Notes under the pieces: generated by a model
Told to the model about the DNA's origin: nothing
What the model saw: the letters and a program-made list of their open reading frames with translations, nothing else
Databases searched by the model: none
Made by a program: the position numbers and the translations under genes
In this document: one piece after another, positions 1 through 64,000 of the stretch
Layout: each line of letters starts with the position of its first letter
Position numbering within the stretch: the stretch's first letter is position 1
NCBI GenBank assembly: GCA_905182195.1
Contig: CAJJAW010000005.1
Coordinates: forward strand, 372,001-436,000
DNA from: Alphaproteobacteria bacterium UBA4588
GTDB taxonomy: Bacteria > Pseudomonadota > Alphaproteobacteria > Rhodobacterales > Rhodobacteraceae
Length of the DNA stretch: 64,000 nucleotides
Reading direction: 5' to 3'

Positions 1-783
1 AAGGCCGTAAGAAATACCTGCACCATAAACCACAGCCTTATTAGACGGCATGGTCCAAGGTGTTGTGGTCCAAATCACAACTTTAGCGCTGTCCAGGGTT
101 GCATCACCGGTACCCATCACTTTGAATTTCACCCAGACGGTAAAACTTTCCTTGTCATGGTATTCAACCTCAGCCTCTGCCAAAGCTGTTTTCTCAATAG
201 GTGACCACATCACAGGCTTTGAGCCCTGATATAGAGTGCCATTCATCAAAAACTTTTGGAATTCTGCTGCAATCACCCGTTCAGAATGAAAATCCATCGT
301 CAGATAAGGGTTTTCCCATTTTCCAGTGATGCCAAGCCGCTTAAATTCTTCGCGTTGGATATCAACCCAACCTTCAGCAAATTCGCGACATTCTTGACGA
401 AATTCCAATACTGGAACTTCATCTTTATCACGACCTTTTTTCCTATATTTCTCTTCGATCTTCCACTCAATTGGCAGACCATGGCAATCCCATCCAGGGA
501 TATAGCGCGCATCTTTGCCCATCATCTGTTGCGAGCGCACAACCATATCCTTTAGGATCTTGTTCAGTGCATGGCCTATATGCAAGCTACCATTAGCATA
601 GGGCGGGCCATCATGTAGCGTAAAGCTTTCCCGCTCTGTTTTCTTGCGTAAACGGTCATAAATACCGATCTCAGCCCAACGCTCCAACCACTCTGGCTCA
701 CGTTTGGGCAATCCCGCACGCATTGGAAAATCCGTCTTAGGCAGATTAAGGGTAGCTTTGTAGTCAACTGTGTTGTCTGACAT
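1..783 (-). CDS. ileS: Isoleucyl-tRNA synthetase, N-terminal part (cut by window edge)
   Basis: This class Ia aminoacyl-tRNA synthetase charges tRNA-Ile with isoleucine in the cytoplasm. The reading frame starts at the ATG at 783 and stays open for 261 codons to the window edge, so the editing, KMSKS and anticodon-binding parts lie outside. The class I signature [12 protein letters not shown] is visible near residue 67, preceded by [11 protein letters not shown], which is typical of Ile[14 protein letters not shown] follows, another IleS hallmark. No neighbour shares its strand immediately upstream. Family assignment is certain from these motifs; only the truncation limits it. Confidence 0.96.
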
Positions 784-1193
784 ATCGCGTCTCTTTTTGA
801 AAAACTGAAAAAGGGGGGCGCACTGGGTTGCAACGCCATTGGCCCGGCGACTGCATGATCACAGCGCCGGGGATATAATTCGTAGAATGATCAATATCCG
901 TACCATCTTGTAGCAGTTATAGGCAGCTATTCACCGCTGTACAACTGGCATCCCGGAGAGAGCTTTTCAGAACATGTATGGAGTCATATTATATCGTTTT
1001 TATTATTTAACTTTATTTAACTAACACAAAAAACTATTCCATTCATACTGCCCATTCTAGTCAAATTCTATTCTTAAATACAGATCACAACATTATACTT
1101 GACTACTATGTCATCACCAAGTCCACAGCTTGAGCTTCAACAGAATATGCCGGGCTATCTACTCGACACTAACTATCACAGTGAATAACTGCT
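784..1193. other. Intergenic region upstream of ileS with one hairpin
   Basis: No gene is supported in these 410 bases. Both flanking genes read leftwards, so this stretch should hold the ileS promoter and leader. A 7-bp perfect inverted repeat (CCCGGCG at 843-849, CGCCGGG at 865-871) with a 15-base loop lies about 60 bases upstream of the ileS start and would form a hairpin in the leader RNA. It is not followed by a T run on either strand, so I do not call it a terminator. The part from 960 to 1190 is AT-rich and shows nothing else. Confidence 0.4.
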
Positions 1194-1640
1194 TCAACTA
1201 TCGGACAGCTCCCACAAATAGAAGATGTCAGGCAAGCCATAGTCGTTGTCCTGCCCATCTGTAGTCTCTACGGCTTCAAAACCCAACTTTTGGTAAAATT
1301 TCTGTGCATCAGTATTAGCCTGAAATACCCACAACCTCAGCTCATTGAATTGTTCCTGTGCATAGTTTATCGCCGCCTGTCCGAAGCCAAGCCGTTGGAA
1401 CGCCGCTTTGATATAAAGCGACTGCACAATATTACCTTCAAGAGCCAAAAAACCAACAAATTGAGAATTATAATGTAAAATTGTTACCTGTGTATGCTCC
1501 AATAGCCAACGGCCATAATCCGCCCGTTCAATGGCACTATCCACGGTTGGTAGCCAGCTTGTGGCCTCAGCCCAATCCTCCAAGACTTGACTAATTTCAG
1601 CCGCATCAGAAGCTACGCCTTTTACTAACTGAACCTTCAC
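1194..1640 (-). CDS. GNAT family N-acetyltransferase
   Basis: A 148-residue protein with the GNAT fold, which transfers an acetyl group from acetyl-CoA to an amine on an unknown substrate. The acetyl-CoA binding motif A is visible around residues 70-90 (IVQSLYIKAAFQRLGFGQAA, of the V-x-x-x-R/Q-x-x-G-x-G/A type), and the C-terminal motif with FYQKLGFEAVE is typical (strand beta-5 and the loop before beta-7). The start is a GTG at 1640 with no strong ribosome-binding site. Length is normal for single-domain GNATs. Nothing in the context identifies the substrate. Confidence 0.85.
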   Translation of the reverse strand: MKVQLVKGVASDAAEISQVLEDWAEATSWLPTVDSAIERADYGRWLLEHTQVTILHYNSQFVGFLALEGNIVQSLYIKAAFQRLGFGQAAINYAQEQFNELRLWVFQANTDAQKFYQKLGFEAVETTDGQDNDYGLPDIFYLWELSDS

Positions 1641-1905
1641 CGCGCATCTGCAATCAAAAACTGGAGTGCTTTCTGGCGTAATATTTGCAAAGGTTTTACT
1701 CTTGAGGGTAAAAACAGGTGCGGTTGCGCCAAGACGTGGTGGGCAGAGGGCACATTCCCCTTTTCTGCATTTTCAAACCAGTATGATGTCGCTGACAATA
1801 TCATCTTATTCCTTTACTTGGATCCTCTCAGAATAAGAATTTCCATATCTGTTGCCATGAGAGCAGCAATTGCCAAATCCTATAGCACAGTTTAATGCCG
1901 AAAAC

Positions 1906-2688
1906 ATGCGCAGATATGCATTTAAAATTGAATACAATGGCCAAAGATTTTACGGCTGGCAGCGTCAAAATGCGCTGCCAACGATTCAGAGTGCGCTTGA
2001 ACTAGCTCTCGCAAAGTTGGAGCCGGATCTACCCACTGTTGCAGCAGCTGGGCGCACAGATACCGGCGTGCATGGCCTCGGCCAAGTGGCGCACTGTGAC
2101 ATGCAAAAGGACTGGGACTGTGACCGCCTAAAAGGTGCGTTGAATTTTCATCTTCGACCAGATAAAATCTCTATCATCGCCTGCGCAATTGTAGATCCAA
2201 ACTGGCACGCACGGTTTTCAGCACTTGGTCGAGATTATCTCTTTCGTCTGGTCTGCCGATCAGCCCCCGTCACTCATGATGCTGGACTCGTCTGGCAGTC
2301 GCGGCATCCTTTGGATATTGGCGCGATGCGTGCAGGAGCTGCTTATTTAATCGGGACCCATGATTTCACCACATTTCGCTCCACAATGTGCCAAGCTAAA
2401 AGTCCAATCAAGACGTTGGATGTTTTGGACATGTCTGAACATGGCTACCACGCCGGCACCGAAATTCGCTTTCACGTGAAAGCCCGCAGTTTCTTGCACA
2501 ACCAGGTACGTAGCTTGGTGGGCTCGCTCGAACGTGTGGGGGCTGGCGCTTGGCAGCCTGAGCGCATGGCAAAGGCGCTTGCGGCACAGGATCGTTCTGC
2601 ATGTGGGCCGGTTTGCCCGTCAGACGGGCTGTATCTTGAGAATGTACGCTATCCAACAGATGTATTTTCTGAGACAGTAGCTAATTAA
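1906..2688 (+). CDS. truA: tRNA pseudouridine synthase A
   Basis: TruA isomerises uridines 38-40 in the anticodon stem-loop of tRNAs to pseudouridine. The signature GRTDTGVHG is present with the catalytic Asp at residue 52 from the start chosen here, and [14 protein letters not shown] and RSFLHNQVR are the other TruA blocks. The reading frame can be extended upstream to a TTG at 1870, but the ATG at 1906 gives [12 protein letters not shown], which matches the usual N-terminus, so it is preferred. The 3' end overlaps the convergent DUF3726 gene by 4 bp. Length (260 residues) is normal. Confidence 0.95.
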
Positions 2689-3194
2689 TCGTTATCCGTG
2701 AGGCCTGCGCCGGCGCCAGCCAGCCGCGATGCATCAGTTTCTGGTACATAGGTTAATGCCGCGTATACGCCTAGCCTCCGCCAATCATCGGGGTCGACCT
2801 TGCATCTTCCAGACTTTTGGGCGGGATACTGATGTGGAGCAACATGCAAATCCCCATTGTCCATCTCAGCTGAAACACCGTGATATTGCGCCAGAGCCTG
2901 CGTAACGTCACACTTAGCTACTCCCCTAAGGATCACCAGCACTGCGCCCTGACTAACAGCATCCGCACAAACTGAGAAATCTCTTAAAAGATGGGCATTT
3001 TGAACATCTACACCAAATGAAAAATCAAAGCTGGCAGATGAAATCGGCTTGGCCAAATGAGCTAAAAGCTTATTCAAGGCCAATGGGCTCGCCGCAATGG
3101 CAGCGGCCACCTCTTGGGCTTGGGCCACAGGCACACCAATGCCCCTACAGGCTTTCAAAACAGCCATTTTTAATTGGTTCGATGAAACATTCAA
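2685..3194 (-). CDS. DUF3726 family protein
   Basis: Last gene of a three-gene leftward operon. The sequence, with an N-terminal block [20 protein letters not shown] and a mostly alpha/beta body, resembles the DUF3726 family of Rhodobacterales, whose function is not established. The frame is open to a TTG at 3218, but another TTG at 3194 overlaps the stop of the preceding gene as TTGA, which is a classic translational-coupling junction and gives a start close to the family N-terminus. I therefore prefer 3194 (169 residues). There is no signal peptide or membrane segment, so it is probably cytoplasmic. Family call is from recall of motifs, not from a search. Confidence 0.65.
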
Positions 3195-4843
3195 GGTGCC
3201 GACACCGGCAGCCACCAATCATCCCACACTTTTCCAGCAGCCAAATCAGAGGCCAATGGCGCACCCTGGGCCAAAGTGATCCGGGTCCAGAGCTGTGATT
3301 TGGGATCAAATTTGCTAGCCCCAAAGAACGACAATTTACACCGCAACATATCAACTGGAGCCATATCCGCATCTACAAGATTGTCTCTAATTTCTGAATA
3401 AGGGTTGTCAGCCAAGGCTTGCACGCGCTGCACAGCCAAACGATGTTGTGGAAAATACGCCAAGAACTGCCAGATGGGGCCTGTGTGCCCTGGCAAATCT
3501 TGTGCCAAAGAATGTATCTGTCGGGTGATGTCTAATGGGCTTTCACGATCTGCTCCGGCTTCAGTGTGGCGCTTACCTATACGCGGCTCAAGCTTAGACT
3601 CTGATACATACCAAAATTGCTCAGTGGCATGGGGCGCTGTGAAATCAACTGCCGTTGCATAGCCACAGTGAACCGCCAGGGCTGAGCCCAGCTCGGCACA
3701 ATCCATCGCCGCATCCAGAGTTGGCTCATGGGGGTTTGCCATACACTCCGTAAGCCCATCCACCAAATCTCCAAAAGGCTCAATCATCCAGCTGACAGTC
3801 AATTCTTGAAGGTCTTCACTGCCAGCTACACTTTGCAAAAGCAGTCTGTCCAACGCGCCCTCAGCCATCAAGAGCTCAGCGGTCAGGCCACAAGTCAACC
3901 CCGCCCATTCCCGCCGAAGTTTCACAATTCTGGCGTGATGCAGCGGATCGGCAATATTCCATTCTAACAGATGTTGTGCTGCTCGGCGACTTAGATCTAT
4001 CAGTTGCACCGCTGTATCCAAACCAAATTCGGTCACTCTAACTCGCGCTAAAGCCGTTTCACGGCAAATCATCCAAGAGTGCAGCAATAGAGGATGAGAT
4101 ACCAAAAACGGCGCCATTCCAAGCCCTGTTGAATTTCCAATTCCAAGTTGACGCTTCACATGATCGGGCAGCTTACCGCCCCCCACATGTTCAACCAAGT
4201 CGTGAGTGAATGTCCTAATTAACCAAACTGTCAGCATTTCAGCCATGAACGGACCTTGAAGGCCTGGCCGCGCATCAATCTCACTTCGGTCAGCAATCCC
4301 AAACTTGCCATTGCCATAGACCGCTGTGGTGCGCATCAAATAACCAATGTCTTGTATCATGCCCATGGGCAGGTCAGCTCCATTACGCAGTGATGTTACG
4401 ATCTGATCAAATAAACGCACAGATTTATTAGCACGCGACAGACAGAGATCTTTTTGCGTGAACTGACCCAGTTCTTGCAGCGGTGCGTTCTTTGATAACC
4501 GCGCAATCTCCAAAGCATTAGGCAGCCCGTCATAGAGCACAAAGGCTGAATCCCAAGCTTCGGCAATCACACGGTCCGTCCGCATGTCCGGGTCCAGCGG
4601 CTGGGTTATGGCAAATAGGGAATATGTATGACCTCCGAGATCAACGGAATAAACAGCCGTGCCAAACCCTTCCACGTCCATATCCCAATGATGGCGGGAT
4701 ACATTGCTTTTATCAGCGATCAATCGGCGGGTTAGGCTTCGCAAAAAAGAGAGGCGCGAGGGAAACATCGCCCCCATACGCGATAAGCGCATCACTTCCT
4801 CAGAGTGGCGCAATCCAGCTTCTGCAATAACAGCATCTTTCAT
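3191..4843 (-). CDS. Uncharacterised 550-residue protein between M19 dipeptidase and DUF3726 genes
   Basis: I do not recognise a family. The protein is soluble-looking: no signal peptide, no convincing membrane span, rich in His, Trp and Arg across its length (for example SRHHWDMDVEGFG near residue 50 and HSWMICRETALARVRVTEF in the middle). A start at 4879 is possible, but the ATG at 4843 overlaps the stop of the dipeptidase gene as ATGA and is preferred. Downstream its stop overlaps the DUF3726 start as TTGA. The 4-base overlaps on both sides imply that the three products are made in fixed ratio and act together, perhaps on the same small substrate. No function is claimed. Confidence 0.7.
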   Translation of the reverse strand: MKDAVIAEAGLRHSEEVMRLSRMGAMFPSRLSFLRSLTRRLIADKSNVSRHHWDMDVEGFGTAVYSVDLGGHTYSLFAITQPLDPDMRTDRVIAEAWDSAFVLYDGLPNALEIARLSKNAPLQELGQFTQKDLCLSRANKSVRLFDQIVTSLRNGADLPMGMIQDIGYLMRTTAVYGNGKFGIADRSEIDARPGLQGPFMAEMLTVWLIRTFTHDLVEHVGGGKLPDHVKRQLGIGNSTGLGMAPFLVSHPLLLHSWMICRETALARVRVTEFGLDTAVQLIDLSRRAAQHLLEWNIADPLHHARIVKLRREWAGLTCGLTAELLMAEGALDRLLLQSVAGSEDLQELTVSWMIEPFGDLVDGLTECMANPHEPTLDAAMDCAELGSALAVHCGYATAVDFTAPHATEQFWYVSESKLEPRIGKRHTEAGADRESPLDITRQIHSLAQDLPGHTGPIWQFLAYFPQHRLAVQRVQALADNPYSEIRDNLVDADMAPVDMLRCKLSFFGASKFDPKSQLWTRITLAQGAPLASDLAAGKVWDDWWLPVSAP

Positions 4844-5793
4844 GACGGAACAAACCCTCTCTGCCAGAACGCCATCCAATTATCACCAAGAATTCCAGCT
4901 ACATGCTCCGTTGGAAGACCTGCGGCTTTCAACCCATCCGCTAGGGTAAGGAAGTCTCGATTATCACGGAACCAAACTGGACAGTCCGGGAAAACGGCTG
5001 GCGGCGTGGATATTTTCCGCCAATGGCCATTACGCATCCAATTGACCACGCTATCGGGTTGATCCTGGCAGAGGTCTGAGCCAATCCCAAACATTTCATT
5101 GCCATAGATTTCCACCATTTCAGTCGCCATCTGTGAAAACTCCATTAAAGAACATTCACTTCCTGATTTAAGGTGATGCGGGTAAAGTGAGAACCCAACC
5201 ATCCCAGCAGTATCAGACAGAGCTTGTAAAAGATCATGATGGATATTGCGCGGTGCTGCGTGCCAAATATTTGGGTTAGCGTGAGTAACGGCCACAGGCC
5301 GCGTGGAGTAGGCCACCACATCCATAGCCGTTTTATGCCCAGCGTGAGACAGGTCGATGATCATCCCAACCCGGTTCATTTCATCCACAACTTCACGTCC
5401 AAACGCTGTGAGCCCACTATCTTGAGCCTCAAAACACCCAGCGCCAAGTAGGGATTGCTGGTTGTATGTTACCTGACAAAATCGAATGCCAAGCTGCGAC
5501 AGCAGCTCAACACGAGCGAGATCTGCACCAATGGCTAAAGGATTTTGAAGGCCAAATAAGATTGCAGTTTTTCCGGCTGCGTTTGCCGCCAAAATCTCCA
5601 TATAAGTGGTAGCCTTTGAAACCAAATCACCACATTCCTCAAACCACTGGTTCCAGCTCTGTAAGTTATCTACCAAACCTAGAAAGTCTTCGTGATACCC
5701 AACAGTAATGTGCACAGCAGACAAACTCCCCGCACGCATTTGCTGGAAAACTGCCCTGCTCGGGCGGATATATTGAAGACCATCTACGTACAT
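4840..5793 (-). CDS. Peptidase M19 (renal dipeptidase family) metallohydrolase
   Basis: M19 enzymes are zinc hydrolases that cleave dipeptides or related N-acyl amides. Supporting motifs are MIIDLSHAG (metal-ligand His) near residue 165, AVTHANP near residue 190, and a C-terminal EHVAGILGDNWM block equivalent to the conserved I-x-G-G/D-N of the family. The N-terminus is short: at 317 residues it lacks the leading HxD-containing strand of longer M19 proteins, so two metal ligands may be missing or moved; the start (YVDGLQYIRPSRAV) still gives an apparent D-G-L motif. No signal peptide, so probably cytoplasmic. It is first in a coupled operon with the unknown gene and DUF3726. Confidence 0.85.
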   Translation of the reverse strand: MYVDGLQYIRPSRAVFQQMRAGSLSAVHITVGYHEDFLGLVDNLQSWNQWFEECGDLVSKATTYMEILAANAAGKTAILFGLQNPLAIGADLARVELLSQLGIRFCQVTYNQQSLLGAGCFEAQDSGLTAFGREVVDEMNRVGMIIDLSHAGHKTAMDVVAYSTRPVAVTHANPNIWHAAPRNIHHDLLQALSDTAGMVGFSLYPHHLKSGSECSLMEFSQMATEMVEIYGNEMFGIGSDLCQDQPDSVVNWMRNGHWRKISTPPAVFPDCPVWFRDNRDFLTLADGLKAAGLPTEHVAGILGDNWMAFWQRGFVPS

Positions 5794-6022
5794 GGGACTA
5801 ACTTAAATCTAAGAACCAATTTGGCAAGTGACTGTGCGACGATTGACACTGCAATTTGCGCCACGCACCGATTCAAAATTCTTATAAATTATTTATTGAA
5901 AGAGATTTCTAAAAAGTGATCAAAACCATCTAAAGGAAACAATCTATCATCTGATTCCGGAAGAGATCAGCAGGCTAGCTTAGACAGGCGTTTGCCTACC
6001 ACATACTAACAGCAGTCTTGAT

Positions 6023-6050
6023 TTGACGGAACGTCATTTCGTTGTATAAA
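6023..6050 (+). promoter_or_regulatory. Putative sigma-70 promoter of the NCS2 permease gene
   Basis: TTGACG at 6023-6028 and TATAAA at 6045-6050 are separated by 16 bases, a good match to a housekeeping promoter. Transcription would begin near 6057 and give a leader of about 108 bases before the permease start at 6165. A small inverted repeat (GACG, 3 bases, CGTC) overlaps the -35 element and its spacer. Confidence 0.55.
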
Positions 6051-6056
6051 CTGGTT

Positions 6057-6164
6057 CTTAATGTGGTCCTTAAGCCCACGACCACTTTATCTGCGCTCAG
6101 ACGTATAAAAATAAGGGCAATGCATCGGCGTATGCTGATGTCAGAAAAAACGAAGGGAAAAGAA
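6057..6164 (+). promoter_or_regulatory. Structured 5' leader of the nucleobase permease gene
   Basis: Two hairpins are visible in the leader. One pairs GTGGTC (6063-6068) with GACCAC (6080-6085) around an 11-base loop containing TTAAGCCCAC. The other pairs CATCGGC (6123-6129) with GCTGATG (6134-6140) around GTAT. A strong ribosome-binding site (GAAGGGAAA) follows at about 6152. A structured leader on a purine or pyrimidine permease suggests ligand-controlled expression, but I cannot match it with certainty to a known riboswitch class. Confidence 0.35.
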
Positions 6165-7475
6165 ATGTCTACTACTGATTATGGGAATCCAGATAATACG
6201 CCCCCTATGGAGCAAGCAATCCCACTTGGATTGCAGCATGTTTTGGCGATGTTTGCGTCAAACGTGACACCCGCGATTATTGTTGCTGGGGCTGCCGGTC
6301 TTGCCTTCGGCGGGGCTGAGCAAGTTTACCTCATTCAAATGGCGATGCTATTTGCTGGTATCGCAACCTTGTTTCAAACAGTTGGCTTAGGCCCCATAGG
6401 TGCTCGTTTACCTATCATGCAGGGTACAAGCTTTGCATTTGTGGGTGTTCTTGCGGGTGTTGCTGCAACTCAAGGCCTGAGCGTCGCGCTCACAGCTTGT
6501 TTGATTGCAGGTATTATTCACTTTGCGCTCGGCAGCGTAATTCAAAAAATCCGATTTATGTTTCCACCTTTGGTAACCGGCTTGGTTATTTTGGCCATTG
6601 GTTTGTACCTGATTCCTGTTGCAATTAAATACGCAGCTGGTGGTGCGGCTGACTTCCAGATGGCAGCTGAGAGCTTTGGCTCTATGATGCATTGGACCGT
6701 CGCGTTGACCGTCGTAGTGGTATCCTTAGCTTGCAAATTTTTAACCAAAGGCTTGGTTTCAAATGCTGCAATCCTGATTGGCCTAGTTGCTGGATATCTC
6801 GTTGCAATGTTTATGGGCATGGTAAGTTTTGGCGGCGTTGCAAAAGCCGCATGGTTTCAGGTTCCAACTGTGATGCCATATGGCTTTGAATTTAGCCTAG
6901 GCGCTGTAATTGGCGTGACACTTGTCTCAGTTGTCTCAGCGATTGAAACTGTGGGCGACACAACAGCGACAACCAAAGCGGGCGCTGGCCGTGATGCAAC
7001 CGACGACGAAGTTTCTGGTGCGACTTACGCCGACGGTTTGGGCACGGCAATTGCCGCTATCTTCGGCGGCTTACCAAATACATCGTTCAGCCAAAACGTG
7101 GGTATCGTCGGCATGACAGGTATAATGTCACGTCATGTTGTGACCATTGCTGGTGTGATCTTGATTATTTGCGGGTTGATCCCAAAAATTGGTGCCGTGA
7201 TTTCATCTATGCCTTTGCCTGTTTTAGGCGGTGGTGTGATCGTGATGTTTGGAATGGTGGTCGCAGCGGGCATGAACATGCTGACCGAAGTAAAAATGTC
7301 ACGCCGCAACATGATCATTATCTCTGTCTCCTTAGCAGTTGGCCTAGGCTTGAACTTAGTACCAAGTGCTGTTCAATACTTGCCAGGCATCTGGAAAACA
7401 CTGGCCACATCCGCCGTTGCACCGACTGCGTTGTTGGCCGTTGTAATGAACTTGGCTTTACCACAAGAAGACTAA
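6165..7475 (+). CDS. NCS2 family nucleobase (xanthine/uracil type) permease
   Basis: An inner-membrane symporter of the NCS2/NAT family that imports purine or pyrimidine bases. About 12-14 hydrophobic segments alternate along 436 residues. The family signature after TM10 is present as NTSFSQNVGIVGMTGIMSR near residue 300, and VSAIETVGDTTATT near residue 255 carries the conserved Glu of TM8. The Q-N and TSFSQN pattern is closer to xanthine/urate members than to UraA, so xanthine or uric acid is the likelier substrate (inference). The frame is open to 6042, but the ATG at 6165 has a strong AAGGGA ribosome-binding site and gives the normal N-terminus. Confidence 0.9.
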   Translation: MSTTDYGNPDNTPPMEQAIPLGLQHVLAMFASNVTPAIIVAGAAGLAFGGAEQVYLIQMAMLFAGIATLFQTVGLGPIGARLPIMQGTSFAFVGVLAGVAATQGLSVALTACLIAGIIHFALGSVIQKIRFMFPPLVTGLVILAIGLYLIPVAIKYAAGGAADFQMAAESFGSMMHWTVALTVVVVSLACKFLTKGLVSNAAILIGLVAGYLVAMFMGMVSFGGVAKAAWFQVPTVMPYGFEFSLGAVIGVTLVSVVSAIETVGDTTATTKAGAGRDATDDEVSGATYADGLGTAIAAIFGGLPNTSFSQNVGIVGMTGIMSRHVVTIAGVILIICGLIPKIGAVISSMPLPVLGGGVIVMFGMVVAAGMNMLTEVKMSRRNMIIISVSLAVGLGLNLVPSAVQYLPGIWKTLATSAVAPTALLAVVMNLALPQED

Positions 7476-7524
7476 AAAGTGGGGGTTTTCTTGTTTCTAA
7501 ACCAGTTGACGCCAAGGCTTAACC

Positions 7525-7554
7525 CCAGAGGATCAGCGCTAGTTGATCCTCTGG
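7525..7554. other. 11-bp perfect hairpin downstream of the NCS2 permease
   Basis: CCAGAGGATCA at 7525-7535 is the exact reverse complement of TGATCCTCTGG at 7544-7554, with an 8-base loop. It begins about 50 bases after the permease stop codon, in the position of a transcription terminator or mRNA-stabilising 3' hairpin, but there is no T run after it on the plus strand. It lies between the permease and a decayed gene fragment. Confidence 0.5.
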
Positions 7555-7638
7555 CAGTCATAGCACGCCAAGCGTTACGCAAGCGTGTGGGCCTAAACCA
7601 TCATCAGCGCCATAGGTTGTGCAGCAAGTCGATTGTCA

Positions 7639-7851
7639 TCACACTGGCGGAAACCGGAAGCGATCGGCCACCACCGTCCAATCCATGTGATTGCGTACGT
7701 ATTTATGGGCAGCCTCCGAGGGTGGGTTATAGTCCCAGTGATCGGACGCACCGGCCTGCATAGCGGCATTCAACGCGAAGCGTGATTGTTGGCTGTCAAT
7801 AGTTTTTGTCGTAATAAGACACCAAACACTAACGAAACTAAAAAGGTAGTC
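7639..7851 (-). pseudogene. 3' remnant of an unidentified protein-coding gene
   Basis: Read leftwards, a frame of about 70 codons without an acceptable start ends at the TGA at 7639-7641. The last 50 residues look like real protein (for example ALNAAMQAGASDHWDYNPP followed by a segment with HMDWTVVADRFRF), with balanced composition and codon use like the neighbours, whereas the preceding 20 codons look random. This fits the leftover 3' end of a gene whose 5' part was deleted, probably when the dsbA-like gene came to lie beside it. I do not recognise the family. Confidence 0.4.
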
Positions 7852-7858
7852 CTAAATC

Positions 7859-8566
7859 TTACTTTGCTGCACGCGCTTCAGCGACCATGGCGGCAATCTC
7901 ATCCACACTCAGCATGCCTGGCGCCGTAAGATCACCAACAATAAAGGCGGGCGTACCAGTAAAACCTAGGGAGCGCGCCAACGCACTGCTTTCTGCAATA
8001 TGCGCCTCAACTGCTGGGCTGTTCATATCCACCTGAAGTTTTGCAATATCTAAGCCCAAATCACGTGCTATTTTGAGGATACTGGCTTCAGTTGCTCGAC
8101 CTTCCCCATTCATCAATGCCCAATGTAGTTCTTCATATTTGTCTTGCGTCCTCGCGGCTAATGCGGCCCGCGCGGCATAAACACTGTCCTCGCCCAGGAT
8201 TGGCCATTCGCGGTAAATCACGCGCACATTTTCATCAGATGCCATTAAAGCCTGCACAGTTTTTCCTGCCTTACGGCAGTAGGGGCAGTTGTAATCAAAA
8301 AACTCTACAACAGTGACATCCCCGGTTGGATTGCCAAGGTTGGGAGAGTCTGGATCTTGTTCAAGCTGCAACCTAACTGTATTTGCTCCAGATGCTGCCC
8401 GATCCTTTTCGCGCTGCTGGATGATAGCCACAGCTTGCATAACAATCTCAGGGTTTTCCAAAATAGCCTCGAGGGCCAATTTCTTAATCTGCTGGTCGGT
8501 CAGCTGTTGTGCAGTGGCTATTTGAGCAAAGCTTAAAATGGCGACGGCTAAGAGAATTATACGCAT
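7859..8566 (-). CDS. DsbA-family thiol:disulfide oxidoreductase, periplasmic
   Basis: A 235-residue thioredoxin-fold protein. Residues 1-19 form a Sec signal peptide ending at ATAQQ, so it works in the periplasm. An N-terminal helical segment with EAILENPEIVMQAV is followed by the thioredoxin domain with the active site FFDYNCPYCRKAG and the cis-Pro region FTGTPAFIVG. This architecture is that of the DsbA/Com1/DsbD-gamma-like group (DUF953-free, often with an N-terminal ScsC-like extension) in alphaproteobacteria. It may oxidise or isomerise disulfides; the CPYC motif favours oxidase or isomerase activity. No operon partner is seen. Confidence 0.9.
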   Translation of the reverse strand: MRIILLAVAILSFAQIATAQQLTDQQIKKLALEAILENPEIVMQAVAIIQQREKDRAASGANTVRLQLEQDPDSPNLGNPTGDVTVVEFFDYNCPYCRKAGKTVQALMASDENVRVIYREWPILGEDSVYAARAALAARTQDKYEELHWALMNGEGRATEASILKIARDLGLDIAKLQVDMNSPAVEAHIAESSALARSLGFTGTPAFIVGDLTAPGMLSVDEIAAMVAEARAAK

Positions 8567-8676
8567 TATTCAGGCTCCTAGATTTCAAGGCCATATTTGC
8601 AAAGTATCGCCCACGATACCAGCCCTAAGCGGTCCACAAAGTCGTCCAGCGCAAAGAAATGCCAGCTTTGTCTTCT

Positions 8677-8728
8677 GAGCCTCGCTGAAATGACCCCTAA
8701 CCCTCCCTTGATTCATCCAGCGAGGCTC
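8677..8728. repeat. 11-bp inverted repeat in the dsbA / glycosyltransferase divergent region
   Basis: GAGCCTCGCTG at 8677-8687 and CAGCGAGGCTC at 8718-8728 are perfect reverse complements separated by 30 bases that contain CCCTCCC. It sits between two divergently transcribed genes, upstream of both. It could be a protein-binding site or the stem of a small RNA with a C-rich loop. No T run follows on the plus strand. Confidence 0.45.
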
Positions 8729-8834
8729 ATATAAACAGACCAAAAGCGATTGTTTGCATAATGTGACGCACCCACTCAGCTTTTTGTCAGGAAATATTCT
8801 AAGTTTTTAGAATGTGTGAGATGAAGGAAAAGTT

Positions 8835-9728
8835 TTGAAACGAACTGAACCCCCAAAAAAATGGCAGTGCGTTTTGACCTGCTGGGGCACAAAATATGGC
8901 TCCGGTGACATCAACAAGCTCATCACCAAAATTGCAGAAAATAACCACCATGTGGCACGGTTTGTTGTGATTTCAGATCGGGTTCACAAAAACCTAGATC
9001 CGCGCGCCGAACCCGTGGGCCTGCCAGATGTATTCAACAAACCCGAATTCACTACCGGCGGCCAATGTCACGCAAAATTGTCGATGTTCCAAAAAGGCCT
9101 GCTCAAAAAAGATATGCCAGCAATTTACATCGACCTTGATACGGCTATTTTGGGACCTATCGAACAGGCTTTTGACTTCAGAAAAGATGAAAAGTCTATT
9201 GTCATGTTCCAAAGTGCTGTCTTGCCCTTCTCCGCCTTCGCACGGCTGTTATTTCGTCTCACCAAGGGCAAGCGATATGCCCGGGGCAACTCTTCGTTTG
9301 TGGTGTTTCATCCAAAATATTGGACTGAGATAGCGGATAAATTTCTGGCCATTTACGAGGCAGGAGAATTTCGTAAATTTCGCCCCACCATTTCAGATGA
9401 GCGCTATATAAGTTGGGTTGCCCAAGATGACATGATAGCTTTACCAAATAGTTTTGCGGTGAAATTTCCAACAGAATACATGCAGCATCATGCGATTTTA
9501 AGCTATGCAAAAGCGTGCATCCCCTGGGTGCGTCGCCGTCGTGAAAAACTGTCCGTGGTAACCCTGTGTAGCCTTGAGTTGAAGCCAGAAAAATTGGTTG
9601 GCTTGCTCCCGAACACACATATGTCGGACAGCAAGGGCAGGGTTTTGGTTTGGAATGATTTTGTATTGGGCGGCCTGAGAAAAAAATTGATCCAATATTA
9701 TGCGCACGACACCAGCGAAAAAGCTTGA
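8835..9728 (+). CDS. Glycosyltransferase with GT-A-like DxD motif
   Basis: A 297-residue cytoplasmic protein. The segment AIYIDLDTAILGPIE near residue 100 contains the D-x-D that binds the nucleotide-sugar and its metal in GT-A enzymes (GT8-like). GNSSFVVFHP and a later DERYISWVAQDD segment fit the acceptor side of such enzymes. The start is a TTG at 8835 placed 7-8 bases after GAAGGAAA. It is the first gene of a rightward cluster with neuB- and neuC-like genes, so it probably adds a sugar to a surface glycan. Donor and acceptor are unknown. Confidence 0.75.
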   Translation: MKRTEPPKKWQCVLTCWGTKYGSGDINKLITKIAENNHHVARFVVISDRVHKNLDPRAEPVGLPDVFNKPEFTTGGQCHAKLSMFQKGLLKKDMPAIYIDLDTAILGPIEQAFDFRKDEKSIVMFQSAVLPFSAFARLLFRLTKGKRYARGNSSFVVFHPKYWTEIADKFLAIYEAGEFRKFRPTISDERYISWVAQDDMIALPNSFAVKFPTEYMQHHAILSYAKACIPWVRRRREKLSVVTLCSLELKPEKLVGLLPNTHMSDSKGRVLVWNDFVLGGLRKKLIQYYAHDTSEKA

Positions 9729-9845
9729 GGCCGCGGTCGTTGCTTCAAGTTTATGGTGCCGCTCAAGATTGGATCAATGTCAGGTATTGGGTTCACCTTA
9801 CGCAGTGATCGGCCTATATTGAGAAAAATTTCGTTGGAGCAGAGC

Positions 9846-10877
9846 ATGCAAATCGCAAATCGCAAAATTGGGCCAAATGAAAAACCTTTGGTAATTGCAG
9901 AGATCGGCATCAACCATGGTGGCGACGTTGAGGTTGCAAAGCATATGGTGCAACTGGCGGCAAAATCCGGCTGTGAATGCGTCAAGCACCAGACACATTT
10001 TGTAGAAGACGAAATGACCGAGGCGGCAAAGCAGATCTTTCCACCAAATGCGGATATGTCAATTTGGGATGTAATGGCCACCTGCGCGCTGTCAAAAGAC
10101 GATGAAATCGCTCTTAAAAACTACACCGAGAATCTGGGGCTGATTTATCTTTCTACCCCGTTTTCACGCTCTGCTTCAGATTTTCTGGAGGAAATTGGTG
10201 TGCCAGGGTTTAAAATTGGATCAGGTGAAGCCGACAATCTACCTTTGATCCGCCATATTGCCAAAAAGGGCAAACCTGTGATCATGTCTACCGGCATGCA
10301 AACAATCGAGAGTATCCGCCAAAGTGTTCAAATTCTTGAGGGCTCCGGCGTGGATTACGCCTTGCTTGAATGCACCAATCTCTATCCTTCACCACCAGAA
10401 ATTGTTTCACTTAGAGGCGTCACAGATCTCAAAACCGCCTTCCCCGGCGCGATCATTGGGTTTTCTGACCATTCCATCGGCCCAGAAATGGCTCTGGCGT
10501 CGGTCGCGTTGGGCGCTTGCATTTTGGAGCGTCATTACACGGACAGCCGCTATCGTAAGGGCCCTGACATTGCCTGCTCCATGGACCCTGCCGAGCTACG
10601 GCATTTGATCGACAGATCCCAAGAAATTTATATTGCCCTTCACAATGAGAAGACACGTACCGGACCTGAAGAGGATGTCTATCGCTTTGCCAGAGCTAGT
10701 GTTGTTGCTGACAAAAACCTGCCTGACGGCCATAGGATCACCGAGAAAGATATCTGGGCGCGCCGCCCCGGTAATGGAGAAATCCCCGGTTTCAAATTCG
10801 ATGAGGTATTGGGCAAGCACCTGACCCGCTCTGTAAATCGTAATGATCAACTCAAATGGAGTGATTTGACTGACTGA
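9846..10877 (+). CDS. neuB: NeuB-type nonulosonic acid synthase (sialic/legionaminic acid family)
   Basis: Condenses phosphoenolpyruvate with a 6-carbon N-acetyl sugar to make a nonulosonic acid. Visible NeuB blocks are VIAEIGINHGG at the start, KHQTHF, YLSTPFSRSASDFL, FKIGSGEADNLPLI and IGFSDHSIGPEMA, followed by the metal-binding ERHYTDSR. The C-terminal SAF/antifreeze-like domain (from about residue 285) is present. The frame is open from 9753, but the ATG at 9846 follows GGAG at a good distance and gives the usual N-terminus. It precedes a NeuC gene. Which nonulosonate (Neu5Ac, legionaminic or related) cannot be told from sequence by eye. Confidence 0.92.
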   Translation: MQIANRKIGPNEKPLVIAEIGINHGGDVEVAKHMVQLAAKSGCECVKHQTHFVEDEMTEAAKQIFPPNADMSIWDVMATCALSKDDEIALKNYTENLGLIYLSTPFSRSASDFLEEIGVPGFKIGSGEADNLPLIRHIAKKGKPVIMSTGMQTIESIRQSVQILEGSGVDYALLECTNLYPSPPEIVSLRGVTDLKTAFPGAIIGFSDHSIGPEMALASVALGACILERHYTDSRYRKGPDIACSMDPAELRHLIDRSQEIYIALHNEKTRTGPEEDVYRFARASVVADKNLPDGHRITEKDIWARRPGNGEIPGFKFDEVLGKHLTRSVNRNDQLKWSDLTD

Positions 10878-10936
10878 AGCCGCACGCAGAATAGTTATCC
10901 GTTTTGAATGTACCCAATTGAGAGTAAAGAGTCCCT

Positions 10937-12067
10937 ATGACCCATAAACAGCGCCTGCTCTTTGTCACCGGAACCCGCGCAGATTTCGGTAAAATCGAAC
11001 CCTTGGCTCAAGCGGCTATCCAAAACGGATTTGATGTATCATTTTTCGTCACCGGCATGCATATGATGGAGATCTACGGGTTGACCAAAATTGAGGTCAA
11101 GCGCCTGTCGGGCGCAACCGTGCATGAATTTGTCAACCAACGACCCAGTGATCCACAAGATGTTATCCTGGCCAAAACAATGTTAGGGTTTTCCGATTTT
11201 ATGATTGAGAACAAACCTGACTTGGTGTTGGTTCATGGGGACAGGGTAGAGGCCGTCGCATGCACCTTGGTCTGCGCTACTAACTATATCAAATGCGCCC
11301 ATATAGAGGGTGGTGAGGTCTCTGGGACAATCGATGAAATTTTCCGTCACTGTAACTCTAAACTGGCATATTGCCATTTCGTCAGCTCACAAACTGCTGG
11401 AAAACGCGTTCAAGCTCTCGGAGAAGTTGCGGACTCAATCTATGTGATTGGCTCGCCAGAGCTTGACATTCACGCGCAGCCATCAGAATTTTTGCTACAA
11501 GATGTTTTGGATCACTATGAAATTGCGCAAGCCGATTATGGAATTTGCATCCTGCATTCGGTCACTTCAGAAGTGGGTGACATGGGCCAACAAGCCGCAG
11601 ATCTGTTTCGCGCTTTAAAGCAAAGTGGCAAATACTTTGTAGTAATCAAGCCCAATAATGACCCCGGGTCCGAAGGCATTTTATCATTGATCGACACACT
11701 TCCTGAGGCACAGTTCAAAGTCATTCCATCCATGCGCTTCAGTCGTTTCTCAGAGCTATTGCGCAATGCAGCCTGCATTCTGGGCAACTCCTCTTCAGGC
11801 GTGCGCGAGGCCCCCTTTCTGGGCATTCCATCGCTTGATGTGGGATCACGGCAAACCGATCGGGCATTCAGCGCCTCCATATGCAAGCTGGCAGCGGAAG
11901 ACACCGTTGGAATCTTGGAGTTCATCACTACAAACTGGTTCAAACGCTATGAGCGTCAGGGCGAATTTGGCGATGGAAATGCCACGCAGAAGTTTATAGA
12001 CCTGCTAAAGTCCGACGCGTTTTGGCAGCGTTCAATGCAAAAAAAATTCCATGACATTTCATCATAA
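10937..12067 (+). CDS. neuC: UDP-N-acetylglucosamine 2-epimerase, hydrolysing (NeuC type)
   Basis: Provides the N-acetylmannosamine-type precursor for NeuB by epimerising and hydrolysing a UDP-HexNAc. N-terminal LLFVTGTRADFGKIEPL is the NeuC form of the epimerase Rossmann motif, LVLVHGDRVEA is the conserved block, and GNSSSGVREAPFLGIPSLDVGSRQ holds the UDP-binding residues. Length (376) is normal. Its stop overlaps the following waaA-like gene by 17 bases, so the two are co-translated. UDP-GlcNAc or UDP-diNAcBac could be the substrate, depending on the nonulosonate made. Confidence 0.9.
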   Translation: MTHKQRLLFVTGTRADFGKIEPLAQAAIQNGFDVSFFVTGMHMMEIYGLTKIEVKRLSGATVHEFVNQRPSDPQDVILAKTMLGFSDFMIENKPDLVLVHGDRVEAVACTLVCATNYIKCAHIEGGEVSGTIDEIFRHCNSKLAYCHFVSSQTAGKRVQALGEVADSIYVIGSPELDIHAQPSEFLLQDVLDHYEIAQADYGICILHSVTSEVGDMGQQAADLFRALKQSGKYFVVIKPNNDPGSEGILSLIDTLPEAQFKVIPSMRFSRFSELLRNAACILGNSSSGVREAPFLGIPSLDVGSRQTDRAFSASICKLAAEDTVGILEFITTNWFKRYERQGEFGDGNATQKFIDLLKSDAFWQRSMQKKFHDISS

Positions 12068-13322
12068 CCTTGCGGAAAAAGTGAGCCTTGGCCTTTACTG
12101 GGCCGCCACATCCCTAATTGCGCCATTTCTTGGCCTGTATCTCAAAAAACGGGTGAGGCGTGGCAAAGAGCACCCCGAACGTTGGCGTGAAAAACAAGGC
12201 TTTGCCAGCGCAGAGCGACCAAGCGGTAAGCTGATTTGGCTCAATGCTGTGGGTCTTGGGGAAGTGATGGCGCTGCGCGGACTTATCATAGAGCTGCACA
12301 CTCGCGATCCAGAATTTCACTTTCTGGTGACCTCCTCTACGCAGGCCTCAGCCGCATTTTTTGCCCAAAACCTACCACCAAATACGCAACACCAATTCTT
12401 ACCGCTCGACAGCCCAGTTTTCACCTGGCGTTTTTTGGGCCATTGGCGGCCAGACCTTGCGCTTTGGTCGGAGCAAGATGTCTGGCCAGGGTTGGTGCGC
12501 CAAACAGCCCTTAGAAATATCCCGCAAGCCTTGATCAATCTGCGTATGAGCGAGACAAGTTTTCGCAATAAAACCCATGTGCGGGCCTTGTTTAGGACTA
12601 CCTATAAAAAATTTGCTTTGATTTCAGCTCAGGAACAGAACACAGCAAAAGCTCTCAAAAAACTGGTGGCACGCGAAGATATTCAGATTGACGGATCTCT
12701 CAAGCCCCATTGTCCACCTTTGTTTGTCGATCCCGAGACGCGGGCAGAATTTGCCGCTGCGACCGTCGGGAGACCAATTTGGCTGGCTGCCTCATGTCAC
12801 CCTCAGGATGAAGATTTAGCCCTTGCAGCCCAACGTTTGCTATCGACCAAAGGCGGTAGTCCCCTGTTGATTTTGGCACCACGCTATCCGAGCCGGACCG
12901 AAGAGATTCTTGCAAAGCTTGACGGGTTAAGTGTCAAAGTTCGCAGCCGTGGCGAGTTGCCAGACCCACAAACGCAAATCTACCTTGCAGACACCTTCGC
13001 TGAAATGGGGCTTTGGTACACCAGTGCCGAGCAAGCCCTCATCGGCGGTACATTCAGCGCGGTTGAGGGGCACAATCCATGGGAGGCTTTGCAGCTTGGC
13101 TGTGGGGTTTTACATGGGCCAAGGGTAGAAAATTTTGCATCTGACTTCGAGACACTCGGACAAGCCGGCGCCTGTTTTGCGGTACATAGCACAGAAGATG
13201 TCGTCACCCTCATTACATCGCCACCCACACGTGGACTTGAAAGCTTTGAACGCTTACAAGATGCCTACCGGACCAAACTTAGGACTCTTACAGATCAGTT
13301 ACTTGGATTGGTCCAGGCTTAG
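12051..13322 (+). CDS. waaA: Kdo transferase (GT30, WaaA/KdtA)
   Basis: WaaA transfers Kdo from CMP-Kdo to lipid A precursor at the inner membrane. An N-terminal hydrophobic stretch (residues 13-30) is followed by a basic segment and HPERWREKQG, corresponding to the catalytic-Glu block of GT30. IWLNAVGLGEVMALRGL is the WaaA core block, and the C-terminal half has the GT-B nucleotide-binding GGTFSAVEGHNPWEAL. It overlaps neuC by 17 bases and is followed 18 bases later by a second GT30 gene. This one resembles the housekeeping WaaA of alphaproteobacteria. Confidence 0.88.
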   Translation: MTFHHNLAEKVSLGLYWAATSLIAPFLGLYLKKRVRRGKEHPERWREKQGFASAERPSGKLIWLNAVGLGEVMALRGLIIELHTRDPEFHFLVTSSTQASAAFFAQNLPPNTQHQFLPLDSPVFTWRFLGHWRPDLALWSEQDVWPGLVRQTALRNIPQALINLRMSETSFRNKTHVRALFRTTYKKFALISAQEQNTAKALKKLVAREDIQIDGSLKPHCPPLFVDPETRAEFAAATVGRPIWLAASCHPQDEDLALAAQRLLSTKGGSPLLILAPRYPSRTEEILAKLDGLSVKVRSRGELPDPQTQIYLADTFAEMGLWYTSAEQALIGGTFSAVEGHNPWEALQLGCGVLHGPRVENFASDFETLGQAGACFAVHSTEDVVTLITSPPTRGLESFERLQDAYRTKLRTLTDQLLGLVQA

Positions 13323-13340
13323 TAAAGATGAGAGCTTATT

Positions 13341-14684
13341 GTGGCGCAACACCCGATCTTCCCTTCCTTCAGCCTTCGCATAATGCTGGCCATGTACCGG
13401 TTAATTTGGTGGATTTTCATGCCAGTTGTACTAATTTACCTCTATCTTCGCAGCCGCCGTGAGCCCGAATATTTCAAATTTCTTGGCGAGCGCTTTGGCC
13501 ATCACCAACTACGCAAAGGCCCCCATATTTGGATTCATGCAGTGTCCTTGGGCGAGGTCCGCTCCGCCGCGCCTTTAATTGCGCATCTTTTAGAAGGCCC
13601 CCTGCCGATTGTGATCACCCATTTCACCCCCGCCGGACGGCGCGAGGTAGCACGTTTGTTTTCTTCGGCCGTTGCGGATGGGCGGTTGACGCCCTGCTAT
13701 ATCCCCTTCGATTATGACGCAGCCTTTAAACGGTTTTTTAATGCCTTCTCCCCCACTTATGGCCTCGTGATGGAGGTTGAATTTTGGCCCGCCATGATCA
13801 TGAGTAGCCGCAAACGCGGGATTCCGTTGTATTTGTGTAACGGGCAATATCCAAGCAAGAGCTTTGAGCGGGACCAATCGCGGCTTTTTTCCAGAGCTAA
13901 TATTGTTTCTGGATTTGCCGGCGTGATGGTAAAATCACAACTGCAAGCAGGCCGGTTTCGCAAACTTGGCGTAAAAAAAATAGCTGTCACCGGAGAGATG
14001 CGCTTTGAACAGCCCATTCCACAAGCCCACCTCAACGCCGCCCATAACCTGTGTTCCGGAGCTTTTGCAGGACGTCCCATCATCACATTAGCCAGTGTTG
14101 TAGAGGGCGAAGACGATAGGTTTTTGACCCTAATTTCCAAGGTACAAGCGCATTTTGAAACACAAAACGAACCTGCCCCGCTATTCATCTACGTGCCGCG
14201 AGCGCCAGATCGCTTTGACCTGGTGGCCGATATGATCGTCAGTCGTGGCTTTAGATATGCAAAGCGCAGCGCATGGCTTGATCCTGCTTTGCATCCGCGA
14301 CCTGACAAAGCGATGGGCACATTTGATATTTTGCTTGGCGACAGTCTGGGGGAGATGTATTTTTATCTAGAACTATGTGACCTCACTATTGTTGGTGGTG
14401 GCTTTAGCCCTAAAGGCTCACATAATATCTCGGAGCCAATCTGCCTCAAAAAGCCAGTGATCATCGGACCTAATGATTACACTATCGAATTTCCTGCGCG
14501 CGAGGCCATTGCTGCCGGGGTTTGCCTGAAAATGGATTTTGACAACCTCGCGGAGCAATTGACCCAAAGCCCGCTGCAGTTCACCACCAAGGCGCAGCTC
14601 GAAAGCTTTTTAGAGAACGCTGGCGGTGGGACAGCCAAAACTATCGCTGCAATCAAAAGCTTTCTGCCACCTACCAGCCACTAA
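13341..14684 (+). CDS. Second GT30 Kdo-transferase-like glycosyltransferase
   Basis: A paralogue of the preceding WaaA. Residues 15-40 are hydrophobic (membrane anchor), then FLGERFG (catalytic-Glu block), IWIHAVSLGEVRSAAPL, and in the C-terminal half IVGGGFSPKGSHNISEP, the GT30 nucleotide-binding loop. The start is a GTG at 13341; an ATG at 13383 would give a more typical N-terminus. Two adjacent GT30 enzymes may add two Kdo residues, or this copy may use the CMP-nonulosonate made by the flanking NeuB/NeuA enzymes (inference). Its 3' end overlaps the convergent SDR gene by 14 bp. Confidence 0.85.
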   Translation: MAQHPIFPSFSLRIMLAMYRLIWWIFMPVVLIYLYLRSRREPEYFKFLGERFGHHQLRKGPHIWIHAVSLGEVRSAAPLIAHLLEGPLPIVITHFTPAGRREVARLFSSAVADGRLTPCYIPFDYDAAFKRFFNAFSPTYGLVMEVEFWPAMIMSSRKRGIPLYLCNGQYPSKSFERDQSRLFSRANIVSGFAGVMVKSQLQAGRFRKLGVKKIAVTGEMRFEQPIPQAHLNAAHNLCSGAFAGRPIITLASVVEGEDDRFLTLISKVQAHFETQNEPAPLFIYVPRAPDRFDLVADMIVSRGFRYAKRSAWLDPALHPRPDKAMGTFDILLGDSLGEMYFYLELCDLTIVGGGFSPKGSHNISEPICLKKPVIIGPNDYTIEFPAREAIAAGVCLKMDFDNLAEQLTQSPLQFTTKAQLESFLENAGGGTAKTIAAIKSFLPPTSH

Positions 14685-15462
14685 AGCCGCCATCCACATT
14701 GACCATTTGTCCAGTCATATACCCGGCACCTTCTGAGCATAAAAACAGCATCACATCGGAAATTTCTTGGGGTTGGGCCATCCGTCCTGCCATGATCAAC
14801 TTGCTCACGCGGCTGTTAAACTCGTCGGAATGCCCGTTGAAAACAGCGCCCGGTGCGATTGTGTTAACCGTGCAGCTACGCTGGGCCCAATAACCGGCCA
14901 ACCAAAGCGTTAACCCGTGGATACCGGCCTTGGTACTTGAATAGGCGGAAAATGACTTAAAGGGCATATCTTTATAGATCTCATGATGTGGTCCGTTCAA
15001 AGCATACATGGACGCCACATTGACCAATGCCGCCGGATAGCGACCAACAATATCAATATCCATCTGTCTCGCCACCAGAAACGCTCCAGTAAGGTTGACA
15101 CGAATAGTTTTCTCCCAATCTTCTAGAGATGTATTGGCAAAATCTGGAAAGCTTTTGCCCGCTCCCATCAACATTTCTCCAGTTATAGCGGCATTGTTAA
15201 GTATAACATTGGGCTGATAGCCATCTGCGGCTACGCGTTTAAAAATCTCTTTGACCTGAGCCTCATTGCCAACATCTAGGTCGTAAAATGTGAAGTTGGG
15301 ATTTTCACCAAAAGCATCTTGCAGCGCATCAGCGCGCGCGCCCAGAAGATCAGTAGCCACAACCCGGGCACCTGCCTCCAACATATTGCGCACATAGGTG
15401 GTGCCCAGTACCCCACCAGATCCTGTGATAAAAATAGTCCGGCGGTCCAGGGATTTAGTCAC
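14671..15462 (-). CDS. Short-chain dehydrogenase/reductase in the nonulosonate locus (PtmA-like)
   Basis: Classical SDR of 263 residues. It has the NAD(P)-binding TGSGGVLG near residue 15, NNAA (residues 89-92), the catalytic Ser in VNVASMYALNGP, and YSSTK with catalytic Tyr and Lys. GYMTGQMVNVDGGFSGW is the usual SDR tail. It is the third gene of a leftward operon behind a Gfo/Idh and a CMP-nonulosonate synthetase, an arrangement that resembles ptmA beside ptmB in legionaminic acid loci. It overlaps the synthetase gene by 8 bases. Its substrate is presumably a sugar intermediate. Confidence 0.88.
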   Translation of the reverse strand: MTKSLDRRTIFITGSGGVLGTTYVRNMLEAGARVVATDLLGARADALQDAFGENPNFTFYDLDVGNEAQVKEIFKRVAADGYQPNVILNNAAITGEMLMGAGKSFPDFANTSLEDWEKTIRVNLTGAFLVARQMDIDIVGRYPAALVNVASMYALNGPHHEIYKDMPFKSFSAYSSTKAGIHGLTLWLAGYWAQRSCTVNTIAPGAVFNGHSDEFNSRVSKLIMAGRMAQPQEISDVMLFLCSEGAGYMTGQMVNVDGGFSGW

Positions 15463-16150
15463 TGATCTGATCCTTCATTAGAAATTTTACAATTTTAAAA
15501 TCCAGCTCACTGTCAATATCCACACAGCGTTCGGATGGCATCAAAAACGGTAACACTCTACCCTCAAACAGCGAAGAGGCAGATTTCAAATAGTCCGGAT
15601 CCAACACATAGGTGGATGCGGCATGTTCATAAACCACGGGCGCTTGCTGGCGAGCAACCACATGATTGGGGAGAGGTTTGCTGACGTGCAACGCTCCAGT
15701 TTCATCCGGTTCGACCAGATTAAAATAAGGATTCTTACGCGCCATACAGCATGACATCAACATGTTGGGTCGTTCAGCCGCGAATTGATCAAGGGCCGCA
15801 TCAACATCACTGTCCCAGCGCAGCGGAGAGGTGCAGTCGAGATCCACAAAAACTGACACCAGGCCAGCTCTGGCCTCAGTGACGGCCAAAGAGTGCTGCC
15901 ACACGGTCCATTTTGAGGCCGTATCAGTGCACAGTTCCGGCGGGCGCATACCTATATCAAGGGTACCTTTGGTACAGGCATGGCTATAAATTTCTTCATC
16001 ATCCGTCGATACAATAACTACATCTATACGAGGATTTCTGAGCAATTGATCCAAAGACCAGTCAATCATGGGTTTGCCATGCAGGTTGCGAAAATTTTTA
16101 CCCGGCACGCCTTTGCTGCCTTTACGGGCTCCAATATGTCCAACAATCAT
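15455..16150 (-). CDS. neuA: CMP-nonulosonate (acylneuraminate) cytidylyltransferase
   Basis: Activates a nonulosonic acid with CTP to give the CMP-sugar donor. The start MIVGHIGARKGSKGVPGKN carries the R-x-G-S-K-G CTP-binding loop, VIVSTDDEEI and FVDLDCTSPLR follow the family pattern (usually LQPTSP), and DIDSELDF near the C-terminus supplies the metal-binding Asp residues. At 231 residues it is the short, single-domain form. It overlaps the Gfo/Idh gene as ATGA upstream and the SDR downstream by 8 bases. It should act on the product of the NeuB encoded 5 kb away on the other strand. Confidence 0.88.
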   Translation of the reverse strand: MIVGHIGARKGSKGVPGKNFRNLHGKPMIDWSLDQLLRNPRIDVVIVSTDDEEIYSHACTKGTLDIGMRPPELCTDTASKWTVWQHSLAVTEARAGLVSVFVDLDCTSPLRWDSDVDAALDQFAAERPNMLMSCCMARKNPYFNLVEPDETGALHVSKPLPNHVVARQQAPVVYEHAASTYVLDPDYLKSASSLFEGRVLPFLMPSERCVDIDSELDFKIVKFLMKDQISD

Positions 16151-17100
16151 TTTAAATCAACCTCTACTGTGCCCACAAATTTTCTCTGTTCCCAAGCCTG
16201 AGCGATCAAGGTACAACTATTGCGCACACGATCCATTCTTGGCATATCAGGCAATGTTGCACCGGCAGAGTCTTCAGCTAATATCGTAAAGTCCCGCATT
16301 ATAGCTATAAACATTGCGTTACGTTCCAAATCAAACCGATGCTCTATGACACCCGCCGCTGAGGACACTGTGGCGATGTTATCCACGTAATCGAACACCA
16401 CATTTTGCGTGCAGCCAATCAGACTGCCAGATCGGACCAAAACTGGCGACAGGTAGTCCATCGACACTGTACCACTGGCCCCATTTGGGGAGACGAGGGA
16501 CAGCGTTGACGCAAAATCAACCCCAGAGAAACGCTCGTGTCCAATAGATGTAACGCCATCAAGCGCCAGCGGTGGGCAGATCATGCACGCCAAATCTATT
16601 TCATGACAAAGATCCAGCAAAACCCCACCACCCTCAGCGCGAGCGGCATAGCTTTCAGAAAAGGACCAATTCTCACGCCATAAGCGCACGTCATGACCAA
16701 TTTCAAACTGAAGTCGAAAAAATTCACAACTATCAAATTTGGATAAAAACATGGTAAGCGGATGATACCGCATCATAAATCCGACCATCGAGCGTTGCTG
16801 CAAGCCTATTTCAATGCCATAGATTGCAGCAACGTCTTTTTGAGTAAAGGCCAGTGGTTTTTCGATATACATCGGTGCGTTATGGACAGCGCATATATCC
16901 ACCAGCTCAGAACGCACATCCGTGGCGGTGGCAATAATAACAGCCGCTTGGCCACTACAGCGCGCTAGACTGTTGGAAAATGCCTCAGCATCAAATTCGC
17001 GCCAAGCCAAATGCTCGACTATTTTCCCAAGACTTTGCAAATTGGCACTGTGGCGGCGGCCAATAGACCCACTGCCAACAACAAAATATGTCCAAGCCAT
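16147..17100 (-). CDS. Gfo/Idh/MocA family oxidoreductase
   Basis: NAD(P)-dependent sugar oxidoreductase family. N-terminal FVVGSGSIGRRHSANLQSLG is the Rossmann fold, YIEKPLAF near residue 90 is the E-K-P catalytic motif, and GVLLDLCHEIDLACMI is the conserved substrate-site His block. The frame can begin at a TTG at 17124, but the ATG at 17100, 3-7 bases after GGGGTCAAAGG, is preferred. It is the first gene of the leftward Gfo/Idh - cytidylyltransferase - SDR operon (ATGA overlap with the next gene), so it probably tailors a nonulosonic acid or its precursor. Confidence 0.87.
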   Translation of the reverse strand: MAWTYFVVGSGSIGRRHSANLQSLGKIVEHLAWREFDAEAFSNSLARCSGQAAVIIATATDVRSELVDICAVHNAPMYIEKPLAFTQKDVAAIYGIEIGLQQRSMVGFMMRYHPLTMFLSKFDSCEFFRLQFEIGHDVRLWRENWSFSESYAARAEGGGVLLDLCHEIDLACMICPPLALDGVTSIGHERFSGVDFASTLSLVSPNGASGTVSMDYLSPVLVRSGSLIGCTQNVVFDYVDNIATVSSAAGVIEHRFDLERNAMFIAIMRDFTILAEDSAGATLPDMPRMDRVRNSCTLIAQAWEQRKFVGTVEVDLK

Positions 17101-17253
17101 GCCTTTGACCCCAATCCACTGCAACCTACACTAAACAAAGCACCGATCTTGCGATACCGGAAACTCACCAGGAACACATAGAGCCTATGCGACCCGCAGG
17201 CCATAGAATTATAAGCCTTGGCGCAGGCGTGCGTTATCTTGTAGGGACACGCG

Positions 17254-18420
17254 TCAATCTGATCCAAACAAGTCCCGAGTGAAAACCTTATCGGCAACAT
17301 CGGCAACATCATCCGAAAAACGGTTAGCAACAATGATATCTGCCTCAACTTTAAAAGCTCTAAGATCCTGAACCACTCTTGAATTGAAAAATGTAGTTTT
17401 CTCCATGGCAGGCTCATAAATGATCACCTCAACACCCTTGGCTTTGAGCCGTTTCATAATGCCTTGGATGGAGGATTGGCGGAAGTTGTCAGAGCCTTCT
17501 TTCATCAAAAGCCGATAAATACCGACAGTTTTCGGGCTTTTCATCAAAATCTGATCAGCTAGGACATCTTTGCGTGTACTGTTTGCATCTACGATGGCTT
17601 GAATGAGTTTCTGGGGCACTTGGCTGTAATTGGCCAAAAGCTGTTTGGTATCTTTGGGCAGGCAATATCCGCCATATCCAAAGGAGGGATTGTTGTAATG
17701 TCCGCCAATACGTGGGTCTAAGCACACGCCATCAATAATCTGACGAGAATCCAATCCCTCCAACATTGCATAGCTGTCGAGCTCGTTGAAAAAAGCAACC
17801 CGCATGGCCAAGTAGGTATTAGAAAATAGTTTCGCAGCTTCAGCTTCATGGGCGTCTGAATAAAGAATTGGTACATCAGTTTCATACGAGCCCTCTAGAA
17901 GAAGGTTGGCAAAAACTTTAGCCCGCGCCGAACGTTCGCCTATGATGATGCGTGAGGGATGCAAATTGTCATAGAGCGCACGGCCTTCACGCAAAAACTC
18001 AGGTGAGAATATGACCTGCTCAGTGCCAAACTTTGCCCGCACTTGATCCACAAAACCCAAAGGAATGGTAGATTTTATAACAATGACCGCCTCAGGATTG
18101 ATCCTCGTCACATCCGCGATGACCGAATCTACGGAAGAAGTGTCAAAATAATTCGTCGTAGCATCATAGTTAGTTGGCGTGGCCACAATCACATAATCAG
18201 CGCCCACGTAGGCCACCTCTGGCACAAGCGTTGCGGTTAGGTTAAGGTCATATCTGGCCAGAAACACTTCAAGTTCGGCATCCTTAATCGGAGACTTACG
18301 ATTATTAACCATATCCACCCGCTCAGGATCCACATCAACCGCATAGACCTCATTTTTTTGAGCCAAAAGTACGGCGTTGGCCAAACCAACATAGCCCAGG
18401 CCAGCAACTGCTATTTTCAA
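17254..18420 (-). CDS. ugd: UDP-glucose 6-dehydrogenase
   Basis: Oxidises UDP-glucose to UDP-glucuronate with two NAD+. The protein has 388 residues like the short E. coli type. N-terminal [17 protein letters not shown] is the NAD Rossmann motif, IKSTIPLGF and [20 protein letters not shown] are conserved blocks, and [14 protein letters not shown] carries the catalytic Cys and following Lys/Asp. The preceding epimerase gene reads in the same direction with a 49-bp gap. Its product likely feeds acidic sugars into the same surface glycan. Confidence 0.94.
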
Positions 18421-18469
18421 AGTATTCTCCTAGCTCGATGAACTTATTTCTTCATCGCTAATAACGTGA

Positions 18470-19405
18470 TCAATCTTCTGCGTTCTCTTGCAAGAATTGG
18501 TGGATGTGCGAACTCAAAGATTGATTTTGTATCCAGCCCAACTCTTTGATTTTGTCAGTGCGAAGCTCACCGCCCATCCGGTTGGCCGGTGATGGCTCCT
18601 GGAATTCAGGCTCACATCCAAAAAACTTGCAAACATCAAGCATCGAGTGAGACTCATCAGCTCCAATCCCATAGCCATCACCGTCGCCGTTCCCCGCAGC
18701 CAACAAAATCCCATCAGTAAGATCGTCAACATGGGTGAAGTTTCGTCGCTGTGTCCCTGGAGTTGTAATAGGCAATGCGGTGGCGCCGTTGGACACCAGC
18801 TCCTTGAATTTACCAATAACAGTCGAATACTTACCATCACGCAATTCTCGGCCGCCATAGACATTATAAAAATACACAATAGCGAAAGGCAAGCTATACC
18901 ATTTGGCAAAATCAATGAGTAATTCAGTGTTCAGCGATTTAGCGGCCGTATAGGGAGACAAATGCCGACCCTTACCATTGTCGGAAAATTTAGTACTTGA
19001 GCCAGAATATACCAACTTGGCGCCTGAAGTATGCCAAAATTGTAGTAATGAAGCGAAGGACTTATATATGTTTGCGAGCGCAACATGCGGCTCGCCCAGG
19101 CTCTGCTCTACACGACTATATTCGCCAAAATGAAATACATAATCAAACTTTTTTAAACCTAAAATATCTATAATATCGCTAACGTCTCCCTCAATATAGG
19201 AAACTCCCAAAATATGGTTTTGTTTACGACCCGAAAGATAGTTGTCCAGGCAAACAACTTCCTGGCAGGGTTCAACAAGTCTCTCTGCCAAGTGTGAACC
19301 AATAAAGCCAGCCCCACCCGTAATGAGAACTTTTTTACTTAAAAACCGCTCTAATATTGGATTATCTTCCACCTTATTCGCCCTTTTTTCTCGTATTTCC
19401 GGCAA
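18470..19405 (-). CDS. NAD-dependent sugar nucleotide epimerase/dehydratase (extended SDR)
   Basis: Residues 27-45 hold LITGGAGFIGSHLAERL, the NAD-binding glycine motif of GalE-like extended SDRs. The catalytic triad is visible as SGSSTKF and YTAAKSL (Tyr-x-x-x-Lys) near residues 140-160, and FYNVYGGREL and RNFTHVDDLTDG are typical later blocks. An N-terminal tail of about 25 charged residues precedes the domain. The substrate is probably UDP-glucuronate, UDP-HexNAc or similar, given the ugd gene directly downstream. It is the last leftward gene before the AT-rich block. Confidence 0.88.
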   Translation of the reverse strand: MPEIREKRANKVEDNPILERFLSKKVLITGGAGFIGSHLAERLVEPCQEVVCLDNYLSGRKQNHILGVSYIEGDVSDIIDILGLKKFDYVFHFGEYSRVEQSLGEPHVALANIYKSFASLLQFWHTSGAKLVYSGSSTKFSDNGKGRHLSPYTAAKSLNTELLIDFAKWYSLPFAIVYFYNVYGGRELRDGKYSTVIGKFKELVSNGATALPITTPGTQRRNFTHVDDLTDGILLAAGNGDGDGYGIGADESHSMLDVCKFFGCEPEFQEPSPANRMGGELRTDKIKELGWIQNQSLSSHIHQFLQENAED

Positions 19406-19767
19406 TTATATTAGCATAATATTTTTTGCATATCTTACAAAGAAATCAGCGGCCCCATGCATATTTTAGTGATAAATTGTTACATTCCCTAGGATGCAGC
19501 AGTCGCTTAAAAACCAGCAGAAGTAAACTCCTTAACAGGTGCAACTCCACGAGATCTTCCGTCAAGAACGCGCTAACCAAAATCTCAAATATTAAAAAAG
19601 CCATATGACAGAAATATTGTAATAGCCGAAAGTCTAATGAGCGAGGTACGAAATTCTGTGCGGAATAAATAACCAAACTCTTACTTTTTAATTTTACTTG
19701 ACTTGATTATAAGGTTAACAAAAGTGGACTGCGTGGGAGATGAGAAATCGCTGAGTACGAAGATGAG
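19406..19767. other. AT-rich intergenic region between divergent epimerase and coiled-coil genes
   Basis: A divergent promoter region of about 360 bases. No gene is supported: the longest frames lack ribosome-binding sites and have unlikely composition. It should contain promoters for both neighbours; I see no -35/-10 pair good enough to mark. Near its right end (19722-19767) a GTG-led frame runs into the coiled-coil gene one base out of phase. Confidence 0.4.
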
Positions 19768-20550
19768 TTGACAAAACTTCGAGCCACTACAGAAGCAGAT
19801 AGACGTTTGCTAGAAGATACTATCCGGGCGTTACGAGGTAACCTCGAGGTTGCAACCGCTGACACCGCACAAAATCTAGAAAATATCCGAGCGGCTCATG
19901 AAGGGAACCGGCGGGAATCAGAAGGAAACATTCAAGCTCTTAGAGAAAACATGGAGCAGTTTCGTAATGATTATGAAGAAAAACTTGATAATGAACGTGC
20001 CGTTTACGAGGGGGCAAAAAGAGAGTCCGAGGCTAACGTCCAAGCCCTGCGAAACACTATGGAGCAACTTCGTAATGATTATGAAGAAAAACTCGATAAT
20101 GAACGTGCCTCAAACGAAGGAGCAAAGCGGGAGGCAGAAAGCAACGTTCAAGCGCTACGCGATACTATGGAACACATGCGTAATGATTATGAAGAAAAAC
20201 TCGATAATGAACGAGCTGGTCACGAAACAGCTCAACGAGATTCAGAGTTAAATATTCAAGCTCTTAGAGATACTATGGAGAGACTACGTAATGATAATGA
20301 AGAAAAATTTGATCTAGAACGAGCCGAAAACGCTTCGAGTCGCAGAGATTCTGAAACGAGTATCCAGGCTCTTAGAGATACTATGGAACACATGCGCAAC
20401 GACTACGAAGAGAAACTTGACCGAGATCGCGCCACCCATGACACCTCACAAAGAGAAGCAGAATCCAATGTCAAAGCTCTTCGGGAAACTATGGATGCTA
20501 TAAGAAGTGACTACAAAAATAACTTTGATATTAAAAATAATGAAAAGTAA
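19768..20550 (+). CDS. Acidic coiled-coil protein of 36-residue tandem repeats
   Basis: No family is recognised. About six copies of a 36-residue unit make up most of the 260 residues; each has the pattern ALRDTMEHMRNDYEEKLD followed by ERA and a variable seven residues. Heptad spacing of hydrophobic residues and high Glu/Arg/Lys/Asp content predict one long alpha-helical coiled coil. There is no signal peptide or membrane span. The start is a TTG at 19768 after GAAGATGAG; upstream in-frame residues back to the stop at 19741 also look like the protein, so the 5' end may be damaged. A GAF-cyclase gene follows 59 bases later. Confidence 0.7.
   Translation: MTKLRATTEADRRLLEDTIRALRGNLEVATADTAQNLENIRAAHEGNRRESEGNIQALRENMEQFRNDYEEKLDNERAVYEGAKRESEANVQALRNTMEQLRNDYEEKLDNERASNEGAKREAESNVQALRDTMEHMRNDYEEKLDNERAGHETAQRDSELNIQALRDTMERLRNDNEEKFDLERAENASSRRDSETSIQALRDTMEHMRNDYEEKLDRDRATHDTSQREAESNVKALRETMDAIRSDYKNNFDIKNNEK
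19895..20520 (+). repeat. Tandem 108-bp repeats in the coiled-coil gene
   Basis: The motif CGTAATGATTATGAAGAAAA recurs with only a few changes at about 19964, 20072, 20180, 20288 and 20396, exactly 108 bases apart. The copies keep both the DNA and the protein repeat, which suggests recent or ongoing expansion by recombination or slippage. Confidence 0.85.
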
Positions 20551-20609
20551 CCAAATCATTGAATTAATAATATAAATGGTCATTCAAACGAATAAAAGGA
20601 TTACGAAGA

Positions 20610-22892
20610 ATGAATGCTCCGGCTGATAAAAGAGCACCAACTAAGCCGCCACCTAAACGTGGCGCAAAGTCAAAGCCAATAGATATCGCAAGTGATCTAT
20701 CGCGTCTGGGCTCATTTGATGAGATTCTAGAGTATTTAATCACACATGTAACAAAAACTATCCAAGCAGACCGAGGAAGTTTGTTTTTGCATGACCCGGT
20801 AGCCCATCAATTATATACACGAGTAGCCTTGGGTAATTTGTCCCGGGAAATTAGAATTGACGAACAATCAGGGGTCGCTGGATGGGTTTTTAAAAATGGC
20901 GAAGCAGCAATTGTAAATGATCCTTACAACGATGAACGTTTTAATAAAGAAGTCGATGAAAGAACCGGCTTCAAAACGGATAGCCTAGCCTGTGTACCTA
21001 TTTTCACTTTTGGTGAAACTCCAATAGGCGTGCTGCAAGTTTTGAACAAAACGGATAGCAAGTTTTCTGAGAAAGACATTGATGCGATCAAACTCGTAGC
21101 ATCTCAATGTGCGTCGACGCTCAACACCTATGCTCTTACTGAGCGAATGGAAACGCAGAAACGTCGTGAAGCAGAATTCATGACATTGGTTTCCAAATTG
21201 ACGACTGAATTAGATCTATCACGTCTCTTAAATCATGTAGTTGATGCTGCAACCGAGATGCTTAATTGTGAACGGGCCACCGTCTTTCTAAACGACGAAA
21301 AAACTGATGAACTTTTTTCGATGGTCGGCGCTGGATTAGGGGCCTTGGAAATTAGGCTCCCTAATAGTGCAGGTATATCCGGGGCAGTTTTCCAATCTGG
21401 CGAAAATGTTAATATTCCTCATGCATACGCAGACCTCCGCTTCAACCCAGGTTTTGATAAGCAAACAGGGTTTTTCACTAGATCAGTATTATGCGTCCCC
21501 ATCCTAAATAAACATGGCAAGAGGATAGGAGTAACCCAAGCGCTAAATAAAATTGGTGGGTCTTTTACAGAAGAAGATGAAAGCCGTATTCAAGCTTTCA
21601 CGGCGCAAATTTCAGTAGGCTTAGAGAACGCTAAAATGTTCAACGATATGCAAGCTGTGAAAAATTATAACGAAGCGATGCTTCAAAGCATGTCTAATGG
21701 TGTAATTACCGTTGATGAAACAGGTAATTTAAAGAGCTTAAATAAATCAGCTGAAAATATAATAAAAATTATGGCTGAAGAAAATTTAGGAAAACCATTA
21801 GCCGAAATTTTTGATGAAAAAAACCAATGGCTTGTTGAAGCAATAACTAAAGTCCGAGAAACTGGGGCAACAGAAAATTTGGAAGACGCTAACCTTTATA
21901 CGGGTGAAGGAAAGCTAGTATCAGCGAATATAGCATTACAACCGATGATATCTGGTGAAGGAGATACTATAGGTGCGCTAATGCTAGTTGAAGATATTTC
22001 TAGCGAAAAACGTGTAAGGTCAACCATGTCGCGTTACATGGACCCGCAGCTTGCCAAACAACTGCTCGAAGAAGGTGACGGCCAAGCCATGCTTGGTGGA
22101 CAAGCAGCGGAAGCAACCGTTCTGTTTACTGATATTAGAAGTTTCACAACAATTGCGGAATCGCTAGGGCCGCAAGCAACGGTCTCAATGCTAAATGAAT
22201 ATTTTGAGATAATGGTTGCTTGTGTAACTGATGCTGGAGGAATGCTGGATAAATTTATTGGCGATGCATTAATGGCTGGGTTTGGGGTCCCCTTACCTAC
22301 TGACGATGCCCCAGACGCGGCAGTTAAATCTGCCATTTCAATGATATCTCAACTCCGCGTCTGGAACGCGGCAAGAATTGCCGTCGATAAACCTGCTGTG
22401 AATATGGGTGTTGGTATAAATACCGATACTGTTGTCACCGGTAATATTGGCTCTTCTAAACGCATGGATTTCACAATGATAGGTGATGGCGTAAACTTGG
22501 CCGCTAGGTTAGAAGGAAGTTGTAAAACATACGGCGCACAAATTATCATTTCTGACTATACTAAAAGCAAGCTTAAAGGAATTTATGCTCTAAGAGAGTT
22601 AGATAAAATAGTCGTAAAAGGGAAAACAGAGCCAGTATCTATTTCTGAAGTTTTGGACTTCCACGATGATGAAACGTTTCCGGCTCGCATGGACGTGGTG
22701 GGTCATTTTTCAGAAGGGCTTAATCACTATCGTTCTACAGATTTTGATGCCGCAATTAAATCGTTTTCAGCTGCCTTGGAAGCAAATGCTAACGATGTTC
22801 CCAGTCAGTTGTATATTGAACGCTGCAACTTATTCAAGGACACTCCCCCGCCACCAGGCTGGAATGGTGAGTGGGTAATGACCGAAAAATGA
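20610..22892 (+). CDS. Adenylate cyclase with two GAF domains and a PAS domain
   Basis: A 760-residue soluble class III cyclase. Order: basic Pro/Lys-rich tail (1-25), GAF1 (about 38-175), GAF2 (about 205-342), PAS-like (about 353-470), catalytic domain (about 497-685), and a helical TPR-like tail ending PPPPGWNGEWVMTEK, a tail common to this cyclase group. Metal-binding Asp residues are D508 (LFTDIRSF) and D552 (FIGDALMAGFG). K548 and D620 (SKRMDFTMIGDG) are the pair that selects ATP, and N629 and R633 bind the transition state, so all catalytic residues are present and cAMP is the predicted product. Ligand of the GAF domains is unknown. AAGGA precedes the ATG. Confidence 0.93.
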   Translation: MNAPADKRAPTKPPPKRGAKSKPIDIASDLSRLGSFDEILEYLITHVTKTIQADRGSLFLHDPVAHQLYTRVALGNLSREIRIDEQSGVAGWVFKNGEAAIVNDPYNDERFNKEVDERTGFKTDSLACVPIFTFGETPIGVLQVLNKTDSKFSEKDIDAIKLVASQCASTLNTYALTERMETQKRREAEFMTLVSKLTTELDLSRLLNHVVDAATEMLNCERATVFLNDEKTDELFSMVGAGLGALEIRLPNSAGISGAVFQSGENVNIPHAYADLRFNPGFDKQTGFFTRSVLCVPILNKHGKRIGVTQALNKIGGSFTEEDESRIQAFTAQISVGLENAKMFNDMQAVKNYNEAMLQSMSNGVITVDETGNLKSLNKSAENIIKIMAEENLGKPLAEIFDEKNQWLVEAITKVRETGATENLEDANLYTGEGKLVSANIALQPMISGEGDTIGALMLVEDISSEKRVRSTMSRYMDPQLAKQLLEEGDGQAMLGGQAAEATVLFTDIRSFTTIAESLGPQATVSMLNEYFEIMVACVTDAGGMLDKFIGDALMAGFGVPLPTDDAPDAAVKSAISMISQLRVWNAARIAVDKPAVNMGVGINTDTVVTGNIGSSKRMDFTMIGDGVNLAARLEGSCKTYGAQIIISDYTKSKLKGIYALRELDKIVVKGKTEPVSISEVLDFHDDETFPARMDVVGHFSEGLNHYRSTDFDAAIKSFSAALEANANDVPSQLYIERCNLFKDTPPPPGWNGEWVMTEK

Positions 22893-22920
22893 TTATAAAA
22901 TAGAAAGAGTAATGACTAAT

Positions 22921-22950
22921 TACCGGATGAAAATTGAGCCCGATCCGGTA
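22921..22950 (+). terminator. Weak terminator-like hairpin after the GAF-cyclase gene
   Basis: An 8-bp perfect stem (TACCGGAT / ATCCGGTA) with a 14-base loop lies 28 bases after the cyclase stop codon. The downstream sequence TAAAATAATATTATTATATT is AT-rich but has no uninterrupted T run, so termination efficiency is doubtful. Confidence 0.35.
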
Positions 22951-23278
22951 TAAAATAATATTATTATATTAATTACTTATCTCACAATAGCTATTTCCAG
23001 TTTATTCTGACAGCTGCGATGGGACTACTTATGCATCCAACTTCAACGAAGGTCATCGCTACATGTTACCACTTTCGCGTTAAAGAATAAAGATAGGAAT
23101 ATAGACAGACAGCAAAAGTTCCCAGAAACACCATAGTAAAAAGTCTTCCAAAACACCTGCACTAACTACACTGGTGTGGTGCTGGAGCTCAACGCAAGTA
23201 AAGTGATGCTTTTACAGTACATGTACCTCTATTAGCTGCGGCAGAGCGTTTGTATGAAGCACTCTTCACCACATACTA

Positions 23279-23461
23279 GGCTGGAGAAAAGGGTATAAGC
23301 CAGCCGGCTAGTGGCGGCCTAGCCTTGTCACAAAAAAGAAAAACTGCACAGGCTCCATCATTACACTAGTGGAGCCGCATTACAGAAAACAGAATTTAAC
23401 AGTATGGTGCAGTAGCTACGGGATGAGGCCTAAAAACTCTTACATGCGCTATTTTTTAGGC
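23279..23461 (+). ncRNA. Candidate structured RNA with four consecutive hairpins
   Basis: Four perfect stems occur in 183 bases: GGCTGG/CCAGCC (23279-23284, 23300-23305), GGCTAG/CTAGCC (23306-23311, 23319-23324), GGCTCCA/TGGAGCC (23351-23357, 23370-23376) and GCCTAAAAA/TTTTTAGGC (23428-23436, 23453-23461). The stems are GC-rich in an AT-rich gap and the first two abut directly. It could be a small RNA or a long leader of the DUF1538 gene. No known family is recognised, and the strand is assumed from the flanking genes. Confidence 0.3.
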
Positions 23462-23616
23462 TTCTGTTATAATATCCTAAGCCGTCCCTAGAAGTTATTT
23501 TTCTAAATTTAGGCAATAAATCGAAATATCATAAGTTTAATAATGTTTTTATACATTGACCTCTGGTACTCTTTTGATCCACTGTTTTAATTAACTAAAA
23601 CTGGGGGAGGGATTTT

Positions 23617-24393
23617 ATGCCAGTAAGATATTCTCAATATCTAAACGCAGCAGCTGTTAGGCATCGTTCTATAAGCTATAATTCTCTGGCCCCAATTGTA
23701 GACGGGGCAAGTCAGAAACCGAGCCGAATACAAATGAACTTCAGCCAAGTGATGGTGCTTTTGGCGCCTTACTGTGGTTTGAGAGTATTTGATCAACTTA
23801 AGGCAGTTGCTCCCCTAGCAGCGTATCTGATGCTTTTTCAATTATTAATTTTACGGCATCCAATAGAGTCAGCAGTTACTCTTTGTTTTGGTTTAGTTGC
23901 TGTTGTGGTCGGGCTTGCAGTATTCATGGAAGGCCTAAAAACTGGATTGATGCCGTTTGGTACCATAATTGGTGATAACTTACCAAAAAAAGCATCAATG
24001 ACCGTAGTCCTTATTGTTATTGGAATTTTAGGGGTTGGTGTTACTTTTGCAGAGCCTGCAATTGGCGCTCTTCAAGCTTTTGGCTCATCCGTAGACGTGA
24101 TGAAAGCTCCTTATTTATATGAGATTTTAAATAATTGGGCCATGCCACTGATACTAATGGTTGGTGCAGGTGTTGGACTTGCTGCGATACTTGGAACTGT
24201 GAGATTTGTCAGAGGTTGGTCGCTTAAGCCAATGATTTATCTCGCCCTTCTCCCTATTTTTGTTTTGACAGGTTACGCATGGCTTGACCCCAACCTCAGA
24301 AGTGTCTTGGGGCTTGCGTGGGATTGTGGAGCAGTTACAACCGGCCCCGTGAACGGTGCCTTTGGTGCTGTCTCTTGGCATTGGTATAGCTAA
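23617..24393 (+). CDS. DUF1538 membrane protein, N-terminal half (frameshifted)
   Basis: First part of a DUF1538 integral membrane protein, a family of unknown function built from two homologous membrane halves. The ATG at 23617 has a very strong ribosome-binding site. About six hydrophobic segments follow an N-terminal tail of about 40 residues. The repeat signature TFAEPAIGALQAFG is present near residue 147 and WDCGAVTTGPV near residue 230. After TTGPV the frame breaks: removing one A at 24352-24353 restores VTVPLVL, the exact counterpart of TTGPVTVPLVLAMG in the second half. The last 12 residues of this frame are therefore artefactual. Joined to the next frame, the product is 578 residues. 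Confidence 0.82.
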   Translation: MPVRYSQYLNAAAVRHRSISYNSLAPIVDGASQKPSRIQMNFSQVMVLLAPYCGLRVFDQLKAVAPLAAYLMLFQLLILRHPIESAVTLCFGLVAVVVGLAVFMEGLKTGLMPFGTIIGDNLPKKASMTVVLIVIGILGVGVTFAEPAIGALQAFGSSVDVMKAPYLYEILNNWAMPLILMVGAGVGLAAILGTVRFVRGWSLKPMIYLALLPIFVLTGYAWLDPNLRSVLGLAWDCGAVTTGPVNGAFGAVSWHWYS

Positions 24394-25354
24394 CGCTGCT
24401 GGAAAAGGTGGGTCTTCACTGTCTGGCTTTGGTGTTGTAACAATGGCCTCACTTTTTCCAATTTTGGCAGTTTTAATTTTAGCAATTTTTGTCTCATTCT
24501 CCATAACACCAGATGAAATTATCGCAGCTGCAAAGATAGCGAGTAATGTTGTTGTAGAACAACCAACTATTTGGGATAAAACTCCCCTTGTTGAAATTGG
24601 CCTGGGTGTAAGAGCAATCCTGCCACTTGTTTTGTTTCTTATGTTTGTCCTTTTTGTTGTCCTTAAGTCAACTTTACCAAATAAAATGATTACTGTTTAC
24701 GGGTTAGCACTGACAATTGTAGGAATGTGCATTTTCAATATCGGTTTAACTTACGGTTTAGGAGCTATTGGTTCACAAACCGGCGGCGTCCTGCCTGCCG
24801 CTTTCATGGATATTCCGGTAAGTGAAAGCTCCCCTATTTTCAACATAGCGACTGGGTTATCCATTGTTATTGGTTTTGCGTTCATACTTGGTTTTGGCGC
24901 GACACTTGCTGAGCCTGCATTAAATGCCCTAGGGTCGACCGTTCAGGATTTAACAAACGGGGCTTTTAAAAAATCAATGCTCATGTACAGCGTTGCTGGG
25001 GGGGTCGCAGTTGGTATTGCACTTGGGGTTAGTAAAGTAGTCCTAGGATTCGACTTAATGAAAGTTTTAATGCCGCTGTATCTACTGGGGATAGTTCTTA
25101 CAGTTCTTTCAACTGAAGAGTTTGTAAATGTTGCATGGGATAGCGCAGGCGTAACGACTGGGCCGGTTACCGTTCCTTTAGTTCTTGCCATGGGCCTTGG
25201 GTTAGGCAATGCTGTGTCAGCGATAGATGGATTTGGCATACTCTCTCTTGCAAGCATATGCCCTATTGTAGCAGTGTTATCGATGGGCCTTGTTATAAAG
25301 TTTATGAACGAAAAAAGTAAAAACAAGATCGTAGTAAGGGAAAATTCATCATGA
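24356..25354 (+). CDS. DUF1538 membrane protein, C-terminal half (continuation after frameshift)
   Basis: Continues the DUF1538 protein in the +1 frame: PLVLSLGIGIANAAGKGG links straight onto the first half. It has about seven hydrophobic segments, the second copy of the family signature (GFGATLAEPALNALG near residue 180) and DSAGVTTGPVTVPLVLAMG near residue 265. No ribosome-binding site precedes its apparent start, so it is unlikely to be translated alone. Its stop overlaps the start of the PII-like gene as ATGA. A transporter role regulated by the PII-like protein is likely from context, but the substrate is unknown. Confidence 0.82.
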   Translation: MPLVLSLGIGIANAAGKGGSSLSGFGVVTMASLFPILAVLILAIFVSFSITPDEIIAAAKIASNVVVEQPTIWDKTPLVEIGLGVRAILPLVLFLMFVLFVVLKSTLPNKMITVYGLALTIVGMCIFNIGLTYGLGAIGSQTGGVLPAAFMDIPVSESSPIFNIATGLSIVIGFAFILGFGATLAEPALNALGSTVQDLTNGAFKKSMLMYSVAGGVAVGIALGVSKVVLGFDLMKVLMPLYLLGIVLTVLSTEEFVNVAWDSAGVTTGPVTVPLVLAMGLGLGNAVSAIDGFGILSLASICPIVAVLSMGLVIKFMNEKSKNKIVVRENSS

Positions 25355-25707
25355 AAGAACGAACTATTACATATCTGACTGATGCCAATCTTATCACTTG
25401 TGTGATCCAAAAAGATCTTGCGGAGCCTGTTCTTGAAGCTGCAAAAAATGCAGGAGCACAAGGCGCAACAATAAGTTATGCTCAGGGTACTGGGGTGCGG
25501 GAAAGAATGGGTTTGTTAGGTGTTACTATTGATGCCCAAAAGGAAGTTATCAGAATAATTGTATCTCGTGAACAGTCTGAGTTGGTATTTGAGACGATGT
25601 ACTTGGCTGGGAATTTAGATGTTCCTGGCAAAGGAATTATGTTCATGAGTGCTCTGGAACGGGTAGCAACTTATATACCTGATAACGTTTTTGAGAAGCT
25701 GGGTTAG
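25351..25707 (+). CDS. PII-family (GlnB-like) regulatory protein
   Basis: A 118-residue protein with the ferredoxin-like fold expected for PII trimers: LITCVIQKDLAEPVLEAAKNAGAQGATI (beta-alpha-beta) followed by a short T-loop with GTGVRERMG, and IRIIVSREQSELVFETMYLAG then VPGKGIMFMSALERV, which matches the PII B- and C-loop region (G-K-I/G-x-I-F). The T-loop lacks the R-G-x-E-Y site, so uridylylation as in GlnB is not expected. It is translationally coupled (ATGA) to the DUF1538 transporter-like gene, which fits PII-like proteins that gate a partner membrane protein in response to nucleotides. Confidence 0.8.
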   Translation: MKERTITYLTDANLITCVIQKDLAEPVLEAAKNAGAQGATISYAQGTGVRERMGLLGVTIDAQKEVIRIIVSREQSELVFETMYLAGNLDVPGKGIMFMSALERVATYIPDNVFEKLG

Positions 25708-25711
25708 GGTT

Positions 25712-26005
25712 ATGGCTGAATACATTCAAATCGGTGCTTTAATTGAAAAAGATAATGGTTTAGACGCCTATGGCGATATTTCAAAGTCAGATGGGGTGAT
25801 ATACGCGCTTTTGGAAACCGGCAGGTCAAACGATTTGTTTTCCGAAAAACAATTTGGTGAGTTTGGTGAAGCAGCGGTACTTACATTGGTTGTTGACGCG
25901 AAGCAAAAAAACCAAGTTCTTGAAGATCTTGCAAAAAACCTAGGGCTTAATGAAAAAGGTGAAGGGTTTGTTTTTGAAGAAACAGCTCTTTTGAAATGTA
26001 GCTAG
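25712..26005 (+). CDS. Small protein following PII-like gene (possible second PII-like)
   Basis: A 97-residue acidic protein starting at the ATG at 25712, 4 bases after the PII-like stop, with AGGG before it. No family is certain. EAAVLTLVVDAKQKNQVLEDLAKNLG followed by GEGFVFEETALL resembles the second half of a PII fold (beta-alpha then G-x-G-x-x-F), so it may be a divergent second PII subunit working with its neighbour on the DUF1538 protein. A longer start at 25691 overlaps the previous gene and has no better signal. Confidence 0.6.
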   Translation: MAEYIQIGALIEKDNGLDAYGDISKSDGVIYALLETGRSNDLFSEKQFGEFGEAAVLTLVVDAKQKNQVLEDLAKNLGLNEKGEGFVFEETALLKCS

Positions 26006-26142
26006 AGCCCCAACCACTGGCCACATTAAGCCTTCAAGCTGGGATATCTAACCCTAATACGCTCAATTGAAAATTACCGAACTCCAATGTTGTGGTAGTA
26101 GCACGCAAGTGTTAGATTTAAAGTTCAAAAGGAGAATTAGTA

Positions 26143-27027
26143 ATGCGCAGTCTTGGGGTGATTTTTTTAGCTGATATTGTTGGGTACTCTAAAATGATGG
26201 CTCAGGATGAGCCTGGCACTTTGGCTAAGCTCCGCGAATTTGCCAGAGACGTAATTGGTCCCTCTCTGAAGAAACACCAAGGCACCATGATTAAATCTCT
26301 TGGAGATGGCTGGCTCATTGAATTTAATAGCGCCACAACAGCTGTTAGCTGCGCTCAGGAATGGCAAAGCATTACAAAAAAAGAAGGTAAAATGAGCCTG
26401 AGGGTTGGGATTCACCTTGGTGATGTTGAGCATGAGGAAGGTCCACCACCAGACGTATATGGCGATACAGTGAACATAGCCGCTCGGCTGGAGTCAATTG
26501 CTGAGACCGGTGATGTGGCTATATCGACATCTACATATTTGTGCCTAGATCAAAACCAGGCAGCGTCTTTCAATAATTGTGGAAAGCAAACTTTAAAGAA
26601 TATTGCAACACCAGTCGAAGTCTGGAGCACAGGAAGGTTAAATGTTGGGTCAAAAGGCATGACACAAGACCGTGACAAGCCAGCGATATCAATCAAACCC
26701 ATTAGTGGTTCAAGCAGCAATGTGGCTGCATTTTGTGACGAATTAACAAACGATTTGGAAAGTTACCTCGGCAAAAAAGACTGGATAGACTCCTTAGTCC
26801 AAAAAAACCCCAGCGACGATGATTACCAAATAACTGGCTCTGTTTCGCCAAATGGGCCAAACTTTGAAGTTGATATGGTTTTGAAAGCACCTGGAGGAAA
26901 AACTTTGTGGTCGGGCAGCACGGCCGGATCATTAAGGCAGATATCACAATTTAGTGATACCGTTGCAGACCAGTTTTCAGCTAAAATTTTCCTAGAAATT
27001 ATGAAAGTCCGGGACAAATATACATAA
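26143..27027 (+). CDS. Class III adenylate/guanylate cyclase with C-terminal TolB/FlgO-like domain
   Basis: A 294-residue cytoplasmic protein. The catalytic domain (1-160) starts right at the N-terminus: D11 (FLADIVGYSKMM) and D55 (KSLGDGWLIEF) are the metal ligands, and VYGDTVNIAARLES carries the Asn and Arg of the active site (N111, R115). After a linker, residues 190-294 resemble the peptide-binding-like domain found after cyclase domains in rhizobial and roseobacter proteins (YQITGSVSPNGPNFEVDMVL and the SDTVADQFSAKI end). AAGGAG precedes the ATG. It lies directly upstream of the Met-rich repeat gene in the same direction, 173 bases apart. Confidence 0.88.
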   Translation: MRSLGVIFLADIVGYSKMMAQDEPGTLAKLREFARDVIGPSLKKHQGTMIKSLGDGWLIEFNSATTAVSCAQEWQSITKKEGKMSLRVGIHLGDVEHEEGPPPDVYGDTVNIAARLESIAETGDVAISTSTYLCLDQNQAASFNNCGKQTLKNIATPVEVWSTGRLNVGSKGMTQDRDKPAISIKPISGSSSNVAAFCDELTNDLESYLGKKDWIDSLVQKNPSDDDYQITGSVSPNGPNFEVDMVLKAPGGKTLWSGSTAGSLRQISQFSDTVADQFSAKIFLEIMKVRDKYT

Positions 27028-27100
27028 TTTAAAATCTAGACGACTTTTTACAATAAGCTCAACTCTGCTTTAGTTTAATAGTTTTATTTGACTCTGAGTT

Positions 27101-27184
27101 TAAGTTTAAATTAAACTTATAATTGGATCCATGTATCCAAAAAGAATCATAATTTAAACTGTATTAATCATAATTTAAACTGTA
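27101..27184 (+). promoter_or_regulatory. Palindrome and direct repeats upstream of the Met-rich repeat gene
   Basis: TAAGTTTAA (27101-27109) and TTAAACTTA (27111-27119) form a perfect 9-bp inverted repeat about one central base. Downstream, a 19-base sequence (AATCATAATTTAAACTGTA) occurs twice, at 27145-27163 and 27166-27184, that is 21 bases or two helical turns apart. The core TTTAAAC is shared by all. This pattern fits binding of a dimeric regulator on one face of the DNA just upstream of the ribosome-binding site (AAGGGAGA) of the gene at 27201. Confidence 0.5.
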
Positions 27185-27200
27185 CTTAAGGGAGACTATT

Positions 27201-28433
27201 ATGTTCGGATATGGAAATACCCCGGCGGATATGACCGGAGGCACAATGGCAAGCATGCCCCCTGATGGGATGGCTAACGTAACCTCTGCAGACATGGGCA
27301 GTATGCCTCCACATGCCATGGAGGGTATGACTGCTGACCATATGGGCAATATGCCTCCTGACGCCATGGGCGGTATGACTGCTGACCACATGGGAGCAAT
27401 GCCTCATGACGCCATGGGCGGTTGTACATCTGGGCACATGGACGCGTGTCCACCCGATGCTATGGGCGGTATGAGCGCTGGGCACATGTCTAATATGCCT
27501 CCCGATGCCATGAGCGGTATGAGCGGTGACATGATGGGCAATATGCCTCCACATGCCATGGAGGGTATGACTGCTGACCATATGGGCAATATGCCTCCTG
27601 ACGCCATGGGCGGTATGACTGCTGACCACATGGAAGCAATGCCTCATGACGCCATGGGCGGTTGTACATCTGGGCACATGGACGCGTGTCCACCCGATGC
27701 TATGGGCGGTATGAGCGCTGGGCACATGTCTAATATGCCTCCCGATGCCATGAGCGGTATGAGCGGTGACATGATGGGCAGTATGCCTCCACATGCCATG
27801 GAGGGTATGTCTGCTGACCATATGGGAAATATGCCTCCTGACGCGATGGGCGGTATGACTGCTGACCATATGGGCAATATGCCTCCTGACGCCATGGGCG
27901 GTATGCCTCCAGGTATGATGGACGCCATGCCTCCCGGAGCCATGGGCGGCATGGATATGAGCATGCTTAGCCAACTTCCACCTGAAGTTATGGCCGAGTT
28001 GGGCGACGTCGATTGGGCTAGCGTACCACCCGAGGCTATGGAAGCAGGTATGGGAGCCTTTATGGACGGTATGGCTAATGGCATGAGCCCAGCGGACGCC
28101 ATGGATGCAGGTATGGCAGCAGGTGAGGCAGCTATGCCTCCAGGTGAAATGGGCAATATGAATGCTGACACGATGGGCAATATGCCTCCAGAAGCCATGG
28201 GCAGCATGAATGCTGATATGATGGGTAATATGCCTCCCGATGCCATGGGCGGCATGACCGCTGACCACATGGGCAATATGCCTCCACATGCCATGGAGGG
28301 TATGACTGCTGACCATATGGGCAATATGCCTCCTGACGCCATGGGCGGTATGGACGCAGGAATGATGTCGCACATGCCAGCTGACGCAATGGGCGGTATG
28401 AGCCCTGATCATGATGGGCAATATGCCTCCTGA
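27201..28433 (+). CDS. Met-rich tandem-repeat protein, first segment
   Basis: A 410-residue protein made mostly of 16-residue units of the form MPPDAMGGMTADHMGN, with variants in which Met is replaced by Cys (GGCTSGHMDACPPDAMGG) and His or Asp is common. Only residues about 255-310 leave the pattern (LSQLPPEVMAELGDVDWASV). No signal peptide, membrane span or known domain. The Met/His/Cys/Asp array resembles soft-metal (copper or silver) binding repeats. The ATG has AAGGGAGA at the right distance. Near 28410 an extra base puts the repeats out of frame and ends this segment in DGQYAS. The gene lies between a cyclase and a type I secretion transporter, so it is a candidate cargo. Confidence 0.75.
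   Translation: MFGYGNTPADMTGGTMASMPPDGMANVTSADMGSMPPHAMEGMTADHMGNMPPDAMGGMTADHMGAMPHDAMGGCTSGHMDACPPDAMGGMSAGHMSNMPPDAMSGMSGDMMGNMPPHAMEGMTADHMGNMPPDAMGGMTADHMEAMPHDAMGGCTSGHMDACPPDAMGGMSAGHMSNMPPDAMSGMSGDMMGSMPPHAMEGMSADHMGNMPPDAMGGMTADHMGNMPPDAMGGMPPGMMDAMPPGAMGGMDMSMLSQLPPEVMAELGDVDWASVPPEAMEAGMGAFMDGMANGMSPADAMDAGMAAGEAAMPPGEMGNMNADTMGNMPPEAMGSMNADMMGNMPPDAMGGMTADHMGNMPPHAMEGMTADHMGNMPPDAMGGMDAGMMSHMPADAMGGMSPDHDGQYAS
27301..27780 (+). repeat. Recent 240-bp tandem duplication in the Met-rich gene
   Basis: Bases 27301-27540 and 27541-27780 are near-identical by direct comparison: I find two differences (first base G versus A, and 27394 G versus the A at 27634). Each copy holds five 16-residue units, including one Cys-containing pair. 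A third, partial copy begins at 27781 and diverges after about 60 bases. Confidence 0.92.
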
Positions 28434-28695
28434 CGCTATGGGCGGTATGAATGCTGATATGATGGGCAATATGCCTCCCGACGCAATGGGCGGCTGTACC
28501 TCTGATATGATGGAAGCTATGCCAGCTGATGCAATGGGCGGTATGTCCCCAGATATGATGGAAGCTATGCCAGCTGACGCTATGGGCGGTATGGACGCAG
28601 GAATGATGTCGCACATGCCAGCTGACGCAATGGGCGGTATGAATGCTGATATGATGGGCAATATGCCTCCCGACGCAATGGGCGGTATGAGCTGA
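28411..28695 (+). CDS. Met-rich tandem-repeat protein, second segment (after frameshift)
   Basis: 94 codons that continue the same 16-residue repeat in the +1 frame, beginning MMGNMPPDAMGGM. The apparent start has no ribosome-binding site. The natural reading is that the segment belongs to the preceding protein: deleting the C at 28410 joins SPD to MMGN in register with the repeat. It ends where GGTATGAGC is followed by TGA, because two bases of an expected GCGC are missing. Confidence 0.65.
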   Translation: MMGNMPPDAMGGMNADMMGNMPPDAMGGCTSDMMEAMPADAMGGMSPDMMEAMPADAMGGMDAGMMSHMPADAMGGMNADMMGNMPPDAMGGMS

Positions 28696-28696
28696 C

Positions 28697-29257
28697 ATGA
28701 TGGGCAATATGCCTCCTGACGCCATGGGCGGTTGTACCGCTGACCACATGGGAGCGTGTCCACCAGATGCAATGGGCGGTATGACTGCTGACCATATGGG
28801 CAATATGCCTCCTGACGCCATGGGCGGTATGGATGCTGATATGATGGCAAACATGCCAGCTGACGCTATGGGTGGTATGACCGGTGATCACATGAGCTCG
28901 TGTCCACCAGACGCAATGGGCGGTATGACTGCTGATCACATGGGATCAATGCCGCCTGACGTAATGGGCGGTATGAGTTCAGCTCAGACGGACGCTGTGC
29001 CGGCTGGAGCAATGGACGATGGTGGAATGGGGGCAATGGGCTCCTCATTTGCAGCAGATACCGCCGGTGGAATGCCTGGTGGTAGTCCAATGGATGCCAT
29101 GGACGGCGCTCTTAGCGCGGGAATGGATTCAGCCGCTAGCCAGGGAGCGCCTATGGATGTTGCTGGGATGGCGGCTGATCCTGGTCAAGGTACTGTGACT
29201 GATGATCCCGGTGCCCAAACAACAGAAGACCCAAGCTTAGATACTGGCGGCGGTTAA
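28697..29257 (+). CDS. Met-rich tandem-repeat protein, C-terminal segment (after second frameshift)
   Basis: 186 codons: residues 1-95 continue the 16-residue repeats (with Cys variants such as GGCTADHMGACPPDAMGG), then a non-repetitive tail rich in Gly, Ala, Met and Asp ends in DDPGAQTTEDPSLDTGGG. The acidic, glycine-ended tail with no RTX nonapeptides could carry a C-terminal export signal, as type I substrates do, but this is inference. Start ATG lies one base after the previous stop; the true gene probably runs through from 27201, giving roughly 690 residues. A strong terminator follows. Confidence 0.65.
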   Translation: MMGNMPPDAMGGCTADHMGACPPDAMGGMTADHMGNMPPDAMGGMDADMMANMPADAMGGMTGDHMSSCPPDAMGGMTADHMGSMPPDVMGGMSSAQTDAVPAGAMDDGGMGAMGSSFAADTAGGMPGGSPMDAMDGALSAGMDSAASQGAPMDVAGMAADPGQGTVTDDPGAQTTEDPSLDTGGG

Positions 29258-29298
29258 TTTTTAGCACAATAGCAAAAAAGTAGCCTAATTGAACTTAT

Positions 29299-29335
29299 GA
29301 GGATTACGGTTGAAAAACCGTAATCCTCTTTCTTT
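29299..29335 (+). terminator. Rho-independent terminator of the Met-rich repeat gene
   Basis: GAGGATTACGG (29299-29309) pairs perfectly with CCGTAATCCTC (29318-29328) around an 8-base loop and is followed by TTTCTTT. It lies 42 bases after the stop codon and separates this gene from the ABC transporter gene, which therefore needs its own promoter or read-through. Confidence 0.88.
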
Positions 29336-29509
29336 AAAAAAATACTTTAATTATACCTCATATTCCATATGATAATTTTTAGGTGAAGGTTTAAAAGGCT
29401 AGTTCTCGTATATGAAAAACTCGCAATACATTAGAAAAAATTATTTTCACCATTTAATTTTAACTAGAAAATTTTTTGGGAATAACCCTAATCATAGGGA
29501 TTTCAGACG

Positions 29510-31648
29510 ATGAACACAAAGACACTTAGGTCTTTATCTCTGGGGGCGACCGCCCTCGCCCGACAGTTTGGGGTCAGAATTACTGTTGAGCAGTTAGAAA
29601 AAAAGATTTCACAAGGTGAAATTTCATCCGAGAAAGAATTAAAAAATACCCTTAAGGACCAAGGGATAAAAGTTCAGCGCTTGAAGCCAAGTTTAAAAAC
29701 TTTGACGGATCGTTTATACTATTTTCCGTGTGTAGCGCTCATGCGCGACGGAACAGCCAGAATAATAATTAGCTGCAAGCCAAATACGGATCATGTAGTT
29801 GAGTTTCAATTACTAGATCCATTGGATCCAACCAATAAAATTAATGTTGAAAATGAGGCAGAGTTCAAACGTAATTGGGGTGGATCTGTTTATCTCATTT
29901 CAAGCGAAACGGGTATTGCCTCACAGGATCGTACTTTTGACTGGACCTGGTTCATCCCTGAACTGTACCGTTTTAAAGGTTTGCTAGGGCTCACATTTAT
30001 TGCTGCTATGCTAACAGCTTTTTTGGGGCTAGCTCCGATCGTATTTATTCAAATATCTCTAGATAAAGTGTTAAATTATGGAGCAGTATCAACCTTATAT
30101 ATTTTGGTGATGGGTGTTACTGCGGCACTCATTTTTAACGGCATATTGGGCTATGTTCGCGACTACGTAATAAATTTTATTTCTACGTCAATAGAAGCTC
30201 GATTATCCGGAGATATTTTTGACAAAGTGATGGCACTACCAGCCTCAACCTTTCAAACTGGATCACCCTCCGAGTTTGAGGCTCTTCTTCAGGCATCCGG
30301 AAAAATTAAAAACTTTATCTCAACACAAGTCTTAAAGACAATTTTTGATGCGACCAACATTCTAGTATTTCTTCCTGTCCTTTTTGGTTATAGCCCCATT
30401 CTCGCTCTTATAGTAACGTTATTTTCAATGACCATCGGGGCTATTACCCTGTTTGGCAGATGGCGCCAGGCCGAGGCTGGGAAAATTACAGGCCCAATAG
30501 AAGCCTCAAAGCATAGGGTGGCTCAATCCAGCGTTGCGGGTATAGAAACGATAAAGGCATTTTCGCTGGGAGCTTCACAACGACGAGAATGGCGAAAAGT
30601 ATCTGCCAGAAGTATACGCCAAAGTATACAAGGTCAGATTTCCAGCATGATTATCACTAATATAAATGCGACACTGTCCCAACTCATGACGGTTGCGATT
30701 GTTACGACGGGGGTTCTTCTGGTGCTTGGTAGCGGGTTATCAGCAGGAGCTATCATTTCTTGCAATATGCTTGGAGGAAAGCTTGTATCCCCATTCACTG
30801 CATTATTCACGTTTTTCTCAGATTTGAAGGGCTTTAGGTCAACACTTGAATCAGTAGGCACGAGTTGGAATGGTCCAAACGAACGGGTCGGCGTCGGAAA
30901 TGAAATGGTTGTTAAAGGTGAAGTAGTTTGTAAGGACGTTGTTATTAAGTTTGAAAATACAAATGCTCTTAACGGCCTGAATTTGAGTATTCCTGCGAGG
31001 GCAAAAGTGGCTATTGTTGGACCATCGGGTTCCGGAAAGACAACATTTTTGCGTCTCTGCCAGGGTTTTTTGAGACCAAATACGGGTTCAATGGAAATTG
31101 ATGGTCAGAATGTTCGCTATTTAAGTTTAGATAACTATCGTAGCCAGAATACATTGATAGATGGCAATCCGGTCTTCTTTGGCGCAACAATTGAGGAAAA
31201 TTTACGAAAGGTACAGCCAGATATCAGCGAGCGAGAGTTTCAGGAAATACTTCAAATTTCTGGCCTGCAGAAGGTTCTAGATGATCTACCAGAGGGAATC
31301 TCAACCGAAATCAATCAGTTTGGTATGCCATTATCTCAAGGTAACCGTGTAACTTTAGCTTTGGCCCGCGGCCTAATGGCAAGGCCTCGTATACTTTTAA
31401 TTGATGAAGCACTTGCTAGTTTAGATAAATCAAGTCAAATTTCTTTCTTTGAAAACTTCTCTAAAATATCCGAACTAAAAACCGTTTTAATGGCCACCCA
31501 TGATCTTCGTTCAACAGCTGCATTCGAGCAAATTATAGTGCTCGAAAAAGGTGTAGTTGTAGGACAGGGGGCCCACGATGCACTTTTAGACACATGCCCT
31601 CTCTATAAAGAGCTATGGGCTATGGAGCAAAAACTAGCGGGAATGTAA
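29510..31648 (+). CDS. Type I secretion ABC transporter with degenerate C39-like domain
   Basis: A 712-residue fused permease-ATPase of the LapB/HlyB kind. Residues 1-140 resemble the C39 peptidase domain but lack the catalytic Cys (SLGATALARQFGV where peptidases have D-C-G/A), so it should bind rather than cut cargo. Six membrane segments lie between about 160 and 430. The ATPase has Walker A GPSGSGKTT near 504, signature LSQGN near 607 (instead of LSGGQ), Walker B ILLIDEAL near 628, and the H-loop in MATHD. The unusual signature may alter ATP cycling. It pairs with the HlyD-type gene 32 bases downstream. No TolC-like gene is in the window. Confidence 0.88.
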   Translation: MNTKTLRSLSLGATALARQFGVRITVEQLEKKISQGEISSEKELKNTLKDQGIKVQRLKPSLKTLTDRLYYFPCVALMRDGTARIIISCKPNTDHVVEFQLLDPLDPTNKINVENEAEFKRNWGGSVYLISSETGIASQDRTFDWTWFIPELYRFKGLLGLTFIAAMLTAFLGLAPIVFIQISLDKVLNYGAVSTLYILVMGVTAALIFNGILGYVRDYVINFISTSIEARLSGDIFDKVMALPASTFQTGSPSEFEALLQASGKIKNFISTQVLKTIFDATNILVFLPVLFGYSPILALIVTLFSMTIGAITLFGRWRQAEAGKITGPIEASKHRVAQSSVAGIETIKAFSLGASQRREWRKVSARSIRQSIQGQISSMIITNINATLSQLMTVAIVTTGVLLVLGSGLSAGAIISCNMLGGKLVSPFTALFTFFSDLKGFRSTLESVGTSWNGPNERVGVGNEMVVKGEVVCKDVVIKFENTNALNGLNLSIPARAKVAIVGPSGSGKTTFLRLCQGFLRPNTGSMEIDGQNVRYLSLDNYRSQNTLIDGNPVFFGATIEENLRKVQPDISEREFQEILQISGLQKVLDDLPEGISTEINQFGMPLSQGNRVTLALARGLMARPRILLIDEALASLDKSSQISFFENFSKISELKTVLMATHDLRSTAAFEQIIVLEKGVVVGQGAHDALLDTCPLYKELWAMEQKLAGM

Positions 31649-31680
31649 ATCCTATCCGTTGACTTATAAAGAGAAACTGA

Positions 31681-33624
31681 ATGGCTGATAAATCTTATAC
31701 AGACGGTGAGTATATTTTCCGAGAGGGTGAAAGTGCGGCTTATGCATACGTCATCAAATCAGGAGCCGTGGAAATAACAAAACACAGTACTGCAGGTGAG
31801 CAAGTATTAGCTGAGTTAACGGCACCCACTATCTTCGGTGAAATGGCGCTTATCGATGGAAATCCCCGCAGCGCAGGGGCTCGGGCCAATGTGAACACTG
31901 TCGTTAGTGAAGTAACTGCCGAGGCGTTCGTCAAGTATTTAAAACAAAATCCAGAAACCGCCGTCCAGATCATGAAGAATATTTCACAAAACTTGCGGAC
32001 CTCAAATCAATTAGTCGCAAAATATGAGCGCGCAGATACTGGCGACAAAGGCTCTGCCCCAATTCAGGTTTTCACGGAAAACGCATCCCTTGATTTTGAA
32101 ATAGATGACACTGACGCCATATATGAACAGGGCCCCTCAAAGCCTGTTTTAATTTTAGCTCTTACCTTACTAATATTTTTTATTGGGAGCGTCGTATTTG
32201 CCTCCCTTAGTCAGGTGGATACAACAATATCTGCTCGTGGGGAATTTCTGACCGCAACGCCGAACGTCATTGTGGAAGCCAGCGCAAGTTCCGTTGTAAA
32301 AAGTGTGGAAGTGGAGCGCGGTGACACAGTAGTTAAAGGTCAGATTATAGCATACCTAGATGATACTGTTGTGGCCGTAAATTTAAAACAGAACCAAGAA
32401 AAGATTGATAATATCTACCAGTCGCTGGTAGGGCTTCACATGGAGCAGATGCTGAACAATAACATTCAGAAATTCAATTCGAAACTAAAATTAGATAGTT
32501 TTTATGAAGCAACAATTGAAAAGTTAAATTTGCAAAATAGTTCTGAAAAATTTAATAGATTGTATCGAGATACGTTAATGAAAAAAGTATTGGAATATTC
32601 CGAAAAGATTAAGTCTTTTGATTCCAAGCTAGACACAGCTCGAAATGAGTATGAGTCATCAAAAGAACTTTTCGTAATTTCAAAAAAACAAACAGAAATT
32701 AAGGCCCAAATAGCTAGGGCGAAGAGTGAACTGTATGACCGACAGAAGGGTACATTATCGGATATTTTAATAAAGCAGACAGAAATAAAAGCCAAACAGA
32801 CCGCGGTACAGAAAGATCTTTATGAGCGACAGGTCGTATCCCTGTCCCAATATCTATCGTCAAAGGATGCGCTTTTAAACGCAGAAAAATCTCAGTTTAA
32901 CTCCAAAACTTCAACTACAAAGCTTGAGCTAGATTATCTCTCAGCAAAAGATGCGGTGTTAAACGCGGAAAAATCTCAATTTAATGCCAAGGCCGCGATC
33001 CCAAAACTTGAATCTGCAGTCACAACTCAAACAGCTGACAAACAGGCATTTATAGCAAGTTGGGCTTCAAAACTGACCGGTGAAATAACAGCAAAGAACG
33101 AAGAATTAACTCAGCTAAATCAAGAAAAAATTAAACTTTCCAGACTTGTTGATAATATAATTGTGAAGTCGCCAGCTGAAGGTATTGTTTTGGATATACC
33201 GGCAGTTGCCCGAGGTGGTATTGTTAGTGAAGGCGAGCCTATCGTTACCTTAGTCCAGTCTAATCAACCTTTGTTTCTTGAGGTTGATATAGATCCTAAA
33301 AAGATAACTGATATGAAACCTGGTATGAAAGTTTCTGTTAAATTAGATGCCATGCCGTTTCAAGAATTTGGCGGACTGGACGGTGAACTAATATATGTTT
33401 CTAACGACACATTCAATGAATCAGTATCCGGCGATCAAGGTGTGTTTTACAGAGGCAGGGTCAAAGTACAGAGCCTTAAAGAATCTGATATGCCGTCAGA
33501 TTTTAACTTATCTCAAGGGATGATGGCTACAGCCGATATAATGATAGGGCAACGACCTTTGATTTCTTATTTCACATATCCCATCTTGAACGCCTTTGAA
33601 GAGTCATTTAACGAGCCAGAATAA
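31681..33624 (+). CDS. HlyD-type membrane fusion protein with N-terminal cyclic-nucleotide-binding domain
   Basis: 647 residues. Residues 1-110 form a CAP/PKA-type cyclic-nucleotide-binding domain: the phosphate-binding cassette FGEMALIDGNPRSAGARA (52-69) has the key Glu (E54) and Arg (R63). One membrane span follows (about 155-174). The periplasmic part has a first lipoyl half (VKSVEVERGDTVVKGQIIA), a long coiled coil with internal repeats (SKDALLNAEKSQFNSK near 395, SAKDAVLNAEKSQFNAK near 422), the second lipoyl half (VKSPAEGIVLDIPAVARGG) and a beta-barrel. It is the adaptor of a type I secretion system with a cytosolic cNMP sensor. It pairs with the ABC gene upstream. Confidence 0.9.
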   Translation: MADKSYTDGEYIFREGESAAYAYVIKSGAVEITKHSTAGEQVLAELTAPTIFGEMALIDGNPRSAGARANVNTVVSEVTAEAFVKYLKQNPETAVQIMKNISQNLRTSNQLVAKYERADTGDKGSAPIQVFTENASLDFEIDDTDAIYEQGPSKPVLILALTLLIFFIGSVVFASLSQVDTTISARGEFLTATPNVIVEASASSVVKSVEVERGDTVVKGQIIAYLDDTVVAVNLKQNQEKIDNIYQSLVGLHMEQMLNNNIQKFNSKLKLDSFYEATIEKLNLQNSSEKFNRLYRDTLMKKVLEYSEKIKSFDSKLDTARNEYESSKELFVISKKQTEIKAQIARAKSELYDRQKGTLSDILIKQTEIKAKQTAVQKDLYERQVVSLSQYLSSKDALLNAEKSQFNSKTSTTKLELDYLSAKDAVLNAEKSQFNAKAAIPKLESAVTTQTADKQAFIASWASKLTGEITAKNEELTQLNQEKIKLSRLVDNIIVKSPAEGIVLDIPAVARGGIVSEGEPIVTLVQSNQPLFLEVDIDPKKITDMKPGMKVSVKLDAMPFQEFGGLDGELIYVSNDTFNESVSGDQGVFYRGRVKVQSLKESDMPSDFNLSQGMMATADIMIGQRPLISYFTYPILNAFEESFNEPE

Positions 33625-33881
33625 TAAGATTTTTATTGGGGGCAGCTTACAGAGCCCCAAACCCATAATCAAACAATTGGTTTAATGGTAATTTAATTTA
33701 TTAAGCCATTCTGGTAAGCCTCTTAGTCGGTTCATCCATATTCACAATTAGTCGTTAAATATCCTGCCCAACCCAACCAGACACGAAATCTCTTGCAAAA
33801 AAACCTATTCTTATAGCTTCAATAGCCTTGGGCCTGACAAGGCGATAAGCTCCTAATTCGTTTTGAATAATGGAGGGGCTT

Positions 33882-33958
33882 TGGTGGCGGTACAGGGACT
33901 CGAACCCCAGACACGCGGATTATGATTCCGCTGCTCTAACCAACTGAGCTATACCGCC
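33882..33958 (-). tRNA. tRNA-Met (anticodon CAT, elongator type)
   Basis: Reading leftwards from 33958 the sequence folds as a full cloverleaf: acceptor GGCGGTA pairing with TACCGCC, D-arm GCTCAGTTGGTTAGAGC, anticodon stem GCGGA/TCCGC with loop ATCATAA (anticodon CAT), T-arm GGTTCGAGTCC, and an encoded CCA at 33882-33884. The G-C first pair and D-arm are those of elongator tRNA-Met rather than initiator. An Ile2 (lysidine) identity cannot be fully excluded. Its 3' end faces the AT-rich secretion-gene block. Confidence 0.95.
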
Positions 33959-34046
33959 TATCGACGCTGGGGATAGGCAATGCCGAGACCGTCGTCAAGC
34001 ATGAATCTGGCTTGCAATTTTGTATTTAATTAACTTAGCCTTAGCC

Positions 34047-35456
34047 ATGGAAGTTTTAAATCAAATTCGCGCCGATATAGGCGCAAAATATGTAGTGATA
34101 GGGCAAGGCGCAGAGGCTTGGACTCGCGACTGGACAAATAGCTATCATTGGCAACCTTTGGCCGTTGTGCGTCCAGCCAACACTGCACAGGTACAAGATG
34201 TTGCGCGGGCCTGCTTCGCAGCTGGCGTGGCCATGGTTCCCGTAGGCGGCAATACGGGGCTAACGGGGGCGACCAAAGCTCAAGATGCAGTAATGATCAG
34301 CCTAGACCGGATGAATACAATTCGTGAGATCAAACCAAATGCACAAGTTGCAATAGTTGAAAGTGGCGCAATTTTGGACAGTATTCACCAGGCAGTGGAT
34401 GCACATGATTTGGTTTTTCCACTTTTTTTTGGTGCGCGGGGTTCTGCAATGATTGGTGGGAATTTGTCTACTAATGCAGGCGGTTCCAATGTTCTTCGCT
34501 ATGGCAACACGCGTGACTTGTGCCTTGGGGTCGAGGTTGTGTTGGCAGATGGACAAGTGATGAACCTAATGTCGGAGCTGCGTAAAGATAATACAGGGTT
34601 AAATTTAAAACATATGTTTATCGGCGCTGAAGGTACATTGGGCATCATCACGGCTGCAGTTCTGCGCCTCTACCGCAAACCCTTAGCATATGTCACCGCA
34701 ATGGTGGGCCTCAAGGTACTGGAAGACTCGTTGCCTTTGCTAAATCGCTTGCAAAATGAGACTGGCAGTGGAGTTGAGGCGTTTGAATTTATGCCGCGGC
34801 GCTATATTGAACGACATCTAGAAAAAATACAGGGGGCCATTGAGCCATTTGATAGCGCTCATGAGGTGAACATTTTGATTGAAGTGGCCACTACCCGCGC
34901 CTCAGACCTGGAACACGATGCGACCGGCACACCTAAACTACAAGCAATTTTAGAAACTGCACTAATGGATATGATTGGGGCTGGCAGTGCACAAGATGCT
35001 GTGATTGCACAAAATGAAGCCCAAAGGCGCGTCATGTGGGAACGCCGCGAATGCGCCGCCGAAATCACTGTGGGCATTCCTGGTTCAATCGATACCGATG
35101 TGGCTGTGCCGCTGGATGATGTACCCACATTTTTGCGGCAGGTCTCTGCCCGGGTCCAAAAAATTGATCCTGCTGGCCAAGAGTTTTACATCTCACATCT
35201 GGGAGATGGCAATTTACACTATACTTTCTATCCATCTGACACGAGTGGTGTGTTCAAGGAACCAATCACAGAAGCGATTGAAGACGTTGTACTGGCCCTA
35301 AACGGCAGCTTTTCTGCAGAACATGGGATCGGGCTGTCAAAGCGCAATTCCATGGCAAGGCGCAAAGACCCCGTAGCCTTAGCGATGATGCACGAAATCA
35401 AATCAGCATTTGATCCTGAGAACTTGATGAACCCTGGCAAAGTCTACCCGGACTAG
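34047..35456 (+). CDS. FAD-binding 2-hydroxyacid dehydrogenase (GlcD / D-2-hydroxyglutarate dehydrogenase type)
   Basis: A 469-residue flavoprotein of the PCMH/VAO family that oxidises a D-2-hydroxy acid. The FAD-binding PVGGNTGLTGA, GNLSTNAGGSNVLRYGNTRDL and FIGAEGTLGIIT are present in order in the N-terminal half; the C-terminal cap has SHLGDGNLHYTF and SAEHGIGLSKR, the latter holding the conserved His. The frame is open to a TTG at 34020, but the ATG at 34047 gives the more usual N-terminus. D-lactate, glycolate or 2-hydroxyglutarate are possible substrates. Convergent with hemC by a 4-bp overlap. Confidence 0.9.
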   Translation: MEVLNQIRADIGAKYVVIGQGAEAWTRDWTNSYHWQPLAVVRPANTAQVQDVARACFAAGVAMVPVGGNTGLTGATKAQDAVMISLDRMNTIREIKPNAQVAIVESGAILDSIHQAVDAHDLVFPLFFGARGSAMIGGNLSTNAGGSNVLRYGNTRDLCLGVEVVLADGQVMNLMSELRKDNTGLNLKHMFIGAEGTLGIITAAVLRLYRKPLAYVTAMVGLKVLEDSLPLLNRLQNETGSGVEAFEFMPRRYIERHLEKIQGAIEPFDSAHEVNILIEVATTRASDLEHDATGTPKLQAILETALMDMIGAGSAQDAVIAQNEAQRRVMWERRECAAEITVGIPGSIDTDVAVPLDDVPTFLRQVSARVQKIDPAGQEFYISHLGDGNLHYTFYPSDTSGVFKEPITEAIEDVVLALNGSFSAEHGIGLSKRNSMARRKDPVALAMMHEIKSAFDPENLMNPGKVYPD

Positions 35457-36391
35457 CGCCAGCTGAAGAACTCAGGGTCAGCTTGCGACAGTAGGTCCTT
35501 GGCCAAGTCATGGCCCATTTCTGCCCCGTTGGCGATGGGGCCAAGCCGCTGCCCGCTTAACTTTTCGCTTCCATCAGGCCGCAAAACCTCACCACGCAAA
35601 AATAAATTAGAACCCTCTATTACGGCGAGCCCAGCTATGGGCGTTTCACAGGATCCATCCAAAGCAGCCAAAAACGCCCGCTCACATGAAAGCTGTAGTC
35701 CAGTTGAAACATCGTGCAGAGGCTCTAAAAGAGTAGCTATTTTTGTGTCATTGGATCGGCGCTCGATCCCAATCACACCCTGAGCGAGGGCTGGCAGCAT
35801 GTGTTCCGGTTCAATTGCTACAGTCGCTATATGCCCCATATTCAAACGATTGAGACCCGCCATTGCTAAAAAAGTAGCGCTAGCCAAGCCATCAGTAAGT
35901 TTTTTCAACCGCGTCTGAACATTACCACGAAATTCGACCACGTCCAGATCAGGCCTAACATGCATCAATTGCGCACGGCGGCGCAAGCTTGAAGTACCTA
36001 CCCGCGCACCTTCGGTTAAAGAAGAAATCGAGTTTGCGCTTTGTGATACGAAAGCGTCCCTCATGTCTTCGCGGGGCAAAAAGGTATCTAGGACCAAACC
36101 TTCAGGCTGGGCGGTAGGCATATCTTTCATGGAATGAACCGCTATATCTATCTGCCCGCCCAACAGCTGATCTTCAATTTCTCTAGTAAACAAACCCTTG
36201 CCACCAACCAGCCTCAACGGCCTATCTTGGATGCGGTCCCCAGAGGTTTGTATGACCACCACCTCAAACGCCTCGTCGGGCCAATCCCAAGCCCTCATAA
36301 GCCGCACACGTGTCTCAACTGCCTGCGCCAACGCAAGCGGAGAACCACGGGTTCCAATCTTAAGCGGCCAAGAGGGAAGTGCATATCTCAT
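35453..36391 (-). CDS. hemC: Porphobilinogen deaminase (hydroxymethylbilane synthase)
   Basis: Polymerises four porphobilinogen units into hydroxymethylbilane for haem synthesis. [13 protein letters not shown] at the N-terminus, [11 protein letters not shown] (catalytic Asp is in the D-I-A-V-H-S-x-K-D block) and [11 protein letters not shown], with FRGNVQTRL after it, are conserved. C248 in [11 protein letters not shown] attaches the dipyrromethane cofactor. Length (312) is normal. It is divergent from hemE, with 81 bases between the two starts, so the two haem genes share a regulatory region. Confidence 0.97.
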
Positions 36392-36472
36392 GGTGCAACT
36401 TTACTGCGGCAAGACGCAGCTTTCAATAGAAGCCCGCTTGACATATCGTCACTGACTTGGGATCGAGTGCTG

Positions 36473-37510
36473 ATGAAACAGTCCAAACCAATACTGCGCG
36501 CCCTTTCTGGTGAGATCCTGTCAACGCCACCTATATGGATGATGCGCCAAGCGGGCCGCTACCTGCCTGAATATCGCGCCACCCGGGCGGAAGCTGGAGA
36601 CTTCTTGTCACTTTGCTACAACTCGGATTTGGCAACAGAGGTCACTCTGCAGCCCATACGCCGGTATGGTTTTGATGCAAGCATCTTATTTGCTGATATT
36701 TTGCTTTTGCCACAGGCTCTTGGCGCTGATCTTTGGTTTGTCACAGGCGAAGGCCCACGGCTTTCCACCGTAACCAATGCAGCAGACTTTGCTAAACTCA
36801 AAGGCAAAGATGATATCCATGAACACCTGGCACCAATTTACCAAACAGTAAGAAATCTGGTGCAATCTTTGCCCGAACAGACCACCTTAATAGGGTTTGC
36901 TGGCGCGCCATGGACCGTTGCTACCTATATGATAGCAGGTAAGGGCACGCCTGATCAGGCTCCAGCCCATCTTTTGAAGTCTACTGGCCTACCCGTTTTT
37001 GACGCTTTAATTGATCTTATCACGGAAGCAACAATCGAATATCTTTCCCAGCAAATTTTAGCAGGTGCAGAAGTGGTCAAACTTTTTGATAGCTGGGCTG
37101 GCTCTTTGCACAATGAAGATTTTAAAAAATATGCGTTGGCCCCAACGAAACGTATCATCACAGCCCTAAAAAAGCGCCACCCTCACACACCAATCATCGC
37201 CTTCCCACGTGAAGCTGGTGATAACTATATCGGTTTTGCCAAAGCCACGGGTGCCGATTGTGTAGCTGTGGACAATTCAGTATCTGCCAATTGGATTGCT
37301 CAACATATGCAGGTAGACGGCTGCGTTCAAGGCAACCTCGCCTCACGCCATATGGTTACGGGCGGGCAAAATCTGATCGACGATACAACAGCCATTGTAA
37401 AAGCTTTAGGCAAGGGGCCACATATTTTTAACCTGGGCCACGGCATTACGCCAGATGCAGATCCTGAAAACGTACAATTGATGATCGACACTGTACGCAG
37501 TATCGCTTAA
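36473..37510 (+). CDS. hemE: Uroporphyrinogen decarboxylase
   Basis: Decarboxylates the four acetate side chains of uroporphyrinogen [20 protein letters not shown] at the N-terminus is the diagnostic signature with the substrate-binding Arg residues, [16 protein letters not shown] holds the catalytic Asp, and [14 protein letters not shown] and [16 protein letters not shown] are the later conserved blocks. The frame stays open far upstream into antisense hemC sequence, but the ATG at 36473 fits the family (345 residues). It overlaps hemF tail to tail by 4 bp. Confidence 0.97.
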
Positions 37511-38388
37511 ATCCACTTCGCTAGAGGCGGCAGGCTCATCAACACCGCGTCAGGATCATGACCTGTTTCCAAGCCAAACCGCGTGCCACGATCGTAGAGA
37601 AGGTTATATTCTGCATAAAGACCACGGTGGGTTAACTGAATTTCACGATCCGCTGCATCCCAGCTCTGCTGTAATCGCGCCTCAACTAAAGGCGCATAGG
37701 CCGGCAAGAATGCACGACCCACATCTTGCGTCAGTGCAAAGTCCTTCTGCCAGTCATCAGTGCAATGATCATCATAAAAAATACCACCAACACCACGTGT
37801 GCACTTGCGGTGCGGCATATAGAAATACTCATCTGCCCAAGCTTTATAACGCGGATACAAATCTGCGCCGTGCGGAGCACAATAGGCCTCTAAAACGCTA
37901 TGAAACTGTTCGGTATCTTTCGGATACTCTATGCAGGGGTTCAGGTCTGATCCACCACCAAACCACCAAGCCTCGGGCGTCCAAAACATACGCGTGTTCA
38001 TGTGGACAGCTGGACAATGTGGGTTTTGCATATGAGCCACCACCGATATGCCAGACGCCCAAAATCTGGGATCTTTATCCATCTTTACCAAGCCCTTACG
38101 AGCTACCATCGCCTCCTGAGCCCGGCTGCCTAGCGTTCCAAACACTGTAGAGATATTCACCCCCACCTTTTCAAACACCCTACCATCACGCATCACACTC
38201 ATCAGCCCACCACCCGCATCCGAACCGTCATCAGAAGTGCGTTTAGTTTTCTTAACCTCAAACTGGCCCGGAGAGGTATTACTTACATGCTGGCGTTCAA
38301 TGGATTCAAAACGTGCAACAATGTCATCCCGCAAGCTATTAAACCAAGCACTTGCATCAGTTTTTTCAGATTGAAACGTATCAGTCAT
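37507..38388 (-). CDS. hemF: Oxygen-dependent coproporphyrinogen III oxidase
   Basis: Converts coproporphyrinogen III to protoporphyrinogen IX using O2. [54 protein letters not shown] and [16 protein letters not shown] are the conserved HemF blocks, with the metal-ligand His residues in the second. 293 residues, normal length. It ends on hemE (4-bp convergent overlap) and lies 16 bases after the SDR gene upstream on the same strand. It indicates aerobic haem synthesis. Confidence 0.97.
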
Positions 38389-38404
38389 GTAAGTCCTATA
38401 ATAA

Positions 38405-39208
38405 TCAATGAAGCGACGTACTCACAGCATCAATCAAGCTTCGGCCACCATCGACGGTCAAAATTTCACCAGTTACAAAGGCCGAACTATCAGAGGCCAA
38501 AAACTGTACTGCCTCAGCGACCTCTTTAGGGCCAGCAATACGGCCCTGCGGTGTGGCAGATAATATAGCATCACGATGATCCGGGTTTTCGCGTAGGTAA
38601 TCTTGTAAGGAGGCAGACATAACCGATCCGAACGCCACCGCATTCACCCGCACTCGTTCTGGAGCAAGGCTCACCGCAAGTGAACGGGTCATTTGGTCCA
38701 ATGCAGCGCAGCTAACCGAAAATGCCATCAATTCAGATTGTGTCCGTTGAGCGGCTATAGAGGAAAGGTTGACGATGGTTCCAATGCAGGGTTTGTCAGA
38801 ATCCTTACCTTGCTTTATCATCCGCCGTGCTACTAATTGTGAAAGCTTTAAACTGGATAGTAAGTTTTGATTAAGCATTACAGACATGCTTTCATCATTA
38901 GGGTCGAGCGGTGACGTCCTGACTACTTGCCGAGCACCATTTACCAAAATATCAACTTGATCAAACGCATCCAGCGTGGCCGAAAGTAAATTGGCAACAG
39001 CCAAATTTTCACGCAGGTCACCTGCAAAATAGCGAATATTACCCTTATCATCAACAATATCACCCAATTCAGCACGCAGGCTCGTTTCATCTTTGTCGGC
39101 AAACATAACATTTGCACCAGCATCTGCCAGATGCCGTGCAATTGCCAACCCAACACCATTAGCAGCCCCAGTGACGATGGCCGTTTTGCCAGCTACAGAA
39201 AAAGACAT
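38405..39208 (-). CDS. Short-chain dehydrogenase/reductase
   Basis: A 267-residue classical SDR. TGAANGVGLAIARHLADAG is the NAD(P)-binding site with the preference residues NVMFADKDE following (acidic residue favouring NAD), NGARQV stands for N-N-A-G, and the catalytic Ser is in IVNLSSIAA. The usual Tyr-x-x-x-Lys is not evident: the matching segment reads MAFSVSCAALDQ, with Ser and Ala where Tyr and Lys are expected. The enzyme may therefore be inactive or a regulatory SDR. It is directly upstream of hemF on the same strand. Confidence 0.8.
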   Translation of the reverse strand: MSFSVAGKTAIVTGAANGVGLAIARHLADAGANVMFADKDETSLRAELGDIVDDKGNIRYFAGDLRENLAVANLLSATLDAFDQVDILVNGARQVVRTSPLDPNDESMSVMLNQNLLSSLKLSQLVARRMIKQGKDSDKPCIGTIVNLSSIAAQRTQSELMAFSVSCAALDQMTRSLAVSLAPERVRVNAVAFGSVMSASLQDYLRENPDHRDAILSATPQGRIAGPKEVAEAVQFLASDSSAFVTGEILTVDGGRSLIDAVSTSLH

Positions 39209-39248
39209 TTGTCACTCCTATGATTGCGAATCTGAGACATTATAGCGA

Positions 39249-40199
39249 TCATTTTCGTCTGGGACGAGATGCATGAAATAGCTTAAACTGGCCATTTCCA
39301 GGAAGTTCCTCAACCTTAGAAAAACATTGATCTAATGCAGTCTCATAGGGAAGATGACGGTTAGCCACCAACCATAAAGAGCCCTTGGCCTTTAGACAAC
39401 GCTTAGCCGCCGCAATGAAGGAACGACCCAACTCAGGATCTCCGCCCCGACCGATATGAAACGGGGGGTTCATTACCACAGCGTCATAAGAGCCATTCCA
39501 GGTTGCCACATCTGTCCAGTAAAATTTGGCTCGTGGATCTTTTACGTTCTGCTTGGCACATTCGAGAGCAAAAAAATTAGCCTCAACCAGATCCATCTTG
39601 GTAACACCATCACGACTTAGAATGCGCGAGGATAAATATCCCCAGCCCGCCCCAAGGTCTGCTACATCCCCAGCCAAGTGATCCGGTAACGCCTCAGCCA
39701 GCAATAAGGATGCTTGGTCCACTGCCCCAGCTGAGAAGACGCCCGCCTTTGTTATAAAACCCTCAAAATTCCAATCCACAGCGCGTAACCCGCACAAATC
39801 CGTTCCGGCAAACCAGAACAGCCTGCCATGTGCTTTTGTAATAGTGCCTTGAACTGGAACTAGTTTACGCAAAGTTTTATAGTGGCTATCAACACCATCT
39901 ATTTTTTGCCCATCCACCACAACAATATCCGCATGTGCCGAGGCCTGGGCAATCAAATCAGCAGTTTCTTTCTTGGATCTTGTGCAACAGACAACAGCAA
40001 GCGAAAACCGGCGCGTTGGCAGTTCAACATCACAGGCAAACCCTTGGTTTTTCCAAGCGATGTTTACAGGAAAAAAAGGTTGCACAATAAGGGCGTCAGT
40101 CAGTCCCATCATATCAAAACCAACATCAGGGTGTAGTGCGGCCACGGGGCCATCCGGATGGGGCAAACCAGCTTCAAACGCAATAGAAAGGCGTACCAT
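39249..40199 (-). CDS. RsmC/RlmG-like rRNA guanine-N2 methyltransferase
   Basis: A class I SAM-dependent methyltransferase of 316 residues. The C-terminal domain has the SAM-binding motif VADLGAGWGYLSSRIL and the catalytic MNPPFHIG of N2-guanine methyltransferases. The N-terminal half is a degenerate duplicate as in RsmC (16S G1207) and RlmG. A longer start at 40241 would overlap clpS; the ATG at 40199, 4 bases after the clpS stop and preceded by TAGGG, is preferred. The tight spacing suggests an operon clpS-methyltransferase. Exact rRNA target is not known. Confidence 0.86.
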   Translation of the reverse strand: MVRLSIAFEAGLPHPDGPVAALHPDVGFDMMGLTDALIVQPFFPVNIAWKNQGFACDVELPTRRFSLAVVCCTRSKKETADLIAQASAHADIVVVDGQKIDGVDSHYKTLRKLVPVQGTITKAHGRLFWFAGTDLCGLRAVDWNFEGFITKAGVFSAGAVDQASLLLAEALPDHLAGDVADLGAGWGYLSSRILSRDGVTKMDLVEANFFALECAKQNVKDPRAKFYWTDVATWNGSYDAVVMNPPFHIGRGGDPELGRSFIAAAKRCLKAKGSLWLVANRHLPYETALDQCFSKVEELPGNGQFKLFHASRPRRK

Positions 40200-40203
40200 A
40201 GCC

Positions 40204-40542
40204 CTATTCTTTTTCCATAGTGCACTGCAACGGGTGCTCATGGCGCTGCGCCATATCCGATACTTGCGTTACTTTAGTTTCTGCTATTTCGCGGCTATAT
40301 ATACCCACAACCGCTAAACCTTTTTTATGCACTGTAAGCATAAGTTCAAAACTTTCTTGATGGGTGAGCCCGAAGAAGCGTTCAAGAACCATTATCACAA
40401 ATTCCATCGGCGTATAGTCATCATTAAGGATCATAACCTTATATAACGGCGGGCGCTTTGTTTTTGGACGGGTGTCCAAGGCCACGCCAAGATCGCCCTC
40501 GTCTTCAGGAGTATCCGCTGTCATAATCCAAAGAGCCGTCAC
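40204..40542 (-). CDS. clpS: ATP-dependent Clp protease adaptor ClpS
   Basis: Delivers N-degron substrates to ClpAP. The core [20 protein letters not shown] with the N-degron pocket residues (N-D-D-Y-T and M), followed by [20 protein letters not shown] and YSREIAETK, is diagnostic. 112 residues from a GTG at 40542 with AGGAT in good position; an ATG six codons later (40524) has no ribosome-binding site. The clpA gene is not in the window. The methyltransferase gene follows 4 bases downstream. Confidence 0.95.
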
Positions 40543-40626
40543 ATCAGAATCCTTATTTTGCCCGATTTAACTTATGGGCTTTCGTATTACTATATAAAAC
40601 TCAGTCGCGAAATTGAAAGAGTAGTC

Positions 40627-41316
40627 ATGCCAAGTAGTATCAAAATTTTGGGCATAGACGCAGATGACACGCTTTGGCAGAACGAAGAGTTCTTTCGTCT
40701 AGCTCAGGGTCGCTTTGCGGATATGCTAACTTGCTATATGCCTCCAAATCTGTTGCATGAACATCTTCTGACTGCTGAACGGCGCAACCTTGGACGCTAT
40801 GGATATGGAATAAAGGGCTTTGTATTATCCATGGTGGAAACCGCGATCAACGTATCTAAGGCCCAGGTTCCAGCAAGTGTGATCCACGACATTCTGAGAA
40901 TGGGCCATGAGATGTTAAACCATCCGATTTATCTTTTGCCTGGCGTTGCAGAAAGTCTACCCCAACTAGCTGAAACCTATAAGCTAATTTTAATTACCAA
41001 GGGCGACCTTTTACATCAGGAACAAAAACTGGCTCAATCGGGTTTGAAAGATTTTTTTAGCGAAGTGCATATTGTGAGTGAAAAGCAGACAGACACCTAT
41101 AGCACGATTTTCGGTACTGATGTGCAAATCTCAGCCATGGTTGGCAATTCAATTAAATCCGATATTGTGCCGGCACTCAATGCAGGTGCTACAGCAATCC
41201 ACATACCGGCCCGCTACGAATGGGACATGGAACAAGCCACCGAACCCGCATCAAATCCTCGATTTCTCAAGGCCGTGGGGTTTGAAAATGTTCAGGAATT
41301 GCTCACCAAAATATGA
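40627..41316 (+). CDS. HAD-superfamily hydrolase
   Basis: A 229-residue haloacid dehalogenase-like phosphatase. Motif I is ILGIDADDTLWQNE (nucleophile and acid Asp residues as D-A-D-D-T), motif II is KLILITKGD, and motif IV is MVGNSIKSDIVPALNAG, with conserved Lys of motif III likely in EKQTDTY. The W and N after motif I place it near the YjjG/phosphoglycolate-like group. The ATG at 40627 follows GAAAGAG and gives the normal N-terminus; the frame is open further upstream without support. Substrate unknown. Confidence 0.85.
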   Translation: MPSSIKILGIDADDTLWQNEEFFRLAQGRFADMLTCYMPPNLLHEHLLTAERRNLGRYGYGIKGFVLSMVETAINVSKAQVPASVIHDILRMGHEMLNHPIYLLPGVAESLPQLAETYKLILITKGDLLHQEQKLAQSGLKDFFSEVHIVSEKQTDTYSTIFGTDVQISAMVGNSIKSDIVPALNAGATAIHIPARYEWDMEQATEPASNPRFLKAVGFENVQELLTKI

Positions 41317-41505
41317 CAAAAAAAAGGGAAGATATATAAAAAAACAAAATGTAGTAACCAGACACAAACAAGCTACCAATTAAGCTAATTAAATGACACA
41401 TAATAGCCTTATTTTAGCTATTTTTTCACTGATTCGAATGTGCTAGAGTTACCCAGAGCATAACACGGGGAAAACCCTGGTAAAATTTTAAGTGAGGCAG
41501 CCCAC

Positions 41506-42924
41506 ATGAGAAACCGTCTTTTTATTTATGTGGTATCTGCAATGCTCGCAGCAGTAGTTGTACCTTGGTCAGCAGTTAATTCTGCGCCTTATGCAGCTGT
41601 AGTTATGGATGCGCGGACTGGTAAAATCTACCACTCCAGAAACGCAGACGCCCGTTTGCACCCTGCCTCTCTGACCAAGATGATGACGCTTTACGTCGCC
41701 TTTCAGGCCATTGAGCAAAATGAAATAACTCTGGATAGTTACGTGACTGTCTCTGCCAACGCCACCTCTGAACCACCATCAAGACTAGGACTTAAAAGAG
41801 GTCAGAAAATCAAAATGCGCTACCTAATTCGCGCTGCATCAGTCAAATCTGCCAATGATGCAGCCACAGCTATTGGAGAAGCCATCTCTGGATCTGAGGC
41901 TGCATTTACCAAACGCATGACACGCACGGCACGCGCCATGGGAATGGATAAAACCACATTCAAAAATGCTCATGGACTAACACAATCCGGGCACCTATCT
42001 ACTGCTCGCGACATGACAATCTTGGGCCGCCATATGATTTATGACTACCCACAGTACTATAATTTATTCTCGCGCCGGAGCACCGATGCAAAAGTACGTA
42101 AGGTTAACAATACAAATCGTCGTTTTCTTAAGGCCTATCGGGGTGCTGACGGCATCAAAACAGGATACACACGTGCTGCTGGCTTTAACCTTGTCGCCTC
42201 AGCCGAACGAGGTAGCGAACGCATCATAGCAACAATGTTTGGAGGTTCCTCTACTGCTGCGCGCAATGCACGGGTCGCCAAACTGCTAAATATGGGTTTC
42301 GAACGCGCGCCTTCTACTGCCAAGCTTCAAAGGCCCATCCTGCCGCCCTATGATAAAAATAAAAACGAGTATAAAGGCAAATCCAGCCGCTTAGTGGCCG
42401 CCGTGAAAAGATCCACCCGGCCAAAAATGCGGCCGCCTGAATCCTCAACATTATCAACCAAATTGCTACCGGCATCTGGCCCTAAAGTCCAAAGTCAATC
42501 TGATAATATTCTTGCGGCACTAAAAACAGCCACATCTGAGGCAATGGTTCCACAGTCATCCTTGTCCCCATACAAACCAAATCTCTCAAACGTATCGCCA
42601 CGCGCACGTCCATCTCGCCTATCATTTGTGGCAGCCCCAGTCGTAGAGCAGCCAACAGAAACCGTGTCACGCAGATCAACATCTGGCGATCGGACTTGGG
42701 CGATTAACATTGGTAAATTCAACTCACGCTATCAAGCCGAACGCGTGCTGCTACGCATGGCCTTGACAGAGATGAGCACGCTAGACGGGGCGGAACGCAA
42801 AGTTAAAGCCCGTGCTACAGGATACGATGCCCTGTTTACAGGCCTCTCCCAAGATAGTGCAGATCTAACATGCCGTCGGCTACACGCCCAACAACTGTCG
42901 TGCTTTTTGATCGCACCGAGTTAA
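41506..42924 (+). CDS. D-alanyl-D-alanine carboxypeptidase (PBP5/6 family, S11) with C-terminal SPOR domain
   Basis: Trims the terminal D-Ala of peptidoglycan stem peptides in the periplasm. Residues 1-27 are a signal peptide (ends NSAPY). The active site is S55-L-T-K58, S115-A-N117 and K218-T-G220, all in place. Instead of the usual PBP5 C-terminal amphipathic helix, a Ser/Pro-rich linker (about 290-385) leads to a SPOR-like domain (about 398-472, RTWAINIGKFNSRYQAERVL), which binds denuded glycan at the division site. This fusion is known in alphaproteobacteria. AGTGAGGC precedes the ATG. Confidence 0.92.
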   Translation: MRNRLFIYVVSAMLAAVVVPWSAVNSAPYAAVVMDARTGKIYHSRNADARLHPASLTKMMTLYVAFQAIEQNEITLDSYVTVSANATSEPPSRLGLKRGQKIKMRYLIRAASVKSANDAATAIGEAISGSEAAFTKRMTRTARAMGMDKTTFKNAHGLTQSGHLSTARDMTILGRHMIYDYPQYYNLFSRRSTDAKVRKVNNTNRRFLKAYRGADGIKTGYTRAAGFNLVASAERGSERIIATMFGGSSTAARNARVAKLLNMGFERAPSTAKLQRPILPPYDKNKNEYKGKSSRLVAAVKRSTRPKMRPPESSTLSTKLLPASGPKVQSQSDNILAALKTATSEAMVPQSSLSPYKPNLSNVSPRARPSRLSFVAAPVVEQPTETVSRRSTSGDRTWAINIGKFNSRYQAERVLLRMALTEMSTLDGAERKVKARATGYDALFTGLSQDSADLTCRRLHAQQLSCFLIAPS

Positions 42925-42968
42925 TAGACTGACTTGCTCTTTTTGCCGATGTGCTACAATGATTTTGC

Positions 42969-43787
42969 ATGACAAACCTCGCATTCCACATACCCACACC
43001 TAGCCTCGAAATTTCAGGCAGCACTCTACGTTTTCCAGTCCGGCGTATATTTTGCGTGGGCAGAAACTACAGTGAGCACGCTAAAGAATTTGGCAATAAT
43101 GAGCATGAACCACCTTTCTTTTTCACCAAGCCCGCAGATGCCATAGTGCAAAGTGGCGCTACCATGCCATATCCACCAAAAACCGAGGAAGTGCATCATG
43201 AGGCGGAACTGGTGGTTGCCATCGGCATAGGGGGCAGCGATATTACCACCGAGCGGGCCGTGACACATATTTTTGGCTTTGCTGCAGGTAACGATCTAAC
43301 CCGTCGCGACCTGCAAGCTACAGCCAAGTCGCAACGACGCCCTTGGGATATGTCTAAAGGGTTTGACAACAGCGCCGTAATTGGGGCTATTTTGCGGCAA
43401 AAACACATACCAGAAGAGGCTATAATCAGCTGCCTGGTGGATGGAGAGGTGCGCCAAACTGGCCAAGTGGCACAAATGACCTGGTCGACTTCTGATATCA
43501 TCGCCACGCTGTCAAGTTATCTGACTTTGGCCCCCGGTGATCTGATTATGACTGGCACACCCGCAGGCGTCGGACCTGTGGCCCCTGGTGAGACCTGTAC
43601 CGTCGAGATTGATGGTTTAAGCCCAGCGGTATTCACCTACCGCGGTTTAAGCCTAGGGCCGCAGCCAGCAGGGTTTGGGTGTAGGGGTGTTGCGGCGTAT
43701 CAAACACCTGCGCCGCAGAGCCATGTTCCACGATGTCACCGTCTTTCATCACCACAACCTTATGAGACAACGCGCGCACAACTTTAA
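42969..43787 (+). CDS. Fumarylacetoacetate hydrolase family protein with run-on C-terminus
   Basis: FAA-type metal-dependent hydrolase/decarboxylase acting on beta-diketo or acylpyruvate acids. RIFCVGRNYSEHAKEF, PFFFTKPADAIV, HHEAELVVAIG (metal-binding Glu residues), NDLTRRDLQ and GDLIMTGTPAGVGPVAPG are the family blocks. Homologues of this type end shortly after the V-E-I-D-G-L segment (about residue 220); here the frame runs on for some 45 residues that are antisense to the end of the convergent yejF gene (155-bp overlap) and are rich in Pro, Arg and His. The original stop has probably been lost. Confidence 0.85.
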   Translation: MTNLAFHIPTPSLEISGSTLRFPVRRIFCVGRNYSEHAKEFGNNEHEPPFFFTKPADAIVQSGATMPYPPKTEEVHHEAELVVAIGIGGSDITTERAVTHIFGFAAGNDLTRRDLQATAKSQRRPWDMSKGFDNSAVIGAILRQKHIPEEAIISCLVDGEVRQTGQVAQMTWSTSDIIATLSSYLTLAPGDLIMTGTPAGVGPVAPGETCTVEIDGLSPAVFTYRGLSLGPQPAGFGCRGVAAYQTPAPQSHVPRCHRLSSPQPYETTRAQL

Positions 43788-45228
43788 GGTCGTGACTGAT
43801 GAACAGATACCCAAGCTGATATTTCGCCTGTAAATCCCGTAGAAGATCCACAATCTGGACCTGAACCGTGCGGTCCAAGGCTGAGGTGGGCTCGTCCAAC
43901 ACCACAAACTTCGGCCTTAAAATCATCGCACGGGCAATGGCGACCCTTTGGCGCTGGCCACCGGAAAACTCATGTGGGTAACGATCCATCGTGTCTGGAT
44001 CCAACCCTACTTCCCCTAGCATCGCGGCCACCTCTGCGCGGTGGGTTTTACGGTTCGACCTGCTGTGAATTTCGAGACCCTCCGAGATAATCTCCATCAC
44101 CGACATGCGTGGACTGAGGCTACCGAAGGGATCTTGAAAAACGATCTGCATATCACTGCGCAATGGGCGCATCTGGCGGCGGTTCAGAGCGTCAATATCA
44201 CGCCCAATAAAAGAGATCCCATTTTCAGAGGTAATCAATCGCATCACGGCCAAGGCAAGGGATGTTTTTCCAGAACCTGACTCTCCAACGACGCCCAGAG
44301 TTTCTCCCTCCCGCACCGATAGGCTAGCGTCATTCACCGCTTTGACATAACCCACCGTACGCCGAAAAAGCCCACGTTGGATTGGGAACCAAACTTTAAG
44401 ATGGTCGGTGCGTAACAGCTCTACAGCATCTAGCGCCACCGGGGAAGGCACGCCAATAGTTTCAGCATCCAAGAGCATTTTGGTATAGGGATGAGCCGGC
44501 TTCTCAAAAATCTGTTTGGTGGCCCCTGTCTCCACCACGAAGCCTTGCTGCATAACAACAACACGATCAGCAATTTTACGCACCACTCCCAAGTCATGGG
44601 TGATGAACAGAAGGCTCAAACCTTCAGTGCGTTGTAAGTCCGCTAAAAGCTCTAGAATTTGTGCCTCAATCGTTACATCCAGCGCAGTGGTGGGTTCATC
44701 AGCAATTAACAGATCTGGCTCGTTGGCTAAAGCCATCGCAATCATCACCCGCTGCCTTTGACCGCCTGACAATTGATGTGGGTAAGATTTGAGCCGCATA
44801 ACAGGATCCGGGATACCAACCTTGCTCAGCAGCTCCACGATACGATCTTGCAAGAGAACGCCCCGTAGTCCCTGATGCACAGACAGGGTTTCACCAAGCT
44901 GTTTTTCAATGGTGTGCAGCGGGTTCAACGAGGTCATCGGCTCTTGGAAAATAAAGCTAATGTCATTGCCACGAATGCGTTGCAAAGTGGTTTCAGGCGC
45001 ACCTATTAGCTCTTCACCTTGATATGTCACAGACCCGCGCGCCGTCGCACTTTCGGGTAGAAGATCCACCGTTGCCAAAGCTGTCACAGATTTACCAGAA
45101 CCAGATTCGCCCACCACTGCCACGGTCTCCCCCGCGCCAATGCTAAACGATACATCGCGAACGGCGGTTGTGACACTGCCGTCTTGATTGAATTCAATCG
45201 ACAGTTTGCGGATCTCAAGCACGTTCAT
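43633..45228 (-). CDS. yejF: Peptide ABC transporter ATP-binding protein with two ATPase domains (YejF)
   Basis: Energises import of oligopeptides at the inner membrane. Two complete ABC cassettes: first Walker [10 protein letters not shown], signature [16 protein letters not shown], Walker [13 protein letters not shown]; second [25 protein letters not shown] and [12 protein letters not shown]. Each has a C-terminal oligopeptide-transporter extension (HPYTKMLL and [11 protein letters not shown]). 531 residues is the YejF length. It is last in the yejABEF operon; its start overlaps the yejE stop by 4 bases. Its 3' end overlaps the FAA hydrolase gene by 155 bp. Confidence 0.95.
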
Positions 45229-46340
45229 GAGAACACCTTCCGCGGATCAAAGGCATCCCGCACGCCCTCAAAGATGAATACCAAGAGCGAGAGCATAATT
45301 GTAAAGACAAAAAAGGCGGTGAACCCCAAATGCGGTGATTGCAAGTTCAGTTTAGCCTGCTGTGTGAGCTCGCCCAAAGACGGTGAGGACGAAGGCAGAC
45401 CAAAGCCCAAAAAATCGAGACCTGCCAGTGTAGAAATGGCACCTGTCACGATAAAAGGTAAAAATGTCAGCGTAGCCACCATAGCATTGGGCAGAATATG
45501 GCGCATCATGATGGTCCAATTGCTGACGCCGAGAGCCTGTGCTGCGCGCACATATTCAAAGTTGCGCGCACGAAAGAACTCCGCTCGTATCAATCCTGTG
45601 AGCGCTGGCCAGCCAAATATGATCGACAGCGTCGCTAAGAGCCAAAAACTGCGCCCCAAGACTGCAGTGAGAATAATAATCACATAAAGCGATGGCAACG
45701 CTGAAAAAACCTCAAGAAACCGCTGAAATAACAAATCTAACCAGCCGCCAAAATAGCCCTGTATCGCGCCTGCAATCACGCCAATGATCGACGCACAGAT
45801 GGTGACCACAAGTGCGAATAGGATCGAGATCCGAAAGCCGTAAATCACCCGCGCGAGAACGTCTCGGGTGGTGTCATCCGTGCCTAGCCAGTGCTGCGCA
45901 TCAGGAGGAGAAGGCGCCGAACGTCCTAAATCATTGGGCGTATCATAGCTATAAGGGACAGGTGGCCAGATCATCCAACCTTTGTGAAAACCCGCAACCT
46001 CAGTTCCCCACTGACCGCTGGAAATCGCCTCCATGGTGGCCTCTGGATTGTCAAAACAGACCTCCAAACCGCCCGAGATGATCAAACATTGCACCTCAGG
46101 ATCACGGTAGGTGGCCTCAGTTTTAAAATCCCCACCAAAGGCAGTCTCGGGATAAAACTGGGTGACGGGTATGAAAAGTTCACCTCGGTAGCTGACCAAA
46201 ATCGGTTTATCATTGGCTAGAAATTCAGCAAACAAACTCAAGCCAAACAGAATAGAGAATATCCACAGAGACCAGACCGCCCGGCGGTTTTTCTTAAAAT
46301 TGCTTAAGCGCCGTTTGTTGAGAGGAGAAACCATGATCAT
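45225..46340 (-). CDS. yejE: Peptide ABC transporter permease YejE
   Basis: Inner-membrane permease of the DppC/OppC family, 371 residues, with an N-terminal span, a long periplasmic loop (VSYRGELFIPVTQFYPETAF is typical of YejE) and then five membrane helices. The EAA loop interacting with the ATPase is RAAQALGVSNWTIMMRHILP. Starts and ends with 4-base overlaps to yejB and yejF (ATGA), so it is translationally coupled. YejABEF imports peptides such as microcin C in enterobacteria; the natural substrate here is unknown. Confidence 0.95.
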   Translation of the reverse strand: MIMVSPLNKRRLSNFKKNRRAVWSLWIFSILFGLSLFAEFLANDKPILVSYRGELFIPVTQFYPETAFGGDFKTEATYRDPEVQCLIISGGLEVCFDNPEATMEAISSGQWGTEVAGFHKGWMIWPPVPYSYDTPNDLGRSAPSPPDAQHWLGTDDTTRDVLARVIYGFRISILFALVVTICASIIGVIAGAIQGYFGGWLDLLFQRFLEVFSALPSLYVIIILTAVLGRSFWLLATLSIIFGWPALTGLIRAEFFRARNFEYVRAAQALGVSNWTIMMRHILPNAMVATLTFLPFIVTGAISTLAGLDFLGFGLPSSSPSLGELTQQAKLNLQSPHLGFTAFFVFTIMLSLLVFIFEGVRDAFDPRKVFS

Positions 46341-47416
46341 CCGCGGGCCTCAAAATCAATACGCGGATCAATGAACACATACATCAAATCCGATAGAATC
46401 CCAACCACCAGCGATAACAGGCCAAAGGCAAATAAAGTGCCAAACATCACAGGGTAATCACGCGTCAACGCTGCCTCAAACCCAAGACGCCCCAAACCAT
46501 CCAGCGAAAAAATAGTTTCAATAAACAAAGAACCACCAAAAAATACCCCAATAAACAGACTCGGAAACCCAGCAATCACGATCAACATCGCATTTCGAAA
46601 CACATGCCCAAAGAGCACACGGTTTTCAGTTAAGCCCTTAGCTCGGGCTGTCACAACATATTGTTTGCGAATTTCATCTAAAAACGAATTTTTTGTAAGG
46701 AGCGTTAAAGTTGCAAAGCCCGAGATTACGGAGGCGAAAATTGGTAGCGCCATGTGCCAGAAGTAGTCACCAACTTTACCGAGAAGGCTGAGATCCTCCC
46801 AGCCATTCGATGTCAGGCCCCGCAAAGGGAATATCTGCCAATATGACCCACCAGCAAAGAGAACCAAAAGCATAATTGCAAATAGAAACGACGGGATGCC
46901 ATAACCCACAATAATCAGCGCACTGGTCACAGTATCGAAGGTGCTACCGTCCCGCATTGCTTTACGAACCCCAAGCGGGATGCAAATCAGATAGATCAGC
47001 AGAGTTGACCAGAGCCCTAATGAAATCGAGACTGGCATCTTCTCCAATACTAATTCTGTGACCTTGATTGAGCGAAAATAACTCTCCCCAAAATCAAAAC
47101 GCATGTATTTCCACATCATATTCAGAAAGCGCTCCAGCGGCGGCTTATCCAGCCCAAACTCCCGTTCAAGTTGTTCGATATATTCCGCGGGTAACCCCCG
47201 CGCACCGGCATAACGATCACTGGTTGCATTGGCGTCGATCCCTGCATCGCCATCACCCGTAATCGCAGCAAAGACATCTCCTTCACCTTCCAATTGGGCT
47301 AAAACCTGCTCAACCGGGCCACCAGGTACAAATTGGATCAGCGCGAAATTAACAATCATCACGCCCAAAAGCGTTGGGATCACCAGCAAAAGCCGGCGCA
47401 GGATATAAGCGCCCAT
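46337..47416 (-). CDS. yejB: Peptide ABC transporter permease YejB
   Basis: Inner-membrane permease of the DppB/OppB family, 359 residues. MGAYILRRLLLVIPTLLGVM is the conserved first helix, EYIEQLEREFGLDKPPLERF the periplasmic region, and VVTARAKGLTENRVLFGHVF the EAA loop that contacts the ATPase. An insert with GEGDVFAAITGDGDAG between about 45 and 65 is seen in YejB proteins. It follows yejA after one base and overlaps yejE by 4 bases. Confidence 0.95.
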   Translation of the reverse strand: MGAYILRRLLLVIPTLLGVMIVNFALIQFVPGGPVEQVLAQLEGEGDVFAAITGDGDAGIDANATSDRYAGARGLPAEYIEQLEREFGLDKPPLERFLNMMWKYMRFDFGESYFRSIKVTELVLEKMPVSISLGLWSTLLIYLICIPLGVRKAMRDGSTFDTVTSALIIVGYGIPSFLFAIMLLVLFAGGSYWQIFPLRGLTSNGWEDLSLLGKVGDYFWHMALPIFASVISGFATLTLLTKNSFLDEIRKQYVVTARAKGLTENRVLFGHVFRNAMLIVIAGFPSLFIGVFFGGSLFIETIFSLDGLGRLGFEAALTRDYPVMFGTLFAFGLLSLVVGILSDLMYVFIDPRIDFEARG

Positions 47417-47417
47417 A

Positions 47418-49283
47418 TTAGTTCAATGCACCTGCTACATCTAAAATTCCTGCTTTTTCAGCATTAAACCACCAAAAATCCAACTCACCGAGCGCGTAGG
47501 GCGGCAGCGGATCAGGGTGCTCATATTGATCATAGTAGGCAACGGTGTGCACTGCTTTGAACCACTGCGGAATCCAGAACATTTTGGAGCGCAACACACG
47601 ATCCAGTGCCCTGATGCGAGTATTTAAATCCCCCTTACTTTCGGAACGCACGACCAGTTCAATCAATGCATCGGCTGCCTGATCAGAGAAGCCCATGAGA
47701 TTGCGGCTGCTGCCCTCCATCGCCTTGGTACCAAAATACTGTTCCAAACCGGAGGATGGCTCAAATGACATGCGCATCGAATGGTTCATAACGTCGAAGT
47801 CATAGGCCCGCGACCGCTCCGTCACTTGGGCCCAATCCACACGGTTCAAGCTAGCATCAACACCCAGGGATTTCATGTTCGCAATCATCGGGTTGGTAAT
47901 TCGGTCAAATGCCGGTGAGCCGGCAAGAACTTCTAGCGTAAATACTTGGCCATTTTTCTCGCGCATGCCGTCAGAATTGACCAGCCAGCCCGCTTGGTCC
48001 ATCAGAAAGGAAGCGCGGCGCAGACTTTTTCGATCCAACTGCCGGCTGCCCGAAACCGGGGCCATAACCGCCGGTGCTGTGAGAATATCATCGTGGATCA
48101 AGCCTTGATCGACGAGGCTTTGGAGTACAGCAAGTTCATCGCCTACCGGGACCCCGACCGCCTCAAGCTCAGAATTGCCCCAGAACGAATTGACCCGATC
48201 ATAAAGCCCATAAAACAACTGTTCATTGGACCATTCGAAGTTAAACATCAGGCCCAAGGCCTCACGCACCAATGGATCTTGGAATTTCTCTCGCCGCAAA
48301 TTGAAAACATAGGCCTGTGCCAGCGCCAGACCACCATCCCGAAGCTCGGTTTTGACCACATGGCCCGCTTCAATTGCGCCAAAGTCGTAAGAGGTAGCCC
48401 ACTGCTTTGAGCTATTTTCCGAGCGGAAGGTATAAACCCCTGCCTTGAACCCCTCGAAAGCGGCTGCTGAGTCTGCGAAATACTCAACACGAATGCGGTC
48501 AAAGTTGTTGCGGCCAATGTTGGCAGGGATATTTTCGCCCCAGTAACCCGCGCGACGCTCATAGATCACCCGCTCGTTGATTTCAAAAGATTCCAACGCG
48601 TAAGGACCGGTGCCTATAAAGGGAGTGAGCGATGAATCGTCCAACCGCGCGCCTGTGCTTTCAAACCAGGATTTGGAAAACACCGGGATTCCACCCGCCA
48701 ACTCAATCACATCGCGGCGTGGGGCTTCTTCAGCAAAAATAAATTTGATCCTCAGAGGGTCCAACACTTCAATCGAGGCCACCATCCCCGACACCGCCGC
48801 CCTGTAGGATGGCAACCCTTGCTCCATGAACAGGTCAAAAGTGAATTTCACATCTTCCGCCGCCATGGCGGATCCATCTGAGAATGTCACGTCGTCGCGC
48901 AAGTTGAAAATCGCCCAGTCTAAGCTTTCAGGATATTCGATTGTGGTGCAGAGAAAACAATAAGTCGCCGTAGCGTCATCGGCAAAGCCAGTCAAAATCG
49001 CTTCGTAGGGAACGGATGAAAGCGACGCTGTATTGCCTTTGCGGGCATAAGCATTGAAGCTGTCGAACGTGCCGAAGCCCCATTGTGAAATCTCACCACC
49101 TTTTGGGGCATCCGGGTTCACATAGTCCAAATGTGGAAAATCAGCAGGGTATTTCAAATCACCAAAAAACGAATAGCCGTGACTAACAGTTACGGGGTCG
49201 TGGCGCTCCGCCAGCACCTGCCCAGTGCCTGCCAAACCAAAGACTATTAAAAATAACACACGCTTAAAGAAAGCTAAAGTCAT
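47418..49283 (-). CDS. yejA: Peptide ABC transporter substrate-binding protein YejA
   Basis: Periplasmic solute-binding protein of family 5, 621 residues, with a signal peptide (about 1-25, cleaved after QVLA). YVNPDAPKGGEISQWGFGTF and the SBP-5 blocks LRDDVTFSDGSAMAAEDVKF and FIGTGPYALESFEINERVIY are clear; FNLRREKFQDPLVREALGLM is characteristic of YejA. First gene of the leftward yejABEF operon; the 218-base region upstream (49284-49501) holds its promoter but no clear boxes were identified. Confidence 0.95.
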   Translation of the reverse strand: MTLAFFKRVLFLIVFGLAGTGQVLAERHDPVTVSHGYSFFGDLKYPADFPHLDYVNPDAPKGGEISQWGFGTFDSFNAYARKGNTASLSSVPYEAILTGFADDATATYCFLCTTIEYPESLDWAIFNLRDDVTFSDGSAMAAEDVKFTFDLFMEQGLPSYRAAVSGMVASIEVLDPLRIKFIFAEEAPRRDVIELAGGIPVFSKSWFESTGARLDDSSLTPFIGTGPYALESFEINERVIYERRAGYWGENIPANIGRNNFDRIRVEYFADSAAAFEGFKAGVYTFRSENSSKQWATSYDFGAIEAGHVVKTELRDGGLALAQAYVFNLRREKFQDPLVREALGLMFNFEWSNEQLFYGLYDRVNSFWGNSELEAVGVPVGDELAVLQSLVDQGLIHDDILTAPAVMAPVSGSRQLDRKSLRRASFLMDQAGWLVNSDGMREKNGQVFTLEVLAGSPAFDRITNPMIANMKSLGVDASLNRVDWAQVTERSRAYDFDVMNHSMRMSFEPSSGLEQYFGTKAMEGSSRNLMGFSDQAADALIELVVRSESKGDLNTRIRALDRVLRSKMFWIPQWFKAVHTVAYYDQYEHPDPLPPYALGELDFWWFNAEKAGILDVAGALN

Positions 49284-49501
49284 TGCTACATCCCTTATTG
49301 CTTGCAGATTGCCCTCTGCTCTTATTGGTAACTTAGACCAATTATAGGAATTGCGAAGGGGCTAGTTTATAATTTTAAAGCTATTTTTAACAAAGATGCG
49401 CATTTTTGTCATAACATAAAATAAAAGTAGGCGAAGGGCACCCTTATTAGGCGCATCACTTAAGTCGAGTCTGAGACAAAACGTCTCAAAATTATCAACA
49501 C

Positions 49502-50038
49502 TTAATTCCCGATAGTCTCGAGGTAAGCGATCAGGTTCGCACGATCTTTTGGCTTGGACAGGCCATTAAAACTCATTTTGGTCCCTGGTGCATATTTGGA
49601 CGGCTTAGTTAGGAAGCCATTAAGGTTCTCTTGGCTCCAAACTTGCGCCACGGCCACCAGGCTGCCAGAGTAATTAAACCCAGCTGCAGACCCCACTGCG
49701 CGATTCACAACGCCATATAAATGGGGCCCAACACCATTTTTTCCATCTTCTAATTTATGACATGCAGCACATTTTTTAAACGTCTTTGCGCCTTTTTCAA
49801 GATCTGCCAAAGCCAAAAGATCTGCCAGAACTGGGCCCTCTTCCACCTCAACCTCAACATCATCAGCATTACCACTATCAGTTTCAATCCAGGCAACACT
49901 ATGGTCCTCTCCATGGCTTGCAGGGCTGTAGACCTTGTCAGCAATCCAGCCGCCAAGAACCAGTACTAACAATGCCGAACAAAAGGCGGCAGCAATTTTA
50001 GTTAAAATCATCGTGTCAAACATGTCGCGATCCGTCAT
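49502..50038 (-). CDS. Membrane-anchored class I cytochrome c
   Basis: A 178-residue electron carrier. An uncleaved N-terminal anchor (residues 13-34) is followed by an acidic linker (DDVEVEVEEGP) and a class I cytochrome c domain: haem-binding CAACHKLEDG, GPHLYGVVNR, and the axial Met in PGTKMSFNGL. This layout matches CycM/cytochrome c552 of Paracoccus and CycY of Rhodobacter, which carry electrons from bc1 to cytochrome oxidase. It is divergent from pheA. Confidence 0.92.
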   Translation of the reverse strand: MTDRDMFDTMILTKIAAAFCSALLVLVLGGWIADKVYSPASHGEDHSVAWIETDSGNADDVEVEVEEGPVLADLLALADLEKGAKTFKKCAACHKLEDGKNGVGPHLYGVVNRAVGSAAGFNYSGSLVAVAQVWSQENLNGFLTKPSKYAPGTKMSFNGLSKPKDRANLIAYLETIGN

Positions 50039-50142
50039 TACAATTTGTTTGTTCTCCTCTATTCTCTTCCCCCCCTGTCGCGCAAGGTGTAGTTAGCGCG
50101 ACTAAACGACCTTTTTCGCAGAAAATGCTCAGGAGACGTCAA

Positions 50143-50976
50143 ATGATCAATAAAATTGCCTTTCAAGGTGAGTTAGGTGCGTATTCTCACGAAGCTTGCC
50201 TCGCTGCGCGACCGCAGCATGACCCACTACCTTGCGCCACTTTTGAGGATGTTATCGCCGCTGTGCGTTCTGGCGCGGCTGAATTTGCAACGCTCCCAGT
50301 GGAAAATACTACCTATGGACGCGTTGCAGATATGCACCGCCTGCTGCCCGAAAGTGGCCTGTTCATCAATGATGAGATTTTTGTGCGCGTGCGCATAAAC
50401 CTGTTGGCGTTGCCGGGCGTAGGTTTGTCGGATATCAAAATTGCCCGTGGGCACTTGGTGATTTTGCCGCAATGTAAAACATTCCTAGATGCCCACGGCA
50501 TCCGAGGGGAACCTGCTGCCGATAATGCTGGTGCAGCCGCCGATATAGCTGCGTCTAACGAACGTGATGCCGCCGCCTTGGCCTCCGAGCTGGCTGGACA
50601 GATTTATGGGCTTAATGTTTTAGAGAAAGATATTGAAAATCAATCTCATAACACCACTCGCTTTCTTATAATGTCTACTGCCGAAACTCGCGAAAGGCGC
50701 AGCGAAAAAATGCTGACCAGCTTTGTATTTCAGGTCCGAAACATCCCAGCTGCGCTTTATAAGGCCATGGGCGGTTTTGCGACCAATGGTGTCAATATGA
50801 CCAAATTAGAAAGTTACATGGTCGGAGGTGCATTCACTGCAACACAGTTTTACGCAGATATTGAAGGCCATCCCGAAGATGAAGCCGTGCAGCGGGCTTT
50901 CGAAGAATTATCTTTTTTTACTGACGTAATTCGCGTTTTAGGCACCTACCCAGCCAACAGCAGCAGGCCGTTATAG
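50143..50976 (+). CDS. pheA: Prephenate dehydratase
   Basis: Converts prephenate to phenylpyruvate in phenylalanine synthesis. IAFQGELGAYSHEA at the start, LPVENTTYGRVADMHRLL, and NTTRFLIMS (Thr-Arg-Phe catalytic motif) define the PDT domain (1-180). The C-terminal ACT domain (about 195-275) with ALYKAMGGFATNGVNMTKLESYMVGG binds phenylalanine for feedback inhibition. The ATG at 50143 has AGGAGA at a good distance, better than the ATG at 50125. No chorismate mutase fusion. Confidence 0.95.
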   Translation: MINKIAFQGELGAYSHEACLAARPQHDPLPCATFEDVIAAVRSGAAEFATLPVENTTYGRVADMHRLLPESGLFINDEIFVRVRINLLALPGVGLSDIKIARGHLVILPQCKTFLDAHGIRGEPAADNAGAAADIAASNERDAAALASELAGQIYGLNVLEKDIENQSHNTTRFLIMSTAETRERRSEKMLTSFVFQVRNIPAALYKAMGGFATNGVNMTKLESYMVGGAFTATQFYADIEGHPEDEAVQRAFEELSFFTDVIRVLGTYPANSSRPL

Positions 50977-51284
50977 CTGCCTCTGCTTATCCATTTTGAT
51001 GGTAAGTAGTTTTGATTCTAGCGGCCAAATCCTGAGGTAATGTCTTTAACTAAAAATCGAGTAACTTTAAAAAACCTCAACAATAGAATAAACATTTTGC
51101 GGAAAGATATCTGCACCAGCACACGTCCTAATTTAAAGCCAATCTCTCAAAACATACCCGGCCCACTATTCCTTGTATTATCTAAACTGACCTTAGTATT
51201 TTCTTACATAGAAAAGTTCTATTTAATACTAATTAAAAAAAAATTTGGATAAACAATAAGGTATAAAGTATCCTAAATTTAAGA
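50977..51284. other. AT-rich intergenic region between pheA and nudC
   Basis: The two flanking genes end here tail to tail. A 70-codon frame at 51040 is AT-rich, has no ribosome-binding site and an odd composition (many Lys, Ile, Leu, Asn), so I do not call it a gene. No terminator with a T run is clear. Otherwise nothing seen. Confidence 0.4.
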
Positions 51285-52256
51285 CTAATTTAAGCAATCA
51301 GACAACCAATTCTCCAGAAGGAAATGTGCAATTGCACCTTTCCTTGCTGGTTTTATTTTTGGGTGTACCCCCTCAAAGATATCAACCATATCCTCTCGAC
51401 TGACCCAAAGAGCATCTTCAATTTCATTTGGGTCAATTGTTATATCCTTATTCAGCGCAGTGCCCGAGCAACCAAACATTAAAGACGCAGGAAATGGCCA
51501 GGGTTGGCTGGCAAGATAGTTTACGGCCCCCACGAGAATACCTGATTCTTCTAAGACTTCGCGGCGAACTGCAGCTTCCAGAGTTTCACCCGGCTCGACA
51601 AAACCGGCTAACAACGAATACATCCCTTCTGGCCATGCATGCGAGCGGCCCACCAAAACATTATTCCCGTGGGTGATTAACATGATCACTACCGGATCTG
51701 TACGCGGAAAATGCGATCGGTTACAGGCAGAGCAATTGCGCTGCCAGCCTGCCATGGCCATGTCAGAGGGCCCTCCACAGGCAGAGCAAAATCCATGTGT
51801 CCGATGCCATTCCAAAATTCCACGGGCCATGGCGGCTAATTCCGCATCGCGGGAAGAAAGCAATGTCATTATGACGCGGAGCTCAGCAAAATATTCACCA
51901 TTAATTAATGCCGGGTGAAATTGTTCGGAAGGGTCAAGAAACGCGTTAAGCGTCTCGGGTAATTCCTCAGGTTCCCAGGATGAAATATCAGCTAAAAAGA
52001 GTGGTGCAGCCATATCGTCCAACCCCAGAAAGACTAGCGGCTCGCGCGGTCGTCCTAAGGATGGGTGGTCGAGATCAACCCAAGCCAAGCCCAAACCCCC
52101 ATCCAGTTGCTTGCACAGTAGTGGTTTTCCCCGCCAAAAAAGGATAGTTTTTGCAGTATTGTGGGCCTGAAGCGCCAACTGCGCCGAAGAATCCCGTAAC
52201 TCAGCAGCTCGATTCAGCCCAGATCCTCCAAATGTAACTGTTTCCGCGCGCTGCAT
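51285..52256 (-). CDS. nudC: NAD(+) diphosphatase / RNA decapping Nudix hydrolase
   Basis: Hydrolyses NADH/NAD+ and removes NAD caps from RNA. The zinc ribbon is intact (FCSACGG and NCSACNRSHFPRTDP, four Cys), followed by the Nudix box GFVEPGETLEAAVRREVLEESGI with the catalytic Glu residues, here described as G-x5-E-x7-R-E-x2-E-E-x-G. SQPWPFPASLMFG is the NudC-specific Q-P-W-P-F-P-x-S signature. 323 residues, normal length. The region upstream (52257-52310) is divergent from ffs. Confidence 0.94.
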   Translation of the reverse strand: MQRAETVTFGGSGLNRAAELRDSSAQLALQAHNTAKTILFWRGKPLLCKQLDGGLGLAWVDLDHPSLGRPREPLVFLGLDDMAAPLFLADISSWEPEELPETLNAFLDPSEQFHPALINGEYFAELRVIMTLLSSRDAELAAMARGILEWHRTHGFCSACGGPSDMAMAGWQRNCSACNRSHFPRTDPVVIMLITHGNNVLVGRSHAWPEGMYSLLAGFVEPGETLEAAVRREVLEESGILVGAVNYLASQPWPFPASLMFGCSGTALNKDITIDPNEIEDALWVSREDMVDIFEGVHPKIKPARKGAIAHFLLENWLSDCLN

Positions 52257-52310
52257 GTGGAGGATCCTAATTATTTATTTAATTTCTATTCAATTCGTCC
52301 CAGCGAGGAA

Positions 52311-52339
52311 TTGCAATGTGATTTTCAAAAGTCTATAAG
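52311..52339 (+). promoter_or_regulatory. Promoter of the SRP RNA gene
   Basis: TTGCAA at 52311-52316 and TATAAG at 52334-52339 are 17 bases apart, a good sigma-70 arrangement. The expected start site lies 6-8 bases downstream, at the first bases of the SRP RNA helix (52346). Confidence 0.6.
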
Positions 52340-52345
52340 AACATC

Positions 52346-52439
52346 GAGGGGTTGGCGCGGGTAAGTGCCTCGCCAACCTGGTCAGATCCGGAAGGAAGCA
52401 GCCACAACGAGCCCCACTTGGGTCGATGTCCAACCTCTC
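52346..52439 (+). ncRNA. ffs: Signal recognition particle 4.5S RNA (bacterial small SRP)
   Basis: Binds Ffh to target membrane proteins to the translocon. The terminal helix GAGGGGTTGG (52346-52355) pairs fully with CCAACCTCTC (52430-52439). The conserved apical domain is present as GGTCAGATCCGGAAGGAAGC followed by AGCC (52380-52404), containing the universally conserved GGAAGGAAGCAG loop for Ffh binding. Its position just before dnaX is a common alphaproteobacterial arrangement. Confidence 0.95.
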
Positions 52440-52543
52440 ACTAATCCTTTTTCATTCAGTATTGAGCCGTGCAATCAAGCATGGGTTTGCTGGACCAATG
52501 CCAACACAGGCTGTATCATGAGCTTAAGATTCGAGGGACTTAC

Positions 52544-54310
52544 ATGACTGAGACACCTGCATACCAAGTGTTGGCGCGCAAATATCGCCCAGAGACCTTT
52601 GCGGACCTCGTCGGCCAAGACGCCATGGTGCAAACCCTACGCAATGCTTTTGAGGCCGAGCGTATCGCCCAAGCATTTGTAATGACAGGGATCAGAGGCA
52701 CTGGTAAAACTACAACTGCTCGCATCATAGCCAAGGGCATGAATTGCATCGGTACTGATGGCACTAGTGGTCCAACCGTTGATCCTTGTGGATCATGCGA
52801 ACATTGCACCTCTATCATGGAGGGCCGTCATGTTGATGTCATGGAGATGGATGCCGCCAGCAGGACAGGCGTAGGTGACATCCGAGAAATTATTGACTCA
52901 GTAGCCTACAGGGCTGCCTCAGCACGCTACAAGATCTATATCATCGATGAAGTTCACATGCTGTCTACCAATGCATTTAACGCATTGCTAAAAACGCTAG
53001 AAGAGCCTCCAGCGCATGTTAAATTCATTTTTGCCACAACAGAAATCCGCAAAGTGCCCGTAACAGTTTTGTCGCGCTGCCAAAGATTTGACCTGCGGCG
53101 CATCGAACCAGATGTCATGATTGCTCTCCTTCAAAAAGTTGCCAAGTCTGAAGGTGCAGAAATTACTGATGAGGCTTTGGCTCTGATAACCCGTGCAGCA
53201 GAGGGCTCAGCCCGCGATGCGCAATCTTTGCTCGACCAAGCCATTTCACATGGCGCAGGCGAGACCTCAGCGGAACAGGTGCGCGCAATGTTAGGCTTGG
53301 CGGATCGTGGTCGGGTTTTGGATCTATTCGATCTTATCCTGCGTGGTGATGCTGCGGGCGCTTTGGGCGAACTTTCAGGCCAGTATGCGGCCGGAGCCGA
53401 CCCAATGGCTGTGCTGCGTGATCTGGCAGAAGTAAGCCACTGGGTGAGCGTGATAAAAATAACTCCTGATGCAGCAGACGATCCAACGGTCTCACCAGAT
53501 GAACGCAACCGGGGCCGGATGATGGCAGAAGATTTGCCGATGCGAGTGCTCAGCCGTATGTGGCAAATGTTGCTGACTTCTCTAGAAGAAGTTGGCCGTG
53601 CACCCAATGCGATGATGGCAGCCGAAATGGCCGTGATACGCTTCACCCATGTCGCAGATTTACCCACACCAGATGACCTGATACGGAAACTGCAAAATAC
53701 CCACGCGCCCATTGCCCCACCGCAGGGCACGTCTTCCTCCAGCAACAGCGTGCAGCCGACCACAACCGAAGCGATGGGATCTCAGAAAAGCCATAATAAT
53801 CACCTACACGTTCCGCAAATGTCCTCTAATTCTGGCGCGACAAAGGCCCTAGCAACTGAGCCCTCATCAGAAGCATTGGCCCGCTTTGCGCGATTTGAAG
53901 ATGTGCTGGACCTCATTCGCCATCATCGCGACGTAAAACTCTTGGTAGATGTGGAGACTGCTTTACAATTAATTAGCTACTCACCCGGGCGCATAGAATT
54001 TGAGCCAACACAAAACGCCCCAAAAGATTTGGCACAGCGCCTTGGCAGCAGATTGCAAACGTGGACAGCTAACCGTTGGGCTGTATCCATAGGTAATAAT
54101 GGGGCCAAAACCATCGCAGAGCTACGCGATACTGCTGCCAATGCTCTCAAACTGGAAGCACAAGCACATCCCTTGGTTCAAGCTGTCCTTATCGCATTTC
54201 CAAGAGCAGAAATAACAGAAATACGCACAGACAAAGATATTGCCTCAGAAGCACAGGCCCAGGCCTTGCCAGAAGTCGAGGACGAATGGGATCCTTTTGA
54301 CGACGAATAA
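52544..54310 (+). CDS. dnaX: DNA polymerase III subunit gamma/tau
   Basis: Clamp-loader ATPase and scaffold of the replisome, 588 residues. Walker A GIRGTGKTTTARI, a zinc-binding set of Cys (C-x9-C-x2-C-x2-C around DPCGSCEHC), Walker B DEVHMLSTNAFNALLKTLEEPP, and the SRC motif VLSRCQRFDLRRI. The tau-specific C-terminal part from about residue 375 has a Ser/Thr/Gln-rich linker and ends in EDEWDPFDDE. The frame is open upstream of ffs sequence, but the ATG at 52544 after CGAGGGA is right for the family. First of dnaX-ybaB-recR. Confidence 0.96.
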   Translation: MTETPAYQVLARKYRPETFADLVGQDAMVQTLRNAFEAERIAQAFVMTGIRGTGKTTTARIIAKGMNCIGTDGTSGPTVDPCGSCEHCTSIMEGRHVDVMEMDAASRTGVGDIREIIDSVAYRAASARYKIYIIDEVHMLSTNAFNALLKTLEEPPAHVKFIFATTEIRKVPVTVLSRCQRFDLRRIEPDVMIALLQKVAKSEGAEITDEALALITRAAEGSARDAQSLLDQAISHGAGETSAEQVRAMLGLADRGRVLDLFDLILRGDAAGALGELSGQYAAGADPMAVLRDLAEVSHWVSVIKITPDAADDPTVSPDERNRGRMMAEDLPMRVLSRMWQMLLTSLEEVGRAPNAMMAAEMAVIRFTHVADLPTPDDLIRKLQNTHAPIAPPQGTSSSSNSVQPTTTEAMGSQKSHNNHLHVPQMSSNSGATKALATEPSSEALARFARFEDVLDLIRHHRDVKLLVDVETALQLISYSPGRIEFEPTQNAPKDLAQRLGSRLQTWTANRWAVSIGNNGAKTIAELRDTAANALKLEAQAHPLVQAVLIAFPRAEITEIRTDKDIASEAQAQALPEVEDEWDPFDDE

Positions 54311-54372
54311 CCAGATACTTATAGCCGTGGCTCATACCCGCGCACCGATCTAACTTTAAATGGGGTAACAAT

Positions 54373-54717
54373 ATGCTAAACGGACTTGGTGGTCTCGGCG
54401 ATATGACCAAAATGATGAAAACAGCCCAAGAAATGCAAGGCAAGATGGCTCAAATGCAAGACGATTTGGCTAATATCAGCATCACTGGCGAAAGTGGTGC
54501 TGGTTTGGTCACTGCAACAGCAAATGCCAAGGGCGTTTTGACCGGTCTGAATATTGATGCAAGCATTTTCGATCCTAATGAAAAAGAAGTAGTTGAGGAT
54601 CTGATCCTGGCCGCGATCAAGGATGCACAGTCTAAAGCTGCAGACAGATCAGCATCAGAGATGCAGCGACTGCAGCAAAGCTTGGGCCTGCCCGCAGATA
54701 TACAGCTACCATTCTAA
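54373..54717 (+). CDS. ybaB: YbaB/EbfC family nucleoid-associated protein
   Basis: A 114-residue DNA-binding dimer usually encoded between dnaX and recR. The N-terminal helix MTKMMKTAQEMQGKMAQMQ, the central strands GLVTATANAKGVLTGLNID and the C-terminal helix with MQRLQQSLGLP match the family throughout. A run of Met and Gln in the N-terminal helix, after LGGLGDM, is typical of alphaproteobacteria. 62 bases after dnaX and 54 before recR, likely one operon. Confidence 0.95.
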   Translation: MLNGLGGLGDMTKMMKTAQEMQGKMAQMQDDLANISITGESGAGLVTATANAKGVLTGLNIDASIFDPNEKEVVEDLILAAIKDAQSKAADRSASEMQRLQQSLGLPADIQLPF

Positions 54718-54771
54718 GATGATCATCAATAATGCCCTAAACGCGGCGCATTTTGTGCTCAAGGTGATCCT

Positions 54772-55365
54772 ATGAACCACACTTCTAAAGATTTGGATCA
54801 CTTGATTGAGCTGATGGCAAAACTCCCAGGTTTGGGACCGCGTTCGGCCCGCCGTGCGGTTTTGCATATGATCAAGAAACGCGCCCTACTGATGACCCCT
54901 TTGGCCGATGTTCTTGCAGAGGTTGCAATCACTGTGCGTGAATGCTTGACTTGCGGCAACATCGGCACCTCTGACCATTGTGACATCTGCAAAAGTCCCA
55001 AGCGTTCCACTGGCGAGATTTGCGTGGTGGAAGATGTCTCAGATCTTTGGGCGATGGAACGCTCCGGCGTATTTAAGGGTCGCTACCATGTCTTGGGTGG
55101 CACATTATCAGCGCTAGATGCCATTGGACCAGACGAGCTGCGCATCCCCAGACTGTTGCAGCGTGTAATTGATGAGAATATTACAGAAGTGATATTAGCG
55201 CTCAACGCCACGGTAGATGGCCAAACAACAGCGCATTATATTGGAGATCAATTAGGCGAGGTAACCGTCTCCACCCTGGCTCAGGGTGTGCCAATCGGGG
55301 GCGAGTTAGATTATCTAGATGATGGCACCATTACCGCAGCTTTAAGAGCGCGTAAAACGCTCTGA
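54772..55365 (+). CDS. recR: Recombination mediator RecR
   Basis: Acts with RecO/RecF to load RecA at gaps. [20 protein letters not shown] is the helix-hairpin-helix, [16 protein letters not shown] is the C4 zinc finger, and [20 protein letters not shown] starts the Toprim domain with its conserved Glu and the Y-H-V-L-G-G motif. 197 residues, normal. AAGGTGATCC lies before the ATG. Last gene of the dnaX-ybaB-recR operon. Confidence 0.96.
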
Positions 55366-55374
55366 GACTATTAC

Positions 55375-55400
55375 AAAAAAAATGAGGCGGCCAAAGCCTC
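55375..55400 (-). terminator. Rho-independent terminator of trcR
   Basis: Read leftwards: GAGGC (55400-55396), a 7-base loop, GCCTC (55388-55384), then A and eight Ts (55382-55375). It lies about 30 bases after the trcR stop. On the plus strand the stem is not followed by Ts, so it serves mainly the leftward gene. Confidence 0.7.
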
Positions 55401-55430
55401 CCCAAACTTTATAGTTTTACGAAGCCGTTC

Positions 55431-56168
55431 TTAACTATCGCCACTTGGCAAATTGAAAAAGCTATCCGCGTCCAAAAGATCGCCATGCTGTCTTTCTTCT
55501 TCCTTTTCCCGGGCATCTGCCAATGTGAAGGTTTCTAGACCTGAGATTGACGCCGGAATACGTGGCTCATCTGACATACCCAAGCTTTGCTCGGTACCAA
55601 CCAAACGACGGCGGTCGTCATCTGACATTACTTCACCATCACGCAGCTTTTTAGCATTGGCTTTTTGAACCAACACGTCCAGTTCAGTTTGCTTACACAA
55701 ACCAAGCGCCACCGGGTCTATCGGATTGATGTTCGTTATGTTCCAATGGGTCCGCTCACGGATGGCCTGAATCGTAGGTTTGGTTGTACCTACTAGCTTG
55801 GATATTTGGCCATCGGAAAGCTCAGGATGAAATTTTACTAACCAGAGAATAGATGCTGGACGGTCTTGGCGTTTTGACAAAGGTGTATAGCGCGGGCCAC
55901 GACGTTTTTCTTCACCAACAGCCGCCGCATAAAACTTAAGCGATAGCTTGTAGAGCGGATCAGCTTGACCATTGTCAATTTCTTCTTGTGTCAACTGATT
56001 GTTGCTGATTGGGTCAAAGCCTTTGACACCTGCAGCAACATCCCCGTCCGCAATACCTTGCACTTCAAGCTCATGCATCTCAACAAAATCCGCAATTTGC
56101 TTGAAACTCAGGGTAGTATTGTCCACCAGCCATACTGCAGTGGCTTTTGCCATAATTGGTTTTGCCAT
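55431..56168 (-). CDS. trcR: Cell-cycle transcriptional regulator TrcR (DUF1013)
   Basis: A 245-residue protein of the DUF1013/TrcR family, specific to alphaproteobacteria. It starts MAKPIMAKATAVWLVDNTTL, and ILWLVKFHPELSDGQISKLV followed by GTTKPTIQAIRERTHWN is a helix-turn-helix-like block. The frame is open to 56255, but the ATG at 56168 has a perfect GGAGG and matches the family start. TrcR is reported as a cell-cycle-linked transcription regulator in Caulobacter-type bacteria; its regulon here is unknown. Confidence 0.92.
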   Translation of the reverse strand: MAKPIMAKATAVWLVDNTTLSFKQIADFVEMHELEVQGIADGDVAAGVKGFDPISNNQLTQEEIDNGQADPLYKLSLKFYAAAVGEEKRRGPRYTPLSKRQDRPASILWLVKFHPELSDGQISKLVGTTKPTIQAIRERTHWNITNINPIDPVALGLCKQTELDVLVQKANAKKLRDGEVMSDDDRRRLVGTEQSLGMSDEPRIPASISGLETFTLADAREKEEERQHGDLLDADSFFNLPSGDS

Positions 56169-56469
56169 TTCGGCCTCCATCCTAAACTTTAATCCCACAC
56201 ATAGCTTCCTCAACGCCTTGCAGCGGCCTCGGGTTTTGGCGAGACGAGTTACCATTTTTGGGGAACTTGCTGAGATGTATAATCTGTCCTAGCCAAAAGG
56301 GAAAGCCCCATGCACCGCTCGTGGGCGTCAGTGTTATTTTTACACTGTCACTTCTACAATAAGACAAGACTATTTGGATTTATAGCTTTCTGCTTTGCTA
56401 ACTCCCAAGAAACAGCCTCCAAGACTCTGTTGGATCCAACACCTGTTTCCCCAAAAAAGGATAACAAGC

Positions 56470-56811
56470 ATGATTAACCGAATTGGAACAACAGCTCGCG
56501 CAAGCAAAATTGTAAAGTACAATGGTGTAGCATATATTTCAGGCTAGGTAGCAGAGGGCGCCACAATTCAACAGCAAACCCTAGACTGCCTAGCAAAAAT
56601 TGATACTTTGCTTTTAGAGGCAGGCAGCAGCAGGACCCAAATACTGCGGGCCACAATTTGGCTTTCAAACATGAGCCACTTCTCAGGATTAAATGAGATA
56701 TGGAATGAATGGGTTCCAGAGGGTCACGCGCCTGCTCGCGCTTGCGGTGAAGCCAAATTGGCACGCACTGAACTCATGGTCGAAATCAGAATCGATGCAG
56801 CTTATAGTTAA
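56470..56811 (+). pseudogene. RidA (YjgF/UK114) family gene with in-frame amber codon
   Basis: 113 codons encode a RidA-family protein (enamine/imine deaminase fold) but codon 26 is TAG (56545-56547). The site falls in VAYISG-stop-VAEGATI, where the family has S-G-Q-V, so a single C-to-T change of CAG explains it. Downstream blocks are intact: QTLDCLAKIDTLLLEAGSS, TIWLSNMSHFSGLNEIWNEW and HAPARACGEAKLA (catalytic Arg) before LMVEIRIDA. Everything else looks functional, so the loss is recent, the codon is suppressed, or it is a sequence error. No ribosome-binding site as good as its neighbours'. Confidence 0.85.
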
Positions 56812-56902
56812 AAAACCTACTGAGATTAGCTCCCCACTCTTTGGAGAAAACCAATCTTCGGCGTGAGTACTTAGCAACAAGCAAAAGTAGGGCCAAAAGT
56901 TA

Positions 56903-57879
56903 TTAGATTTTTAGAACTATTTTTCCAATGTGTTGACCAGATTCCATCCTTTTGTGGGCTTCAGCGGCTTCAGAGATTTGGAATTCACTATCCATTACAG
57001 GCGCAATTCTATTCAACACCAAATGTGGCCATACTTTTTCTAGTAACGCACTTGCAATCTTAGCCTTCGCAAGATCACTTTGAGGGCGCAGCGTGGAGCC
57101 AGTTATTGATAAGCGTCGGGTCATCATTTGCACCAAATTCAGCGCAACTTTAGGCCCTTTCAAAAATGCAATCTGCACCAATCGACCATCATCGGCTAAG
57201 GCTTCCAAATTGCGCTGAATATAATCACCACCAACCATATCAAGGATCAAATCAACTCCACCGTAGGATTCCAACACATCTTCAAAAACTTCACTGCGAT
57301 AATTTATAACCCGCTCCGCACCAAGGTCTTTGCAGACTTGGCATTTTTCCTCAGACCCTGCCGTTGCAAAAACTCTTGCACCAAAGAGATGTGCCAATTG
57401 AATTGCGGTAGTTCCAATCCCCGATGAGCCGCCATGGACCAGAAACTTTTCTCCCACCCCTAATTTTCCACGTTGAAATACATTGGAGTAAACTGTGAAA
57501 AAGGTTTCCGGTAGGCAGGCCGCCTGCTTGAGAGAAAGACCCTGTGGTATGGGCAGACAATGATTAGCATGGGTTGCCGCATACTGCGCATAGCCTCCAC
57601 CAGGCAGCAATGCACAGACCTCATCCCCCACTGACCACTGTGTAACCCCAAGGCCTATCGCAGAAACTACGCCAGCCCCTTCAAGACCGGGCAAGTCACT
57701 TGCGCCCACAGGCGGATTATAGAGACCAGCTCGCTGCAACGTATCCGGACGATTTACACCAGCATAGGCCAGCTTGATCACCACCTCGCCTTGTCCAGGC
57801 GTCGGTACTGGCCGCCGGGTAAGTTGCAAGACATCTGGCCCACCGGAGCAACAATTTCAACAGCGATCATATTAGGCAT
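56903..57879 (-). pseudogene. NAD(P)H:quinone oxidoreductase (zeta-crystallin-like MDR) with 5' frameshift
   Basis: Zinc-independent medium-chain reductase of the quinone oxidoreductase/PIG3 group. VNRPDTLQRAGLYNPPVGAS, LPGLEGAGVV and the NADPH site VHGGSSGIGTTAIQLAHLFG are intact. An open frame starts only at a TTG at 57829 and lacks the first strand. In another frame an ATG at 57879 follows a strong GAAAGGAAAGG site and gives MPNMIAVEIVAP; adding one base within 57839-57844 joins it to GGPDVLQLTRRPVPTPG, the expected family start. The gene thus carries a one-base deletion near codon 13. It lies 31 bases after the COQ9 gene. Confidence 0.85.
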
Positions 57880-57910
57880 TATGGCCTTTCCTTTCAATTT
57901 ACAAAACCGA

Positions 57911-58591
57911 CTAGCCTTTAGGCCCACGGCCAGGCAGATCATCACGCACAACTGGCCGTTTAATTTTGCTCAGCAGCCACAGTGGACCAGCTAAAACGGC
58001 ACTCAACTGCTTGTTTGCACGAACCTGGCCCTTAGCTGTTTCGATTTGCATCACATTTTCAATGCGCCTGTCCAAAAAACTCCAAGTCTCTTCATATGAG
58101 GGGCTATCATCACCCAGCCAAAACAATACTGTCGCAGCATAAACCGCACTTAGGGTTGCACGTTTGCTGTACCAGTTCACGTCCTCAGACGTGTCACCGA
58201 GCGCCAACCAAATATTATCAGATGTACCCCAAATCAGCTTGGCACCATCAGCCACCAACAAGGGCAATGCGAACAGCGCAGATCCACGTCGTACCGCCTC
58301 TTTATTTTCAACTACCTCAAGCCGAAGGCGAACGGCCAGTGTTATTTTTTCCCTTATTTTAAGATTTTTCGTTGATGCAGCCTCATAAGCAACAAGCATG
58401 TCAGCATCACCCTGACGATGATAGGCAATCGCCAAATCAACTGCGCCACGTGGCGCCAGCAAAGCAGCCAAACTCGGGTCCATATTCAAATCAGCCACAG
58501 CACAATCAAAGCTTACTTGTGACCAACCATCAAAGACAACGTGTGGAAGGATCGCTACTAATAGATCAGATAGTCGCATTTCTAAAGTCAT
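57911..58591 (-). CDS. COQ9-family protein (ubiquinone biosynthesis accessory)
   Basis: COQ9 proteins bind lipids and assist the COQ7 hydroxylase in ubiquinone synthesis. The C-terminal half has the hallmark SEDVNWYSKRATLSAVYAAT with the W-Y-x-K-R core, followed by FWLGDDSPSYEETWSFLDRR. The ATG at 58591 with GGGGA before it is preferred over 58621. 226 residues. The quinone oxidoreductase gene follows on the same strand, so they may form an operon connected with quinones. Confidence 0.9.
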   Translation of the reverse strand: MTLEMRLSDLLVAILPHVVFDGWSQVSFDCAVADLNMDPSLAALLAPRGAVDLAIAYHRQGDADMLVAYEAASTKNLKIREKITLAVRLRLEVVENKEAVRRGSALFALPLLVADGAKLIWGTSDNIWLALGDTSEDVNWYSKRATLSAVYAATVLFWLGDDSPSYEETWSFLDRRIENVMQIETAKGQVRANKQLSAVLAGPLWLLSKIKRPVVRDDLPGRGPKG

Positions 58592-58679
58592 AAGGTCCCC
58601 TACATAAGCATAGCTAGACAAAACAGAAGCTCTGCGTTAATCAACGCACTCCTGCAATTATGCAATTTAAACTAGAAAG

Positions 58680-58693
58680 GTGGTGAAAACCAC
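58680..58693 (+). promoter_or_regulatory. Tetraloop hairpin covering the rpsU ribosome-binding site
   Basis: GTGGT (58680-58684) pairs with ACCAC (58689-58693) around a GAAA tetraloop, and the start codon follows at once. The Shine-Dalgarno segment AAGGTGG lies at the base of the stem, so folding would hide part of it. This could tune or autoregulate S21 translation. Confidence 0.4.
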
Positions 58694-58897
58694 ATGCAGG
58701 TTAGTGTTCGCGACAATAACGTCGATCAGGCCCTTCGGGCTATGAAGAAAAAGCTACAACGCGAAGGTGTATTTCGCGAAATGAAGCTCAAGCAACATTT
58801 CGAGAAACCATCTGAGAAAAAAGCACGGCAGAAAGCCGAAGGCATCAGTCGTACTCGTAAGCTGGCGCGCAAGAAAGCTCAAAGTGAGTCGGCATGA
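58694..58897 (+). CDS. rpsU: 30S ribosomal protein S21
   Basis: A 67-residue basic protein of the small subunit, involved in initiation. [20 protein letters not shown] is the conserved start; [20 protein letters not shown] and a basic tail follow. Length fits alphaproteobacterial S21. A hairpin covers the ribosome-binding site and a bidirectional terminator lies 44 bases after the stop. Monocistronic by its surroundings. Confidence 0.97.
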
Positions 58898-58940
58898 GAT
58901 AACTCATACCGGCGGGCAACGCGCCCCGATACACAAAGAA

Positions 58941-58968
58941 AACCCCTACGTCAGCGTAGGGGTTTTTT
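58941..58968 (+). terminator. Bidirectional rho-independent terminator between rpsU and lrp
   Basis: AACCCCTACG (58941-58950) pairs perfectly with CGTAGGGGTT (58955-58964) around TCAG and is followed by a run of six Ts counted from 58963. On the opposite strand the stem is followed by TTTTCTTTG, so it can also end the leftward Lrp-family gene that stops at 58978... that gene lies upstream in its own direction, 10 bases away. Confidence 0.92.
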
Positions 58969-58977
58969 GATTTAATT

Positions 58978-59436
58978 TTAAAGAGGTATGGCTGTAGTTT
59001 TGAATATAGTACGAAGTGCAAAGCTAGATTGCATCTGAGTCACACCTGGTAATTGAGCAAGAAATTTGCGGTGGATTTTGGCAAAGTCTTCAGTATCCTT
59101 TGCCACCACTTTCAGCAAAAAATCAGCACTGCCTGCCATTAAATGGCACTCCAACACATCCGGAATAAGCGCAACCGCTTTTTCAAAATTAGCCAGCACC
59201 TCTTCATTTTGGCCACTTAGGGTAATTTCAACAAAAACAGTTGTCTGCCGATCCACCTTGCGCGGATCCAGCAAAGCCACATAAGCTTGAATGTAGCCCT
59301 CAGCCTCAAGTCGCCCAACCCTCCGGTGACAGGCCGAGGCTGACATGTTAACGTGGTCCGCCAAATCAGAATTTGAAATGCGTCCTTTGACCTGAAGTAC
59401 AGACAATAGCCGGCGATCTGTGGCATCTAATTTCAT
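58978..59436 (-). CDS. Lrp/AsnC family transcriptional regulator
   Basis: A 152-residue leucine-responsive-type regulator. The helix-turn-helix (LLSVLQVKGRISNSDLADHV then SASACHRRVGRLEAEGYI) is followed by the RAM/AsnC effector domain (VFVEITLSGQNEEVLANFEKA, then MAGSADFLLKVVAKDTEDF with the ligand-site G-x-x-D/D-F). The frame is open to 59538, but the ATG at 59436 gives MKLDATDRRLLSVLQ, the family start. Effector is probably an amino acid; the regulon is unknown. Confidence 0.94.
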   Translation of the reverse strand: MKLDATDRRLLSVLQVKGRISNSDLADHVNMSASACHRRVGRLEAEGYIQAYVALLDPRKVDRQTTVFVEITLSGQNEEVLANFEKAVALIPDVLECHLMAGSADFLLKVVAKDTEDFAKIHRKFLAQLPGVTQMQSSFALRTIFKTTAIPL

Positions 59437-59739
59437 AATTACGCCATTTCTTTCAATAATTGGACGTTTAACTGAATAATTTTCAAATTCTAAAACAAAA
59501 AAATATGATAATGACTTTCGCCAAAATGACCAGCCCATTACAAACGTTGCAGCGCATATTACTTCTCGACAGAGCCAAACAAATATCAGCTAATAATTAT
59601 TTTCAGGTCAACACGGATCACGACGGTTCTGGGTGCTTAGAACAAGGATAGAAACCCATTGCAGGTCAATACTCAGCTGGGCATTAGAAAAAATGAACGG
59701 CCTATAAAATAGCCCATGTGAGGAGTGCAATCAGGTAGT
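59437..59739. other. Intergenic region between lrp-type gene and pheT
   Basis: 303 bases upstream of the Lrp-family gene and downstream of pheT, both read leftwards. It holds the regulator's promoter region (AT-rich around 59440-59600). No gene, RNA or strong hairpin is seen. Confidence 0.4.
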
Positions 59740-62133
59740 CTAGTTTCTCAGGGTACCACCAGTGGCTTTGGCCACTTTTTCAACAATTTTAGTAGCGATC
59801 GATTCAATCTCAGCATCCTTCAACGTGGCTTCTTTAGGTTGCAAGCGCACAGTGACCGCTAGAGATTTAAGACCTTCGCCAAGAGACCCACCACTAAACT
59901 CATCAAAAATCCATGCATCTTCGATTAAAGCCTTATCAGCTCCCTTCGCCGCGTTCACCAAAGTCATAGCCTCAACGGAATTCTCTACTACAAAAGCAAA
60001 ATCGCGTTCCACTGCCTGCAAATCAGAAATCGACAATGCAGGGCGCGTTGCCAGCTTTGACTTCGGTATTGGAATGTTTTTTGTATGAATAGCAAAAGCT
60101 ACAACCGGGCCTTTTACATCTAACCCAGCAAGCACCTTCGGGTGTATCTCACCAAAGCCTGCCAGTGACGTCTTCCCAAGCGTCATGCGCGCCGAACGGC
60201 CAGGATGCCACCATTCGGACAGGCCACGCTGATATTGGACTTTTGCAGGTGCTCCAAGTGCGTTTAGTACCGTTTCAGCGTCTGCTTTAGCGTCAAAAAC
60301 ATCAACCATACGGCGAGTGTTATGTACATCTTTCGGAGCCGTATGGCCCACTAGAATACCGCACGCTAATGTCTCTTGATCCTCAGGTTCCCCACCATTC
60401 CAAATTGGGCCAACTTCAAACAAAGCCATATCCATGATGCCACGCGCCTGATTGCGCGCAGCAGCTTGCAAAAGGCCAGGCAGCAAGGAAGGGCGCATAT
60501 GGCTCATTTCAGAGCTGATGGGATTCGACAGCATAGTGGCATCCGTACCACCACCAAAAATTGTAGCGGCCGCGTGATCGATAAAGCTATATGTAACACA
60601 CTCATTATATCCTAAAGACGCTATCATCCGCCGCGAAGTTTGTTCGCGGGTTTGCTCCACGGTGAGCACAGGTTTTGGAACTCCTAAACCCACACGCGCG
60701 AAGGGTTTTCCAACGAGATTGGTTAAGGATGCAATACGCGCTATTTCTTCGACCAAATCCGCCTCGCCTAGCACATCAGGCCGCCAGCTTGGAACATGTG
60801 CCATATCACCGTCTAAGCGAAATCCAAGATTGGTCAGCGTTGATCGTTGGTCACGCTCGGAAATATCCATTCCAACAAGCGAATGTACCCGGCCCACATC
60901 CAACTTATAGGCGCGCGTATGATCAGGAATTTTTCCAGCTTGGATTAGTTCAGAAGCTTCGCCACCGGCATAATCCACTATCATCCGCACCGCGCACTCT
61001 AGCCCGCCTGGAGTGAATTCTGGATCTACGCCACGCTCAAACCGGTAGCGGGCATCAGAGTTAATCTGCAAGGCCCGGCCCGTGTATGCTATCTGGATCG
61101 GATTCCAATAGGCAGATTCAACAAAGACATTAATCGTCTCGTTAGTACAACCAGTATCAGCCCCCCCCATGATCCCCGCAATGCTCTGAGCGCCGCTATC
61201 ATCACTGATCATCATCTGACCAGCTTCAAAGACATAGTTTTTGTCATCTAGAGCCGCGATAGTCTCACCACCGAGCGCACGATGCACCCGTAAATTTCCT
61301 GCCAGTTTATCTACATCAAAAACATGTAAGGGCCGGTTACGGTCCATGGTAAAAAAATTTGTCACGTCGACCAGTAAGCTGATTGGACGCAGGCCAATTG
61401 CCCGCAATGCTTGCTGGAGCCACGCTGGGCTTGGGCCATTTTTCACGCCCCTGATCACACGGCCACAAAATATGGGGCAGCCATCCAAAGTATTAGAATC
61501 AATTGAAACAGACAAATTTGATTTGAAACCAGCTGGAACCAGCTCAACATCGCAGTCTTTCAACATGCCCAAACCCCGAGCTGCCAAATCGCGCGCAATG
61601 CCACGGATACCCAAAGCATCTGGACGGTTGGGAGTTATCGCGATTTCGATCACAGGATCAACGCTAGCCGGATCATGCTCTGCTAGCCAATCAGATAAAC
61701 TTTGGCCAACCTCACCAGAGGCCAGTTCAATGATACCGTCATGTTCTTCGCTCAGCTCCATCTCACGCTCAGAGCACATCATCCCATGGCTATCGACACC
61801 ACGAATTTTACCAACGCCGATGGTGGCATCAATACCAGGCACATAGACACCCGGCTGGGCAATCACCACGGTGATGCCAGCTCGCGCATTTGGGGCGCCA
61901 CAAATGATCTGGCGCATGCCAGCAGCAGTTAGCACCTGACAGATGCGCAGCTTATCCGCATCTGGATGTTTTTCTGCTTCTATCACTTTGCCAATTGTAA
62001 ATGCGGACAGCTTCGCAGCAGGATTTGTGACGTCTTCCACCTCAAGGCCAAGATCGGTCAAAGCATAAGTGATTTCATCCAAAGATGCGTCAGTTTCAAG
62101 ATGGTTTTTTAACCATGACAATGTGAATTTCAT
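59740..62133 (-). CDS. pheT: Phenylalanyl-tRNA synthetase beta subunit
   Basis: Beta subunit of the alpha2-beta2 PheRS, 797 residues. Domain order: N-terminal region MKFTLSWLKNHLETDASLDE, tRNA-binding OB fold (about 40-150, ICQVLTAAGMRQIICGAPNA), B3/B4 editing domain, B5 (about 400-470), catalytic-like core (YNECVTYSFID) and C-terminal FDX-ACB anticodon-binding domain (about 705-797). All expected blocks are present. pheS lies upstream on the same strand, separated by an unusual 430 bases with a terminator candidate. Confidence 0.97.
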   Translation of the reverse strand: MKFTLSWLKNHLETDASLDEITYALTDLGLEVEDVTNPAAKLSAFTIGKVIEAEKHPDADKLRICQVLTAAGMRQIICGAPNARAGITVVIAQPGVYVPGIDATIGVGKIRGVDSHGMMCSEREMELSEEHDGIIELASGEVGQSLSDWLAEHDPASVDPVIEIAITPNRPDALGIRGIARDLAARGLGMLKDCDVELVPAGFKSNLSVSIDSNTLDGCPIFCGRVIRGVKNGPSPAWLQQALRAIGLRPISLLVDVTNFFTMDRNRPLHVFDVDKLAGNLRVHRALGGETIAALDDKNYVFEAGQMMISDDSGAQSIAGIMGGADTGCTNETINVFVESAYWNPIQIAYTGRALQINSDARYRFERGVDPEFTPGGLECAVRMIVDYAGGEASELIQAGKIPDHTRAYKLDVGRVHSLVGMDISERDQRSTLTNLGFRLDGDMAHVPSWRPDVLGEADLVEEIARIASLTNLVGKPFARVGLGVPKPVLTVEQTREQTSRRMIASLGYNECVTYSFIDHAAATIFGGGTDATMLSNPISSEMSHMRPSLLPGLLQAAARNQARGIMDMALFEVGPIWNGGEPEDQETLACGILVGHTAPKDVHNTRRMVDVFDAKADAETVLNALGAPAKVQYQRGLSEWWHPGRSARMTLGKTSLAGFGEIHPKVLAGLDVKGPVVAFAIHTKNIPIPKSKLATRPALSISDLQAVERDFAFVVENSVEAMTLVNAAKGADKALIEDAWIFDEFSGGSLGEGLKSLAVTVRLQPKEATLKDAEIESIATKIVEKVAKATGGTLRN

Positions 62134-62563
62134 AATGGGCCGCCCCGATGCTCAGAATTTCCGCATATTTTAAATTGTGGATACCCCTGTTTGTGCAGAA
62201 GGGAAAGCCCGCAACATGGCAAAAAAGCAGGCCGCGCTACAGATCAAATCTCGTATAAGTTACCATAGACTGAGGAAACCACCAACCTCAGAGCCAGCAG
62301 ACCCCACAGCTACCACAAGTTAGTTTTGCAAATAAAGAACGCCCACCTATGCGAAAGTTCTGCCGCGTGTAAGAAAAAATGATCTGCACGTTTAGCATCA
62401 GCCCCAACACCGTTTATATAAACTGCCACATTTGGGCGATCCATCGATATGAATTAAACCCTTAAAATAAAATGTGGGATACGGATGCTCCCACCGCTAT
62501 ATTAATTAAAATGTGCCAAACAAACGTTGCCCTGAGCGTCACATATCACCAAGAAAAAATGGA
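62134..62563. other. Long spacer between pheS and pheT
   Basis: pheS and pheT usually lie close together; here 430 bases separate them with no gene that I can support. The right end holds a terminator-like hairpin for pheS (given separately). The part nearest pheT should contain its own promoter. No decayed coding sequence is recognised. Confidence 0.45.
62462..62494 (-). terminator. Terminator-like hairpin after pheS
   Basis: Read leftwards: GTGGGA (62494-62489), a 9-base loop, TCCCAC (62479-62474), then ATTTTATTTTAAG. It lies about 70 bases after the pheS stop codon. The 6-bp GC-rich stem and interrupted T run suggest moderate termination. Confidence 0.55.
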
Positions 62564-63637
62564 TTAACGGCTCAGCCCACTGACCAAACCCGGCTTATCT
62601 AGTGCCGCAAAGCCATAATGACGTAACCAGCGCAAATCACTGTCAAAGAAAGCACGCAAATCGGGGATGCCGTACTTAAGCATCGCAATCCGATCGATTC
62701 CAAGTCCAAAGGCAAAACCCTGGTATTTCTGTGCATCAATGCCGCCTGCTTTCAAAACCTTCGGATGCACCATGCCACTGCCCAGGACTTCCATCCAATC
62801 GTCACCCTCACCCACTTTCAGCTGACCATTGGACCAGCTACAGCGAATATCGACCTCTGCAGAAGGCTCCGTGAAAGGAAAGTGCGACGCGCGGAACCGC
62901 AACTCAACATTATCCACTTCAAAAAACGCCTTCACAAATTCCTCCAAACACCATTTCAGATTAGCCATCGACACATCGGTGCCCAGAGCTAAACCCTCAA
63001 CTTGGTGGAACATTGGCGTATGAGTTTGATCATAATCAGCACGGTATACTCGGCCCGGGCAGATGATCCGCATCGGCGCACCCATTTTAGCCATCGAACG
63101 GATTTGTACAGGACTGGTGTGCGTACGTAACACATGCGGCGGGCGCTCATCACCTTCGGCACGATACGTGTAAAAAGTATCCATCTCAGCACGCGCTGGA
63201 TGGTGGCCTGGCATGTTTAGCGCATCAAAATTATGCCAATCTGTTTCGATTTGTGGCCCTTCGGCCACCGAAAACCCCATGTCGGCGAAAATTGCAATTA
63301 CTTCTTCCCAAACCTGTGAGATTGGGTGGATTGAGCCAGTTTTGTTGCCACGGCCAGGCAAAGTCACGTCCAACCATTCAGACTTCAGGCGCTCTTCAAG
63401 AGCTGCGTCTGCCAACGACGCCTTCCGGGCGATTAATGCAGAATTAACCTCATTCTTGAGCGCATTCAGCGCCGGACCCGCATCTTGGCGTTCTTCAGGG
63501 GTCATCTTGCCCAGAGAACGCATCTTCAGGCTGATTTCACCCTTTTTACCAACAGCCTGAACACGCAAATTTTCCAGTGCAGACTCATCCGTAGCCGCTG
63601 AGATTAAATCTAAATACTTTTCGCGTAGATCGTCCAT
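62564..63637 (-). CDS. pheS: Phenylalanyl-tRNA synthetase alpha subunit
   Basis: Catalytic alpha subunit, class II aminoacyl-tRNA synthetase, 357 residues. An N-terminal coiled coil (1-85) precedes the core: [20 protein letters not shown] (motif 1 region), [13 protein letters not shown] and [20 protein letters not shown] (motif 2), and [20 protein letters not shown] (motif 3). The ATG at 63637 follows GGAGGA; an ATG four codons earlier is possible. Read leftwards ahead of pheT. Confidence 0.97.
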
Positions 63638-63780
63638 CGGATCCTCCATGTCCTGCTGCGCACCGTGCTAGCGAGATTATCCAGTGCGAGCAAGAGCGGT
63701 TAGAGTTGTTACCCGGTATGCCATACAGATAGGCTCCACAAGCGCAGTCCTGACACCACCCTACCATACACCAAAATCTC

Positions 63781-64000
63781 TTATGCGCCCTTCCAACGGC
63801 GAAGCATCCAATACCATTGATCAGGATCAGCGAGGACCCGATCTGACAGGTTGTCATTGAACGCTTGGGTCATCGTGATGCTGTCAGAGGGCGTAATCAC
63901 GGCATCGAATTCGACATTGAATTTTGTACCATCTCCAATTCGCGTTCCAAAGGCCGGAACCATGGGTAGGTCGTATTTCAAGGCAAGTTGAGCTGCGACA
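63781..64000 (-). CDS. LpxL/HtrB-type lysophospholipid (lauroyl) acyltransferase, C-terminal part
   Basis: The last 72 codons of a leftward gene cut by the window edge. LALKYDLPMVPAFGTRIGDG and the end DQWYWMLRRWKGA match the C-terminus of the LpxL/LpxM acyltransferase family, where the D-Q-W-x-W-x-x-R-R-W-K block is diagnostic. These enzymes add a secondary acyl chain to lipid A at the inner membrane. The catalytic H-x4-D lies outside the window. Confidence 0.85.
   Translation of the reverse strand, partial: VAAQLALKYDLPMVPAFGTRIGDGTKFNVEFDAVITPSDSITMTQAFNDNLSDRVLADPDQWYWMLRRWKGA

Follow-up and report, generated by a model that had tools for sequence, protein, structure and literature searches.

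A type I secretion adaptor with a cyclic-nucleotide-binding domain, often encoded beside class III cyclases in some marine bacteria, suggests export switched by cAMP

The window analysed here is a 64,000-nucleotide stretch of the genome of Alphaproteobacteria bacterium UBA4588 (contig CAJJAW010000005.1, forward-strand positions 372,001 to 436,000). It holds a low-GC block in which the open reading frames and Pfam matches place every gene named in the original prediction on the forward strand and in the order given there (Table 1).

Table 1. Genes and features of the block, in window coordinates
Feature	Position	Strand	Basis
Coiled-coil repeat protein	19768-20550	+	ORF; 108-base tandem repeats
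AC1, GAF-GAF-PAS class III adenylate cyclase, CyaB1/CyaB2 type	20610-22892	+	Pfam
DUF1538 membrane protein, same family as the cation/proton antiporter UmpAB	23617-25354	+	PF07556 in both pieces
P-II-like regulator	25351-25707	+	PF00543, 36.6 bits, cut-off 25
Another small protein, whose gene overlaps the P-II-like one	25691-26005	+	No Pfam/NCBIfam family found
AC2, stand-alone class III adenylate cyclase	26143-27027	+	PF00211
Met-rich octad-repeat protein, candidate cargo, three pieces	27201-29257	+	ORFs, repeats, composition, tail
Terminator-like hairpin between Met-rich and ABC genes	29299-29328	+	13-pair stem, T-rich tail
Type I secretion ABC transporter, degenerate C39-like domain	29510-31648	+	PF00664, PF00005, PF03412
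HlyD adaptor, N-terminal cytosolic cNMP-binding domain (residues ~4-112)	31681-33624	+	PF00027, PF13437 above cut-off
tRNA-Met, right border of the low-GC block	33882-33958	-	GC profile for block

Because a gap of ~720 bases follows AC1 and the region's strongest terminator-like hairpin stands ahead of the ABC gene, the block probably comprises several transcription units, and a single operon is disfavoured on the same grounds. Terminator-like sites as a whole were no more frequent in the region than in shuffled sequences (15 in total, mean of 13.1 in shuffles). A promoter scan was uninformative, with 19 sites compared to 32.5 in shuffles. Both class III cyclases of this 2.62-Mb genome are encoded in the block, at most ~11 kb from its only gene for an HlyD adaptor fused to a cyclic-nucleotide-binding (cNMP) domain, and this proximity is more than chance. 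The genome encodes two cNMP domains, one of them on the adaptor. The type I secretion system of the block was probably acquired horizontally.

The exporter has the parts of a type I secretion system: an ABC protein with membrane, nucleotide-binding and C39-like domains, an HlyD-type adaptor, and a TolC-like channel in the genome. The best NCBIfam matches of the ABC protein are two type I secretion models, TIGR03375 (370.1 bits) and TIGR01846 (352.3 bits), each below its curated cut-off (693.1 and 725.55, respectively). No cysteine was found in the first 40 aligned residues of 36 of 40 full-length ABC proteins, the window's among them. The adaptor scored 50.1 bits against PF13437 (cut-off 22.2) and 202.2 bits against TIGR01843, the HlyD type I subfamily, narrowly below the curated cut-off of 208.65. 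An adaptor profile (A6, 49 rows) matched 8dck at 3e-50 and also cNMP kinases and CRP. The block itself has no OEP (TolC-like) gene; in the rest of the genome, C7 encodes one clear OEP protein and C1 gave a single marginal match.

To place the locus among its relatives, we collected 48 distinct cNMP–HlyD fusions, mostly from marine alphaproteobacteria and some from gammaproteobacteria. Six near-identical fusions were dropped from 54 before counting, three fragments (L101, L102 and L104) were left out of the counts, and L086, in which a fused ORF had been labelled at an earlier reading, was not scored because none passed scoring. The controls were 41 non-fused exporters, a first set of 20 and a second set mostly from other genera, on stretches of 3.8 kb (L229) to 20 kb and with near-copies kept (on the tree, L204, L207 and L209 are such copies). 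An ABC gene lies directly upstream of the fusion in 47 of 48 cases, which bears out the co-occurrence of adaptor and transporter. Linkage to TolC was unremarkable (15/48 fusions and 6/20 controls, no difference), and extra cNMP genes near fusions were not significantly enriched (11/48 compared to 2/20). The fusion was absent among the 20 of 1448 plasmid records listed, in which adaptor matches start at residue 108 at least. A literature search of open-licence papers found no publication on cNMP–HlyD proteins or on a cyclase-linked type I secretion system.

In the window's adaptor, a PF00027 match of 74.2 bits and an intact phosphate-binding cassette identify a cNMP-binding domain, and among its best matches in the PDB are kinases dependent on cGMP or cAMP and regulators of the CRP family. 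Residues R63, S64 and A65 of the nucleotide pocket did not vary in any of the 55 rows, which include near-copies, at alignment positions unbiased by the scan pattern that gathered the sequences. G53 and E54 were likewise invariant in 55 of 55 rows, within the span (positions 52-58) that this pattern does bias. The pocket residues are kept even across adaptors only 26-30% identical to the window's. We take these phosphate-cassette residues to be typical of cAMP or cGMP binders, and we infer that cAMP would be the ligand of the adaptor domain.

The active sites of both cyclases are intact, as originally predicted: the residues of the adenylate cyclase signature, a metal-binding Asp pair, a Lys plus Thr/Asp specificity pair and an active-site Asn and Arg, are kept in AC1 and AC2. 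In AC1, D508, K548, D552, T622, N629 and R633 are conserved across 12 aligned sequences, R633 in 11 of them with an X in the remaining row. The tandem GAF part of AC1 found its best PDB match in 1ykd, a chain named adenylate cyclase (E 3.6e-37). GAF-B carries the NKFDE motif in 12/12 sequences, which places AC1 with CyaB1/CyaB2-type cyclases, and the last motif residue of GAF-A is I or L in 12/12. AC2 has orthologues in L059-L063 (69-73% identity), and its catalytic residues were intact when read by eye in six sequences. A protein resembling the coiled-coil repeat protein is encoded directly upstream of an AC1-type cyclase in L156, L158 and L161, and the coiled-coil protein is a probable partner of AC1.

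Between the two cyclases, the DUF1538 gene is read in two overlapping frames, with the change near 24354-24393, which may be a true break or a sequencing error; in relatives it is a single frame of 565-582 amino acids, copies cut by contig ends aside. The second piece passed the PF07556 threshold and scored 102.6 and 111.8 bits against the UmpA and UmpB equivalogs, below their cut-offs of 490 and 500. AC1 adjoins a P-II gene in L160-L164, with DUF1538 as well in four of the five, and no type I adaptor is present in those stretches. In L164, another small P-II-like ORF comes after the first. DUF1538 was found within 10 kb of 10/48 fusions compared to none of the first 20 controls.

The co-occurrence search that the original prediction proposed, for adaptor, ABC gene, cyclases and Met-rich proteins, had a mostly favourable outcome. 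Within 10 kb, 17/48 fusions have a class III cyclase compared to 0/41 non-fused exporters, the first 20 of which are a lenient control because five of these loci come from genomes of the genus that lack class III cyclases altogether. The difference is significant when kinship is ignored (Fisher p 6e-6). On the other hand, 31/48 fusions lack a cyclase in the DNA examined, the four gammaproteobacterial ones among them. The original prediction had held that cNMP–HlyD genes scattered without cyclases or repeat proteins would count against a coupling, and in its cyclase part this is what these 31 loci show. Among the 17 fusions with flanks of at least 8 kb on both sides, nine have a cyclase and eight have none; 24 of the 41 controls have such flanks, with a cyclase in none. 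A class III cyclase is encoded somewhere in 52 of 54 searched fusion genomes, of which G265 and G449 look like one genome.

The linked cyclases are of four kinds (AC1, AC2, CHASE2 and TPR). Their presence requires three changes on the adaptor tree of 25 scored fusions, namely 17 with a cyclase and eight long-flanked ones without, so that short-flanked loci count only if they bear a cyclase. The cyclase gene shares bases with the end of the adaptor gene in L037, L094, L095, L096 and L139, and starts 4-7 bases past it in L097, L099 and L100. AC1 was found in 3/4 fusion genomes of the genus compared to 0/16 others, and in 9/11 fusion genomes of the class compared to 34/374 others. As a general rule, however, neither AC1 nor the CHASE2-cyclase is a dedicated secretion gene: they occur in 43/385 and 144/385 class genomes, respectively, and in genomes not counted as fusion carriers an HlyD gene lies near AC1 in only 1/17 loci (L172). 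A non-fused exporter adjoins a CHASE2-cyclase in L154, L155 and L169, loci that were picked by their cyclase, and in the L037 group a plain HlyD–ABC pair comes after the block.

The Met-rich repeat protein, originally put forward as the cargo, is read in three pieces (27201-28433, 28411-28695 and 28697-29257), and these breaks, too, may be real or sequencing errors. Its octad pattern stands at 44 in the first piece compared to 7.4 in shuffles; this piece matched no Pfam family at E 0.001, PF20080 (ALTTAQ) included. A Met/Pro/Gly/Asp-rich, nearly Lys/Arg-free protein is encoded upstream of the ABC gene in 24/32 fusion loci compared to 4/41 controls. The predicted co-occurrence thus held for this kind of protein but not for Met richness itself, which is not conserved. 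The window protein shares composition and tail with 25 counterparts. The L037 group has Pro/Gly/Asp-rich versions whose Met content is 9-13%, and the L098 protein has no Met at all. A copper-binding role, an idea that stems from Met/His motifs, is disfavoured, as Met content ranges from 0 to 23% across the 26 proteins, in contrast to their conserved acidity and tail. An acidic, Lys/Arg-free tail whose last residue is small or hydrophobic was found in 24/26 proteins compared to 9/521 other ORFs, which strengthens the case for a cargo, and we infer that the repeat protein is the putative substrate of the exporter. An RTX cargo elsewhere was sought in the whole of the window's genome and none was found, PF00353 having no match at E 0.001. 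Eight RTX stretches do occur in the protein next to L144, an outlying fusion.

With modest confidence, we favour reading the block as an acquired type I secretion system whose adaptor would serve as a second-messenger receptor, with cAMP from AC1 and AC2 gating export of the Met-rich repeat protein. Both cyclases would make cAMP, and AC1 may reinforce itself through a cAMP site in GAF-B. cAMP would then bind the cytosolic N-terminal domain of the adaptor, beside the ABC transporter, and could alter the adaptor–ABC complex so that export is gated in either direction. The acidic, repeat-rich protein, carrying a putative C-terminal signal, would leave in a single step by way of a TolC-like channel whose gene lies outside the block. 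Gating of export by cAMP is a predicted mechanism that we consider likely.

Alternatively, the cNMP fold might serve only assembly or dimerisation and bind no regulator. Such folds are sometimes structural, but pocket residues that stay invariant in adaptors down to 26-30% identity with the window's argue against this here, and we regard it as quite improbable. A sensor for another nucleotide, such as ppGpp, would couple export to starvation and leave the cyclases to serve something else. The recurrent linkage of cyclases to fusions speaks against such a sensor, as do the invariant cassette residues, presumably typical of cAMP and cGMP binders, and the PDB matches to cGMP- and cAMP-dependent kinases and CRP-family regulators. 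It gains from the 31/48 fusions without a cyclase in the DNA examined and from HetC, an ABC exporter whose N-terminal cNMP domain, in the sections of the report drawn on here, bound ppGpp and gained no stability from cAMP (PMC10986499). On balance, we consider a ppGpp-type ligand unlikely.

It is also rather unlikely, in our judgement, that the low-GC island joins two unrelated modules, one for ion signalling (coiled-coil protein, AC1, DUF1538 and P-II) and one for secretion (AC2, Met-rich protein, ABC transporter and adaptor), with AC1 outside secretion. The gene spacing and the strong terminator-like hairpin would fit such a division, as would the scarcity of type I genes near AC1 in other genomes (1/17 loci) and the L160-L164 stretches, where AC1 and P-II, with DUF1538 in four, occur without a type I adaptor. 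UmpAB, a pair of DUF1538 proteins, is a cation/proton antiporter according to the excerpted account (PMC5484666). In contrast, AC1 presence tracks the fusion in both genus and class, and DUF1538 lies within 10 kb of fusions (10/48) and of none of the first 20 controls.

Returning to cAMP-gated export, a broader form is possible, though in our estimate it falls a little short of an even chance. Here, cNMP–HlyD systems would constitute a class of type I secretion system in which cAMP gates export directly and post-translationally at the adaptor; varied cyclases would have been recruited more than once, the class would have spread horizontally among ocean bacteria, and the exporter would be the main cAMP receptor in the window's genome. 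Control of type I secretion usually acts on gene expression or, in the case of LapA-type adhesins, on their release. A nucleotide sensor inside the adaptor would place the switch on the export complex itself and would give cAMP a job in small-genome ocean bacteria. The circuit would be small enough for laboratory rebuilding, because both class III cyclases of the window's genome and one of its two cNMP domains sit in one block. Extremely acidic, nearly Lys/Arg-free repeat proteins are candidate secreted proteins of marine bacteria. Collectively, a sensor-bearing adaptor, often next to signal-making enzymes in some marine bacteria, suggests that export is switched by cAMP.

Each part of the block resembles a known system and departs from it. 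AC1 is like CyaB1/CyaB2 of Anabaena, as portrayed in the extracts used (PMC4411481), in its tandem GAF domains joined to a class III cyclase, its GAF-B NKFDE motif and the match of its GAF pair to 1ykd; it differs in a GAF-A without the last motif residue and in its linkage to a secretion island and DUF1538/P-II. The DUF1538 protein is, like the UmpAB antiporter of Halomonas in the consulted portion of its description (PMC5484666), a PF07556 membrane protein, whereas its relatives are one tandem-domain protein rather than two subunits, with a P-II partner and cyclases nearby. The Met-rich repeat shares with ALTTAQ (PF20080) an octad whose positions 1 and 6 are hydrophobic, yet is Met/Pro/Asp-rich and not matched by the Pfam model; an ALTTAQ repeat protein adjoins a non-fused relative of the exporter in L148. 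TIGR03896 (cyc_nuc_ocin, bacteriocin-type transport-associated by its listing) is a cNMP-domain protein named for its association with an exporter, against which the window's adaptor scored 22 bits (cut-off 161).

As a whole, the system is like HlyB/HlyD-type exporters of RTX proteins, as far as the cited excerpt describes them (PMC8277102), in its degenerate C39-like ABC protein, HlyD adaptor, candidate cargo with an acidic C-terminus and TolC-like channels in the genome. It differs in the cytosolic cNMP domain on the adaptor, a genome without RTX repeats and a candidate repeat cargo rich in Met, Pro, Gly and Asp. The nearest precedent is HetC of Nostoc PCC 7120, in the available text of its report a peptidase-containing ABC exporter of the C39/type I superfamily whose N-terminal cNMP-binding domain is needed for function, bound ppGpp and was unresponsive to cAMP (PMC10986499). 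In HetC, the same text places the cNMP domain on the ABC protein, with an active C39 protease and ppGpp as ligand (PMC10986499); the window has neither a cNMP domain on the ABC protein nor the active C39 cysteine of such HetC-type PCAT exporters. In the window, in contrast, the domain sits on the HlyD adaptor, the first 40 residues of the ABC protein include no cysteine, and cyclases lie adjacent.

The gene block that the original prediction had described in the window was present as listed, judged from open reading frames and domains. The genome that contains it spans 2.62 Mb in 12 contigs. GC content is 0.40–0.44 over most of the block, compared to 0.44–0.53 in its surroundings, and it rises above the rest of the block, to 0.47–0.52, over stretches of the Met-rich gene. 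A tRNA-Met gene marks the right border. The DUF1538 gene, read in two frames in the window, is a single frame in those relatives where contig ends leave it whole.

Features of the window and of the compared loci (L numbers)
Sequence	Feature	Coordinates	Strand	Content
Window	surface polysaccharide genes, directly left of the block	9753-19405		NeuB, UDP-GlcNAc 2-epimerase, Kdo transferases, cytidylyltransferase, UDP-sugar dehydrogenase
Window	block	19768-33624	+	in order: coiled-coil repeat protein, AC1, DUF1538 membrane protein and P-II-like partner, AC2, Met-rich repeat protein, type I secretion ABC transporter, HlyD adaptor with N-terminal cNMP-binding domain (fusion)
Window	AC1	20610-22892	+	GAF-GAF-PAS class III cyclase
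Window	frame break	24354-24393		in DUF1538 gene
Window	AC2	26143-27027	+	stand-alone class III cyclase
Window	Met-rich gene	27201-29257	+	candidate cargo, read in three pieces
Window	frame breaks	28411-28433; 28685-28700		in Met-rich gene
Window	ABC gene	29510-31648	+	
Window	fusion	31681-33624	+	
L037	ABC gene	7689-9860		
L148	ALTTAQ-repeat protein	14169-19007		1612 aa
L156	genes next to AC1	10368-14263		weak HD-domain protein, TolC-like gene, Pro/Gly/Asp-rich protein
L166	genes next to AC1	2282-7751		same three; Pro/Gly/Asp-rich protein of 1091 aa with FecR and RTX matches
L212	stand-alone PF00027 protein	6680-7027		115 aa, among small genes

A genome scan (best 80 matches) and searches of further genomes yielded at least 55 fusion rows; dropping near-copies and the fragment L104 from 55 rows left 48 fusions. 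Among 385 evenly drawn genomes of the class, 14 passed E 1e-40 and 11 were counted as fusions, including G277, pieced together from two contig ends, and G358, counted on its C-terminal part alone; G131, G307 and G323 are non-fused relatives. The ABC gene lies directly upstream of the adaptor in 47 of the 48 fusions, some of these ABC genes being cut by contig ends; the exception, L146, shows an ABC gene right ahead of its adaptor when the locus is laid out, at a spacing outside the gap limits used. Mean identity to the window adaptor is 57% in the cNMP domain and 56–60% in two conserved HlyD parts, and falls to 33–38% in the linker, in the membrane helix and in a long central stretch. The phosphate cassette residues R63, S64 and A65 are invariant in 55/55 rows, as are G53 and E54; the scan pattern contained the latter two, which are also carried by rows recovered independently of it. 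One branch of the adaptor tree (support 93) separates 46 fusions and one very long non-fused row from 41 of the 42 non-fused rows plus fusions L144 and L146. The window's genome has two detected PF00027 domains, that of the block adaptor and that of the small protein at L212.

Within the genus, the fusion is present in 4 of 20 genomes. In the adaptor tree, built by a quick method and having several long branches, the Rhodobacteraceae copies are placed inside a cluster of records from other alphaproteobacteria, and gammaproteobacterial copies (L071–L074) are likewise nested among alphaproteobacterial ones. This pattern is consistent with horizontal spread.

The association of cyclases with this exporter proved real and repeated; fusion loci were compared to loci of non-fused type I adaptors. 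In 17/48 fusions a class III cyclase was seen no farther than 10 kb from the adaptor; among the 17 fusions flanked by 8 kb or more on each side, the figure is 9. Near the control adaptors, drawn from matches of the adaptor search plus the second exporter of the window's genome, no class III cyclase was found (0/20 in a first set, 0/21 in a second, 0/41 in total; 0/24 where each flank spans 8 kb or more). Fisher tests, which ignore kinship, gave p values of 6e-6 (17/48 vs 0/41) and 7e-5 (9/17 vs 0/24). The second control set is the fairer one, since 5 of the 8 genus controls among the first 20 sit in genomes that lack class III cyclases altogether. The cyclases that recur beside fusions are of four kinds: AC2-type (window, L059–L063), AC1 (window, L036, L064), a CHASE2-cyclase (the L037 group, some of whose records bear the titles Pelagibacteraceae and Rickettsiales) and a TPR-cyclase (L085). 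On the tree, cyclase presence requires three changes, gains or losses, over 25 scored fusions. The CHASE2-cyclase gene and the end of the adaptor gene overlap in L037, L094, L095, L096 and L139; in L097, L099 and L100 the cyclase gene begins 4–7 bases past the adaptor gene. AC1 and AC2 are the only PF00211 matches in the window's genome. Across the genus, AC1 occurs in 3/4 fusion genomes vs 0/16 others and any class III cyclase in 3/4 vs 3/16; across the class, AC1 occurs in 9/11 vs 34/374.

Other counts argue against tight coupling. No cyclase was seen in the DNA examined for 31/48 fusions, among them 8 of the 17 long-flanked ones. Of the 54 fusion genomes searched, 52 encode a class III cyclase somewhere, but cyclases of this sort are common, with the CHASE2-cyclase in 144/385 class genomes. 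Among AC1 loci in genomes not counted as fusion carriers, an HlyD gene was nearby in 1/17 (L172). Starting from the cyclase, non-fused exporters do adjoin cyclases: in L154, L155 and L169 a CHASE2-cyclase gene is adjacent and divergent to a second, non-fused ABC-HlyD pair. The L037 group also carries a plain HlyD-ABC pair after P-II, in the same neighbourhood as its CHASE2-cyclase.

DUF1538 was found within 10 kb of 10/48 fusions, mostly in the L037 group, vs 0/20 first controls. For the L065–L070 group (L067 is titled SAR116), P-II adjoins AC1 on another contig or at another place (L160–L164), with DUF1538 also beside AC1 in 4/5 (L163 is cut short). The sole functional report found describes the DUF1538 protein UmpAB as a Na+(Li+, K+)/H+ antiporter (PMC5484666). 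One possible reading is that cAMP would respond to ions or pH.

The best solved relative of AC1, over its GAF part, is 1ykd (E 3.6e-37), a chain named adenylate cyclase, which we take to be CyaB2. The active-site residues D508, K548, D552, T622, N629 and R633 of AC1 are conserved. According to PMC4411481, most characterised cNMP-binding GAF domains keep the NKFDE motif. In 12/12 aligned AC1 sequences, GAF-B has the full motif, and GAF-A has I or L at the motif's last position. Because of the complete GAF-B motif and the conserved residues, AC1 resembles an adenylate cyclase whose activity may be raised by cAMP itself. A coiled-coil protein like that of the window precedes AC1 in three other loci (L156, L158, L161). 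AC1 and the CHASE2-cyclase lie tail to tail in L150–L153, with a TolC-like gene in between in L153; L150 additionally has a MotA/ExbB-like and MotB/OmpA-like pair and a metallo-beta-lactamase-fold protein.

A Met/Pro/Gly/Asp-rich ORF lies upstream of the ABC gene in 24 of the 32 fusions whose sequence extends 600 bases or more ahead of that gene, compared to 4/41 control stretches, counted anywhere on either strand; the eight fusions without it include gammaproteobacterial L072. With L088 and L089 these form a set of 26 proteins, several cut by contig ends and the window's represented by its last piece alone. Each has 0–4 Lys plus Arg. An acidic, Lys/Arg-free tail whose final residue is small or hydrophobic was found in 24/26 vs 9/521 other ORFs, a contrast partly built in because the composition filter favours Asp. 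Tails such as DEIV and EVV are similar to a motif at the C-terminus of some T1SS proteins, and complete N-termini showed no obvious signal peptide by eye. The window repeat unit of 48 bases encodes 16 residues, or two octads with hydrophobic residues at positions 1 and 6; the first Met-rich piece has 44 such octads vs a shuffle mean of 7.4. The octad was not seen in the counterparts in L037 and L093; its spacing recurs in the ALTTAQ-repeat protein (PF20080) beside the exporter at L148, where the adaptor is non-fused and lies close to the fused family on the tree. An RTX protein is encoded near the outlying fusion L144. Between the repeat gene and the ABC gene is a terminator-like hairpin of 13 pairs, an arrangement that would suit production of more cargo than exporter.

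The window ABC protein has a weak C39 family match at its N-terminus, and no cysteine occurs within the first 40 aligned residues in 36/40 full-length ABC proteins, the window's included, which is consistent with a C39-like domain. A review ties such domains to large RTX cargoes having C-terminal signals (PMC8277102). Walker A, the Walker B glutamate and the H-loop histidine are intact in the window. By column counts, the glutamate is aspartate in 11/40 ABC proteins and the histidine asparagine in 11/40, L037 having both; these substitutions may indicate a slow or regulated ATPase.

Our best reading, which we favour by a little, is that cAMP, the candidate ligand, would gate export through the adaptor, in one direction or the other. 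Among the open-licence papers searched, none combines HlyD, cNMP-binding and type I secretion, and none was found for SAR11 either. A different type I exporter family (L105, L106, L108, L109, L114, L128, L131, L135), with one or two ABC genes and plain HlyD, has a stand-alone cNMP protein of about 114–128 aa close by and, in 6/8 loci, a 1145–1175 aa protein; it is a second link between cNMP domains and type I secretion. The nearest precedent is HetC, whose cNMP domain bound ppGpp and gained no stability from cAMP (PMC10986499); for the cAMP reading this is a serious caution. We class the block as a variant of type I secretion.
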